Positions 1-64,000 of a stretch of 64,000 nucleotides of DNA are shown here, piece after piece (position 1 is the first letter of the stretch; every line of letters begins with the position of its first letter). The notes below the pieces were generated by a model. The model was not told the DNA's origin, did no database searches, and saw only the letters and a list, made by a program, of their open reading frames with translations. Location of the stretch: NCBI GenBank assembly GCA_022376925.1, contig JAIOJX010000006.1, positions 54,903,658 through 54,967,657 on the forward strand. The letters run 5' to 3'. This DNA is from Tragulus kanchil (Eukaryota > Chordata > Mammalia > Artiodactyla > Tragulidae). Made by a program: the position numbers and the translations under genes.

Positions 1-425
1 TGTTTTTGTTTGTTGATTTTTAACAAGTGATTTGTGAACTTTCTTTGTGTATTAATTCTTAAAGTATCTGGGCCCATTGTTCATTCTTCTGCTGGAACTC
101 AGTGAGTGGTGATCAGTACTCATCAGCACTTTGGACCTTTTGTGTGTGTGTGCAATAAACCCATACTTAAGCCTTGGAGAAGATTTGTGTTGGATCTCAA
201 AATCTTTCCTCAGTTGATCACTTGTGTCCCCAGGTAATGGGGATCTTAATGAGTATATAAATGGTTTCAATATATTTCTACAAGACAGAAAGTGAAAATA
301 TGGCTTAAAGAAGTGGTGTAGCAAAGACCACAACTAAGAATATGCTAGTAGGTGGCCTCGGGGATGGTGGAAGCCCACTTGTTTATGTGACCCTTGAGCT
401 GTTTCAACAGAGCAGGCAGTGAGAG
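1..425. other. Flank, no gene seen
   Basis: AT-rich, with a short TG run at 139-152. A 93-residue - strand ORF (52-333) has no recognisable domain and is not supported as a gene. Confidence 0.5.
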
Positions 426-2613
426 TCATAGGAAATAGAACATAGGAGCTGAGTGAAGGATTATATGTGAAACATCTATTCCAGTTATCTCCTCACTCCC
501 AGCCCTCTTCTCACATACATAAACAGTTTAGCTCCAGTGGCTTCCTCCCAGAAAAGGTTCTTTCCTAAATAAATTGAGGAGAACGAAGGCTTTTAATTTA
601 GGTGTTGACATTGCATAGTAAACCTTTTCACACTGTTATGTAGGAAGTCCATAGCCTGACAACCAGCTCCTCCACTCACCCTAAATCAAGGTCTGCCAAT
701 GTGTGTGTCTCACCGATATTCACATGACTCTTGGTAAGTCTCCCATTCAGGGTAAACACCCATTAGCAAATCAATCTACTGATACAGAAGAAGTAGAAAT
801 TCATACAATGATCTGGATCAGCCTAACACTTGATTCTTAAATATGAGCAGAAAAATGGGAAACACTTGATGTCTAAAAACCATATGAACAAAACCCTTGA
901 TCACAGAATCACAGGGAATTTAGGAAATGGGAAAATCTTCAGAGAAATTTGAAATTATATTGTAGCTGTACAAGCACAATGCTATGGGAAAAGAACCATC
1001 AGTGAACAAGGAAGAGTTCATAAATTTAAAATGGCTGGTAGAAACAAGTTTTGTTTCTTCATAAAAGTAAAATCTTCAAAGTCAAGTGAAAGACATCTCC
1101 CATAGCTCAAAGAAAAATAAAACTTTCATCAGTTTTTTTTAAAAAAACAACATTTCTCTGGAGTAAATCTGGGCATAGAGAAGAAGGTAGGGTAGAAGAT
1201 GATTGATTTTTATCATAAAAGTTCTCATTGCCATTTGTTTTTTTTTTTGCCTGGTGCGTGGATCACTTTGATTTGATTTTTTTTTCCTATGATTTTATTT
1301 TTTACTATAAAATTTTTTCTCCCTCTATCTCCATATTTTGGGAGACATTTTTAGGTTTTTCTGTCATATCATTGGTTCAATGAAGTGTCACTTCTGCTTT
1401 CTACTGCTTCCAGTCAAGATTTTCAGGCTGCTAGTCCACTTTTATACTTTCCTTCATCTCTTTCCTGTTTTACAAAGAGCATTTTTTCTTTTTTCCTTTT
1501 TTTAATTTTTCCCTCCATCATAGGAAATAGAACATAGGAGCTGAGTGAAGGATTATATGTGAAACATCTATTCCAGTTATCTCCTCACTCCCAGCCCTCT
1601 TCTCACATACATAAACAGTTTAGCTCCAGTGGCTTCCTCCCAGAAAAGGTTCTTTCCTAAATAAATTGAGGAGAACGAAGGCTTTTAATTTAGGTGTTGA
1701 CATTGCATAGTAAACCTTTTCACACTGTTATGTAGGAAGTCCATAGCCTGACAACCAGCTCCTCCACTCACCCTAAATCAAGGTCTGCCAATGTGTGTGT
1801 CTCACCGATATTCACATGACTCTTGGTAAGTCTCCCATTCAGGGTAAACACCCATTAGCAAATCAATCTACTGATACAGAAGAAGTAGAAATTCATACAA
1901 TGATCTGGATCAGCCTAACACTTGATTCTTAAATATGAGCAGAAAAATGGGAAACACTTGATGTCTAAAAACCATATGAACAAAACCCTTGATCACAGAA
2001 TCACAGGGAATTTAGGAAATGGGAAAATCTTCAGAGAAATTTGAAATTATATTGTAGCTGTACAAGCACAATGCTATGGGAAAAGAACCATCAGTGAACA
2101 AGGAAGAGTTCATAAATTTAAAATGGCTGGTAGAAACAAGTTTTGTTTCTTCATAAAAGTAAAATCTTCAAAGTCAAGTGAAAGACATCTCCCATAGCTC
2201 AAAGAAAAATAAAACTTTCATCAGTTTTTTTTAAAAAAACAACATTTCTCTGGAGTAAATCTGGGCATAGAGAAGAAGGTAGGGTAGAAGATGATTGATT
2301 TTTATCATAAAAGTTCTCATTGCCATTTGTTTTTTTTTTTGCCTGGTGCGTGGATCACTTTGATTTGATTTTTTTTTCCTATGATTTTATTTTTTACTAT
2401 AAAATTTTTTTCTCCCTCTATCTCCATATTTTGGGAGACATTTTTAGGTTTTTCTGTCATATCATTGGTTCAATGAAGTGTCACTTCTGCTTTCTACTGC
2501 TTCCAGTCAAGATTTTCAGGCTGCTAGTCCACTTTTATACTTTCCTTCATCTCTTTCCTGTTTTACAAAGAGCATTTTTTCTTTTTTCCTTTTTTTAATT
2601 TTTCCCCCCATCA
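426..2613 (+). repeat. Tandem near-identical pair 1
   Basis: Copy A 426-1517, copy B 1518-2613, offset 1092, no filler. Internal differences are a one-T homopolymer change and one C/T change near the copy end. No gene is included. Confidence 0.95.
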
Positions 2614-2614
2614 T

Positions 2615-2860
2615 GCCTCTTTTATTTATATTTATTTTCATAACTTTTTAATTCTTTGGCATCTGTGGGCCTCCCATTGCAGTGGCCTCTCTAACTGCAG
2701 AGCACTGGCTCTGGGCTCATGCACTCCAAAGCATTAGCTTGTAATTGGACACACGGTTCCAGCCACTCCACGCCATGGGATCTGCCCAGATCAGGAATTG
2801 AACCTGTGTCCCTTGCCCTGCAAGGCAGACTCTTTACCCATTGGACCACCAGAGAAGCCC
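2615..2860 (-). mobile_element. CHR-type tRNA-Glu SINE
   Basis: Reverse-oriented ruminant/cetartiodactyl SINE. The + strand reads GGGCCTCCCATTGCAGTGG and ends in GAAGCCC, the reverse of the GGCTTCCCTGG head. The A-rich tail is seen as a T-rich run at 2617-2640. It starts right after tandem pair 426-2613 ends. Confidence 0.8.
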
Positions 2861-3510
2861 ACCAAGAGCATTTTTAATTCTCTTTTGTTACAATGCATCC
2901 TTTTGAATCTGCAGACATCAGGCAAGTGTCTTCTAATTTTTTAAATAAAAATTTGTTTTAGAACAATTTTACATTCATGGAAAAGTACAGTTTCCATATA
3001 CCTGAACCATTTTCCTCTATTAGTGACCAACTAGTATGGTACATTTGTTTCAATTAATGAGATAATGTGATAGTATTTAATTATATTTCAATTAATGAAA
3101 TAATATTGATACATTAACTAAAGTGCATACTCTATTAATATCTCTTTAGTTTTCACTTAATATTTTTTTTCTTATCCATGGTGCCAGCCAGGATGCCATA
3201 TTTTGTTTGTTTTATATCCTTAAGCTCCTTGGCTATAACAGTTTCTTAAACTTGTCTTTAATGACCTTTGCAATTTTCAGAAGTATAGGTCAGGTATTTT
3301 AGAGGAAGCCCATCTATTAGAATTTGTCCGATATTTTTCTTATGATTAGATTAGCGTGGGTTTAGGGGAGGAAGATCACAGAGATAAAATGCTATTCCCA
3401 CCACATTGTCTCAAGGGAACATCCTATCAACATGACTCACCATTATTGATGTTACCCTTGAGCACCTGGTTGAAGTAGCGTTTGTGAGATTTCTCCACTG
3501 CATATGTGTT

Positions 3511-3716
3511 TGTGTTAGTTGCTCAGTCATGTCCGACTATTTGTGACCCCATGGACAGCAGCCCACCAGGCTCCTCTGTCCATGGAACTCCCCAGGCACA
3601 AATACTGGAGTGGGTAGATGTTTCCTTCTCCAGATGATCTTCCTGACCCAGGGATCAAACCCAGGTCGCCTGCATTGCAGGCAGGCTCTTTACTGTCTAA
3701 ACTACCAGGGAAGCCC
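3511..3716 (-). mobile_element. Bov-tA SINE (copy 1)
   Basis: Reverse Bov-tA: TGTTAGTTGCTCAGTCATG, then GACCCCATGGACAGCAGCC, TCCTCTGTCCATGGAA and the tRNA-like end CTACCAGGGAAGCCC. Ruminant-specific. Repeated at 4638-4843. Confidence 0.88.
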
Positions 3717-4016
3717 TTTCCCCACTATAAATGTACTTTTTTCCCTCTACATAGTGTACTCATTTGGAAGGATGTGACTAGGCAGATCCCACACTCAATG
3801 GAGGATAACTATCCTCTGCCTTCTGGAGGGCTAAGTATATAAATTATTTGGCATTCTTCTCATGGGAGATTTGTGTATTCTTCCACATTTATTGATTGAT
3901 TCAGTCATGTGTATCAGTGTGGCTTATGGGTGTTTATTTTATAATTTGGGTTATATTCCAGTATTACTTTATTCTCTTGATCATACTATTCCAGGTTTGG
4001 CCATTGGGAGCTCTTT

Positions 4017-4353
4017 TTTATTGTTATTATTTTTTATTTTTAGCTATTCTGGGATTTCACTGCTGCTGCAGGCTCTTCTCTAATTTCAGGGAGTGAGGGC
4101 TCCTCTCTAGTTGAGGTCAGCAGGCTTCTTGTGATGACTTCTCTTGTGGAACTTTGGCTCTGGGGCACATGGGCTTCAATAGTCACATGAGCTCAATAGT
4201 TGTGGCTCTGAGGCTCTAGAGCACAGGCTCAGTAGTTGTAGCTCACAAGCTTAGTTGCTCCACAGCATGTGGAATCCTCCCAGACTTGGGATCAAACCTG
4301 TGTCTCCTGCATTGGCAGGCAGATTCTTTACCACTGAGCTACGAGGGAAACCC
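4017..4353 (-). mobile_element. Long CHR-type SINE with perfect TSD (copy 1)
   Basis: A tRNA-derived SINE in reverse orientation, ending CTGAGCTACGAGGGAAACCC. It is flanked by CCATTGGGAGCTCTTT at 4001-4016 and again at 4354-4369, a 16-bp perfect target-site duplication. The second copy of the whole unit is at about 5144-5480. Confidence 0.85.
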
Positions 4354-4637
4354 CCATTGGGAGCTCTTTCACTTAGCTTCTGTGTCCTTTGACATGCCCC
4401 AGTAAATGTGTTTTGTTTTGTTTCTGAGCAATTTTTTATTTTCTCGTACTTGAAGATGTACAGCCAGGCTCGTTTTATATATTTCCTGCCCCCATCCTAA
4501 AATCATTCATTTGTCCATGGAGCCCTGGTTTCTTTTACTGAAGAATGGTTTTTAGAAACCAAGATCTGGGAGCTAGGTGTTCTTGTTGTTACTGGGAACT
4601 TTCCCCTTTGCCCAGCAGGGCCCACTGCATATGTGTT

Positions 4638-4843
4638 TGTGTTAGTTGCTCAGTCATGTCCGACTATTTGTGACCCCATGGACAGCAGCCCACCAGGCTC
4701 CTCTGTCCATGGAACTCCCCAGGCACAAATACTGGAGTGGGTAGATGTTTCCTTCTCCAGATGATCTTCCTGACCCAGGGATCAAACCCAGGTCGCCTGC
4801 ATTGCAGGCAGGCTCTTTACTGTCTAAACTACCAGGGAAGCCC
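4638..4843 (-). mobile_element. Bov-tA SINE (copy 2)
   Basis: Identical to the element at 3511, shifted by 1127 bp in tandem pair 3495-5723. Confidence 0.86.
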
Positions 4844-5143
4844 TTTCCCCACTATAAATGTACTTTTTTCCCTCTACATAGTGTACTCATTTGGAAGGAT
4901 GTGACTAGGCAGATCCCACACTCAATGGAGGATAACTATCCTCTGCCTTCTGGAGGGCTAAGTATATAAATTATTTGGCATTCTTCTCATGGGAGATTTG
5001 TGTATTCTTCCACATTTATTGATTGATTCAGTCATGTGTATCAGTGTGGCTTATGGGTGTTTATTTTATAATTTGGGTTATATTCCAGTATTACTTTATT
5101 CTCTTGATCATACTATTCCAGGTTTGGCCATTGGGAGCTCTTT

Positions 5144-5480
5144 TTTATTGTTATTATTTTTTATTTTTAGCTATTCTGGGATTTCACTGCTGCTGCAGGC
5201 TCTTCTCTAATTTCAGGGAGTGAGGGCTCCTCTCTAGTTGAGGTCAGCAGGCTTCTTGTGATGACTTCTCTTGTGGAACTTTGGCTCTGGGGCACATGGG
5301 CTTCAATAGTCACATGAGCTCAATAGTTGTGGCTCTGAGGCTCTAGAGCACAGGCTCAGTAGTTGTAGCTCACAAGCTTAGTTGCTCCACAGCATGTGGA
5401 ATCCTCCCAGACTTGGGATCAAACCTGTGTCTCCTGCATTGGCAGGCAGATTCTTTACCACTGAGCTACGAGGGAAACCC
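5144..5480 (-). mobile_element. Long CHR-type SINE (copy 2)
   Basis: Same element and same target-site duplication as at 4017, offset by 1127 bp. That the TSD itself is copied shows that the duplication came after the SINE insertion. Confidence 0.83.
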
Positions 5481-6379
5481 CCATTGGGAGCTCTTTCACT
5501 TAGCTTCTGTGTCCTTTGACATGCCCCAGTAAATGTGTTTTGTTTTGTTTCTGAGCAATTTTTTATTTTCTCGTACTTGAAGATGTACAGCCAGGCTCGT
5601 TTTATATATTTCCTGCCCCCATCCTAAAATCATTCATTTGTCCATGGAGCCCTGGTTTCTTTTACTGAAGAATGGTTTTTAGAAACCAAGATCTGGGAGC
5701 TAGGTGTTCTTGTTGTTACTGGGGTATCCTTCCTTCAAGACCTACTCTGCTGACAAAGCAAGGAAATTTGTGTGTGTATACTAACCCCTGTATATTCATA
5801 TATCTGTAAGTATTCCTATATATAACCTTCTTTACCTGTATTAAGCTAAACATAAGATCATAATGATGTCTTCAGCTCTAATTCAGTGGATCATTTGACC
5901 TCCTTTCCTTGGAAACTCCTGCTCAAACATTGAGAAATGTGGCTTTCAGCAGGGGCAATCCATTTACTTATTATTTAGTTTCATCACAAGTGTGTATCAG
6001 TATCAGAATTGTTCATCTCTACCTTCATAGAAAATACCTTTTATCAACTGGAGTGTGTTTTTTGTTTGCCTTTAGTCTCATGGATTCTGCTTATTTCCAA
6101 ACTTCTTTTTATCTGGAATGTCATATTATAAAATGGTTTTCTGCCCTCTCTAGCACTGTGTATTTTTCGTTTTACCACACCATTATTTCAAGGGCCTCCA
6201 TATATCCTTCCATTGCTCTGTTTATTAATTCCTACTTGAATGTTGAGTGATCTGGTCAGGTGGACATTGCCAGTAGATGAGCTCAGGAAGTACTTGTATG
6301 CATAAACTTATGGCCAGTGTGTAAGATACACTTACAAGCAGACACATATCTGTGTTGTATATGATAGTATATGAAAATC

Positions 6380-6597
6380 TGTTAGTGCTTACTGTCTGCT
6401 AAGAAGTGAGGTGAGTGTTCTTTTCATTTCTATAATTCAATCAGATGGGTTTTGTTACATTCAATTTACAGTTGAGAAAACTTACAATTTTGGTTAAATA
6501 ATTTGTTCAAGTCCGTTAATATAGTGACTAGTACAGCCAGGATTTAACCTCATGTCTACACCACCATAAGATTTACTCTTAGCCACTATATATTGAC
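6380..6597 (+). mobile_element. MIR SINE
   Basis: The stretch with CAATTTACAGTTGAGAAAAC, TAAATAATTTGTTCAAG and CAGCCAGGATTTAACCTC follows the MIR consensus in the forward direction. Confidence 0.6.
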
Positions 6598-6599
6598 TA

Positions 6600-6825
6600 T
6601 ATCAGGATTTCTTAACTTCAGCATTATTGATATTTGAAGCCAGATAATTAGTTCTTTTTTTATAAATAAGGGGGATGTAATGTGCACTGCAGGGTGTTTA
6701 GCAGCTTCCCAGCTATGCCCACCAGATGCCAGTAACAGCCCCCGTTTTGACAACCAAGACTGTCTCCAGGCATTGCCAGATTTTCTGTGTTGGCAGAATT
6801 GCCCCTGAGAACCACTGAGCTAGAG
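6600..6825. mobile_element. Ancient hAT-type MITE
   Basis: CAGGGTGTTTAGCAGCTTCC, CCACCAGATGCCAGTAAC and TTGCCCCTGAGAACCACTGA are diagnostic of a common old mammalian DNA transposon with CAG...CTG-like ends. Single copy. Confidence 0.6.
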
Positions 6826-7330
6826 GCTGATAATCAACATGCCTACTGAATAGTAAGTTGCATCTGGATTGGGAGAACTGTAAGTCAGATGGAAAGCTGA
6901 ATCTAAACTTCCCTGACTGTAATGACTCTTATAGTCAGGCATCTTCGTTGGAGAACCCTGAGAGCTACACTCATAGAGTTGTTAGATATTGGCTTCTGTG
7001 GAAGGGTTTTCAGTCAAGATGCTTTCTGCCCAACCTACAGGGGCCACATCTTGCACTTGAGCTATATTCTGTGAGAACTCCCACCAAAGAAAATTTCCAG
7101 TTACTCAGTCCTCTACTAACAAGCTTTGTTTTCTGTCCAAGAGCCTACTTAGTAACCTAGTTCCAAATATGACCTGTGGTATTCTGGGGAGTCTTGAATG
7201 TTTTGGTTCATGTGGCAGATTGGTTCATAGTAATCCTAACAAATGAATGCTTTTAATTATTATAATCTGGGAATGTACTTTTTGACCTATGTTCATTATC
7301 TGTAGGTCATATTCATGTATTTTTTTTCAG

Positions 7331-7888
7331 TCTCTCAGGTACCTGAATATTGGCTCTATGTCTGAGGCTCATTGTGGAACTTTTCTCACTGCATGTATAT
7401 GTAGTCCATAAGTGCTTAGCCCAAGGCTGAGCATTATTGGAATCTTCTGGTAAGACAGATTTGAACTGCAGTTGGAGTTCTGTGCACGATGGAGCCTTTG
7501 AACAAGCTGATGGCCATCTCAAAACCTCAAAACCTGACTCCTTATGAACAAAGTGAAGTCCTGAGAACAGATATGTCTTGGCAGCAGGAAACCATCCCAG
7601 TCATGGAGACAGATGACTGTGAGGCCTCTCGTCAGAAGTTCAGGCATTTCCAGTATTTGGCAGTGTCTGGGCCTCGTGAAGCCCTGAGCCAGCTCTGGGA
7701 GCTCTGTCTTCAGTGGCTGAGACCAGAAATTCATACAAAGAAGCAGATCCTAGAGCTACTGGTGTTGGAACAATTCCTGAAAATTCTCCCTGAAGAAGTC
7801 AGGATTTGGGTGAATTTACAACATCCGAAGAAGAGCAAAGAAGTGGTGAGCCTCATAGAGGATCTGATTGATACGCTTGAAGATGAAG
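7331..7888 (+). CDS. ZNF215: ZNF215 exon with start codon and SCAN domain
   Basis: First coding exon of a SCAN-KRAB-C2H2 zinc-finger gene. A pyrimidine run ending in AG at 7329-7330 is a plausible acceptor. The ATG is at 7489, so 7331-7488 would be 5' UTR. Coding runs to 7888 (133 codons plus 1 nt) and ends at a GTGAGA donor, phase 1. Residues about 48-130 form a SCAN domain, with the [19 protein letters not shown] and [10 protein letters not shown] motifs and ILPEEVR. SCAN domains are dimerisation modules of transcription factors. The start [13 protein letters not shown] and MSWQQE segment match what I remember of human ZNF215, a SCAN+KRAB+4-finger protein of about 517 residues. The exon lies outside the duplicated segments and is single copy. 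I see no CpG-rich promoter upstream, so promoter and first non-coding exons are unplaced. Confidence 0.92.
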
Positions 7889-7947
7889 GTGAGAATATGG
7901 AAGATTGGAGATAGAATGGTTGACCGTTTCCTGTATGAGAAAAAAAA

Positions 7948-8590
7948 TCTTAAAAAAAATTTTATTGATATATAGTTGATGTAATAAGTTGCAAGTTATA
8001 ATGTTGTTGTTCATTCATTAAGTCGTGTCTGACTCTTTGCAACCCTAAGGACTACAGCATGCCAAGCTTCCCTGACCTTTTCTATCTCCCAGAGTTTGCT
8101 CAAACTTATGCCCATTGAGTCAGTGATACCCTCCAACCATCTCATCCTCTGTCACCCCCTTCTCCTGCCCTCATTCTTTCCCAGCACCAGGGTCTTTTCC
8201 AATAAGTTTGCTTATCACATCAGGTGACCAGTGTATCAGACCTTCAACTTAGCATCAGTCCTCCTAATATAGTGATTCACAGTTTTATAAGATGATACTC
8301 CATTTATAGTCATTATAAAATATTGGCTATATTCCTGTTGTATATCATTGTTACTTATTTTATATATAATAGTTTTTCCTTTTTAATCCTCTACCCCTTC
8401 ATTGCCCCTCCCCCATTCCCTCTTCCCACTGGTAACCACTCGTTCTCTATATCTGTGATTCTGTTTCTCTTTTGTTAGACTCAGTAATTTGTTGTATATT
8501 TTACATTTCACATGTAAATGATATCATAGAGTATTTGTCTTCCTCAGTCTGACTTACTTCACCTAGCATAGTAACTTTTTCTGAAGCTGA
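7948..8590 (-). mobile_element. L1 3' end, interrupted by BovB
   Basis: TTTTATTGATATATAGTTG before the BovB, and CCACTGGTAACCACTCG with CTTACTTCACCTAGCATA after it, are the reverse complement of a mammalian L1 3' region. The two halves are separated by the BovB at 8002-8270. Confidence 0.7.
8002..8270 (-). mobile_element. BovB LINE 3' fragment
   Basis: GTTGTTGTTCATTCATTAAG, GTCTGACTCTTTGCAACCC, CCATCTCATCCTCTGTC and GGGTCTTTTCCAAT are the reverse of the BovB (RTE) 3' end. It has inserted into an L1 tail. Confidence 0.85.
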
Positions 8591-8721
8591 ATGGTGTCAA
8601 AGGCCAGATCATGAAGAACTTTACTATGTTAGGAAGGCTGAATTGAGATCTGAGAGATTGAGTAGAGGAGTAAAGCAACTTGATTTGCCTTTCAAAAATA
8701 CTGTGTTGGTTTCATTGTAAA

Positions 8722-8935
8722 TCAGGGGTCAGCAAACTATGACCACAGGCCAAATATTTTTGGAATAAAGTTTTATTGGAACACAGGAACATCCCATTCA
8801 TTTACATTCTGTCTATATCTGCTTTTCTGCTATAACTGGAGTTGATTAGTTATAGCATTACCTGCAACGCCTAAATAAAATATTTACAATCTGGATTTTT
8901 AAAGGAAAACTTTATCAACTTCTATAGTAAAGGAT
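8722..8935. mobile_element. Ancient hAT-type MITE (copy 1)
   Basis: CAGGGGTCAGCAAACTATG, GGCCAAATATTTTTGGAA, AAGTTTTATTGGAACACAGG and TAAATAAAATATTTACAATC match a well-known old mammalian non-autonomous DNA transposon. I am unsure of the family name. Repeated at about 9915-10128. Confidence 0.6.
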
Positions 8936-9464
8936 AGTACTGAGAGCTCTGAAAATAGGAAAACTAGTTAGAAACTATTGTGATAGATTGAGTGTTAGAG
9001 AATGAGGGAGCATTGGGGAAAAGAGAGGAGTTTGAACCTAAAGGATTTACATATTAGGTGTGAATGGGATGAATGTTCTGGCTCACATGAATGAAGTATA
9101 AGTAACAGGTTTTGGTGGAGGGGAGATTGATACATTATTATGTGGCATGTTGAATTTGAGGTGTTTGTGGGACAGCCACAGTGAATTATCTCATATGTAA
9201 TTAACAGTAAGGTTTTTTTTTTTTTTTTTTAACAGTAAGGTTTTAATGTGCAGAAGTCAAGTAGTTTTTGTTGCTGCTGTAGCATGTTTCCATAAACTTG
9301 ATTGCTTTAAACATGAATATATAGCCCTACTTGTTGGTAGATCAGTGGGTCTCTCTGGGCTAAAATCAAGAAAGAAAAATATGAAAACTTATAGATATGA
9401 ACAGAAGTGGGAGGTATACAGATCCTTAGGAAGAATCAATATTTAAGAGCTGTCTTAGATCTAA

Positions 9465-9590
9465 CTCCTTGGAGGAAGAAATGACAACCCACACCAGTAC
9501 TGTTGCCTGTAAAATCCCATGGACAGAAGAGCCTGGTGGGCTACAGTCCGTGGGGTCCCAAAGAGTCGGACACAACTAAGTGACTGAGCA
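9465..9590 (+). mobile_element. BovA fragment (copy 1 of 3)
   Basis: Partial forward element: ACAACCCACACCAGTACTG, CCCATGGACAGAAGAGCC, AAAGAGTCGGACACAAC. It recurs at about 10657-10782 and 11801-11926, because two tandem pairs overlap here and make three copies. Confidence 0.82.
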
Positions 9591-10656
9591 CCCACATACG
9601 GAACTACCAATTATAGAAAGTATGGAGGATAGAGAAACATGTTAAACTATGCCACGGGAATGCCATTGGTAAAATCTAATCTGCCAGAAACTGCAGGACA
9701 ATCTAGTTTCTAAAACAAAATTCCAAGGGACTAGGGAGGGGGTGTGGAAGAGGGATTTAAGAGATTAAAAGAAACATTTAAGATATGTAACTGATCATGT
9801 GAATGCATGGAGCTTATGACAAATACCTGTTTGTTGGGGTTTCTGAGAGATTGAGTAGAGGAGTAAAGCAACTTGATTTGCCTTTCAAAAATACTGTGTT
9901 GGTTTCATTGTAAATCAGGGGTCAGCAAACTATGACCACAGGCCAAATATTTTTGGAATAAAGTTTTATTGGAACACAGGAACATCCCATTCATTTACAT
10001 TCTGTCTATATCTGCTTTTCTGCTATAACTGGAGTTGATTAGTTATAGCATTACCTGCAACGCCTAAATAAAATATTTACAATCTGGATTTTTAAAGGAA
10101 AACTTTATCAACTTCTATAGTAAAGGATAGTACTGAGAGCTCTGAAAATAGGAAAACTAGTTAGAAACTATTGTGATAGATTGAGTGTTAGAGAATGAGG
10201 GAGCATTGGGGAAAAGAGAGGAGTTTGAACCTAAAGGATTTACATATTAGGTGTGAATGGGATGAATGTTCTGGCTCACATGAATGAAGTATAAGTAACA
10301 GGTTTTGGTGGAGGGGAGATTGATACATTATTATGTGGCATGTTGAATTTGAGGTGTTTGTGGGACAGCCACAGTGAATTATCTCATATGTAATTAACAG
10401 TAAGGTTTTTTTTTTTTTTTTTAACAGTAAGGTTTTAATGTGCAGAAGTCAAGTAGTTTTTGTTGCTGCTGTAGCATGTTTCCATAAACTTGATTGCTTT
10501 AAACATGAATATATAGCCCTACTTGTTGGTAGATCAGTGGGTCTCTCTGGGCTAAAATCAAGAAAGAAAAATATGAAAACTTATAGATATGAACAGAAGT
10601 GGGAGGTATACAGATCCTTAGGAAGAATCAATATTTAAGAGCTGTCTTAGATCTAA

Positions 10657-10782
10657 CTCCTTGGAGGAAGAAATGACAACCCACACCAGTACTGTTGCCT
10701 GTAAAATCCCATGGACAGAAGAGCCTGGTGGGCTACAGTCCGTGGGGTCCCAAAGAGTCGGACACAACTAAGTGACTGAGCA
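10657..10782 (+). mobile_element. BovA fragment (copy 2 of 3)
   Basis: Same fragment as at 9465; middle copy, shared by tandem pairs 8650-11018 and 10603-12879. Confidence 0.8.
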
Positions 10783-11800
10783 CCCACATACGGAACTACC
10801 AATTATAGAAAGTATGGAGGATAGAGAAACATGTTAAACTATGCCACGGGAATGCCATTGGTAAAATCTAATCTGCCAGAAACTGCAGGACAATCTAGTT
10901 TCTAAAACAAAATTCCAAGGGACTAGGGAGGGGGTGTGGAAGAGGGATTTAAGAGATTAAAAGAAACATTTAAGATATGTAACTGATCATGTGAATGCAT
11001 GGAGCTTATGACAAATACATGAGGCAACTGACTGGATATTTGACTAAGAATTATTAATTAGAGATAGTAACGATATTGGTGTTGGGGTTATGTTTAGTCC
11101 TTATCTTAAAAGTAAGTGAAGGACTGAGCAAAATAAGAGCACTCAAGGTAAGCAGGCTAGAAAAGAGTAATCCGGAAAGTCAAAGAACCAGGAGAAGTTG
11201 GTGTCTTGAGTTTAAAAAGAAGAAATCTTCAAGAAAGGGAGTGTTCAACACTGTTGCAACAAAAATATCCTGTTAAAATAAGTACTGAAAATAATTTTTT
11301 TTATTGTTGATTAGATCACTGGGTCTGCCTAGGCTAAAAATCAAAGCATCAGCAGGACTTCATTTCTTTCTGGGCCTCATGCTCTCTTTCCCCATCTTCA
11401 AAGCTGGCAACAGAGCACTGAGTCCTTTTCACACAGCCATCTCTCTGACACTCCATTCTGTTGTCCTGGTGTGTGCTGCCACACACACACATACTCACAC
11501 TCACTCTTTCACTCTGTCTTACTGACCACAGCTGGGAAAGGTTCTCTGCTTTTCAGGATTCATGTGATTAGAGTGAGACCACCCAGATAATCCATAATTA
11601 TTTCTTCATCTCAAAGATCTTTAACGTTAATGTTGATGTGTCCTTTCTGCCATGTATCCAAGGGTTAGGGTATGAATATCTTAGGGGGGCTATTATTCTT
11701 CCTATCACATGGGTCAAAAATATATGAAGTGACAAGGTTGGTAGATGAGGTATACAGATCCTTAGGAAGAATCAATATTTAAGAGCTGTCTTAGATCTAA

Positions 11801-11926
11801 CTCCTTGGAGGAAGAAATGACAACCCACACCAGTACTGTTGCCTGTAAAATCCCATGGACAGAAGAGCCTGGTGGGCTACAGTCCGTGGGGTCCCAAAGA
11901 GTCGGACACAACTAAGTGACTGAGCA
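11801..11926 (+). mobile_element. BovA fragment (copy 3 of 3)
   Basis: Same fragment as at 9465; third copy, in the second half of tandem pair 10603-12879. Confidence 0.8.
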
Positions 11927-12879
11927 CCCACATACGGAACTACCAATTATAGAAAGTATGGAGGATAGAGAAACATGTTAAACTATGCCACGGGAATGCC
12001 ATTGGTAAAATCTAATCTGCCAGAAACTGCAGGACAATCTAGTTTCTAAAACAAAATTCCAAGGGACTAGGGAGGGGGTGTGGAAGAGGGATTTAAGAGA
12101 TTAAAAGAAACATTTAAGATATGTAACTGATCATGTGAATGCATGGAGCTTATGACAAATACATGAGGCAACTGACTGGATATTTGACTAAGAATTATTA
12201 ATTAGAGATAGTAACGATATTGGTGTTGGGGTTATGTTTAGTCCTTATCTTAAAAGTAAGTGAAGGACTGAGCAAAATAAGAGCACTCAAGGTAAGCAGG
12301 CTAGAAAAGAGTAATCCGGAAAGTCAAAGAACCAGGAGAAGTTGGTGTCTTGAGTTTAAAAAGAAGAAATCTTCAAGAAAGGGAGTGTTCAACACTGTTG
12401 CAACAAAAATATCCTGTTAAAATAAGTACTGAAAATAATTTTTTTTATTGTTGATTAGATCACTGGGTCTGCCTAGGCTAAAAATCAAAGCATCAGCAGG
12501 ACTTCATTTCTTTCTGGGCCTCATGCTCTCTTTCCCCATCTTCAAAGCTGGCAACAGAGCACTGAGTCCTTTTCACACAGCCATCTCTCTGACACTCCAT
12601 TCTGTTGTCCTGGTGTGTGCTGCCACACACACACATACTCACACTCACTCTTTCACTCTGTCTTACTGACCACAGCTGGGAAAGGTTCTCTGCTTTTCAG
12701 GATTCATGTGATTAGAGTGAGACCACCCAGATAATCCATAATTATTTCTTCATCTCAAAGATCTTTAACGTTAATGTTGATGTGTCCTTTCTGCCATGTA
12801 TCCAAGGGTTAGGGTATGAATATCTTAGGGGGGCTATTATTCTTCCTATCACATGGGTCAAAAATATATGAAGTGACAA

Positions 12880-15088
12880 TGTGATAATAGGTCACAAATA
12901 CATGAGGTGAGAGGATGACAATGATTATAGAGTATTCCTGAGAAGTTTCACTGGAAGGAAATGAGAGATTGCAGGGTAATTTAGGACCGGAAAAGGCTTT
13001 TGGCTTGTTTTAATGTACCATCGATACCTAAAGAACCCACTTACAGGATTTGCCCTTATTTTACCTCTCAGGACCAAAAAGGCTACCTGGCTAGCATTTG
13101 TTAAAAAGCATTTAATGAAAACTGTATTAGCTACTGCCACTTGGGACAGCAAGTAAACAGCTGGGACAAACACAAACTAAACAAAAAGATTGGGAGGAAA
13201 GATTCTTTAGGGAGTTAGGGATTTGAAAGCTCCCACATAATCTAAAGAGTTCTAGGAGGCTGGGTATGTGTTCTAAAAGACCTGAGGATTCCTTGATTCT
13301 CACCTCTGGCCAGCCTTCAGGCTTTGCTCAAGCAGAAAGTGAAGACTAAGGCAGAGGTGATAGTTACCTGGCTAAGTGTTGAAGGCATTTACTCATGCAG
13401 ACACCCCATCTACAAAGGCTGGGAAGTGGTTTGGGGTTTTTTTTTCCCTCCCCTGGTTTCATTTAAGGAAATCTCTGCAGAATCGCTAGCTAACCACTAA
13501 ACTAACGAAACACACTTTAAGTGGGCACACACAAAAAAGAATATAGGCTTTATAAAAAATTTTTTTTAATTTTGGCCTCTTGTATTGGTTTTTTATTTAT
13601 TTATTTTCATCCATGTTTATTCTTTGGCCTGTGTGGGCCTCCCATTGCAGTGGCCTCGTTGCAGAGCACCGGCTCTGGGCACGTGTGCTCCAGAGCTCTG
13701 GCTCACAACTGGACACACTGGTCCAGCCACTCCGCAGCACATGGGATCCTCCCAGACCAGGGATCAAACCGTTGCCCCTTGCATCGCAAGGTGGACTCTT
13801 TATCCACTGGACCAACAGGGAAGCCCTAGGCTTTATAAATTTTTTAAGAAGTTGAAAAGATTAGCAACATTGATAAAAGTTTAGCTACAGTGACCAAGAA
13901 AAAGACTAAAATCACTGAGATCAGGAATAAAGGTAGGGACATTATTACTGAACTTGCATAAATCAAAGAGGACACTGTGAAAACTTAGATGAAATAGAAG
14001 AATTTCCTAAAACTGCCCAAACTAACTGAGATTGTAATTTTAAGAATTTCAACCAAGTAAAAAATCTTCAAGAGGAAGTAGGACTGGAGAAAGTATGAAT
14101 ATATCTAAGTAACTACCAAGACCATACTAGTAGAGGGTGAGAAGAGGTGGCTTTGGTGGGCAAGATCCATTTTAAATTAGAAGGGAGAATATATTAAAGA
14201 ACTTGAGAATGTATCAGTATATGAATTTTTCTTGGAATGGCATGAGAGTTTCAGAGAACAGAATAAGGTTTAGGAAGGAGGTCAACATTGAAGAAGAGTT
14301 ATGGGAAGGAAACAATACTCAGTGAGAATGATAAAAAAAAAAAAGTGGATGGTTGATTAAAGACTTTTGTATCTTTTCCAGGTGTCTTGCGTATTTCCAA
14401 GAATGACAAGACTGAAAAATATATAGTCACTGTCCGAGGGATTATGGGACTGAGCAAACTGAGGTTCCATAAAGTATTATAGGCCTGAATAAAATTGACA
14501 GACTGTAATCTTATGGCAATATTCAAATGACATGTTGCTGAAAAATTTGGATTTCTTTTTTCATTTCTGCCTTTAGTTACTAAATGGTCTCAAAAATGTT
14601 TCCTGTATTGTTTCTGCTTTTTCTTATTTCACGCTGAATCAATAAAATTTCTTTACAGACCATTATTGGTCCATAATCTGGCATTTGAGTATTAGTGGTA
14701 TAATTAAGGGATCTTGGAGTAACATTAGAAAGTAGCCCTTGGGTATATGTCTCACCAAAGGGCTGGAGAAGGGAATTGGTTGCTGCAAAGATTCTTATGT
14801 CCTAAAAGACTCAGTAGTCCAATGTAACCAGACTGCCTGTGTTTGTATGTAGTATACACAGAGAAACTTAGACGAAAGGAATCCTTGAGTAGAGTAGTCC
14901 CCAAGGTTTTTGAAGAAGTGGTTGGCTATGTAAAATATTCTTAGCTCCCAGTAGAATCACAGCCTGTGGTGGCTGAGCCTTAATTAGCATTTAGTTTGGA
15001 CAAGAATAAAGTTACTGGTTTTTTTTTTTTTTCAGTTCTGCTATAACCACAGATGAGACATCAAAGTATTATTTTGGCCCTCTTATCT
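12880..15088. other. ZNF215 intron 1, unduplicated part
   Basis: Apart from the CHR-type SINE at 13557-13826, I recognise nothing here. Confidence 0.5.
13557..13826 (-). mobile_element. CHR-type SINE with TSD
   Basis: Reverse SINE: GTGTGGGCCTCCCATTGC, CCAGAGCTCTGGCTCAC, ending CAACAGGGAAGCCC. It is flanked by TAGGCTTTATAAA at 13544-13556 and 13827-13839, a 13-bp perfect target-site duplication. All ORFs over it are SINE translations. Confidence 0.86.
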
Positions 15089-15090
15089 CT

Positions 15091-15340
15091 GATCCAGTAG
15101 TTCTCCAGTCCTGGTAGAATATCAGAATCACTTTTAGAGCTTTTTAAAACTGTAAGATCTGGGACTTCCCTGATAGTCCAATGGTTTAGACTCCTCTCTT
15201 ATACTGCAGGGAGTGTATTTCTGATCCCTGGTCAGGAAACTAGGATCCCACATGCTGCATGGCACACTCAAAAAGTAAAATAATAATAAATAATTAAAAA
15301 GTAAAAATTTGGGCCCCACCCCTGGAGATTCTGGTTGCTG
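15091..15340 (+). mobile_element. MER5A-like hAT MITE, split by SINE
   Basis: GTAGTTCTCCAGTCCTGG, TATCAGAATCACTTTTAG and GGCCCCACCCCTGGAGATTC match the MER5A-type consensus. The SINE at 15161-15300 has jumped into it. A copy is at 16172-16420. Confidence 0.6.
15161..15300 (+). mobile_element. Short CHR-type SINE inside a hAT MITE (copy 1)
   Basis: GGGACTTCCCTGATAGTCC head and A-rich AATAATAAATAATT tail. It splits an older MER5A-like element, whose left part ends GAGCTTTTTAAAACTG and right part begins GGGCCCCACCCCTGGAG. Second copy at about 16240-16379, with one base lost in the head. Confidence 0.72.
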
Positions 15341-15456
15341 GAGGAATTTGACATTTTTTTGAAATTTCTGAAGTAGCATGATGAAGCTACTATAATTAGT
15401 AGAAGTTTCCCCAGGGAAAAGTTTGCCTCCCTAATGTTTTCCTTCATCTTCTTCAG

Positions 15457-15545
15457 GTATAAGCTGTAAGGATTCTGTCCTGCATCAGAATGGGAGCTTT
15501 AAGAAAGAGCAAATGGAAGCTGAGTCGATAAAAGGCAAATTCTGG
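15457..15545 (+). CDS. ZNF215: ZNF215 exon 2, SCAN-KRAB linker (copy 1)
   Basis: An 89-nt exon between a TTCTTCAG acceptor and a GTAAAT donor. It takes phase 1 from the SCAN exon (G completed by GT) and leaves phase 0, which is what the KRAB exon needs. It encodes residues 134-163, including GISCKDSVLHQNGSFKKEQM. This is the variable linker between SCAN and KRAB, with no domain of its own. Human ZNF215 has a similar short linker with a CKDSAL motif at this place. The phase agreement on both sides is the main support. The exon lies inside tandem pair 15089-17203, so a second copy follows at 16536. Confidence 0.8.
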
Positions 15546-16003
15546 GTAAATTAGGATTCCAGTCTTTATGGAAATGTTCTGTCTTTTCTTTTAGGTCTCT
15601 GAACTTTTGGCAAGCATAAGGGCATGACTATTATTCTCCTACAGGACATTGGACCCATTTTTAGTCGATGATACACTTCATCTTAAATCTATACTCCCAA
15701 GACCGTAGATCATAATTAAAGCTGTAGACACAGGGTCTACCCATGGAATGTTTAGAAATTCAAAATGAAGGGAGCCAAGAGCAGAATCCGGAGCAATGTC
15801 AATTAACAGGAAAGTGCAGAAGAAACTTTAGAGGATACTGAAATGGGAGAGGAAACTGGCGTAATATAATGTCACTTTGAAAGCAAAGGATGAACATATT
15901 TCAAAGAGAAATTCTTTAAAACTTTAGAAAAGTACAGCTGAGTAATGTTTATTCTCAGCATTGTAGAGATAGAAGCATGCATGGGAATAGAAGCCAGATT
16001 GTT

Positions 16004-16095
16004 GTCTACTGCCATACCACCCTGAACATGCCCAATCTTATCTGATCTCAAGCTAAGTAGGGTTGGGCCTGGATGGGAGAAGCCTGGTTGTTGAG
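16004..16095 (+). pseudogene. 5S rRNA pseudogene (copy 1)
   Basis: Starts GTCTACTGCCATACCACCC and continues with CTGAACATGCCCAATC, CTGATCTCAAGCTAAG, GGTTGGGCCTGG and ATGGGAGAAGCCTGG. This follows the vertebrate 5S rRNA from its first base, but with a deletion of about a dozen bases after GGGCCTGG and many CG-to-TG or CA changes. The 3' end is lost. Retroposed 5S pseudogenes are common in mammals. It is not expected to be functional. Confidence 0.9.
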
Positions 16096-16535
16096 GGTTA
16101 AGGAAAGGAAAAGTGAGGAGGTAAAAACTTGATGGCTCTGAGGTGGAGGCTCAGTATGATTGAAGGTACCTGATCCAGTAGTTCTCCAGTCCTGGTAGAA
16201 TATCAGAATCACTTTTAGAGCTTTTAAAACTGTAAGATCTGGGACTTCCTGATAGTCCAATGGTTTAGACTCCTCTCTTATACTGCAGGGAGTGTATTTC
16301 TGATCCCTGGTCAGGAAACTAGGATCCCACATGCTGCATGGCACACTCAAAAAGTAAAATAATAATAAATAATTAAAAAGTAAAAATTTGGGCCCCACCC
16401 CTGGAGATTCTGGTTGCTGGAGGAATTTGACATTTTTTTGAAATTTCTGAAGTAGCATGATGAAGCTACTATAATTAGTAGAAGTTTCCCCAGGGAAAAG
16501 TTTGCCTCCCTAATGTTTTCCTTCATCTTCTTCAG

Positions 16536-16624
16536 GTATAAGCTGTAAGGATTCTGTCCTGCATCAGAATGGAAGCTTTAAGAAAGAGCAAATGGAAGCT
16601 GAGTCGATAAAAGGCAAATTCTGG
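16536..16624 (+). pseudogene. ZNF215: Duplicate of ZNF215 exon 2 (tandem copy)
   Basis: Second copy of the 89-nt linker exon, with intact splice sites and one synonymous G-to-A change in a Gly codon. Splicing both copies in series would break the frame, because each takes phase 1 and leaves phase 0. Only one copy can belong to a working transcript. It most likely exists only in the assembly (see findings). Confidence 0.8.
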
Positions 16625-17083
16625 GTAAATTAGGATTCCAGTCTTTATGGAAATGTTCTGTCTTTTCTTTTTAGGTCTCTGAACTTTTGGCAAGCATAAG
16701 GGCATGACTATTATTCTCCTACAGGACATTGGACCCATTTTTAGTCGATGATACACTTCATCTTAAATCTATACTCCCAAGACCGTAGATCATAATTAAA
16801 GCTGTAGACACAGGGTCTACCCATGGAATGTTTAGAAATTCAAAATGAAGGGAGCCAAGAGCAGAATCCGGAGCAATGTCAATTAACAGGAAAGTGCAGA
16901 AGAAACTTTAGAGGATACTGAAATGGGAGAGGAAACTGGCGTAATATAATGTCACTTTGAAAGCAAAGGATGAACATATTTCAAAGAGAAATTCTTTAAA
17001 ACTTTAGAAAAGTACAGCTGAGTAATGTTTATTCTCAGCATTGTAGAGATAGAAGCATGCATGGGAATAGAAGCCAGATTGTT

Positions 17084-17175
17084 GTCTACTGCCATACCAC
17101 CCTGAACATGCCCAATCTTATCTGATCTCAAGCTAAGTAGGGTTGGGCCTGGATGGGAGAAGCCTGGTTGTTGAG
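17084..17175 (+). pseudogene. 5S rRNA pseudogene (copy 2)
   Basis: Identical to the 5S-derived stretch 1080 bp upstream. It is there because it lies inside tandem pair 15089-17203, not because of a second retroposition. Confidence 0.88.
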
Positions 17176-17337
17176 GGTTAAGGAAAGGAAAAGTGAGGAG
17201 GTAGGCAAAACACATGTAGACAAGCTATTCACAAAGACTGGCTCTGAGGTGGAGGCTCAGTATGATTGAAGGTACCTAGAAGGACAAGGTTGAGAGTGCT
17301 GAATGGAGAAGTGCAGCCACTGGTGGGATGGGGGCCC

Positions 17338-17625
17338 TCATTATAAGTATTTATGCAGTGCCTCGCATTTCTAAGGGCTGGGAATATGCTAATAAACAAA
17401 GCAAAATTTTTGTTTGCCTGTCTTTGTGGAGATTACATTCAAGTAGAAAAATACAAGCAAGTAAGATAATTGCAGATGGTAATAACTACTACAGAGAAAA
17501 TAAACATAACTCAGTAGAGACTGATTAGGAGGAGGGCTACTTTATTGGTAATCAGAAAAAGCCTCTCTAACAGAGTGACACTGGGACCTGAAGGATGAGG
17601 CTTAGCAGGTTGCATTTCCCAATTA
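17338..17625 (+). mobile_element. L2-like LINE 3' fragment (copy 1)
   Basis: TATTTATGCAGTGCCTCG, GGGCTGGGAATATGCTAAT, GGAGATTACATTCAAGTAG and GGGACCTGAAGGATGAGG follow the order of the L2/MIR3 consensus. Repeated at about 18423-18711. Confidence 0.55.
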
Positions 17626-18012
17626 GAGATATTGACTCTTCTGCTAGCAAAGCCTACATCTTGATTACAAATTTCTCTCACATCTATCTTAAACTCTTCC
17701 TGTTCTGAACTCTCTTTGTGTACTCTATAGTAATTTTTTCTTCCACAGTTATTCCACCTGTTTTTTTCTCTTCAATTAAAATGTAAACTAATCTATAGTT
17801 AGGATGGCCTTTCATTTTCCTTCTGCAGCCCTCACAGAGTACCAAGTTGATCGACCCCTCATGTAACTTGATTTTTACCACTTAGAACTCCCAACACTGT
17901 CCTATATCAATAATTTTTGTATATTCTACCCTATGCTTTCCAAATTCATTTCTTGTCTAGTAATATTGATGTTTTTAGAGACCTTTGATTATAAAGGAAC
18001 TTCATTTTTTAG

Positions 18013-18165
<153 letters not shown>

Positions 18166-19098
18166 TAATCTAACCTTTAGTTATCTCTTCACTGTGCGTG
18201 CATGCTCAGATGCTTCAGTCATGTCCAGGTCTTTGTGATCCTATGGACTGTAGCCCACCAGACTCCTGGGAGCCTGGATGGGGTTTTGATAAAAATAAGT
18301 ATGTAGACAAGCTATTCACAAAGACTGGCTCTGAGGTGGAGGCTCAGTATGATTGAAGGTACCTAGAAGGACAAGGTTGAGAGTGCTGAATGGAGAAGTG
18401 CAGCCACTGGTGGGATGGGGCCCTCATTATAAGTATTTATGCAGTGCCTCGCATTTCTAAGGGCTGGGAATATGCTAATAAACAAAGCAAAATTTTTGTT
18501 TGCCTGTCTTTGTGGAGATTACATTCAAGTAGAAAAATACAAGCAAGTAAGATAATTGCAGATGGTAATAACTACTACAGAGAAAATAAACATAACTCAG
18601 TAGAGACTGATTAGGAGGAGGGCTACTTTATTGGTAATCAGAAAAAGCCTCTCTAACAGAGTGACACTGGGACCTGAAGGATGAGGCTTAGCAGGTTGCA
18701 TTTCCCAATTAGAGATATTGACTCTTCTGCTAGCAAAGCCTACATCTTGATTACAAATTTCTCTCACATCTATCTTAAACTCTTCCTGTTCTGAACTCTC
18801 TTTGTGTACTCTATAGTAATTTTTTCTTCCACAGTTATTCCACCTGTTTTTTTCTCTTCAATTAAAATGTAAACTAATCTATAGTTAGGATGGCCTTTCA
18901 TTTTCCTTCTGCAGCCCTCACAGAGTACCAAGTTGATCGACCCCTCATGTAACTTGATTTTTACCACTTAGAACTCCCAACACTGTCCTATATCAATAAT
19001 TTTTGTATATTCTACCCTATGCTTTCCAAATTCATTTCTTGTCTAGTAATATTGATGTTTTTAGAGACCTTTGATTATAAAGGAACTTCATTTTTTAG

Positions 19099-19251
<153 letters not shown>

Positions 19252-19280
19252 TAATCTAACCTTTAGTTATCTCTTCACTG

Positions 19281-19516
19281 TGCGTGCATGCTCAGATGCT
19301 TCAGTCATGTCCAGGTCTTTGTGATCCTATGGACTGTAGCCCACCAGACTCCTCTGTCCATGGGGATTCTCCAGGCAAGAATACTGGAGTGAGGGCCATG
19401 GTAATGCCCTTCTCTAGGGGATCTTCCTGACCCAGGGATCGAACCTGTGTCTTGTCTCTTATGTCTCCTGCATTGGCAGGTGAGTTCTTTACCACTTAGC
19501 ACCACCTGGGAAGCCC
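19281..19516 (-). mobile_element. Bov-tA SINE
   Basis: Reverse Bov-tA: GCTTCAGTCATGTCCAGG, CTCCTCTGTCCATGGGG, AAGAATACTGGAGTGAGG, ending CACCTGGGAAGCCC. Its first 73 bp also sit at 18195-18267, where the first tandem copy is cut off inside the SINE. Confidence 0.86.
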
Positions 19517-19783
19517 AGTAGTCTTTTCATCTTTTGTTAAAAACTATAGGACTGCTGAAGTGGTTGAAGGCATTTGAGTTTGGGTTTAGATTCCCAGTAA
19601 CTTTTGGGCACAATAGCGGATTTTCTTGCTATATGTGACTGAAAGTCCTTTCTGATGTGGAGCTAGAAATTCACAGGTCCATTGGCCTCATCTTTTAGTA
19701 GCTCTTAGACTGCTATATTGGGATAGAATTCTCTTCCCTATAAAATGTCTGAAATGTCTTTGTTTCCCTTTCCCCATGCATAG

Positions 19784-19879
19784 AGCATCTACTTTCCAAA
19801 CCAGTTGAGACCTCCAAGGTGGAGAGTAAGAAAAAAAGTTGGATAATGGAGCAAGAAATCTCAAGAACAGCTGTTTTGG
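19784..19879 (+). CDS. ZNF215: ZNF215 exon 4, post-KRAB linker
   Basis: A 96-nt exon between a CATGCATAG acceptor and a GTAAGA donor. It enters in phase 1 and leaves in phase 1. It encodes EHLLSKPVETSKVESKKKSW and IMEQEISRTAVLG, residues 208-239. The LLSKP...W.ME.EI pattern is the usual KRAB B/b-like or linker exon that follows a KRAB A-box in this family. It lies in unduplicated sequence, 552 nt after the second KRAB copy. Phase agreement with the KRAB exon and the finger exon supports it. Confidence 0.85.
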
Positions 19880-20084
19880 GTAAGAACCAAGCAGATCTGA
19901 GGCATTTGTAAGAAGCTTCTGTTCATGAAATACACAGATAATGTGTGACCCAGCATTTGAGTTGATAGTCAGGAGATGACAACCAGCAAACTTCGAAAAA
20001 AGAAAGTTACTGTTTTTCATTCACAGATTTTTTTTTTCTTATGTGAACAGGTAAAACAGTGCGTGTGGGTTAGGAACACAGACT

Positions 20085-20155
20085 CCTTTTATTTTATTGA
20101 TGTATAGTTGATTTACAATGTTGTGTAAATTTACAATATATATTCTTTTTCATGT
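20085..20155 (-). mobile_element. Small L1 3' fragment
   Basis: TTTTATTTTATTGATGTATA followed by GTTGATTTACAATGTTGTG is the reverse of an artiodactyl L1 tail. Confidence 0.6.
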
Positions 20156-20298
20156 TCTTTTTGATACAAGAGACTCCGTATCAAAATTATATCTGTTAAG
20201 GATTTTGTAAGATGACCAGATAGACAATAAAAATACGAAAAAAAAAATGAGTAACTTTTCTGAACATTAGAACTAAGTGTCTCAAAAATAACAAAATA

Positions 20299-20540
20299 GG
20301 GGCTTCTGTGGTGGTCCAGGAGGTAAAGAGCCCACCTTGCAGTGCAAGGGGGCACCAGTTCGACCCCTGGCCCAGAAGGATCTCACATGCCGTGGAGTGG
20401 CTGGACTGGTGTGTCCAATTACAAGCCAGCGCTGCCAACAAGAGAAGCCACTGCAGTGGGAGGCCCACACAGGTCAAAGAACAAAGATGGGTGAAAATAA
20501 ATAAATAAAAAACCAATAAAAGAGGCCAAACTTTAAAAGA
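20299..20540 (+). mobile_element. CHR-type SINE
   Basis: Forward element: GGCTTCTGTGGTGGTCC head, TTCGACCCCTGGCCCAG box B region, GGAGGCCCACACAGG, and a tail with AAATAAATAAAAAACC. The ORFs on both strands here are SINE translations. Confidence 0.83.
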
Positions 20541-21262
20541 AAGTACTTGAAAGTGAGTTTTAACATAGGAGTAAAGAAGTTACATGAAAAATGAGTTGTA
20601 CAAATGTAAGGAGAAGATAGATTTACTTATGAAAATACAACTAGGAACTTTGCTGTTCAGAAATACTGCTAGAATGATTATGGTTTTCATCATATGTTAC
20701 TTCTAGCAAATTATCCTAAAACTCAGTGACTTAAAACAGTTATATTAGTAATTCTCACAATTTTGTGAATTGATTTAGGAATTCTTACTTTCCACGTCAT
20801 GTTGGCTGAGGATGCAGTGTTTTGGGAACTTGACTATGACGGAATGGCCAGGATGACTTGTCACATAGCTGGAGGTTGATGCTGTCACTGGGAACTTTTC
20901 TCATCCTCTGGACTAGAACACCTAAACCTGGCCTCTCCTGGGACAAGGGCTTCTCACAGCACAGCAGCTAGACTCTTAGAGGGAACATCCTGAGAGGAAT
21001 TCCAAACTGTTGGTCTTGTAAAGGCTAGGCCCAGAAGTAGCCTAGTATCGCTTCTGCCACATTCTGTTGGTAAAGCAGAGACAGGATTAGCCCAGATTCC
21101 TAGAGAAGAAAAAAAACACTCCAGTTCTTTATGAGGAGCATATCAGAGAATGTGCCATAATTTTGACCTGCTATCATCTGTCCTCTGACCACAAATTAAC
21201 TTCATTTTCCTCCTTGTTAAATACATATTCTTTCTCCTAAGATGTCATCACATTATGGCATC

Positions 21263-21512
21263 AAGGTTGAAGTCCTAAAAAACAGTGGGACTGGGGTGAC
21301 AGGGACAGGCTGAGGCCTGAGGTGGGCAGCGAATGCCTACCCGAGTTGGCCTGAGCAGGGCCAGAGGAAGACCCCCGCCAAGCGCTAGCCTGCTTCACAG
21401 CTCAGGGGGCCATGTTGTGGCCATGAGGTAGCTGGGCAGCCAGCCGGCAGGGAGCAGAGCCTGCAATTCCAGCTGAGGCCTGCCCTGGGCCCTAAAAAAA
21501 AGGTTGAAGTCC
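21263..21512 (+). mobile_element. GC-rich retroposed insert with 13-bp TSD
   Basis: A 224-bp stretch (21276-21499) far richer in G+C than its surroundings. It ends in an A-run and is bracketed by perfect copies of AAGGTTGAAGTCC at 21263-21275 and 21500-21512. Those are the hallmarks of LINE-machinery retroposition of an RNA. I cannot name the source transcript: there is no tRNA-like head, no open frame of note and no AATAAA before the tail. A 5'-truncated mRNA 3' end or a small RNA are both possible. It sits in the intron before the ZNF215 finger exon. Confidence 0.75.
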
Positions 21513-23633
21513 AGGAACTCATTTTCTGAGTTGAGTCCAGGTCTGGAAGAAATTCTTTCTCTGAAAATCTGTGAGTTCAAGTTGTCTGCTCCCACACATC
21601 CAATGTACACTGGTGAGGTAGAGATAGGAAAACTACAATCAGTGTTTCCAGTATATTCCTAGGCTCCACCCTAGGAGATTCTACTTTCTAGCGTGGGTAT
21701 TGTAGAGACAAATGATGAGTTCTCCTAGAAATTAGACTAAGGGAGGCTGAATTGATATATACTTGACAAAGTTGGATGTATCTTGGGAGCTACTTTCAGG
21801 TAAAAGTCATTTCATAAAACAGTAGTATCTAAGGACAAATTGGATATGAAAGATAAAGAACAATGATTATTCAAGTTTTCTTCGTAAACTCCATTATAAA
21901 TATAACAAGATCAGTGACTCAGAGAACAAAAATGAGGTTGTCAAGCAAGGGAAGTTTTTGCCATGTGGAAGGTGATAGTCTCTCACTTATTAAGTTTTGG
22001 AAGACAGTAGGGATAGGCAAGTGGAGGTGTCATAGAGACTGTGTGAAACTGCAAAGTTGAAGATCTTGCTTGGCTACTGATAAAGAAAGCATGGGAGATA
22101 AAATTGTTAGACATATCTGAAGTTATACAGAAAAAAAGAGAGGAAGTCGGTTAAATTTAATTTTTAAAAAATGCTATGATATATAGAGTACTGCATATAT
22201 TTATACAGAAGATAAATGAAAAAGGAATTTGAAAAGGGAAGTGGAACTTTATCAAAAGAAATAGAGAAACTGAGAGGTGAAAAGAGAAAAACCCAACCTG
22301 ATTCAGAACAGGTAAAGTTTTGAGTTCTGGGAAATGCATAGAAAAATGTCTGAGCACTTCTAGAATCATGAGTGATTTTGAGCCCAGGATAAGGATAGTT
22401 TCCCTGCTGTCAAGTATTACAGCCTGCCTCTGTTAAATATAGGGACTAATTGCTGCTGTAAGGAAAATAAGGGCACTATGATTACAACTTTGCTTTTAGT
22501 TGGTTAATATATAGGGCCTATAAATTTAGACATGCTTTTGAAGAAATGATTAAATTTTGGGTTTTAATATACTTAAAAGGTTGAAGTCCAGGAACTCATT
22601 TTCTGAGTTGAGTCCAGGTCTGGAAGAAATTCTTTCTCTGAAAATCTGTGAGTTCAAGTTGTCTGCTCCCACACATCCAATGTACACTGGTGAGGTAGAG
22701 ATAGGAAAACTACAATCAGTGTTTCCAGTATATTCCTAGGCTCCACCCTAGGAGATTCTACTTTCTAGCGTGGGTATTGTAGAGACAAATGATGAGTTCT
22801 CCTAGAAATTAGACTAAGGGAGGCTGAATTGATATATACTTGACAAAGTTGGATGTATCTTGGGAGCTACTTTCAGGTAAAAGTCATTTCATAAAACAGT
22901 AGTATCTAAGGACAAATTGGATATGAAAGATAAAGAACAATGATTATTCAAGTTTTCTTCGTAAACTCCATTATAAATATAACAAGATCAGTGACTCAGA
23001 GAACAAAAATGAGGTTGTCAAGCAAGGGAAGTTTTTGCCATGTGGAAGGTGATAGTCTCTCACTTATTAAGTTTTGGAAGACAGTAGGGATAGGCAAGTG
23101 GAGGTGTCATAGAGACTGTGTGAAACTGCAAAGTTGAAGATCTTGCTTGGCTACTGATAAAGAAAGCATGGGAGATAAAATTGTTAGACATATCTGAAGT
23201 TATACAGAAAAAAAGAGAGGAAGTCGGTTAAATTTAATTTTTAAAAAATGCTATGATATATAGAGTACTGCATATATTTATACAGAAGATAAATGAAAAA
23301 GGAATTTGAAAAGGGAAGTGGAACTTTATCAAAAGAAATAGAGAAACTGAGAGGTGAAAAGAGAAAAACCCAACCTGATTCAGAACAGGTAAAGTTTTGA
23401 GTTCTGGGAAATGCATAGAAAAATGTCTGAGCACTTCTAGAATCATGAGTGATTTTGAGCCCAGGATAAGGATAGTTTCCCTGCTGTCAAGTATTACAGC
23501 CTGCCTCTGTTAAATATAGGGACTAATTGCTGCTGTAAGGAAAATAAGGGCACTATGATTACAACTTTGCTTTTAGTTGGTTAATATATAGGGCCTATAA
23601 ATTTAGACATGCTTTTGAAGAAATGATTAAATT
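21498..23633 (+). repeat. Tandem near-identical pair 7
   Basis: Copy A 21498-22556, copy B 22575-23633, offset 1077, 18 bp of filler. Copy A begins exactly at the A-tail of the GC-rich retroposed insert. Confidence 0.95.
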
Positions 23634-25504
23634 GGTACTTTAGAAGGGGTTATTATTTGGAACAACTGGGTTAAAAGAGACAAGCTACTAGAGAAAGGAA
23701 GATTAGGTATAAACTTTCACAGATTAGTTATGAACTAGTGAATTGTGATATGCCATGCCATCTCAGTATATATGCTGATATTCTACCAAGTTCTGTGTAT
23801 TGCTAAATAATTATTTTCCTGCTTTATGATCATCTGATCCTCTTTTTAATATTTTTATCTCATTTATTTCTTCTGTAATCCTTGTTTTCTGACTCCACCT
23901 CACATTACTATTCTGTACTTAAAGACCTATAAACTATATATATATATATATACCCTTATGTGGCTTAGTATGCCTTTCTTAATTAAGCAATTTCCCTTCT
24001 TCTAGTTAATGAGATTTTTCATTTATTTTTAGACAGAGAGATAATTTCAGAAAACCAGGAATTCATCCCAAAACAGAGAATTTCTGGAGAAGAATCACCC
24101 CTTGAAATGATTATGACAAGACTGACTGAAAGTGGACATCCTCCTTTAGATGCCTGGAAAAGTGATGACTGGTTATATAGGAACCAACAGTGGGACATCA
24201 ACTTGCCACAAGAAGTTTTCAATCCTAATACAGTCTGCTCTGACGAAGGAAACTTTGAATATAATGAAAATAAGGTAAGCTTTGATGTTAAGTCAGTTAA
24301 CTCAATTTTTGATATGCAACAGGAATTCCTGTGAGAAAGGGTTCCCTAGAGTATGATCAGCTTGAAACTAATTTAAGTTAATTTAGACTCAGTAGGTAAG
24401 CAGTCTTCAGAAAAAAAGTGTGTTACCTCTAGAGTTCCTGACTCAAATGAGAGAAAACCCAACCTGATTCAGAACAGGTAAAGTTTTGAGTTCTGGGAAA
24501 TGCATAGAAAAATGTCTGAGCACTTCTAGAATCATGAGTGATTTTGAGCCCAGGATAAGGATAGTTTCCCTGCTGTCAAGTATTACAGCCTGCCTCTGTT
24601 AAATATAGGGACTAATTGCTGCTGTAAGGAAAATAAGGGCACTATGATTACAACTTTGCTTTTAGTTGGTTAATATATAGGGCCTATAAATTTAGACATG
24701 CTTTTGAAGAAATGATTAAATTGGTACTTTAGAAGGGGTTATTATTTGGAACAACTGGGTTAAAAGAGACAAGCTACTAGAGAAAGGAAGATTAGGTATA
24801 AACTTTCACAGATTAGTTATGAACTAGTGAATTGTGATATGCCATGCCATCTCAGTATATATGCTGATATTCTACCAAGTTCTGTGTATTGCTAAATAAT
24901 TATTTTCCTGCTTTATGATCATCTGATCCTCTTTTTAATATTTTTATCTCATTTATTTCTTCTGTAATCCTTGTTTTCTGACTCCACCTCACATTACTAT
25001 TCTGTACTTAAAGACCTATAAACTATATATATATATATATACCCTTATGTGGCTTAGTATGCCTTTCTTAATTAAGCAATTTCCCTTCTTCTAGTTAATG
25101 AGATTTTTCATTTATTTTTAGACAGAGAGATAATTTCAGAAAACCAGGAATTCATCCCAAAACAGAGAATTTCTGGAGAAGAATCACCCCTTGAAATGAT
25201 TATGACAAGACTGACTGAAAGTGGACATCCTCCTTTAGATGCCTGGAAAAGTGATGACTGGTTATATAGGAACCAACAGTGGGACATCAACTTGCCACAA
25301 GAAGTTTTCAATCCTAATACAGTCTGCTCTGACGAAGGAAACTTTGAATATAATGAAAATAAGGTAAGCTTTGATGTTAAGTCAGTTAACTCAATTTTTG
25401 ATATGCAACAGGGAATTCCTGTGAGAAAGGGTTCCCTAGAGTATGATCAGCTTGAAACTAATTTCGAAGTTAATTTAGACTCAGTAGGTAAGCAGTCTTC
25501 AGAA
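23361..25504 (+). repeat. Tandem near-identical pair 8
   Basis: Copy A 23361-24412, copy B 24451-25504, offset 1089-1092, 38 bp of filler. Includes the start of the ZNF215 finger exon, frameshifted in copy A. Bases 22284-22556, 23361-23633 and 24451-24723 make a triple. Confidence 0.95.
24033..24412 (+). pseudogene. ZNF215: Truncated, frameshifted duplicate of ZNF215 finger exon
   Basis: First copy of the start of the terminal ZNF215 exon, with acceptor and about 380 nt of coding sequence. Near its end it lacks one G (CAACAGGAATT against CAACAGGGAATT at about 25412) and, further on, a two-base CG. The frame therefore breaks and meets a stop at 24332-24334. It then runs into unrelated filler at 24413-24450. 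It has no fingers. The errors cluster in the last 100 nt before the junction, as at a low-quality contig end. Confidence 0.85.
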
Positions 25505-25990
25505 CATAACAAATGTGTGACTGCCTTGAGCCTGAGTATAGATACTCAGCACCCCAAAAGTCATACCACAGTGAATTCCTATGAATGTTATCAGTGTGGG
25601 AAGGCCTTCAGTCGCAGTTCATCCCTCATTCGACATCAGATCATTCACACAGGAGAGAGACCCTATAAATGTAGTGAATGTGGAAGATTCTTCAACCGAC
25701 GTACAAACCTTACTAAGCATCAAAAAATTCACACTGTAGCCAAAGCCTGGGAAGGCAATAAATATGAAAAAGCCCTCAATGAGCAAGAAGACAGTAATAA
25801 AAATCCAGGACTCCATTCTGCAGATAATCACTATGAATGTATTAAATGTGGAAAATCCTTTACCCGGAGCTCCTCACTTATTCGACATCAAGTGATTCAT
25901 ACAGGAGAGAAACCATTCAAATGTAAGGAATGTGAGAAAACCTTCAACAGGAGTTCATCGCTAATTAAACACCAAAAAATTCACACTTAA
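25122..25990 (+). CDS. ZNF215: ZNF215 terminal exon, four C2H2 fingers
   Basis: Terminal coding exon after a TTATTTTTAG acceptor. It joins in phase 1 (G+AC gives Asp) and ends with TAA at 25988-25990. It adds residues 240-528, for a total of 528 (human about 517). Fingers of the form C-x2-C-x12-H-x3-H lie at about 395-415, 423-443, 479-499 and 507-527. They form two pairs separated by a 35-residue spacer, and each pair is joined by a TGE(R/K)P linker. The protein ends two residues after the last His. The acidic N-terminal part (residues 240-390) has no recognised domain. All zinc ligands are intact. The 5' 383 nt also lie in tandem pair 23361-25504; this second copy is the complete one and reads through without a break. 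Confidence 0.93.
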
Positions 25991-28651
25991 GAGAAATTCT
26001 ATGGCAGAAACAGTGTGGAATTACCTTCAATCAGAGTACAAAACTTATTCACAGCCCATGAATTTATTCTGGAAAGTATCATGTGAGTATAGTATATGGA
26101 AGAAAACGTTTGTCAGAGATTATTCTTTAATTGCTATGACTGAATTAATACTGGAGGTAAATTGGGTTATTGGATACAAATCTGAGTGAGCTTTTCCAGG
26201 ATTTAAATGAAGTCATAAGGGTTTCGGAGTCAAAACACAGCAACATGGTAGTGTTTTTCTGTCATTATTCTGGTATCCATTACCATCATCTTTCCCTAGT
26301 TCATAAATGGAACCTATGGAATACTAACATTCACCTGATCTATTGATGAAGCAGATATTAGGGAGGAACCAAGCAATAACCTTGGAATTGACGTCTAATA
26401 AAACTCAAACTTTCAGTCTTTAAAAGAAGGTCACAAGAAACCAGAAGCTCATGAGAGTATAGAAGGACACTGCTAAGGACTCTAAATTAATGGCAAAGAC
26501 CACAGTGACAGTCAGTTGCTCCACCTCTGGTAACATCCTTGGATGTCCTGCTGCTGAGTGGAGACTGGAGTTGGAAGACAATTATCAGCTGCAGTGGTGC
26601 GTTGATATTGTTAATCTACATGTATTTTCAATATCTGCATGTTACTTGTTGGCATCCTGTTGGCATCTAGACTTGAGAGACATCCATAGCCCTAGGGCTG
26701 TCATTCATCCCAAACATTAAAAGATCAACAAAGTGTCCTAATATTCTATACTAGAACTGCCTCTTTCTTCTGTAAGCTACATCAGGATCCCAAAGGATTC
26801 TTGAACCAAGATTCTTATCTTAATCTGCCCCTAAAGAATCATACTGAAGACACACCCAATGAATGTTGATGGTGGCTTTTGTCAGAATTCATACCTTATC
26901 CAAAAGCAGAAAATGTATTCTAGAGTGAATTCCTCCCTATGATTTAATAAATGTTAAAATTATTCTATGTTCATTTATTTATCCTTTATACCACAAGTGA
27001 TTAAATTAAGACAAATCCTTATATAAGTAATTGATAGGATTCTCCACAAACTGCCTTCTATTTATATGAATTTCCTGAACAAAAGCAAAACACTCCAAAC
27101 ATAAGAAATGCTTGAGGTACACAGTTCAGTCACATGTTTAATATAATGTATTATGACATTCTCACTTTAGACATTCTGAGTCTAATAGTTCACCTTTTTA
27201 TAAGCTATTTTCTTTGGGGTAATTGAAAAATAAAAATACTATTTTCATTTTTATCAATGAGCTTTTCCAGGATTAAATGAATCATGAGGGTTTCGGAGTC
27301 AAAACACAGCAACATGGTAGTGTTTTTCTGTCATTATTCTGGTATCCATTACCATCATCTTTCCCTAGTTCATAAATGGAACCTATGGAATACTAACATT
27401 CACCTGATCTATTGATGAAGCAGATATTAGGGAGGAACCAAGCAATAACCTTGGAATTGACGTCTAATAAAACTCAAACTTTCAGTCTTTAAAAGAAGGT
27501 CACAAGAAACCAGAAGCTCATGAGAGTATAGAAGGACACTGCTAAGGACTCTAAATTAATGGCAAAGACCACAGTGACAGTCAGTTGCTCCACCTCTGGT
27601 AACATCCTTGGATGTCCTGCTGCTGAGTGGAGACTGGAGTTGGAAGACGATTATCAGCTGCAGTGGTGCGTTGATATTGTTAATCTACATGTATTTTCAA
27701 TATCTGCATTTGTTACTTGTTGGCATCCTGTTGGCATCTAGACTTGAGAGACATCCATAGCCCTAGGGCTGTCATTCATCCCAAACATTAAAAGATCAAC
27801 AAAGTGTCCTAATATTCTATACTAGAACTGCCTCTTTCTTCTGTAAGCTACATCAGGATCCCAAAGGATTCTTGAACCAAGATTCTTATCTTAATCTGCC
27901 CCTAAAGAATCATACTGAAGACACACCCAATGAATGTTGATGGTGGCTTTTGTCAGAATTCATACCTTATCCAAAAGCAGAAAATGTATTCTAGAGTGAA
28001 TTCCTCCCTATGATTTAATAAATGTTAAAATTATTCTATGTTCATTTATTTATCCTTTATACCACAAGTGATTAAATTAAGACAAATCCTTATATAAGTA
28101 ATTGATAGGATTCTCCACAAACTGCCTTCTATTTATATGAATTTCCTGAACAAAAGCAAAACACTCCAAACATAAGAAATGCTTGAGGTACACAGTTCAG
28201 TCACATGTTTAATATAATGTATTATGACATTCTCACTTTAGACATTCTGAGTCTAATAGTTCACCTTTTTATAAGCTATTTTCTTTGGGGTAATTGAAAA
28301 ATAAAAATACTATTTTCATTTTTTATCCTTTTTCTCAATAGCTAGGTATTTGGGCCTAAGTAAAATGCTTATTCTTTCTCCTAAATCTCTAAGCTTTCCA
28401 AAAAATAAAATGTATGTCTGCTGTTTACTAAGTTAAACATACTTAGCTTCAAAGAAAATCACAGATTTATTAAGTAAATTTAGATATACTACATACCTTA
28501 AAAAAGTACCTTGAATAAATAGGAAGATGGTTCTAGAGGAGATTATTGTAGAGATGTTGAACCTCCCCACAAGAAACTATTAAATTTTAATCAAATATTT
28601 CATTGGGAAGCTTTCTTTCACAAAGTGATACTAAGGTTTATTTTGTACAAG
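25991..28651. other. ZNF215 3' UTR candidate and downstream DNA
   Basis: Follows the ZNF215 stop. AATAAA motifs near 26947 and 27228 could end the mRNA. Most of it is tandem pair 9. Small ORFs here lack domains. From 28328 to 28651 I see nothing. Confidence 0.45.
26188..28327 (+). repeat. Tandem near-identical pair 9
   Basis: Copy A 26188-27255, copy B 27259-28327, offset 1069-1071. Differences cluster within the first 30 bp of copy B. Lies just past the ZNF215 stop, so it would duplicate part of the 3' UTR. Confidence 0.95.
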
Positions 28652-29373
28652 TGTTACCAAGTCCAAGTTAAGTCTGCTCACCACAGGACAGGCCAATGAA
28701 TCCAAGAGACGAGGTGTTGAGGCAAAGAAAATGACTTTATTCGGAAAGCAGCTGATCGAGAAGGTAGCAGGCTAGCACCTCGAAGTAAACCATCTTATTT
28801 AGGTTTGTATGCCAGGTTATTTTGTAGATGAGAGATGGGGAGCCGGGGGAGGTGAGGAAGCAAAGCAAAAAGACCACTGATCTTGCAAACATCTCCTAGA
28901 ATGGCAAGCCTCAGGCAGGGGAAGTGTTAACTTCTCTCTTCTTGCTATCTACAGGTGGACAGGATTTTTGAACAAAGCCAAGTTACTTCACAGTCCAGCA
29001 GAGGGGCAGGGTCCTTGAGGCAAGCCATTAAGTATGATTAATAATCCACTTTGCAGTGCACGGGGTGCCGGTTCAATCCCTGGCGTAGGAAGATCCTATG
29101 TGCAGCAAAGCAGCTGGACTGGTGTGTCCAATTACAAGCCAGCACTCTGGAGTGCATGCACCCAGAGCCAGTGCTCTGCCACAAGAGAGGCCACTGTAAT
29201 GGGAGGCCCACACAGGCCAAAGAATAAAGATGGATGAAGATAAATAAATAAAAGACCAATAAAAGAGGCCAAAATTTAAGAAAAAAAAGAGTATGATTAT
29301 AATGATATTAGCAAAGGAAAGCAAGTCAAATAGTTTGCAACATGGAGCCAGAATTGATTTTCTCCCTGCAACA
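28652..29373 (-). mobile_element. Endogenous retrovirus LTR split by a SINE
   Basis: On the - strand it runs from TGTTGCAGGGAGAA to TTGGTAACA, i.e. TG...CA ends. AATAAAGTCATTTTC lies about 90 bp before the 3' end, as expected for a polyadenylation site ahead of U5. About 470 bp is LTR; the rest is a CHR-type SINE inserted near 29038-29283. A related LTR in the same orientation starts 312 bp further on. No coding region of a provirus is seen. No clear target-site duplication was found. Confidence 0.7.
29038..29283 (+). mobile_element. CHR-type SINE inside the first LTR
   Basis: CCACTTTGCAGTGCACGGGG, GGTTCAATCCCTGGCG, GGGAGGCCCACACAGGCC and an A-rich tail. The head is slightly truncated. It interrupts the LTR at 28652-29373, so it is younger than that LTR. 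Confidence 0.8.
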
Positions 29374-29684
29374 GAAGTAACAAGTTAAAATAACTATGCA
29401 CCTTTTATAAAGGGGGTAATAATAGGAGCCTTAGTTACATAGCATGGTACTAACCTAGGAATTGAAATCTCTGGAACAGATTTTAACTAGACCTAGATGT
29501 TTGTAAGAATTTAGCATATCATAAAATACCACTTCACTCTGGTATGGAAAAAACTAATATTACATTTATATCAGGCAGATACATTAATTAAATGAATATA
29601 TAATATAGATTGATATTTATTAAAAGTAAAAATTAAAGGTTGAACATCAGTGAAAAAAGTTAACTGTAAATTCATGAAAAAAAG

Positions 29685-30139
29685 TGTTACCAAGTCCAAG
29701 CTCGCTCTGCTCGCTGCACAGCAGGCCAATGAATCTGACAGATGAGGTTGTTGAGGCAAGGAAAATGACTATTCAGAAAGCAGCTGACTGAGGAGACGGC
29801 AAGCTAGCACCTTGAAATAAACCATCTTGTTGGGGTTTGGATGCCAGGTTATTTTATAGATCAGAGATAGGGGGAGGTGAGGAAGCAAAGCAAAAAGGCC
29901 ATTATTCTTGCAAACATCTCCTAGAAGGGTAAGCCTCAGGCAGGGGAAGTATTAACTTCTCCCTTTCTGCCCTCTTGAACAGGATTCTTGAACAGAGGCA
30001 TTTTACTTTAAGAGTCAGGCAGAGGGGCAAGGTTCTCAAGGCAAGCCATTAAGTATGATTATAATAATAAAAGCAACAGAAAGCAAGTCATAGAAACAGT
30101 TTTCAACATGGAGCCAGAATTGGTGTTCTCCCTGCAACA
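29685..30139 (-). mobile_element. Second related LTR
   Basis: A 455-bp relative of the LTR at 28652, in the same orientation and with the same TG...CA ends. It differs by scattered substitutions and indels, so this is a genuinely diverged copy, unlike the near-identical tandem pairs. The 312 bp between the two LTRs shows no recognisable gag, pol or env sequence, so these are two solo LTRs or a heavily deleted provirus. Its last 229 bp recur at 31021-31249 through tandem duplication. Confidence 0.68.
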
Positions 30140-30411
30140 ATAGCCAATAAGGAAGAAATACTGTTTTCACTACTAATACAAACATAACATTTGGTGCTCA
30201 TAACATATAAAAGGAATAATAAAGCTTAATTTTAATAAGATTGTCAAGAAATGGCAAGTAACAACCACGAACTGCAGTGTAAATAATTACTACCTTTCTG
30301 GAGAGCCAACTTGACAACCTGTATGAAGAAGCTTTATGCACTCTGTCTGTGGAGTGTGCTTTCTCTGAATCTGAATAAATCCATTTCTTACCTAAAAAAA
30401 AAGATACACCA

Positions 30412-30670
30412 GAGCTTCCCTGGCCAGTGGGTAAGAACACTGCCTTGCAGTGCAAGGGGCACCGGTTCAGTCCCTGGCCTGGGAAGATCCCATGTGCTGC
30501 GAAGTGGCTGGACCAATGTGTCCAACTACCGAGCTGGAGCTCTGGAGCGCATGCGCCCAGAGCCAGTGCTCTGCAGCGGAGAGAGACCACAGTGATGGGA
30601 GGCCCACACAGGCCAAAAAGAACAAAGATAAAGAAATGAAATACCAATAGAAGTGGCCAAAAAAAAAAAG
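30412..30670 (+). mobile_element. CHR-type SINE (copy 1)
   Basis: GCTTCCCTGGCCAGTGGG head, CGGTTCAGTCCCTGGCC, GCGCATGCGCCCAGAGCC, GGGAGGCCCACACAGGCC and a poly-A at the end. Repeated at 31522-31780. Confidence 0.84.
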
Positions 30671-31521
30671 ACTACACCATCAGGAGTTAACAGATCTGGA
30701 GTTAAGGATTCCGGAACCTAAGGAATGCATGAGTTTCCCCAGAGGGCAGACAGCACTGCATCACAATCTACCATAGGAAAGCACAGAAGAGTTTCGGAAA
30801 GGAGCAGACAGTCAGCCTACAAAGGGAGGGAGTAATTGCAGAGCTCAACCTGCAAAAAACAAGTATGATTCAAGAACCACCCAACTTTGCAATAGCATCA
30901 GCAGCAAACAGTCACTAAGGGACTAGGTCAGAGATGAGCTAGGAACAAAGTGAGCACATCATTCAGACTGTCTTACATCTACTTAAACATTCATTAAGTA
31001 CTTGTCCATCTGCTTCATATCAAACATCTCCTAGAAGGGTAAGCCTCAGGCAGGGGAAGTATTAACTTCTCCCTTTCTGCCCTCTTGAACAGGATTCTTG
31101 AACAGAGGCATTTTACTTTAAGAGTCAGGCAGAGGGGCAAGGTTCTCAAGGCAAGCCATTAAGTATGATTATAATAATAAAAGCAACAGAAAGCAAGTCA
31201 TAGAAACAGTTTTCAACATGGAGCCAGAATTGGTGTTCTCCCTGCAACAATAGCCAATAAGGAAGAAATACTGTTTTCACTACTAATACAAACATAACAT
31301 TTGGTGCTCATAACATATAAAAGGAATAATAAAGCTTAATTTTAATAAGATTGTCAAGAAATGGCAAGTAACAACCACGAACTGCAGTGTAAATAATTAC
31401 TACCTTTCTGGAGAGCCAACTTGACAACCTGTATGAAGAAGCTTTATGCACTCTGTCTGTGGAGTGTGCTTTCTCTGAATCTGAATAAATCCATTTCTTA
31501 CCTAAAAAAAAAGATACACCA

Positions 31522-31780
31522 GAGCTTCCCTGGCCAGTGGGTAAGAACACTGCCTTGCAGTGCAAGGGGCACCGGTTCAGTCCCTGGCCTGGGAAGATCC
31601 CATGTGCTGCGAAGTGGCTGGACCAATGTGTCCAACTACCGAGCTGGAGCTCTGGAGCGCATGCGCCCAGAGCCAGTGCTCTGCAGCGGAGAGAGACCAC
31701 AGTGATGGGAGGCCCACACAGGCCAAAAAGAACAAAGATAAAGAAATGAAATACCAATAGAAGTGGCCAAAAAAAAAAAG
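31522..31780 (+). mobile_element. CHR-type SINE (copy 2)
   Basis: Identical to the element at 30412, offset by 1110 bp in tandem pair 29911-32131. Confidence 0.82.
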
Positions 31781-32424
31781 ACTACACCATCAGGAGTTAA
31801 CAGATCTGGAGTTAAGGATTCCGGAACCTAAGGAATGCATGAGTTTCCCCAGAGGGCAGACAGCACTGCATCACAATCTACCATAGGAAAGCACAGAAGA
31901 GTTTCGGAAAGGAGCAGACAGTCAGCCTACAAAGGGAGGGAGTAATTGCAGAGCTCAACCTGCAAAAAACAAGTATGATTCAAGAACCACCCAACTTTGC
32001 AATAGCATCAGCAGCAAACAGTCACTAAGGGACTAGGTCAGAGATGAGCTAGGAACAAAGTGAGCACATCATTCAGACTGTCTTACATCTACTTAAACAT
32101 AACACTAAGTACTTGTCCATCTGCTTCATATTTAGGGAGTTGTGATCAGGTTGTCATTGGCTCATATTCCTCTGGATCAGAACACTGATAACTCCTACCT
32201 TCCTATATCTTCTTGCTGTAATAATGACTCTTTGCCTCTAACACATGCCCACCATCTGTCATCTGCCACTCTTGAATTATGTGATTACCATTAAGATCAA
32301 GAAACCCATTGCCACTGCAGCAATTTTCACCATCATCTTCAGCCTACACAAAACAGACACAGCAAAGGTCTTCTAGAGTGTCTTTGCCCCTTTTTCAAAA
32401 CATCCCTTATCTCTGGAGAAGAGC

Positions 32425-32632
32425 TGTGCTCTGTGGTTGCTTAGTCGGGTCTGACACTTTGTGACTCCGTGAATTGCAGCCCAGCAGGCTCCTCTGTCCA
32501 TGGGGATTCTCCAGGCCATTATACTAGAGTGGGTTGCCATGCTCTCCTCCAGGGGATCTTCCCAATCCAGGGATCAAACCCAGGTCTCCCATGTTGCAGG
32601 CAGATTCTTTACCATTGAGCCACCAGGGAAGT
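32425..32632 (-). mobile_element. Bov-tA SINE
   Basis: Reverse Bov-tA: GGTTGCTTAGTCGGGTCTG, CTCCTCTGTCCATGGGG, ATTGAGCCACCAGGGAAG. The tandem copy at 33633-33724 holds only its last 90 bp, as pair 32537-34719 starts inside the SINE. Confidence 0.86.
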
Positions 32633-32790
32633 AATAATAAATCATGCCAGTATCCCATCAACCTATACCTCTGAAACTGTTCTCTATGGTATTTGAGAAG
32701 TTATTAGAAGTAGGCCAAGTTTGATTCCAGGTTTTAATTAGCCAGTTAAACAGAATAGGTTGCTGTTTCTTGTGTCTAAAGCAACATTAA

Positions 32791-33063
32791 GGGGCTTCCC
32801 TGGTGGCCCAGTGGGTAAAGAGTCCACCTTGCAGTGCAAGGGGCACTGGTTCGATCCCTGGCCCAGGATGATCCCACGTGCTGTGGAGAGGCTGGACCAG
32901 TGTGTCCACTTATGAGTAGGCGTTCTGCAGTGCACGTTCTCAGAGCCGGTGCTCAGCAGTGAGAGAGGCCACTCCAATGGGAGGCCCACACAGTCCAAAG
33001 AATAAAGATGAATGAAAATAAATAAATAAAAGACCAATAAAAGAGGCCAAAATTTAAAAAATA
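32791..33063 (+). mobile_element. CHR-type SINE (copy 1)
   Basis: GGCTTCCCTGGTGGCCCAG head, GGTTCGATCCCTGGCCCAG, GGGAGGCCCACACAGTCC and tail AAATAAATAAATAAAAG. Repeated at 33885-34157 with one G-to-A change. Confidence 0.87.
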
Positions 33064-33884
33064 AAGCAACTAAACTCCAGGTCACAGATGTTTGCACCCA
33101 CGAGAATGAATTCAACCCAAATATAACTTAGGTTTGGTTCATCTTAGAATCTACTCCCACATTTGCTTTCCTGGCTCTTGCTAATAGAATTACTGAGGTC
33201 TTATAACTCTTACAGTGCTAATAGGTATCTCCTCCAGGAGCAGGAATGCACATTTTTTCTTTCAGGGCTAAGTTGGGATCTATACCTCATTATGGCCCTG
33301 GAGCCAGTGACGGTGGTGAGAGTGACTACTGGAGAGATTTGATATCAGCTTGTGAGGCAAATGTTCCTGTTGTAGTCAGGAGTAAGCTTGAATGGAGTGG
33401 AAGTCCCACACCACAAATAAGTAGATAAGGAATACTGCTGTCATTGAAGAGTACTTCAGAGGAATGGGGCAGCCATGTTCTTAGCCTCATCAGTGTCTGC
33501 TCAAGTGCCTGTCCATTTTTCTTCACCAGTTTTCTTACCAAGTTATGAATTCAATTGGTGCTGCAAGTCCGTAACCATTTCAGTCAGAGAGAGTGGGGTT
33601 CAGTCCTTAGCCATGTTTGCCTTTCTAGGGGTCCATGCTCTCCTCCAGGATCTTCCCAATCCAGGGATCAAACCCCTGTCTCCCATGTTGCAGGCAGATT
33701 CTTTACCATTGAGCCACCAGGGAAGTAATAATAAATCATGCCAGTATCCCATCAACCTATACCTCTGAAACTGTTCTCTATGGTATTTGAGAAGTTATTA
33801 GAAGTAGGCCAAGTTTGATTCCAGGTTTTAATTAGCCAGTTAAACAGAATAGGTTGCTGTTTCTTGTGTCTAAAGCAACATTAA

Positions 33885-34157
33885 GGGGCTTCCCTGGTGG
33901 CCCAGTGGGTAAAGAGTCCACCTTGCAGTGCAAGGGGCACTGGTTCGATCCCTGGCCCAGGATGATCCCACGTGCTGTGGAGAGGCTGAACCAGTGTGTC
34001 CACTTATGAGTAGGCGTTCTGCAGTGCACGTTCTCAGAGCCGGTGCTCAGCAGTGAGAGAGGCCACTCCAATGGGAGGCCCACACAGTCCAAAGAATAAA
34101 GATGAATGAAAATAAATAAATAAAAGACCAATAAAAGAGGCCAAAATTTAAAAAATA
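33885..34157 (+). mobile_element. CHR-type SINE (copy 2)
   Basis: Same element as at 32791, in the second half of tandem pair 32537-34719. Confidence 0.85.
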
Positions 34158-34959
34158 AAGCAACTAAACTCCAGGTCACAGATGTTTGCACCCACGAGAA
34201 TGAATTCAACCCAAATATAACTTAGGTTTGGTTCATCTTAGAATCTACTCCCACATTTGCTTTCCTGGCTCTTGCTAATAGAATTACTGAGGTCTTATAA
34301 CTCTTACAGTGCTAATAGGTATCTCCTCCAGGAGCAGGAATGCACATTTTTTCTTTCAGGGCTAAGTTGGGATCTATACCTCATTATGGCCCTGGAGCCA
34401 GTGACGGTGGTGAGAGTGACTACTGGAGAGATTTGATATCAGCTTGTGAGGCAAATGTTCCTGTTGTAGTCAGGAGTAAGCTTGAATGGAGTGGAAGTCC
34501 CACACCACAAATAAGTAGATAAGGAATACTGCTGTCATTGAAGAGTACTTCAGAGGAATGGGGCAGCCATGTTCTTAGCCTCATCAGTGTCTGCTCAAGT
34601 GCCTGTCCATTTTTCTTCACCAGTTTTCTTACCAAGTTATGAATTCAATTGGTGCTGCAAGTCCGTAACCATTTCAGTCAGAGAGAGTGGGGTTCAGTCC
34701 TTAGCCATGTTTGCCTTTCAATTGTTGAAAATCAGAATCTACTTCAAAACTGCCATAGAGGCCTTCTGGTGATCCTCCTCTGGTTCTTAATTGTAGGATC
34801 ACAGCTCTTGGTTGTTCTCGTTCTCTGTGTTTATTCTCTAAGGTGACAGAAAATCCAGATGGTTCCAAATCTTTAAAATCATTATTTTCACCATAGCAAC
34901 TGAATGCCATGGCCACTTGATCTCTCAACACCTTGCCCTCTACCTGCACTTTTTTTTTT

Positions 34960-35117
34960 TTGAAGACTCTTTTTTTTTTTTTTTTAATTTATTTATTTGG
35001 CTGCTCTGGGTCTTAGTCGCTGCATGTGGGATCTAGTTCCCTGACCAGGGCTTGAACCCAGGCCCTATTGCATTGGGAGCACAGAGTTGTAACCACTGGA
35101 CCACCAGGGAAGTCCCA
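34960..35117 (-). mobile_element. Short CHR-type SINE (copy 1)
   Basis: T-rich head, TTTATTTGGCTGCTCTGGG, GACCAGGGCTTGAACCC, ending CCACCAGGGAAGTCCC. Repeated at 35994-36151. Confidence 0.8.
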
Positions 35118-35993
35118 CTACCTGCACTTTTATTTAATCGTACCACTATTGATAATTGGAGAAGTCTCTATGCCCTAAAATTACTTTTCTGCCCAGCAAG
35201 GAGGTCATCCCTCTGCTGCTGCCAGCAATCCAATCCTGAATTCCATTCAGAGGAAATTTTCTACAACCACTTGGTCCCAGTAAGTATTTCAGTCTGGATT
35301 CCAGCAGCAAACAGATTCTTATTTTAGCATAATTTGATAATGGTTATACATTATAGGACTATTTAGGAGGTGTGGGCAGAAGTTTAGGGAAACCACTAGA
35401 AAGGCAGGAGTATTCCAGTGGTAGTAACAAGGGGATGTTTTATCCTTAGGCCCAAAGAGGAAGGAGTTGTCACCAAAAACTAGAAGGAGAAGGTCACGTA
35501 AAGAAGGCACTTCGGTAAGAACTGTGAAACTAGATCTAGAAAAGTAGACAGAATTAACCCTTCAGTCTGTCAGGGCTCTCCACTGGCCAAGCCTAGTCAA
35601 AGCCAGAGTGCTTGGGAAGCCTATTGATACAGTCCATTTAGATCAGTCTCCCAGTATTGGAGAAGGATAATGGATTTAGAAAGACAAATGGAAGATATCC
35701 AAGCTCTCCTTGGACTGGTTTCTGTACCCAGTAAGATTATCTATCCGATAAATAAAAGTGTTTTGTTAGTTTTGAGATATAGTTGACATATAACATTAGC
35801 TTCTAGTATACAATGTAATGATTCATTATTTGTATATATTGTGAAGTGATCATCACAAGCAATCTAATTAACATTTGCCATCACGTTACAATTTTTTTAT
35901 AATGAGAACATTTAAAATTTACTGTCTTAGCAACTGAATGCCATGGCCAGTTGATCTCTCAACACCTTGCCCTCTACCTGCACTTTTTTTTTT

Positions 35994-36151
35994 TTGAAGA
36001 CTCTTTTTTTTTTTTTTTTAATTTATTTATTTGGCTGCTCTGGGTCTTAGTCGCTGCATGTGGGATCTAGTTCCCTGACCAGGGCTTGAACCCAGGCCCT
36101 ATTGCATTGGGAGCACAGAGTTGTAACCACTGGACCACCAGGGAAGTCCCA
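35994..36151 (-). mobile_element. Short CHR-type SINE (copy 2)
   Basis: Identical to the element at 34960, offset by 1034 bp in tandem pair 34894-36963. Confidence 0.78.
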
Positions 36152-36787
36152 CTACCTGCACTTTTATTTAATCGTACCACTATTGATAATTGGAGAAGTC
36201 TCTATGCCCTAAAATTACTTTTCTGCCCAGCAAGGAGGTCATCCCTCTGCTGCTGCCAGCAATCCAATCCTGAATTCCATTCAGAGGAAATTTTCTACAA
36301 CCACTTGGTCCCAGTAAGTATTTCAGTCTGGATTCCAGCAGCAAACAGATTCTTATTTTAGCATAATTTGATAATGGTTATACATTATAGGACTATTTAG
36401 GAGGTGTGGGCAGAAGTTTAGGGAAACCACTAGAAAGGCAGGAGTATTCCAGTGGTAGTAACAAGGGGATGTTTTATCCTTAGGCCCAAAGAGGAAGGAG
36501 TTGTCACCAAAAACTAGAAGGAGAAGGTCACGTAAAGAAGGCACTTCGGTAAGAACTGTGAAACTAGATCTAGAAAAGTAGACAGAATTAACCCTTCAGT
36601 CTGTCAGGGCTCTCCACTGGCCAAGCCTAGTCAAAGCCAGAGTGCTTGGGAAGCCTATTGATACAGTCCATTTAGATCAGTCTCCCAGTATTGGAGAAGG
36701 ATAATGGATTTAGAAAGACAAATGGAAGATATCCAAGCTCTCCTTGGACTGGTTTCTGTACCCAGTAAGATTATCTATCCGATAAAT

Positions 36788-38200
36788 AAAAGTGTTTTTG
36801 TTAGTTTTTGAGATATAGTTGACATATAACATTAGCTTCTAGTATACAATGTAATGATTCATTATTTGTATATATTGTGAAGTGATCATCACAAGCAATC
36901 TAATTAACATTTGCCATCACGTTACAATTTTTTTATAATGAGAACATTTAAAATTTACTGTCTTAGCAACTTTTGAAATACACAGTATTATTAACCATAG
37001 TCTTTCCATACTGTATGTTACATCCCCAAGACTGTTTTATAACTGGAAGTTTGTTCCTTTTAATCACCCATTTCATCTATCCCCACTTCATCCCCATTCC
37101 TGATAACTGCCAGTCAATTCTCTGTATCTGTGAGTTTGGGGGTTTTTTTTTATTTGTATTTTCTTTTTTTGTAAGATTCCACATATGAGATCATACGGGA
37201 TTTGTCTCTCTAACTGATATAACCACATGACGCCATCAAGACTGCCCAGGTAGCCCTAGTGGCATAGAACCCGTCTGCCAGTGCAGGAGACGTAAGATAT
37301 ATGGGTTCAATCCCTGGGTCTGGAAGATACCCTGGAGAAGGAAATGGCTGTCCACTCCAGTATTCTTACCTGGCAAATGCTATGGATAGAGAAGTTTGGC
37401 AGGGTAGTCTATGAGGCTACAAAGAGTCAGACACAACTGAGCAGTCACATGCAATGCCATTAAGATCCATCTGTGTTATTGCAAATACCCAGACTTCCCT
37501 CTTTATGAATAATATTCTATTGTGTATAAATATACAAAGCACATTGGACACTTAGGTTGCTTCTGTCTTGGATATTGCAATTAATGCTGCAATGAACATG
37601 GAAGCCCAGGTATCTTTCTGATTTAGTTTTTATTTTTATTTTTTAAATAAATACCCAGAAGTGGAATTGCTGAGTCATAAGTGAGTTCTATTTGTAATTT
37701 TTTGAAGAACCTCCATACTGTTTTCCATAATGGCTACACCAATTTACAATCCCACCAACAGTGCACAACGGCTCCCTTTTCTTCATATCCTTGCTAATAC
37801 TTGTTATTTCTTCTCTTTTTGATAGTAAGTCTAATAGATGTGGTATCTCCTTGTGGTTTTGAGCACATCTCCTTGATTAGTCATGTTAAGCACCTTTTCA
37901 CGTACCTTTTCACCATGCATTTGTCTTTGGAAAAACATCTGATCCTCTGCCTTTTTTTTTTTCATTAGATTGTCTGTTTTTTGCTATTGAGTTGAGTTTA
38001 TGTATCAGATATACTGATATATATATACTGATGTCCCTTATCAGATGTACTGTTTGCAGTTATTCTCTCCTATTTGATAGGTTACATCTTCCTTCTGTTG
38101 ATGGTTTCCTAGTCTCACTTATTTCTGCTCTTTCTGCATTTACTTCTAGTGAGAAACCCAAAAAATCATCTCTAAGTCTGAAGTCAGATACAACTGTGAG
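36788..38200 (-). mobile_element. L1 3' end, split by a Bov-tA SINE
   Basis: Contains reverse-strand L1 hallmarks in order: GATATAGTTGACATATAAC, AGATTCCACATATGAGATC, GGATATTGCAATTAATGCTG, CCAGAAGTGGAATTGCTG and CATAATGGCTACACCAATTT. A Bov-tA lies inside it at 37244-37455. The 3'-most part also appears at 35770-35927 through a tandem pair. No intact ORF. Confidence 0.82.
37244..37455 (+). mobile_element. Bov-tA SINE inside L1
   Basis: Forward Bov-tA: GGTTCAATCCCTGGGTCTGG, CCACTCCAGTATTCTTACC, AAAGAGTCAGACACAACTG. It is flanked by GCCATCAAG (37232-37240) and GCCATTAAG (37456-37464), a target-site duplication with one mismatch. Confidence 0.85.
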
Positions 38201-38885
38201 ATACTTAAAGTGTACATCCTGGTGATCTGATATGATACATTATGGGAGAATTCCTCCCATCTAGTTAATTACCACATCATCTCCAGGCCAGCCAAACATC
38301 TTGAAGGTGTTGTGCATACTGGCTCTGTACCCATGATTCCACTAACATATACTAGTACTTTTCTTCAAGTTTGTGTATTTCTTTGAATTAAAAAAAAAAA
38401 AAAAAAAAACTGTTTCTATTGTTCACACTAAATAATGGCTGGACTACGAACAGTGGTCCTGATTATCTTCATAGATGTGATCTTTGAAGTTCGTAAGTTA
38501 CCAATACATGTTCTGCTCTGTCAAGTGTTCTCTAAGGACTCCTTGATATCCAAATTGATTTCTCTTGCACACATTACTTCCTTTGGAAGTTGTAGTGGCT
38601 GAAATAGGTTATTAAAAGAAAGATCTACTTTTGTTAGCAATGTTAACTAGGTTACTGCTCTAGTAAGTGAAGAAAATCATAAGAGATAACACTTACTAAA
38701 TATATCTGACAATGAGTTTAGTGGCTAAATAAAAAGTTTCTGAGAAATAAAAATATGTTAGATATGTATTTTGATATTCCCCTTTTAATGAAAATTCTTA
38801 TAAAACACCTAATCTTCCAATATGGTTTTAAGAGATACAGAAAGTCAAACTTTTAGGTTTTAATCCTTAATTGCCACTTTGTTTC

Positions 38886-39130
38886 TCAGTCACTCATGTT
38901 TCTCAGTCACTCATTCATGTTCGACTCTTTATGACCCCACGGACTACAGCATGCCAGGCTTCACTGTCCTTTATCATCTCCCAGGGCTTGCTCAAACTTA
39001 TGTCCACTGATATACCATCCAACCATCTCATCCTTTTTTGTCCCCTTCTCCTCCTGCCTTGAATCTTTCCTAGCATCAGGGTCTTTTCCAGTGAGTCTGC
39101 TCTTCACATCAGGTCACCAAAGTACTAGAG
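38886..39130 (-). mobile_element. BovB LINE 3' fragment
   Basis: GTTCGACTCTTTATGACCCC, AGCATGCCAGGCTTCACTG, CCAACCATCTCATCC and GGGTCTTTTCCAGTGAG are the reverse BovB 3' end. Confidence 0.83.
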
Positions 39131-39140
39131 CCGCTTGTTC

Positions 39141-41398
39141 CATAACCACTTATTTAACTTGGGACTCTAATTTTTCATTTGAGAAAGAGGATACTGGGTT
39201 CACATTGCCATTGATATACAGCTCAAATGGAATAATATATTACTTATTACCTAAGTATAGGAATTGCAAGTCAAATACAGATATATGATTTTTATTACTA
39301 TCAGCACTCAGTGATTTAGCAGTGTTTGACTCATCGCAAGTTCTAAAAAGTCATAGCCATTCTGACTATTAATATAATCATTGACCAAAGCAATAACCTG
39401 GCTCAGAAGTTAATGGTCAACCCTCTGAAACATCAAATGCAATAATCAATAAATTCTAGTTCCAAGGATGAAGGATTCCTGAAATTATATGTTCAGGTAT
39501 TCTAAGAATGAAACTTATTTTTCTCTGGAAGAACCTTTAGCACTAGAATTCATCACAGATAACAGCAATTCACTTTAGACAAGGATAGATCCCACTCTAT
39601 CCCACCATTTATTTTAATATATTTTCTGTTGTGAAATGGTTTAAATTTTTTTTTTGAGAAGGGCTACCTTTACTTTCCCATCTATCACTGAACTAGAAAA
39701 GGAAGGTTAAAAACTCTTGGAGACCTCTTCAGAGAAAAATATAAACTTAGGAAAGATCCATTCAAAAATCCTGTACCTGAATTAGTACTCTCTAAAAAGT
39801 GTGTTTATGTCAGCTACAAATTGGCACTTACCAATTACATTGCCAAAGACTGAACAATAAGGACATTTGCCATCCACCACTATGGAGAATGACCCCTGTG
39901 CTGTGGCAGCTTCTGACTTTCAACACCCCTTGAGGGAGTTCAGGGTGGAGTAAGACACTCTGTGCTCCAGAGGATCTGGTAGGATAGGTCTTTAAAACAG
40001 GCAGGTATTTTTAGGAACAGATTTTATGATCTTCATCCTTGCATCCCCTCATACCTAGAAAAGCACTAAATCCCTTCGTAGTGAATCAGATCCTTGTGAC
40101 TAACCAGAAACCCCCTTTGTAAAATGAATGTTTAATGGTATGGAAAATCCTCCATCATCAAAAAACTTGTATACTGAATTTCCTCCTGCTGCCTCTTTGG
40201 AGCAGTCTCTCAGAGCTATCTAGGATGCTGTCTCCTGGGCTGCAGTCCTAATTGTGTCCCAAATAAAAGTCAAGCTCTCAAGCATAACCACTTATTTAAC
40301 TTGGACCAAAGAGAAAGAGGATACTGGGTTCACATTGCCATTGATATACAGCTCAAATGGAATAATATATTACTTATTACCTAAGTATAGGAATTGCAAG
40401 TCAAATACAGATATATGATTTTTATTACTATCAGCACTCAGTGATTTAGCAGTGTTTGACTCATCGCAAGTTCTAAAAAGTCATAGCCATTCTGACTATT
40501 AATATAATCATTGACCAAAGCAATAACCTGGCTCAGAAGTTAATGGTCAACCCTCTGAAACATCAAATGCAATAATCAATAAATTCTAGTTCCAAGGATG
40601 AAGGATTCCTGAAATTATATGTTCAGGTATTCTGAGAATGAAACTTATTTTTCTCTGGAAGAACCTTTAGCACTAGAATTCATCACAGATAACAGCAATT
40701 CACTTTAGACAAGGATAGATCCCACTCTATCCCACCATTTATTTTAATATATTTTCTGTTGTGAAATGGTTTAAATTTTTTTTTGAGAAGGGCTACCTTT
40801 ACTTTCCCATCTATCACTGAACTAGAAAAGGAAGGTTAAAAACTCTTGGAGACCTCTTCAGAGAAAAATATAAACTTAGGAAAGATCCATTCAAAAATCC
40901 TGTACCTGAATTAGTACTCTCTAAAAAGTGTGTTTATGTCAGCTACAAATTGGCACTTACCAATTACATTGCCAAAGACTGAACAATAAGGACATTTGCC
41001 ATCCACCACTATGGAGAATGACCCCTGTGCTGTGGCAGCTTCTGACTTTCAACACCCCTTGAGGGAGTTCAGGGTGGAGTAAGACACTCTGTGCTCCAGA
41101 GGATCTGGTAGGATAGGTCTTTAAAACAGGCAGGTATTTTTAGGAACAGATTTTATGATCTTCATCCTTGCATCCCCTCATACCTAGAAAAGCACTAAAT
41201 CCCTTCGTAGTGAATCAGATCCTTGTGACTAACCAGAAACCCCCTTTGTAAAATGAATGTTTAATGGTATGGAAAATCCTCCATCATCAAAAAACTTGTA
41301 TACTGAATTTCCTCCTGCTGCCTCTTTGGAGCAGTCTCTCAGAGCTATCTAGGATGCTGTCTCCTGGGCTGCAGTCCTAATTGTGTCCCAAATAAAAT
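39141..41398 (+). repeat. Tandem near-identical pair 13
   Basis: Copy A 39141-40268, copy B 40283-41398, offset 1130-1142. Copy B lacks about 12 bp near its start. Includes most of the probable solo LTR. Confidence 0.95.
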
Positions 41399-41440
41399 GT
41401 CACCCACAGCTCTCAAGTTGTTTATCTGTTTTAGTTGACA
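40988..41440 (+). mobile_element. Probable solo LTR, 3' part clear
   Basis: The stretch ends CTCTTTGGAGCAGTCTCTC, CTGGGCTGCAGTCC, CCCAAATAAAATG and TTTTAGTTGACA. That is the AATAAA plus short U5 ending in CA typical of gamma-like ERV LTRs in artiodactyls. The 5' edge is uncertain. Most of the body recurs at 39858-40268 and the 3' part at 42244-42568, in both cases because of tandem pairs. No internal viral genes are present. Confidence 0.5.
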
Positions 41441-41675
41441 TTTATACATATGAATGCAGGCTTACCAAAGATGATAAATACTAACTAGACAAGGAAATTA
41501 CTTTGAAAACAACAAAAGCTAGCAAAAACTAACACATGGGAGTATATTCACCCATTGCCTGACAATCTGAATATGAGTACTGATGATAATCTGCCCAGGT
41601 GGAAGACAACAGGAAAGCAAAGGGGGCCTTTTGCTGGAAAATGAAACAAAGGCTATCTGGTCTAATACTAAAATA

Positions 41676-41995
41676 CAGGCATACCTTAGCGATATTGTGG
41701 GTTTGGTTTCATACTATTCAATAAAGCAAACATCCTGATAAAGCAAGTCACAAAATTTTTTTTTGGTTTCTCAGTTCATATAAAAGTCATGTTCTATAGT
41801 CTAATAAGTGTACAACAGCACTATTTCTAAAAAAAACAATGTATATACCTTAATTTTAAACTACTTTATTGCTAAAAAATGCTAACCATCATCTGACATT
41901 GCATGGTTGTCACAAACCTTCAATTTGTAAAATGCAACAAACAGAAAACCCCAAACCTCAACATCTGTGAAGCACAGTTAAGCAAGTTATGCCTC
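41676..41995. mobile_element. Tigger-type MITE (copy 1)
   Basis: Begins CAGGCATACCTTAGCGATA and ends GCAAGTTATGCCTCTA: inverted ends of the Tigger/MER2 kind (TcMar). The interior has lost coding capacity. Repeated at 42803-43122. Confidence 0.72.
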
Positions 41996-42802
41996 TATTC
42001 ATGTCACAGAGGAAACCAGGTAATTTAAAAGGACAAAAAATAAAAAGGTTGAGGGAAGTAAAGAAAGAGGCTATTAGAAGATTAAACTTCCAGGAATAAC
42101 AATTTTCTTTTATGTCTTAATGGGTACAAAATAGTAACATCTCAGTGGTTTTGATTTCTGAATGAAAACAGACTTAAAAATCTAAATCAGTATTCTGCAT
42201 CAGCTACTATCTATTTGTTTCTTTGGTCCTAAAATAATTGCTTGAGGATCTGGTAGGATAGGTCTTTAAAACAGGCAGTTTTTTTTCTTCATCCTTGCAT
42301 CCCCTCATACCTAGAAAAGCACTAAATCCCTTCGTAGTGAATCAGAGCCTTGTGACTAACCAGAAACCCCCTTTGTAAAATGAATGTTTAATGGTATGGA
42401 AAATCCTCCATCATCAAAAAACTTGTATACTGAATTTCCTCCTGCTGCCTCTTTGGAGCAGTCTCTCAGAGCTATCTAGGATGCTGTCTCCTGGGCTGCA
42501 GTCCTAATTGTGTCCCAAATAAAATGTCACCCACAGCTCTCAAGTTGTTTATCTGTTTTAGTTGACATTTATACATATGAATGCAGGCTTACCAAAGATG
42601 ATAAATACTAACTAGACAAGGAAATTACTTTGAAAACAACAAAAGCTAGCAAAAACTAACACATGGGAGTATATTCACCCATTGCCTGACAATCTGAATA
42701 TGAGTACTGATGATAATCTGCCCAGGTGGAAGACAACAGGAAAGCAAAGGGGGCCTTTTGCTGGAAAATGAAACAAAGGCTATCTGGTCTAATACTAAAA
42801 TA

Positions 42803-43122
42803 CAGGCATACCTTAGCGATATTGTGGGTTTGGTTTCATACTATTCAATAAAGCAAACATCCTGATAAAGCAAGTCACAAAATTTTTTTTTGGTTTCTCA
42901 GTTCATATAAAAGTCATGTTCTATAGTCTAATAAGTGTACAACAGCACTATTTCTAAAAAAAACAATGTATATACCTTAATTTTAAACTACTTTATTGCT
43001 AAAAAATGCTAACCATCATCTGACATTGCATGGTTGTCACAAACCTTCAATTTGTAAAATGCAACAAACAGAAAACCCCAAACCTCAACATCTGTGAAGC
43101 ACAGTTAAGCAAGTTATGCCTC
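42803..43122. mobile_element. Tigger-type MITE (copy 2)
   Basis: Same element as at 41676, offset by 1127 bp. Its last bases appear a third time at 44252, where the next tandem pair starts. Confidence 0.7.
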
Positions 43123-43580
43123 TATTCATGTCACAGAGGAAACCAGGTAATTTAAAAGGACAAAAAATAAAAAGGTTGAGGGAAGTAAAGAAAGAGGCTA
43201 TTAGAAGATTAAACTTCCAGGAATAACAATTTTCTTTTATGTCTTAATGGGTACAAAATAGTAACATCTCAGTGGTTTTGATTTCTGAATGAAAACAGAC
43301 TTAAAAATCTAAATCAGTATTCTGCATCAGCTACTATCTATTTGTTTCTTTGGTCCTAAAATAATTCCTGCATGTTCACTATTTAGTGTATAAAATAAAA
43401 GAGGAGCCAGAAAGCCAACATAAGGACTGTCTGCACAATGATTTGCTTGATGCTGTTTTAAAGTTTTATTTCTTTGCAATAGCATCATGAATATAAAAAG
43501 AGTGCTGTCATTTAAAGAGAAAGGGAATTCTTCAATCAGGTTTATCTTGTCAGTTTCCATATAAAAGAAACTGAAAATAC

Positions 43581-43782
43581 AGGCTTCCCTGGTGGCTTAG
43601 ACAGTAAAGAATCTACCTGCAATTCAGGAGACCTTGGTTCAATCTCTGGGTGGGGAAGATCCCCTGGAGAAGAGAATGGCTACCCACTCTAGTATTCTTG
43701 CCTGGAGTATTCCACGTGACAGAGGAGCCTGGTGGCCCTTGGGAGTCACAGAGTCGGACACAACTGTGTGACTAACACTTCA
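43581..43782 (+). mobile_element. Bov-tA SINE (copy 1)
   Basis: Forward Bov-tA: GGCTTCCCTGGTGGCTTAG, GAAGATCCCCTGGAGAAG, CAGAGTCGGACACAACTG. Repeated at 44715-44916. Confidence 0.9.
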
Positions 43783-44714
43783 ACTTTTCATGGGGCACCT
43801 ATAAAAAATTTAATGGATTCTTTGCTCCTAAACTCCCAAATCCTAACTTTTTATTTTTCTCTCATTGGACTTGAAATCATTTGAAGATATTTAAAGGGGT
43901 GAATAGGCAGACTTGGTAAAAAAGGGCAGTGGTTTTCAAGGAGAAGGAAGAGCAGGATGGGGAAATAAACATTTTCTGGCCTAAAATGTTTGCCATGATA
44001 AAGATCTACTCTGAAACCAACTTCATTTATGGAGGCAAACTGTTTTGCATTGGAATGTCTCATCTAATCTTGATGTCCTGAGACCATCCTGTGGCTAATC
44101 CTGTGTTAATTTTGTGAGTGGATGTGATGAGCCCTTTACAACCTTAGAATATCTTTTGATCTATGGTTAATAACCAACTGGAAGAGTACTAAATGCCTCA
44201 CCTAATCTGGTTTCTGGCGGTACTCATCTATTCCAGTTCCTTTAGCCGGAATTATGCCTCTATTCATGTCACAGGAAACCAGGTAATTTAAAGGACAAAA
44301 ATAAAAAGGTTGAGGGAAGTAAAGAAAGAGGCTATTAGAAGATTAAACTTCCAGGAATAACAATTTTCTTTTATGTCTTAATGGGTACAAAATAGTAACA
44401 TCTCAGTGGTTTTGATTTCTGAATGAAAACAGACTTAAAAATCTAAATCAGTATTCTGCATCAGCTACTATCTATTTGTTTCTTTGGTCCTAAAATAATT
44501 CCTGCATGTTCACTATTTAGTGTATAAAATAAAAGAGGAGCCAGAAAGCCAACATAAGGACTGTCTGCACAATGATTTGCTTGATGCTGTTTTAAAGTTT
44601 TATTTCTTTGCAATAGCATCATGAATATAAAAAGAGTGCTGTCATTTAAAGAGAAAGGGAATTCTTCAATCAGGTTTATCTTGTCAGTTTCCATATAAAA
44701 GAAACTGAAAATAC

Positions 44715-44916
44715 AGGCTTCCCTGGTGGCTTAGACAGTAAAGAATCTACCTGCAATTCAGGAGACCTTGGTTCAATCTCTGGGTGGGGAAGATCCCCTG
44801 GAGAAGAGAATGGCTACCCACTCTAGTATTCTTGCCTGGAGTATTCCACGTGACAGAGGAGCCTGGTGGCCCTTGGGAGTCACAGAGTCGGACACAACTG
44901 TGTGACTAACACTTCA
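44715..44916 (+). mobile_element. Bov-tA SINE (copy 2)
   Basis: Identical to the element at 43581, offset by 1134 bp in tandem pair 43114-45390. Confidence 0.88.
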
Positions 44917-45382
44917 ACTTTTCATGGGGCACCTATAAAAAATTTAATGGATTCTTTGCTCCTAAACTCCCAAATCCTAACTTTTTATTTTTCTCTCATT
45001 GGACTTGAAATCATTTGAAGATATTTAAAGGGGTGAATAGGCAGACTTGGTAAAAAAGGGCAGTGGTTTTCAAGGAGAAGGAAGAGCAGGATGGGGAAAT
45101 AAACATTTTCTGGCCTAAAATGTTTGCCATGATAAAGATCTACTCTGAAACCAACTTCATTTATGGAGGCAAACTGTTTTGCATTGGAATGTCTCATCTA
45201 ATCTTGATGTCCTGAGACCATCCTGTGGCTAATCCTGTGTTAATTTTGTGAGTGGATGTGATGAGCCCTTTACAACCTTAGAATATCTTTTGATCTATGG
45301 TTAATAACCAACTGGAAGAGTACTAAATGCCTCACCTAATCTGGTTTCTGGCGGTACTCATCTATCCCCCTTCCAGTTCCTT

Positions 45383-45535
45383 TAGCCGGAAGCTTTCTCT
45401 ATCCCTTTTTGCTTTAATAAACCTTTTACTGCACAAAGCTCTAAGTGACCGAAGCCAAGTCTTTTTGATCCCAGTGTGAAATCTTCTCCTTTGGAGATCA
45501 AGAATCCGACACCATTCATAGTAAACTATCTACCG
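45383..45535 (+). mobile_element. LTR-like R-U5 remnant
   Basis: CTCTATCCCTTTTTGC, TTTAATAAACCTTTTACTGC, AAAGCTCTAAGTG and GGAGATCAAGAATCC resemble the polyadenylation and U5 portion of a class I ERV LTR on the + strand. The upstream limit (perhaps near 45210) is unclear, and part of it recurs just before the junction at 44252. No viral genes are seen. Confidence 0.45.
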
Positions 45536-46706
45536 TAATCTGTCAGTATAAAGTTAAGATGATGCTGTCTCTTCAGTGGTATCCATTGTATGGTAAAACA
45601 TTTAGAGTATGTTAACACTGTGCTAGAAGTTGGAGACCCTTCAGGCACTCACAATACCTATATAGAATGAACTGTACAATTAATGTGAAAGCACAAAATT
45701 CAAGAGACCAGATTTGGAAGAGTTTAAGCCTCCACCTTGGAGACAAGATCTTTGACATGACTCTGAAACTGCATTTAGGCATGGAGAAGAAAGGCCTACT
45801 GCTATGAGCAGTAATAGCTTTTTATATTATATTTAAGTTCATTTTTTAGTGAATGTTTCCAGCTTGGTGGGCACAGTAATAAAGTGAAAAATAAATCCAA
45901 CTTTTAAAAAAGGAAATTGCCCACTGTTTTCAAAACTCATTGACACCAGCTGGTTCTCTCATCTCCTGTAGTGCCTCATGACCTCCAGTCTTGCTCCTCC
46001 TCTTCCCCTCACTCTACAACATACACAGTCTCCACACTGTTGTTGAAGTCATCTTTTGCAAATGATACAGTATTGTTGTTCCTTCACTTAAAATAGATAG
46101 CAAGTGGGAAGCTGCTGTATAACAGAGGAAGCCCAGCTCTGTGATGACACAGAAGTGGGGGATAGTGGTAGGGAGGTTAAGAGGGAGGGAAAAAAGATAC
46201 ATATACACACATATATGTGTATTTGTATGTAGTTATGGCTAATTTGTGATGCTTTATGGCAGAAATCAGCTCAACAATATAAAGCAATTATCCTCCAATT
46301 AAAGAAAAAAGATTCTTTAATGTTTCTCCATGACCAGTAGAAATTTTTAGCTTGGCACAGGAAGTCCTTTGTAATCTGTAATGTAACGTCACCTTTCATT
46401 TTTATGCTTTATCCTCCAACAATATCAGGTGGTAGTATTTTGCTTTGATAGTAGCTGGCTATATACATCATGTAACTTCTTTATTCCATTTCTTTGCACA
46501 AATTATGCTTTTGCTTCCTATCTTTTAACCAATAAATCATTATAAAAATTAGCTAAAATAAAAAAAACTTCATACATGAGCACATTTATGGCATTTCAGT
46601 TCATGATACAAAAATTAAATGTTTAAATCCCTGATAATATAAACATAATTAAATATTATGGTACAGTCACACAATGGAATATGTAGCCATTAACATTTTA
46701 AATAAG
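45536..46706. other. Intergenic, L1 tail only
   Basis: Between ZNF215 and ZNF214. Only the L1 tail at 46085-46312 is recognised; the rest is AT-rich and featureless. Confidence 0.5.
46085..46312 (+). mobile_element. Artiodactyl L1 3' tail
   Basis: GTGGGAAGCTGCTGTATAAC, then CAACAATATAAAGCAATTAT and CCTCCAATTAAAGAAAA form the usual 3' end of ruminant L1 copies in sense orientation. Contains an AC/AT-rich simple stretch at 46198-46222. Confidence 0.7.
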
Positions 46707-48914
46707 TTTTATGTAAAAAATTTTTTGTTTCAATGAAAATAAGACACCAATACAAATATAAAAGGTATAGAAAAGGATGAAAAACATAAATATAACCACA
46801 ATTCATCCTATCAAAGAAATGCACTAATATTTTTGTATATATCCAATATTTTCTCCATGGAAATATCTATATAAATACATATCTATTTATAAATAGTCTT
46901 ATCCTGTATAGAGTTCTCTATATATCTTGTACTTTTCTCTTAATAACATAAGTAGATTCTTATCATTACAACATTTTTTGGGAAAAAAAGTTTTAATGAC
47001 TGAATAACATTACATCATGTAGATGCATCAAAATTTATTTGACCTTTCCCTTATTTTGGGGGGAGGACAGCATAAGAATATTTTAATAAATATCTTCAAC
47101 ATGTATCTGTATATCTGTTCTAATTTAGTTCAGAATGCTTGGCCCAGACCCACCACTTCCTAGAGAAATCTATTTGAGTGTCAGCCCTTACGACCATTAT
47201 ATGCCTTATCATTTCATGCCTGGGCATGTTTGAAAACACCAGATGCAACACCTGAACAAAGCTAGCCAATCCAAAGTCTTCCCAGTAGACTATGGTTTGG
47301 CCTAGCCTAGCCACAGGCTTGTCAAGAGATAGTATTTATAAAGTTGAGATAATCATCTTCCCCTCCTCAGAAATTCAAATAGAGACCCAGAAAAAATTAC
47401 AAGTTAGTGGTGGGCAATAAAAATTTAAAAAATATATTCAAGGCAAATTATAAGCATACACAGAATAAGTAAAGAAGAGGTCAATCTGTAGAGAGGAGTG
47501 GATAGCCAAAGAGAAATAAAAATACGTTCTGGAAAAAATAATTCTTTAAAAAAAGAAACAGAAATTATTAAAAATTCTTGAACAAGTAGTGTTACTATTA
47601 ATGGCTTTCTAGAGCAAGTTCTTATATTTAACCTTCTGTCCCTATGGTTTTGCTGTTTTCTGAGCTCTATTTTTTAATGAAATAAGTGGATCTGTGTTCT
47701 TTGCAAATGTAAGTTCCTAATAGAGGGTAACTATTTCCATAGACTATATGCCTAGATCTGAAGTCACTGTAGGAGAATGAGGAATAACAACTTTAAGGCT
47801 TATGACAGACCGTTTTATGTAAAAATTTTTGTTTCAATGAAAATAAGACACCAATACAAATATAAAAGGTATAGAAAAGGATGAAAAACATAAATATAAC
47901 CACAATTCATCCTATCAAAGAAATGCACTAATATTTTTGTATATATCCAATATTTTCTCCATGGAAATATCTATATAAATACATATCTATTTATAAATAG
48001 TCTTATCCTGTATAGAGTTCTCTATATATCTTGTACTTTTCTCTTAATAACATAAGTAGATTCTTATCATTACAACATTTTTGGAAAATAAGTTTTAATG
48101 ACTGAATAACATTACATCATGTAGATGCATCAAAATTTATTTGACCTTTCCCTTATTTTGGGGGGAGGACAGCATAAGAATATTTTAATAAATATCTTCA
48201 ACATGTATCTGTATATCTGTTCTAATTTAGTTCAGAATGCTTGGCCCAGACCCACCACTTCCTAGAGAAATCTATTTGAGTGTCAGCCCTTACGACCATT
48301 ATATGCCTTATCATTTCATGCCTGGGCATGTTTGAAAACACCAGATGCAACACCTGAACAAAGCTAGCCAATCCAAAGTCTTCCCAGTAGACTATGGTTT
48401 GGCCTAGCCTAGCCACAGGCTTGTCAAGAGATAGTATTTATAAAGTTGAGATAATCATCTTCCCCTACTCAGAAATTCAAATAGAGACCCAGAAAAAATT
48501 ACAAGTTAGTGGTGGGCAATAAAAATTTAAAAAATATATTCAAGGCAAATTATAAGCATACACAGAATAAGTAAAGAAGAGGTCAATCTGTAGAGAGGAG
48601 TGGATAGCCAAAGAGAAATAAAAATACGTTCTGGAAAAAATAATTCTTTAAAAAAAGAAACAGAAATTATTAAAAATTCTTGAACAAGTAGTGTTACTAT
48701 TAATGGCTTTCTAGAGCAAGTTCTTATATTTAACCTTCTGTCCCTATGGTTTTGCTGTTTTCTGAGCTCTATTTTTTAATGAAATAAGTGGATCTGTGTT
48801 CTTTGCAAATGTAAGTTCCCTAATAGAGGGTAACTATTTCCATAGACTATATGCCTAGATCTGAAGTCACTGTAGGAGAATGAGGAATAACAACTTTAAG
48901 GCTTATGACAGACC
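46707..48914 (+). repeat. Tandem near-identical pair 16
   Basis: Copy A 46707-47811, copy B 47813-48914, offset 1102-1106. Differences are homopolymer lengths and one C/A change. Confidence 0.95.
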
Positions 48915-49337
48915 ACTATCAATCATTCTGTACTTTCACTGAAAACAGCTTTTATAATTTTTGAAAACTTGAAAACTTGTGCTTTAATTAACATATATTA
49001 AATCAATATATATATATGATGTCGGTCATGAGACGAAAGCCTAATTTAATTTCACCCAAGATTCAAATAATTTTCTCAGCACTACTTACTAAATAATCCT
49101 TCTATTCATAAATCTCTTATCATGTGTCAAGTATCTAAGCATATATTCTTAATATGTTTGGTACACATATGTAGTCCATATACTGGTTTATTTTTATATT
49201 ATTTAGTAAAAATGGGCATTCAGAACATATTGTCAAAGGTATCATCAAGTTTTTAATATTTTAACTTAAATTATCATTTACTATGTTAGGGCCATTCATT
49301 AATCTTTCATATAGTTATCTTTATGTGTGTGTGTGTG

Positions 49338-49530
49338 TGTTAGTAGCTAAGTCATGTCTCATTTGTTGCAATCCTATGTACTGTAGTCTGCCAGACTCCT
49401 CTGTCATGGAATTTCCTAAGTAAAAATACTGTAGTAGGTTGCCTTTTCCTTCTCCAGGGATCTTCCCAACCCAGAGCTTGAACCTGGGTCTCCTGTATTG
49501 GCAGAGGCATTCTTACCATCTGAACCTTGC
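49338..49530 (-). mobile_element. Bov-tA SINE with TG microsatellite (copy 1)
   Basis: A (TG)n run at 49325-49340 leads into TTAGTAGCTAAGTCATGTC, CTCCTCTGTCATGGAA and GAACCTGGGTCTCCTG, a reverse Bov-tA. Repeated at 50339-50531. Confidence 0.82.
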
Positions 49531-50338
49531 TCTTCTACAATGCCTATTTTTCTTAAAAAGTTTAATTTCAAATCTCATTATGATTTTGATGAAATCTAAA
49601 ATCTATAAATTAAGAACATTCTCTCTAAGAAAATTGACTTCTCTATTCAAGTCTCCTTTTGGCTTCAATTAAATGCTTTGCTTTACATATTTTCATTCTA
49701 CATTTTGGCTATTTGTTCCTTTTAAAGAAATTTTAGTATTACAAACTCTATGTTTCCCTCGTATTTTCTGACTTTTTTTAAAGAAATAAGTGGATCTGTG
49801 TTCTTTGCAAATGTAAGTTCCTAATAGAGGGTAACTATTTCCATAGATTATATGCCTAGATCTGAAGTCACTGTAGGAGAATGAGGAATAACAACTTTAA
49901 GGCTTATGACAGACCACTATCAATCATTCTGTACTTTCACTGAAAACAGCTTTTATAATTTTTGAAAACTTGAAAACTTGTGCTTTAATTAACATATATT
50001 AAATCAATATATATATATGATGTCGGTCATGAGACGAAAGCCTAATTTAATTTCACCCAAGATTCAAATAATTTTCTCAGCACTACTTACTAAATAATCC
50101 TTCTATTCATAAATCTCTTATCATGTGTCAAGTATCTAAGCATATATTCTTAATATGTTTGGTACACATATGTAGTCCATATACTGGTTTATTTTTATAT
50201 TATTTAGTAAAAATGGGCATTCAGAACATATTGTCAAAGGTATCATCAAGTTTTTAATATTTTAACTTAAATTATCATTTACTATGTTAGGGCCATTCAT
50301 TAATCTTTCATATAGTTATCTTTATGTGTGTGTGTGTG

Positions 50339-50531
50339 TGTTAGTAGCTAAGTCATGTCTCATTTGTTGCAATCCTATGTACTGTAGTCTGCCAGACTCC
50401 TCTGTCATGGAATTTCCTAAGTAAAAATACTGTAGTAGGTTGCCTTTTCCTTCTCCAGGGATCTTCCCAACCCAGAGCTTGAACCTGGGTCTCCTGTATT
50501 GGCAGAGGCATTCTTACCATCTGAACCTTGC
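50339..50531 (-). mobile_element. Bov-tA SINE (copy 2)
   Basis: Identical to the element at 49338, offset by 1001 bp in tandem pair 48781-50775. Confidence 0.8.
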
Positions 50532-51171
50532 TCTTCTACAATGCCTATTTTTCTTAAAAAGTTTAATTTCAAATCTCATTATGATTTTGATGAAATCTAA
50601 AATCTATAAATTAAGAACATTCTCTCTAAGAAAATTGACTTCTCTATTCAAGTCTCCTTTTGGCTTCAATTAAATGCTTTGCTTTACATATTTTCATTCT
50701 ACATTTTGGCTATTTGTTCCTTTTAAAGAAATTTTAGTATTACAAACTCTATGTTTCCCTCGTATTTTTCTGACTATTTAAAGAGTTTAGGAAGCTATTG
50801 GTCTTTATATTTTTATCCACATTAATAGGTTTAATTCATTCATTTTAAATTAATTTCTAACATTTAATTAGCATACTGTAGACATGCCTTAATGTTTGCG
50901 TAATAAACATTTGCCTGAGTGAATAAGATTAATCAGTAAATCAATATTGAGCAATTCATCAGTTGAAAATTGGTCAACTGACCAACAGCATTTTTATGTA
51001 ATCTTTTAATAGCATATAAGTAGAATTTTAATTCAATTAAGGATTTTTAAAAACTTCTTAAAGGGAGATTTAACTTATTTTAATAAATCTGATTTGCTGT
51101 CATCTTGATCTGTGTTCTCTAATTTGTTAGATCATCTTCATATTGTTTCTGTTTTCTGTCTTTTGCTTTAG

Positions 51172-53570
51172 AGACTTCCTATTCTTTGATTTTATTTTAT
51201 GTTTTGGAAAATATGTGCTTTTTTAGTTCTTTTAGTTGCAATTAACTTCTAAAAAAATTAGACCTTTATTTCTCATAAATGTTAAAGTCAAGATATAATG
51301 AATCCATGCTATTTAAGACCAGAAATGTAATATACTTTATTTTGCTGTCCTTCCCTCACCTGGTTGCCAGAGTTAGCAAATAAAAACACATGGCTGTTAA
51401 GTTTGAATTTTATATAAGCAAATGTTTTCTTAGCATAAGTTCCATTCAATATTTAGGACATACTTATACTAAAAAAAGATTATTTTATATCTGAAAATCA
51501 AACCTAACTGGGTGTCCTAGATTCCTTTATCTGATAATCCTAATGTTCAATCCATACTTATTATATAATGTTTTATACTCAGCATTTCTGTGTTAAATAT
51601 TTCCTTGCACACTATTTAACATTTCTGAAGTTTTATAAACAAATTAACAATTATTCAGACTTAACCGCATATTTAACTGATTTCAGTGTTTGTTACCAGT
51701 TCCTTTACACTATGGCCTACACATTTGAGCTCTCTTTAAGAAACGTACATATCTGGTATGCTTCCTCTTTTCCTGTTTATCTAATCTGTTACTTATACAT
51801 GGAAAAAGACAATTCAGTGATAAGAAAAAATATAGGTGATAACAGATTTTTCAATCTCACAGTCATGAGGGTGTTATACCACTGTCTTTTGACATTTACT
51901 ATTGCAGAGGTCTGCATCCATTCTCCCTTTCAGGTTTTATAGATAACCAGAATTTTTCCACATCTCTAGTGCCTGAACCTATGAATACATATGTAAAACT
52001 GGGTAGGAGAATGTGTGGGGTGTATTATGGTAATGCCAGAGTATAGCTCCCTGGCAAGAAAAGGATGGTTCTTGAGTTTTCTGGTTAATAGAAATAACAT
52101 CTCTAAGATATCCTGTCTTGAATAAAGGGAAATACAATGTTTTCTGATCTTTTGTCATATGCATTTGTAATTTACTGGTTAATTCATCTTTAGTTAATTC
52201 TTCCATATTTGAGAACAGATTGTATACCAGTTTGAGTTTCAAGTTATTTGTGTTTTCAATTTTTTTTTTCTGTCGTTTCCTAGGACTTTACAGGTGAGTC
52301 AAGATGCTATTCATTGACAGCTAGCTAATTTCAATTCAAACCAAAATATAAGTAAGTAAAGTTTTCCAAATATTGAGAAACAGACTTCCTATTCTTTGAT
52401 TTTATTTTATGTTTTGGAAAATATGTGCTTTTTTAGTTCTTTTAGTTGCAATTAACTTCTAAAAAAATTAGACCTTTATTTCTCATAAATGTTAAAGTCA
52501 AGATATAATGAATCCATGCTATTTAAGACCAGAAATGTAATATACTTTATTTTGCTGTCCTTCCCTCACCTGGTTGCCAGAGTTAGCAAATAAAAACACA
52601 TGGCTGTTAAGTTTGAATTTTATATAAGCAAATGTTTTCTTAGCATAAGTTCCATTCAATATTTAGGACATACTTATACTAAAAAAAGATTATTTTATAT
52701 CTGAAAATCAAACCTAACTGGGTGTCCTAGATTCCTTTATCTGATAATCCTAATGTTCAATCCATACTTATTATATAATGTTTTATACTCAGCATTTCTG
52801 TGTTAAATATTTCCTTGCACACTATTTAACATTTCTGAAGTTTTATAAACAAATTAACAATTATTCAGACTTAACCGCATATTTAACTGATTTCAGTGTT
52901 TGTTACCAGTTCCTTTACACTATGGCCTACACATTTGAGCTCTCTTTAAGAAACGTACATATCTGGTATGCTTCCTCTTTTCCTGTTTATCTAATCTGTT
53001 ACTTATACATGGAAAAAGACAATTCAGTGATAAGAAAAAATATAGGTGATAACAGATTTTTCAATCTCACAGTCATGAGGGTGTTATACCACTGTCTTTT
53101 GACATTTACTATTGCAGAGGTCTGCATCCATTCTCCCTTTCAGGTTTTATAGATAACCAGAATTTTTCCACATCTCTAGTGCCTGAACCTATGAATACAT
53201 ATGTAAAACTGGGTAGGAGAATGTGTGGGGTGTATTATGGTAATGCCAGAGTATAGCTCCCTGGCAAGAAAAGGATGGTTCTTGAGTTTTCTGGTTAATA
53301 GAAATAACATCTCTAAGATATCCTGTCTTGAATAAAGGGAAATACAATGTTTTCTGATCTTTTGTCATATGCATTTGTAATTTACTGGTTAATTCATCTT
53401 TAGTTAATTCTTCCATATTTGAGAACAGATTGTATACCAGTTTGAGTTTCAAGTTATTTGTGTTTTCAATTTTTTTTTTCTGTCGTTTCCTAGGACTTTA
53501 CAGGTGAGTCAAGATGCTATTCATTGACAGCTAGCTAATTTCAATTCAAACCAAAATATAAGTAAGTAAA
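51172..53570 (+). repeat. Tandem near-identical pair 18
   Basis: Copy A 51172-52360, copy B 52382-53570, offset 1210, 21 bp of filler. No difference was noticed inside. It contains a 124-residue ORF twice, which I do not take as a gene. Confidence 0.95.
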
Positions 53571-53935
53571 TGTTTTGAAGTCAGTGAAGACACAAAGCTG
53601 AACATAAAGTTATGATTTCATGCACATGAAGATGCACAGGAAAAAAGACTTAGAATGAAACAAGATGAAAAGTTTTCTTGACTCATTTATATATTTTATA
53701 ATGACTATGTATAATATTTATGGTAGAAAAAGAAAATACACTTTAAAATACCCTCCTAAGGATCTCCTCTTTAAGCAAATGATTCTTACTGGGATTTAGA
53801 GGAAATTATAAATATTCTTTGGGATTATTTGGGTTATTTATAGATTCTTTATCCAGCAGCATTTACTAGGCTTAAAGTGAAGCTCTAATTAAAGCTGTTA
53901 TAACAAAATGAACTGAACTGTAAGGTATCTCTTCT

Positions 53936-55611
53936 TCAGTTATTGTGAAGATGTGAATTCTGATTAAACCCCTTGTAATACTCATGGCATTTATGAATTT
54001 TGTCTTCTGTATGGACTCTCTGATGAATTCGAAGAGCTGAACTATGGCTGAAACCCTTACCACACTTAGCACATTGATAAGGCTTCTCTCCTGTGTGGAT
54101 CCTCTGATGAATATGAAGATTTGAACTGTGACTAAAGCCCTTTCCACAGTCATCACATTTATAGGGTTTTTCTCCCGTATGGACCCTCTGATGAATGAGA
54201 AGATGTGAACGCTGACTGAAGCCCTTCCCACACTGTTCACATTTATAGGGTTTCTCTCCAGTATGTACTCTTTGATGAGTGTGAAGTTTTGAACTCTTGC
54301 TGAAGCCCTTCCCACATTCATGACAAATATAGGGTTTCTCCCCTGTATGGACCCTCTGATGAATGCGAAGATCTGAGCTGTGACTAAAGTTCTTCCCACA
54401 CTCATCACACTTGTAAGGCTTCTCTCCTGTATGCACTCTCTGATGGATTTGAAGATTTGAGCGCTGGGTAAACCCCTTACCACAGTCACCACATTTATAG
54501 GACTTTTCTCCCGTGTGGACTAACTGATGAATTCGAAGATTTGAGCTCTGACTGAAGCCCTTACCACACTCATCACACTTATATGGCTTCTCTCCGGTGT
54601 GGACTCTCTGATGAATATGAAGTACTGAACTCCGACTAAAATTCTTACCACACTGATCACACTTAAAAGGTTTCTCTCCTATATGAAGTCTCTGGTGAAT
54701 GTGAAGCAGTGAATTTCTACTAAGGTCCTGATCATAATGCAGTCTGTAGGGCTCCTCTTCTGTGTGGACTCTCTGATGACAGTGAAGTCTGGGGATCTGA
54801 CTGAAGTTCTTACCACACATATTACATATATGAGGTACCTCCCCTGGGTGGACTCCCTGATGAAAGTGAACACCGAAATTCTGACTAAAGTTACTGGCAA
54901 CTTCGTCACATATGTACAGCTTCTTACCTGTGTGGATTCTTGGATGTCTGTATAGATCTGATCTCTGAGGGAAGCATGCTGTACTGATGGAGCATGGATG
55001 GAACTTTTCTCCAAGTTGATTTCTATCATGGAGAACACACTGTGAGTTCCAAGAATAAATTTCTTTACATTTTTTACATCCACAGTACTTCTTTTCCATA
55101 GAGCCTGTCAGCAGGTCATTTGGGCATATCTCCCCAGAGTATTCTGGAAGGCCTTCCTCTCTTGGGATAAACGAATGCTGAACTATGAATGTCTGTGCTT
55201 TTTCCATTGAGAGATTCTTTCTGGATATGCCAACATGGTATCTGCATCTTTGAAAACCACATGAATCACTCACATAGATTTCTCTACCGTCACCTTCAGT
55301 GTGTTTGATTTCTAAGGACTGACAAGGCATACACTTGGTATATTTTAAGTTCCTGGGACCTTTGCTTTCTAAAGTTAGTTCATAGTTCTCACACCCTGGC
55401 ACTTTTGTCGAGAGTGTTGACCATTCTTGATAGTGAGAAAGATGTTGCTGCTTTAGGTCTTTGTAATCTATACCTTGAACCATTTCCACATACTTTTCAT
55501 TCTCATATATCTGAGTACTGGTAGTCCTCCAGCCTTGCCAGCAGGAAAGATTTTCATGTTCTAAATACCTGAATCTTTCTTCTTGAGGTCTGCAGCTCTC
55601 TTTCCAATTTC
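53936..55611 (-). CDS. ZNF214: ZNF214 terminal exon, C2H2 finger array
   Basis: Large terminal exon on the - strand. A TTTTTTTAG acceptor precedes 55611, and the stop TGA is at 53938-53936. It joins the KRAB exon in phase 1 and supplies residues 43-600 (human about 606). Intact C2H2 fingers lie at residues about 304-324 and then eight in register from 360 to 576, every 28 residues, with HTGEKPY linkers. Decayed finger units lie at about 248-268 (second Cys is Ser), 276-296 (second Cys lost), 332-352 (both Cys lost) and the C-terminal [10 protein letters not shown] unit. The pattern of intact and decayed fingers and the [14 protein letters not shown] ending match what I remember of human ZNF214. 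Predicted role: nuclear sequence-specific DNA-binding repressor. The 5' 768 nt of the exon recur at 55991-56758. Confidence 0.95.
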
Positions 55612-57137
55612 CTAAAAAAATAAGCAGATAATCCCGTGATGAGAGCTTTGTTTAAAAATGTCCAACTATCTCAGTCAACAAGCTCCAGAATTATAGGAAA
55701 ATACGTGTAGGCACAAGTGAGAAAGAAGTATGACTTAGGCAGCCCCATATTTGAGCATGAATTTCATTTGTTTATTCATTCATAGATGTATTCATTTACT
55801 CATTCATTTAACAAATATATCTTGGGCATCTACTACTTACCAAGTACTGTCAGAAATAAAAGAGAAAGTGACTGGCTTCAAGGAAATAGTCTTAAAGACT
55901 GAGATTTAATTAGATTATTCTCTTTGGGAATTTATTATAAGAGAATATTGTTTCTATTTTTCTAAAATAGTCTAGTAGATTGTGTGAAAACTGGGTGGAC
56001 TCCCTGATGAAAGTGAACACCGAAATTCTGACTAAAGTTACTGGCAACTTCGTCACATATGTACAGCTTCTTACCTGTGTGGATTCTTGGATGTCTGTAT
56101 AGATCTGATCTCTGAGGGAAGCATGCTGTACTGATGGAGCATGGATGGAACTTTTCTCCAAGTTGATTTCTATCATGGAGAACACACTGTGAGTTCCAAG
56201 AATAAATTTCTTTACATTTTTTACATCCACAGTACTTCTTTTCCATAGAGCCTGTCAGCAGGTCATTTGGGCATATCTCCCCAGAGTATTCTGGAAAGCC
56301 TTCCTCTCTTGGGATAAACGAATGCTGAACTATGAATGTCTGTGCTTTTTCCATTGAGAGATTCTTTCTGGATATGCCAACATGGTATCTGCATCTTTGA
56401 AAACCACATGAATCACTCACATAGATTTCTCTACCGTCACCTTCAGTGTGTTTGATTTCTAAGGACTGACAAGGCATACACTTGGTATATTTTAAGTTCC
56501 TGGGACCTTTGCTTTCTAAAGTTAGTTCATAGTTCTCACACCCTGGCACTTTTGTCGAGAGTGTTGACCATTCTTGATAGTGAGAAAGATGTTGCTGCTT
56601 TAGGTCTTTGTAATCTATACCTTGAACCATTTCCACATACTTTTCATTCTCATATATCTGAGTACTGGTAGTCCTCCAGCCTTGCCAGCAGGAAAGATTT
56701 TCATGTTCTAAATACCTGAATCTTTCTTCTTGAGGTCTGCAGCTCTCTTTCCAATTTCCTAAAAAAATAAGCAGATAATCCCGTGATGAGAGCTTTGTTT
56801 AAAAATGTCCAACTATCTCAGTCAACAAGCTCCAGAATTATAGGAAAATACGTGTAGGCACAAGTGAGAAAGAAGTATGACTTAGGCAGCCCCATATTTG
56901 AGCATGAATTTCATTTGTTTATTCATTCATAGATGTATTCATTTACTCATTCATTTAACAAATATATCTTGGGCATCTACTACTTACCAAGTACTGTCAG
57001 AAATAAAAGAGAAAGTGACTGGCTTCAAGGAAATAGTCTTAAAGACTGAGATTTAATTAGATTATTCTCTTTGGGAATTTATTATAAGAGAATATTGTTT
57101 CTATTTTTCTAAAATAGTATAGTAGATTGTGTGAAAA
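54844..57137 (+). repeat. Tandem near-identical pair 19
   Basis: Copy A 54844-55990, copy B 55991-57137, offset 1147, no filler. Copies the 5' part of the ZNF214 finger exon plus intron. Confidence 0.95.
55991..56758 (-). pseudogene. ZNF214: Duplicate 5' part of ZNF214 finger exon
   Basis: Second copy of the first 768 nt of the terminal ZNF214 exon, including its acceptor. It is cut off after the [10 protein letters not shown] region, before any intact finger, where the sequence jumps to intron DNA of copy 1. One amino-acid difference is seen (EEGFPEYSG here, EEGLPEYSG in the full exon), from a single C/T change. Its ORF reads a few false residues past the junction before a stop. Most likely an assembly duplicate; the single change could be a haplotype difference. 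Confidence 0.85.
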
Positions 57138-57329
57138 AGCTCTCTGCTTTATCTACATCTTTGGGTGTTCCTCTTACATACTGATTCTAGGGTTAGCCAC
57201 ATAATTTTCTTTGGCGACTGGGACAAAATTTTAAGACAAGCAGAAATGTGAAATGTACTTGTGCACTGTGGTTGGCCTCTCTTGATGGTTTTTAAAGTCC
57301 TGTGATCACCATCATATAAATCAGCCTTG

Positions 57330-57558
57330 GCTGGGAAGAGAGACATAGGGTCAACACATGACCTTTATAACACTGATATTGACCAACTGCCAGACATGTG
57401 AGTCAGGCTATCCAGCTTTATCTTAGACCATCTAGCCCCAGTCAGTGTTACTCCATGATAGAAAATCCATCAAACATCATGAAAAATAACAAAGTTTATT
57501 TTAAGTTACTAAGTTTGGGGTAGTTTGTTATATAGCAGAAACTAACTTGTACAAATAG
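57330..57558 (+). mobile_element. MaLR-type LTR 3' fragment (duplicated)
   Basis: CAACTGCCAGACATGTGAG, CATCTAGCCCCAGTCAG, TTAAGTTACTAAGTTTGGGG and TTTGTTATATAGCAGAAAC match the 3' half of MLT1-like LTRs. It lies in the ZNF214 intron. A second copy is at about 58468-58696 through tandem pair 56969-59242. Confidence 0.55.
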
Positions 57559-57821
57559 AACACAAAGAACAAATTTAGGACTGCACAAAATTACACATGG
57601 AAATCTGTGCTTTAAGGGTAATCTATAAAATATTAAGAAGAAGAATCACAAATATCTATTAATTACATAGCCAAAATATTTTGGAAGATATCTTGCTTTC
57701 TTTATCTTCTATTTTTCACATGATTTAAGACCCAGTTTTGAGACTCTCTTTTACCTCAATGCAACAATCATTTAAAAAGCAAAATACTCAACAAAACTGG
57801 TCCCAGGAGAAACTAACCTTA

Positions 57822-58121
<300 letters not shown>

Positions 58122-58959
58122 TTACCAAGTACTGTCAGAAATAAAAGAGAAAGTGACTGGCTTCAAGGAAATAGTCTTAAAGACTGAGATTTAATTAGAT
58201 TATTCTCTTTGGGAATTTATTATAAGAGAATATTGTTTCTATTTTTCTAAAATAGTATAGTAGATTGTGTGAAAAAGCTCTCTGCTTTATCTACATCTTT
58301 GGGTGTTCCTCTTACATACTGATTCTAGGGTTAGCCACATAATTTTCTTTGGCGACTGGGACAAAATTTTAAGACAAGCAGAAATGTGAAATGTACTTGT
58401 GCACTGTGGTTGGCCTCTCTTGATGGTTTTTAAAGTCCTGTGATCACCATCATATAAATCAGCCTTGGCTGGGAAGAGAGACATAGGGTCAACACATGAC
58501 CTTTATAACACTGATATTGACCAACTGCCAGACATGTGAGTCAGGCTATCCAGCTTTATCTTAGACCATCTAGCCCCAGTCAGTGTTACTCCATGATAGA
58601 AAATCCATCAAACATCATGAAAAATAACAAAGTTTATTTTAAGTTACTAAGTTTGGGGTAGTTTGTTATATAGCAGAAACTAACTTGTACAAATAGAACA
58701 CAAAGAACAAATTTAGGACTGCACAAAATTACACATGGAAATCTGTGCTTTAAGGGTAATCTATAAAATATTAAGAAGAAGAATCACAAATATCTATTAA
58801 TTACATAGCCAAAATATTTTGGAAGATATCTTGCTTTCTTTATCTTCTATTTTTCACATGATTTAAGACCCAGTTTTGAGACTCTCTTTTACCTCAATGC
58901 AACAATCATTTAAAAAGCAAAATACTCAACAAAACTGGTCCCAGGAGAAACTAACCTTA

Positions 58960-59268
<309 letters not shown>

Positions 59269-59289
59269 TCAAGTGGTTAAATAATGTAT

Positions 59290-59560
59290 CCAATCACTGA
59301 ATATCATCACCATCGTAAGAAACATTTATGTACCATTTGTCTGCTAACCACTGGGCCAAGTAAGTACTTCACATATATTTCAAGTAATCCTCATCCTTGT
59401 AACAATCCTGTGTTGTAGACACGATTATCCCCATTTTACACATTAATAAATAATGGTTGAAAGAGATTAAGTAAATTCCCAAGATCATGGACCAGAGATA
59501 TTGCAGCTGTGATCAAAGCCTACACACTTTGGACCAGAATCATTTGCCAACTATAACAAT
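59290..59560 (+). mobile_element. MIR SINE
   Basis: TACTTCACATATATTTCAAG, TATCCCCATTTTACACATT and GAGATTAAGTAAATTCCC follow the MIR consensus. It lies upstream of ZNF214. Confidence 0.7.
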
Positions 59561-60721
59561 ATTGCTTCATGATGCTTATATTGTTGCTTCATGATTGGTC
59601 AGTTTAGACATTATCTGTTTACTTCCTACTATGAGATGAGGAATTAGACCTACCACCCATACTCTACTCTCCCTCCTCTTATAGCAGTATTGCTAATTTT
59701 TTGGTTAAATCAATGAGCAGCACTTACATAATTTTGAATATAATTATACACTTTTTGGTGGGGGAATTACCTGTTTACATTTTACTTGATAAATTTACTG
59801 TCCTCAAGCTCTTGATTTTTTCACAAAGCTGTTTTATCAAGGGTCTCATTCCCTTGCCCACCCCTTTTATTTTGTAAAGTCCATCTTGCCTGCTTCAGGG
59901 CTGGGTACTCTTCAGTGTTCCATTTTCAAAATCACATGACTCTTCCTCTTTTTGATTGACTCCATTAATTGGGAGGCACATAACAGCATGAGTTCAATCT
60001 AGCCTGTGAACATTAAGCCTATGGCCATTGAAAAAAGCAAAGGTAAGAAACAGGTGAGGTTTTCTTCAAAGCAGAATTTCCAAACATAGTTACTAGGAAA
60101 GATTCCCAAGAATCATTTGAATCACTGTATGCCTGAAGTCATTCTTACTATCCCTCACAAGTGGCTGGGTATAAAAATGCTAGAGTGAAAATAATTTTTC
60201 TAAAATTGTTTCACTATTTATAAGCTTTTAGTGTTGCCAAGACTGATTTAAAAAATAATAAAAAATAAATAACAAAAATAAAAAATAATAAACTCCTTAA
60301 TTCCTTTTTAGGCAACTTTTTCTTTCCTCTCTGTAAATATTTCACAGTCTTCTTTTATGGTTGGTCCTCTGCCCCAAATGGTTTATAAATTTTAATCTCT
60401 CCAAAGTTCACAGGACTCATGAGTTCCTTTCTTGACTGTATTACCCTGCTGAATATTCTAAGATGTAGCATCTTTAGCCCTAAGTGACTCTTACTGCTAT
60501 TCCTACTGTTGCCATCCAGGTGTTTTGTTGAAATTTCTCATTTGCTGATGGCTCTTCAGTTTCATCATTTAAGTTCATAAACTTATTAGTTTATTATTAT
60601 TATGCCATTTTAGAAAGCAGAAGAGATAAGGGCATGTATTCTGTCTAAAAATAATTAGTTTAATAGAACAGATCATAAGTTGCTTATGTGACAAACTCAT
60701 TTTGTTTCTTTGATAACATTT

Positions 60722-60996
60722 TTTTTTTAATTTTGGCCCCTTTGTTTATTAATTTTTTATTTATTTGTTTTTCATCCATCTTTATTCTTTGGCCTTTGTG
60801 GGCCTCCCATCACAGTGGCCTCTCTAGTTGCAGAGCTCCGGCTCTGGGTGCATGTGCTCCAAAGCTCTGGCTCACAATTGGACACACTGGTCAAGCCACT
60901 CCATGGCACGTGGGGTCTTGTCTAGCCAGGGATAGAACTGGTGCCCCTTTCACTGCAAGGCGAGCTGTTTACCCACTGGGCCACCAGGGAAGCCCC
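60722..60996 (-). mobile_element. CHR-type SINE
   Basis: Reverse element: TTTGGCCTTTGTGGGCCTCC, GAGCTCCGGCTCTGGG, ending CCACCAGGGAAGCCCC. The 103-residue ORF over it is a SINE translation. Confidence 0.86.
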
Positions 60997-61104
60997 TGAT
61001 AACATATTCTTAATTGTAAAGTTCAATTTAAAATGTTTAGTAAATATTAAGAATAAAAGAAATAGATACTTTTATGGAAATTGCAATAAAGTGAAAGGAA
61101 ACTA

Positions 61105-61310
61105 TAAAATTATAATCATAGCAGCAGCTAAATATTATCTAGCATTTAGGAGCAATTATGTGAAGAAGGCTAATGTTATCTCATGTATAATCACAACAAT
61201 CCAGTAAGGTATTATTATCAACACTAAAGGAATGAGGAATATAAATTTAGCAAGATTAAGTAACTTTTACAAGGGCATGTAGTTACAAAGTAGTGGTTTT
61301 TAAACACTAG
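61105..61310 (+). mobile_element. MIR SINE
   Basis: A diverged MIR: CACAACAATCCAGTAAGG, TATTATTATCAACACTAAAG, GATTAAGTAACTTTTACAAG. Confidence 0.5.
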
Positions 61311-62114
61311 CTAACTGCTGCTGTACGTCCTAAGCAGAAGTTAAAAACAACTTGTGAAGCATGATAAATCAAGATCTGGGATCATACATACCTTTAAACA
61401 ACAAAACTCTGTAAAAGTAAAATAAAAATTAAAAAAAAAAGATTTCCATATACAGCCATATTATTTTAATATAGAAGGGAAAAGGAAGATCTGAAATATT
61501 CAAGGATTCAAAATATACCACCCAGGTACCATTTTTCCAATAAACTGAATAAAAATCCATGCCTAAAAAGTGAAACATTAATCACAAATATGAATGCAAG
61601 AATGAAAAAATTCAGTGCTATTTATAAATGTTTGTACATGCTAAAAATTTGAAAACACATATAAATAAATATATAAATAAGAAAACTGGGATCCACAGAA
61701 GCTGACAAACTGGTGCCAGTATGAGAAATAAATGAACTCATTGTCCTTCATTTTTTAAAATGTACAGTGTATAAAAACCCAGTTTGTTGTTACTGGTTTT
61801 GATAATCATTTTAACAAAGATCTAAGAATTTATTTTTTAAATATACTAGAGAGTAAGAGTTTAGTCTCTTTTGCTGAAAGGAAGTTCATAAAAATTATAA
61901 CAATGTTAAAGTAATATAAGTAAAAGTTAAAAGTCTACCCTCCCCAAATAACTTAATAACCACTGTTGCTTTCATTGTGTCCTTTCTGACCTTATTTTCA
62001 TACATACATACCCCACTAACTTTTTTTCATAACAAAGACATAATTCTGCAGTTCACTTTTTCATGCAATATATAGTATATAACTTCCCATTTCAGTACAT
62101 ATAGGCCTGTGTTA

Positions 62115-62662
62115 TTTTTAGGGATTTTAAAATATGTCCCAATATTATTTGATACCCTTCCCCTCAAATGGTGGAGCCCAATTCCCTGCTCCTTGAATGT
62201 GGCCTGGTCTTAGGACTTACTTATGAATAAGAAAAAAAGCAGAAGGAGAAGCATTGGTGTGTAGCTTTCAAGACTAGCCCATAAAAGGCCCTGACTGCAG
62301 CTTTTTATTCTTGGATCAGTCACTCTGGGAGAAGCTACCTAAAATGCCATGAGAATACCTAGGCAGCCCTGTGGAGAGGCCCATGTCATGAGGAACTGAG
62401 GCCTCTATCGTCAGTGAGAAATGAGGCATCTGCCAACAGCCGTGTAAGTGAACCACTTAGAAATGAAGCCGCAGTGAAGCCTTCCAATGGACTGTGGTCA
62501 TGCTAATGGCTTTGACTGCAAGCTCATAAGAAGCCCTGAGCCAGAAACACACTGTGACGCTCCCAGATTCCTGACTCTTAGAAACTGAGTGAGATAATAA
62601 ATGTTTGTTATTTTTAAAAGCTGTGAAATATAATTTATTATGCAGAAATAGATGACTAATAT
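62115..62662 (+). mobile_element. MaLR (MLT1-like) solo LTR (copy 1)
   Basis: Shows the ERVL-MaLR LTR signature: CTCCTTGAATGTGGCCTGG, CATAAAAGGCCCTGACTGC, CCTGAGCCAGAAACAC and GAGATAATAAATGTTTGTT near the 3' end. It is ancient and diverged. An identical copy sits at 63261-63808 through tandem pair 61640-63932. No coding sequence. Confidence 0.7.
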
Positions 62663-63260
62663 ATTGTTGTAAAAGTTGCACAGCATTTCACATTATAATG
62701 TTCTAAAATTTAACTGTTTCCATACTAATGAACGTTGAGATTATTTCCACTTGGCTTTCCACTCTGGCTATTATAACATAGCAGTGCTAAAAATTTGAAA
62801 ACACATATAAATAAATATATAAATAAGAAAACTGGGATCCACAGAAGCTGACAAACTGGTGCCAGTATGAGAAATAAATGAACTCATTGTCCTTCATTTT
62901 TTAAAATGTACAGTGTATAAAAACCCAGTTTGTTGTTACTGGTTTTGATAATCATTTTAACAAAGATCTAAGAATTTATTTTTTAAATATACTAGAGAGT
63001 AAGAGTTTAGTCTCTTTTGCTGAAAGGAAGTTCATAAAAATTATAACAATGTTAAAGTAATATAAGTAAAAGTTAAAAGTCTACCCTCCCCAAATAACTT
63101 AATAACCACTGTTGCTTTCATTGTGTCCTTTCTGACCTTATTTTCATACATACATACCCCACTAACTTTTTTTCATAACAAAGACATAATTCTGCAGTTC
63201 ACTTTTTCATGCAATATATAGTATATAACTTCCCATTTCAGTACATATAGGCCTGTGTTA

Positions 63261-63808
63261 TTTTTAGGGATTTTAAAATATGTCCCAATATTATTTGATA
63301 CCCTTCCCCTCAAATGGTGGAGCCCAATTCCCTGCTCCTTGAATGTGGCCTGGTCTTAGGACTTACTTATGAATAAGAAAAAAAGCAGAAGGAGAAGCAT
63401 TGGTGTGTAGCTTTCAAGACTAGCCCATAAAAGGCCCTGACTGCAGCTTTTTATTCTTGGATCAGTCACTCTGGGAGAAGCTACCTAAAATGCCATGAGA
63501 ATACCTAGGCAGCCCTGTGGAGAGGCCCATGTCATGAGGAACTGAGGCCTCTATCGTCAGTGAGAAATGAGGCATCTGCCAACAGCCGTGTAAGTGAACC
63601 ACTTAGAAATGAAGCCGCAGTGAAGCCTTCCAATGGACTGTGGTCATGCTAATGGCTTTGACTGCAAGCTCATAAGAAGCCCTGAGCCAGAAACACACTG
63701 TGACGCTCCCAGATTCCTGACTCTTAGAAACTGAGTGAGATAATAAATGTTTGTTATTTTTAAAAGCTGTGAAATATAATTTATTATGCAGAAATAGATG
63801 ACTAATAT
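63261..63808 (+). mobile_element. MaLR (MLT1-like) solo LTR (copy 2)
   Basis: Same LTR as at 62115, repeated with an offset of 1146 bp in the second half of tandem pair 61640-63932. Confidence 0.68.
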
Positions 63809-64000
63809 ATTGTTGTAAAAGTTGCACAGCATTTCACATTATAATGTTCTAAAATTTAACTGTTTCCATACTAATGAACGTTGAGATTATTTCCACTTGG
63901 CTTTCCACTCTGGCTATTATAACATAGCAGTGAACAACTCTCTTAAACATATCATGGAACACTCATTTGTAATATTTCTAGAAAATACATTTCCAGAATA

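Follow-up and report, generated by a model that had tools for sequence, protein, structure and literature searches.

Gene content and repeat pairs of the window

The window, the whole stretch of 64,000 bases of DNA analysed here, harbours coding exons of ZNF215 and of ZNF214 on opposite strands (Table 1). The SCAN exon of ZNF215 is recognized by Pfam, and a search of solved structures with this exon equally retrieved SCAN-domain proteins. The last exon of ZNF215 at 25076-25987 (+) shares 75-79% identity with pecoran ZNF215 and, in a tree built on this one exon only, the window adjoins (96/96), from the outside, a five-row clade (100/100) which includes muntjac, bison, oryx and sheep; the source may thus be a chevrotain (Tragulidae).

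Self-BLAST of the window identifies 21 adjacent direct pairs of more than 900 bp with 99.1-100% identity, from 426-2614 through 61639-63932, five of them with copies A and B free of any difference; chance is not possible as the cause of pairs longer than 1 kb with identity above 99%. The A copies span 1020-1194 bases (mean 1100, SD 47), the shortest B copy has 1016 bases, and the offsets within pairs, determined with gaps, range from 1006 to 1210 (mean 1112, SD 47) with a sum of 23,348. Within the window, neither gap letters (N) nor, in the self-comparison at E 1e-20, inverted matches of at least 95% identity were found. In total, 69.8% of the window falls within copy A or copy B, and the redundant sequence, the total of the B copies, amounts to 23,099 bases or 36% of the window. 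The initial annotation, which had described 21 adjacent, near-identical, direct pairs of nearly uniform length with summed offsets of about 23.4 kb, roughly 36% of the window, is thus borne out in these respects. The upper end of its offset range of 1001 to 1210 stands, with the lowest value dependent on the aligner (1001 ungapped versus 1006 gapped). Its statement that all are in exactly two copies is not fully correct: in six of the 20 neighbouring pairs, 157-416 bp of copy B also belong to the next copy A, and these short stretches are present three times. In collapsed sequence, the pairs follow each other at intervals of about 2 kb (20 offsets) and imply pieces of 1849-5205 bp (about 1.85-5.2 kb) that tile the window with neighbour overlaps of at most 416 bp.

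A separate direct repeat of about 400 bp (82% identity, offset 1033) has diverged further than the 21 pairs; as a guess, it might represent the two LTRs of an old element.

Table 1. Coding exons, repeat pairs and a further repeat in the window. Coordinates of the pairs are from self-BLAST and gapped alignment of copies A and B, with the strand given as "."
Feature	Position	Strand	Remarks
ZNF215	7489..25987	+	coding exons by tblastn; name from database relatives
ZNF215 SCAN exon	7489-7905	+	Pfam SCAN; single
ZNF215 exon 2	at 15456 and 16535	+	doubled (pair 5)
ZNF215 KRAB exon	at 18013 and 19099	+	doubled (pair 6)
ZNF215 exon 4	19783-19884	+	single
ZNF215 last exon	24029-24430 and 25118-25987	+	first cut, second full (pair 8)
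ZNF214	53936..59148	-	name from database relatives
ZNF214 last exon	53936-55651 and 55992-56798	-	first a full open frame, second cut (pair 19)
ZNF214 KRAB exon	57846-58010 and 58984-59148	-	doubled (pair 20)
Pair 1	426..2614	.	A 426-1521, B 1518-2614; copies overlap by 4 bases at the join
Pair 2	3495..5723	.	A 3495-4596, insert of 25 bases, B 4622-5723; identical
Pair 3	8649..11018	.	A 8649-9826, insert of 15 bases, B 9842-11018
Pair 4	10603..12879	.	A 10603-11735, B 11747-12879; identical; 416 bp in common with pair 3, hence threefold
Pair 5	15089..17203	.	A 15089-16123, B 16170-17203; ZNF215 coding exon 2 doubled; 46-base insert resembles the sequence after B (gapped)
Pair 6	17214..19353	.	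A 17214-18267, B 18301-19353; ZNF215 KRAB exon doubled
Pair 7	21498..23633	.	A 21498-22556, B 22575-23633; identical
Pair 8	23357..25518	.	A 23357-24423, B 24445-25518; join within ZNF215 last coding exon; A frame-broken, B open
Pair 9	26187..28327	.	A 26187-27255, B 27258-28327
Pair 10	29911..32131	.	A 29911-31020, B 31021-32131
Pair 11	32537..34719	.	A 32537-33625, B 33633-34719
Pair 12	34894..36971	.	A 34894-35935, B 35928-36971
Pair 13	39181..41402	.	A 39181-40272, B 40311-41402; 38-base insert resembles both outer flanks (gapped)
Pair 14	41159..43366	.	A 41159-42239, B 42286-43366; 46-base insert resembles the flank before A (gapped)
Pair 15	43114..45391	.	A 43114-44251, B 44252-45391; 4 bases lacking close to the start of B and 6 close to the end of A
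Pair 16	46706..48914	.	A 46706-47811, B 47812-48914
Pair 17	48758..50779	.	A 48758-49777, B 49764-50779; 5 bases lacking close to the start of B
Pair 18	51172..53576	.	A 51172-52365, B 52382-53576
Pair 19	54844..57137	.	A 54844-55990, B 55991-57137; ZNF214 last exon doubled and cut
Pair 20	56969..59242	.	A 56969-58104, B 58107-59242; identical; ZNF214 KRAB exon doubled
Pair 21	61639..63932	.	A 61639-62786, B 62785-63932; identical
Separate direct repeat	28649-29045 and 29682-30065		82% identity

Doubled exons, joins and differences between copies

Five of the seven coding exons found across ZNF215 and ZNF214 are doubled as a whole or in part. The hippopotamus, pilot whale and galago ZNF214 proteins (three of three tried) each align to the two KRAB exon copies with one and the same stretch, and likewise to the two copies of the last exon. 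Equally, among the four ZNF215 proteins tried, with the table limited to E 1e-6 and more than 60% identity, one stretch of the muntjac, bison and sheep protein matches both copies of all three doubled exons; the sperm whale protein does so for the KRAB exon only, with exon 2 and the cut last exon absent at this cut-off. Copy A of the ZNF215 last exon shows a frame break followed by a stop within about 100 bases of the join, and copy B maintains an open frame into four zinc fingers.

Differences that follow a duplication are expected to be spread over the unit, with loss of bases equal in either copy. In the window, 49 of the 68 differing columns lie at most 100 columns from a block end, in a zone that comprises 4,200 of 23,121 columns (18%; binomial p 4e-22). 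The block start in copy B corresponds to the start of the next piece and the block end in copy A to the end of the previous piece. Single-sided gaps are polarised along these lines: at block starts, 17 bases are absent from B and one from A, and at block ends, 17 bases are absent from A and none from B (Fisher p 4e-9 by column, 3e-6 by event). As columns within one pair are not independent, the cautious figure is the count of pair-zones, with 14 of 15 non-zero zones agreeing in sign (p 0.001); these zones stem from 10 of the 21 pairs, with most missing bases held by pairs 8, 15 and 17 and the five identical pairs silent. Since alignments stop where similarity fails, the analysis was repeated without the outermost 10, 20 and 30 columns, which gave p values of 2e-16, 1e-11 and 4e-5 for the enrichment at ends and of 5e-8, 2e-5 and 0.018 for the polarity. 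The clustered missing bases with their polarity thus characterize the piece ends as being of lower quality with bases lost, like ragged consensus ends; end-clustered, directional gaps, contributed by 10 of the 21 pairs, are typical of poor piece ends rather than of mutation. Furthermore, the frame-broken copy of the last exon of ZNF215 ends at the join, so that the poorer of the two copies is the one at the tail of the left piece, in agreement with the polarity.

The 18,921 inner columns contain seven substitutions and 12 gap columns; the seven substitutions may be heterozygous sites or consensus errors. If heterozygous, they could be accommodated by a heterotype false duplication, with polymorphic segments retained side by side as two diverged haplotypes, which according to excerpts of two reports is a known event in vertebrate assemblies (PMC9516828; PMC2864568). 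This origin is nevertheless very unlikely, as the copies are 99.1-100% identical with five of the 21 pairs exact, the differences cluster with a polarity at piece ends rather than spreading along the length as haplotype differences would, and polymorphism would not be expected to produce a uniform length.

At the joins, 13 of the 21 pairs carry an insert of 2-46 bases, four are blunt and four have copies sharing 2-14 bases. The 11 inserts longer than six bases were aligned with gaps to the outer flanks and compared with 60 shuffles each. Three of them (pairs 5, 13 and 14) score above all 60 shuffles as a continuation of an outer flank, and the remaining eight score no better than their own shuffles against either flank. 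In the flank-like inserts (three of 11), either the left piece extends into the sequence that follows B, or the right piece extends backwards into that preceding A.

Joins with 0-14 shared bases or inserts of 2-46 bases would suit end joining as well, as in a real and recent locus-wide burst of tandem duplications of about 1.1 kb with almost identical copies. Such a burst is, however, exceedingly improbable in light of the uniform size of 21 units within 64 kb, the differences that are not spread along the unit, the missing bases polarised at block ends, and the cut and doubled exons of two genes, both copies of which are matched by a single protein stretch in relatives.

The copies resemble overlapping pieces joined untrimmed, and the 21 pairs thus very probably reflect a computer error instead of biology, an assembly artefact in which the overlaps of pieces would have been concatenated rather than merged. 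Pieces of 1.85-5.2 kb with ends overlapping by about 1.0-1.2 kb would have been joined without trimming, in line with the initial annotation, which had proposed contigs of about 2-5 kb joined with overlaps of about 1.1 kb left uncollapsed. That proposal had been argued mainly from the uniform size; the piece lengths agree with it, and polarised gaps, flank-like inserts and doubled exons have since been added in its favour. Perhaps the pieces are consensus units of one long-read contig layout sharing a node, and not independent contigs.

Known false duplications and candidate sources of the overlaps

Judged from their sequence, the pairs would belong with assembly false duplications, of the homotype rather than the haplotype sort. 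Homotype false duplication, a term of the Vertebrate Genomes Project, designates near-identical, under-collapsed copies that arise from read or consensus error and not from haplotype divergence and that can mimic the gain of a gene or exon (excerpts of PMC9516828). It is recognized there by depth below the haploid level or a lack of one-copy k-mers, and by a gap between the copies on the scaffold. The window copies likewise are near-identical without allelic divergence; they differ in being serial, adjacent and of almost fixed length at about every 2 kb of collapsed sequence. The joins consist of inserts, blunt ends or overlaps in a window free of N. On the other hand, the false segmental duplications of diploid assemblies (Kelley and Salzberg, 2010; PMC2864568, in excerpt) equally constitute a vertebrate mis-assembly that resembles recent duplication, but have divergent haplotypes as their cause, whereas the copies in the window are almost identical.

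The overlaps would most likely originate from a long-read assembler of the wtdbg/wtdbg2 type with the consensus made unit by unit, where adjacent consensus units would have in common a graph node of about 1,024 bases (four bins of 256) and the step meant to trim the shared node at each join would have failed; we give this source, comprising both the assembler and the failed trimming step, roughly an even chance. In wtdbg, each unit has one vertex in common with the next, and vertices that are neighbours can overlap, at most by 256 bases; the "1024 segments" of wtdbg2 are taken here as segments 1,024 bases long. With a shared vertex and a vertex overlap of at most 256 bases, untrimmed joins would yield blocks no shorter than about 1,024 bases and pieces no shorter than about 1,800 bases, as observed: the A copies start from 1020 and the B copies from 1016 bases, an overlap of about one node (1024) or more, and the shortest piece has 1849 bases. 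Speaking against the node model, copy A has a mean of 1100 and not 1024 bases, and blocks reach 1194 bases. A period near 256 bases, as expected from offsets in multiples of a bin, was likewise absent from the 20 unit offsets (best resultant 0.42 versus a null 95% point of 0.61), a comparison of low power that ragged ends may blur.

Excerpts of the literature describe that wtdbg2 cuts reads into "1024 segments", which are merged into vertices (PMC10391896), uses bins of 256 bp (PMC11831799), and writes the layout with edge sequences before a separate program makes the consensus (PMC8434745; PMC9915519); wtdbg has been used for the sika deer assembly (PMC10372904, in excerpt). The likeness of the window to these vertices and bins (PMC10391896; PMC11831799, both in excerpt) thus lies in the floor of the block length and in shortest pieces that fit units sharing one vertex, and the difference in blocks of up to 1194 bases without a 256-base period. 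Among the matches listed, none describes this exact assembler failure in its title or the opening of its abstract, the excerpted text of PMC7483855 contains nothing on it, and no Tragulus appears among the matches listed for a chevrotain assembly made with wtdbg.

The same class of artefact might instead have another source, which we regard as somewhat less likely than not: contig or scaffold ends with 1 kb overlaps that a scaffolder or gap filler working with anchors of about 1 kb left in place, or a draft assembly of clones whose contigs had not been merged. Such a source would account equally well for overlaps, poor ends and inserts, and the window is devoid of gap letters as after gap filling; by itself, though, it leaves the length floor of about 1,020 bp and the shortest pieces of about 1.85 kb unexplained.

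Consequences for users of the assembly

The signature of untrimmed overlaps, serial direct pairs of about 1.02-1.2 kb with bases missing close to where A ends and where B starts, is readable from the letters alone, and assemblies can thus be screened for it without reads. As a very probable artefact, the redundant 36% of the window would double five of the seven coding exons in two genes and fake a recent segmental duplication. The pairs themselves would carry no biology; their value would be as a warning for those who use the assembly.
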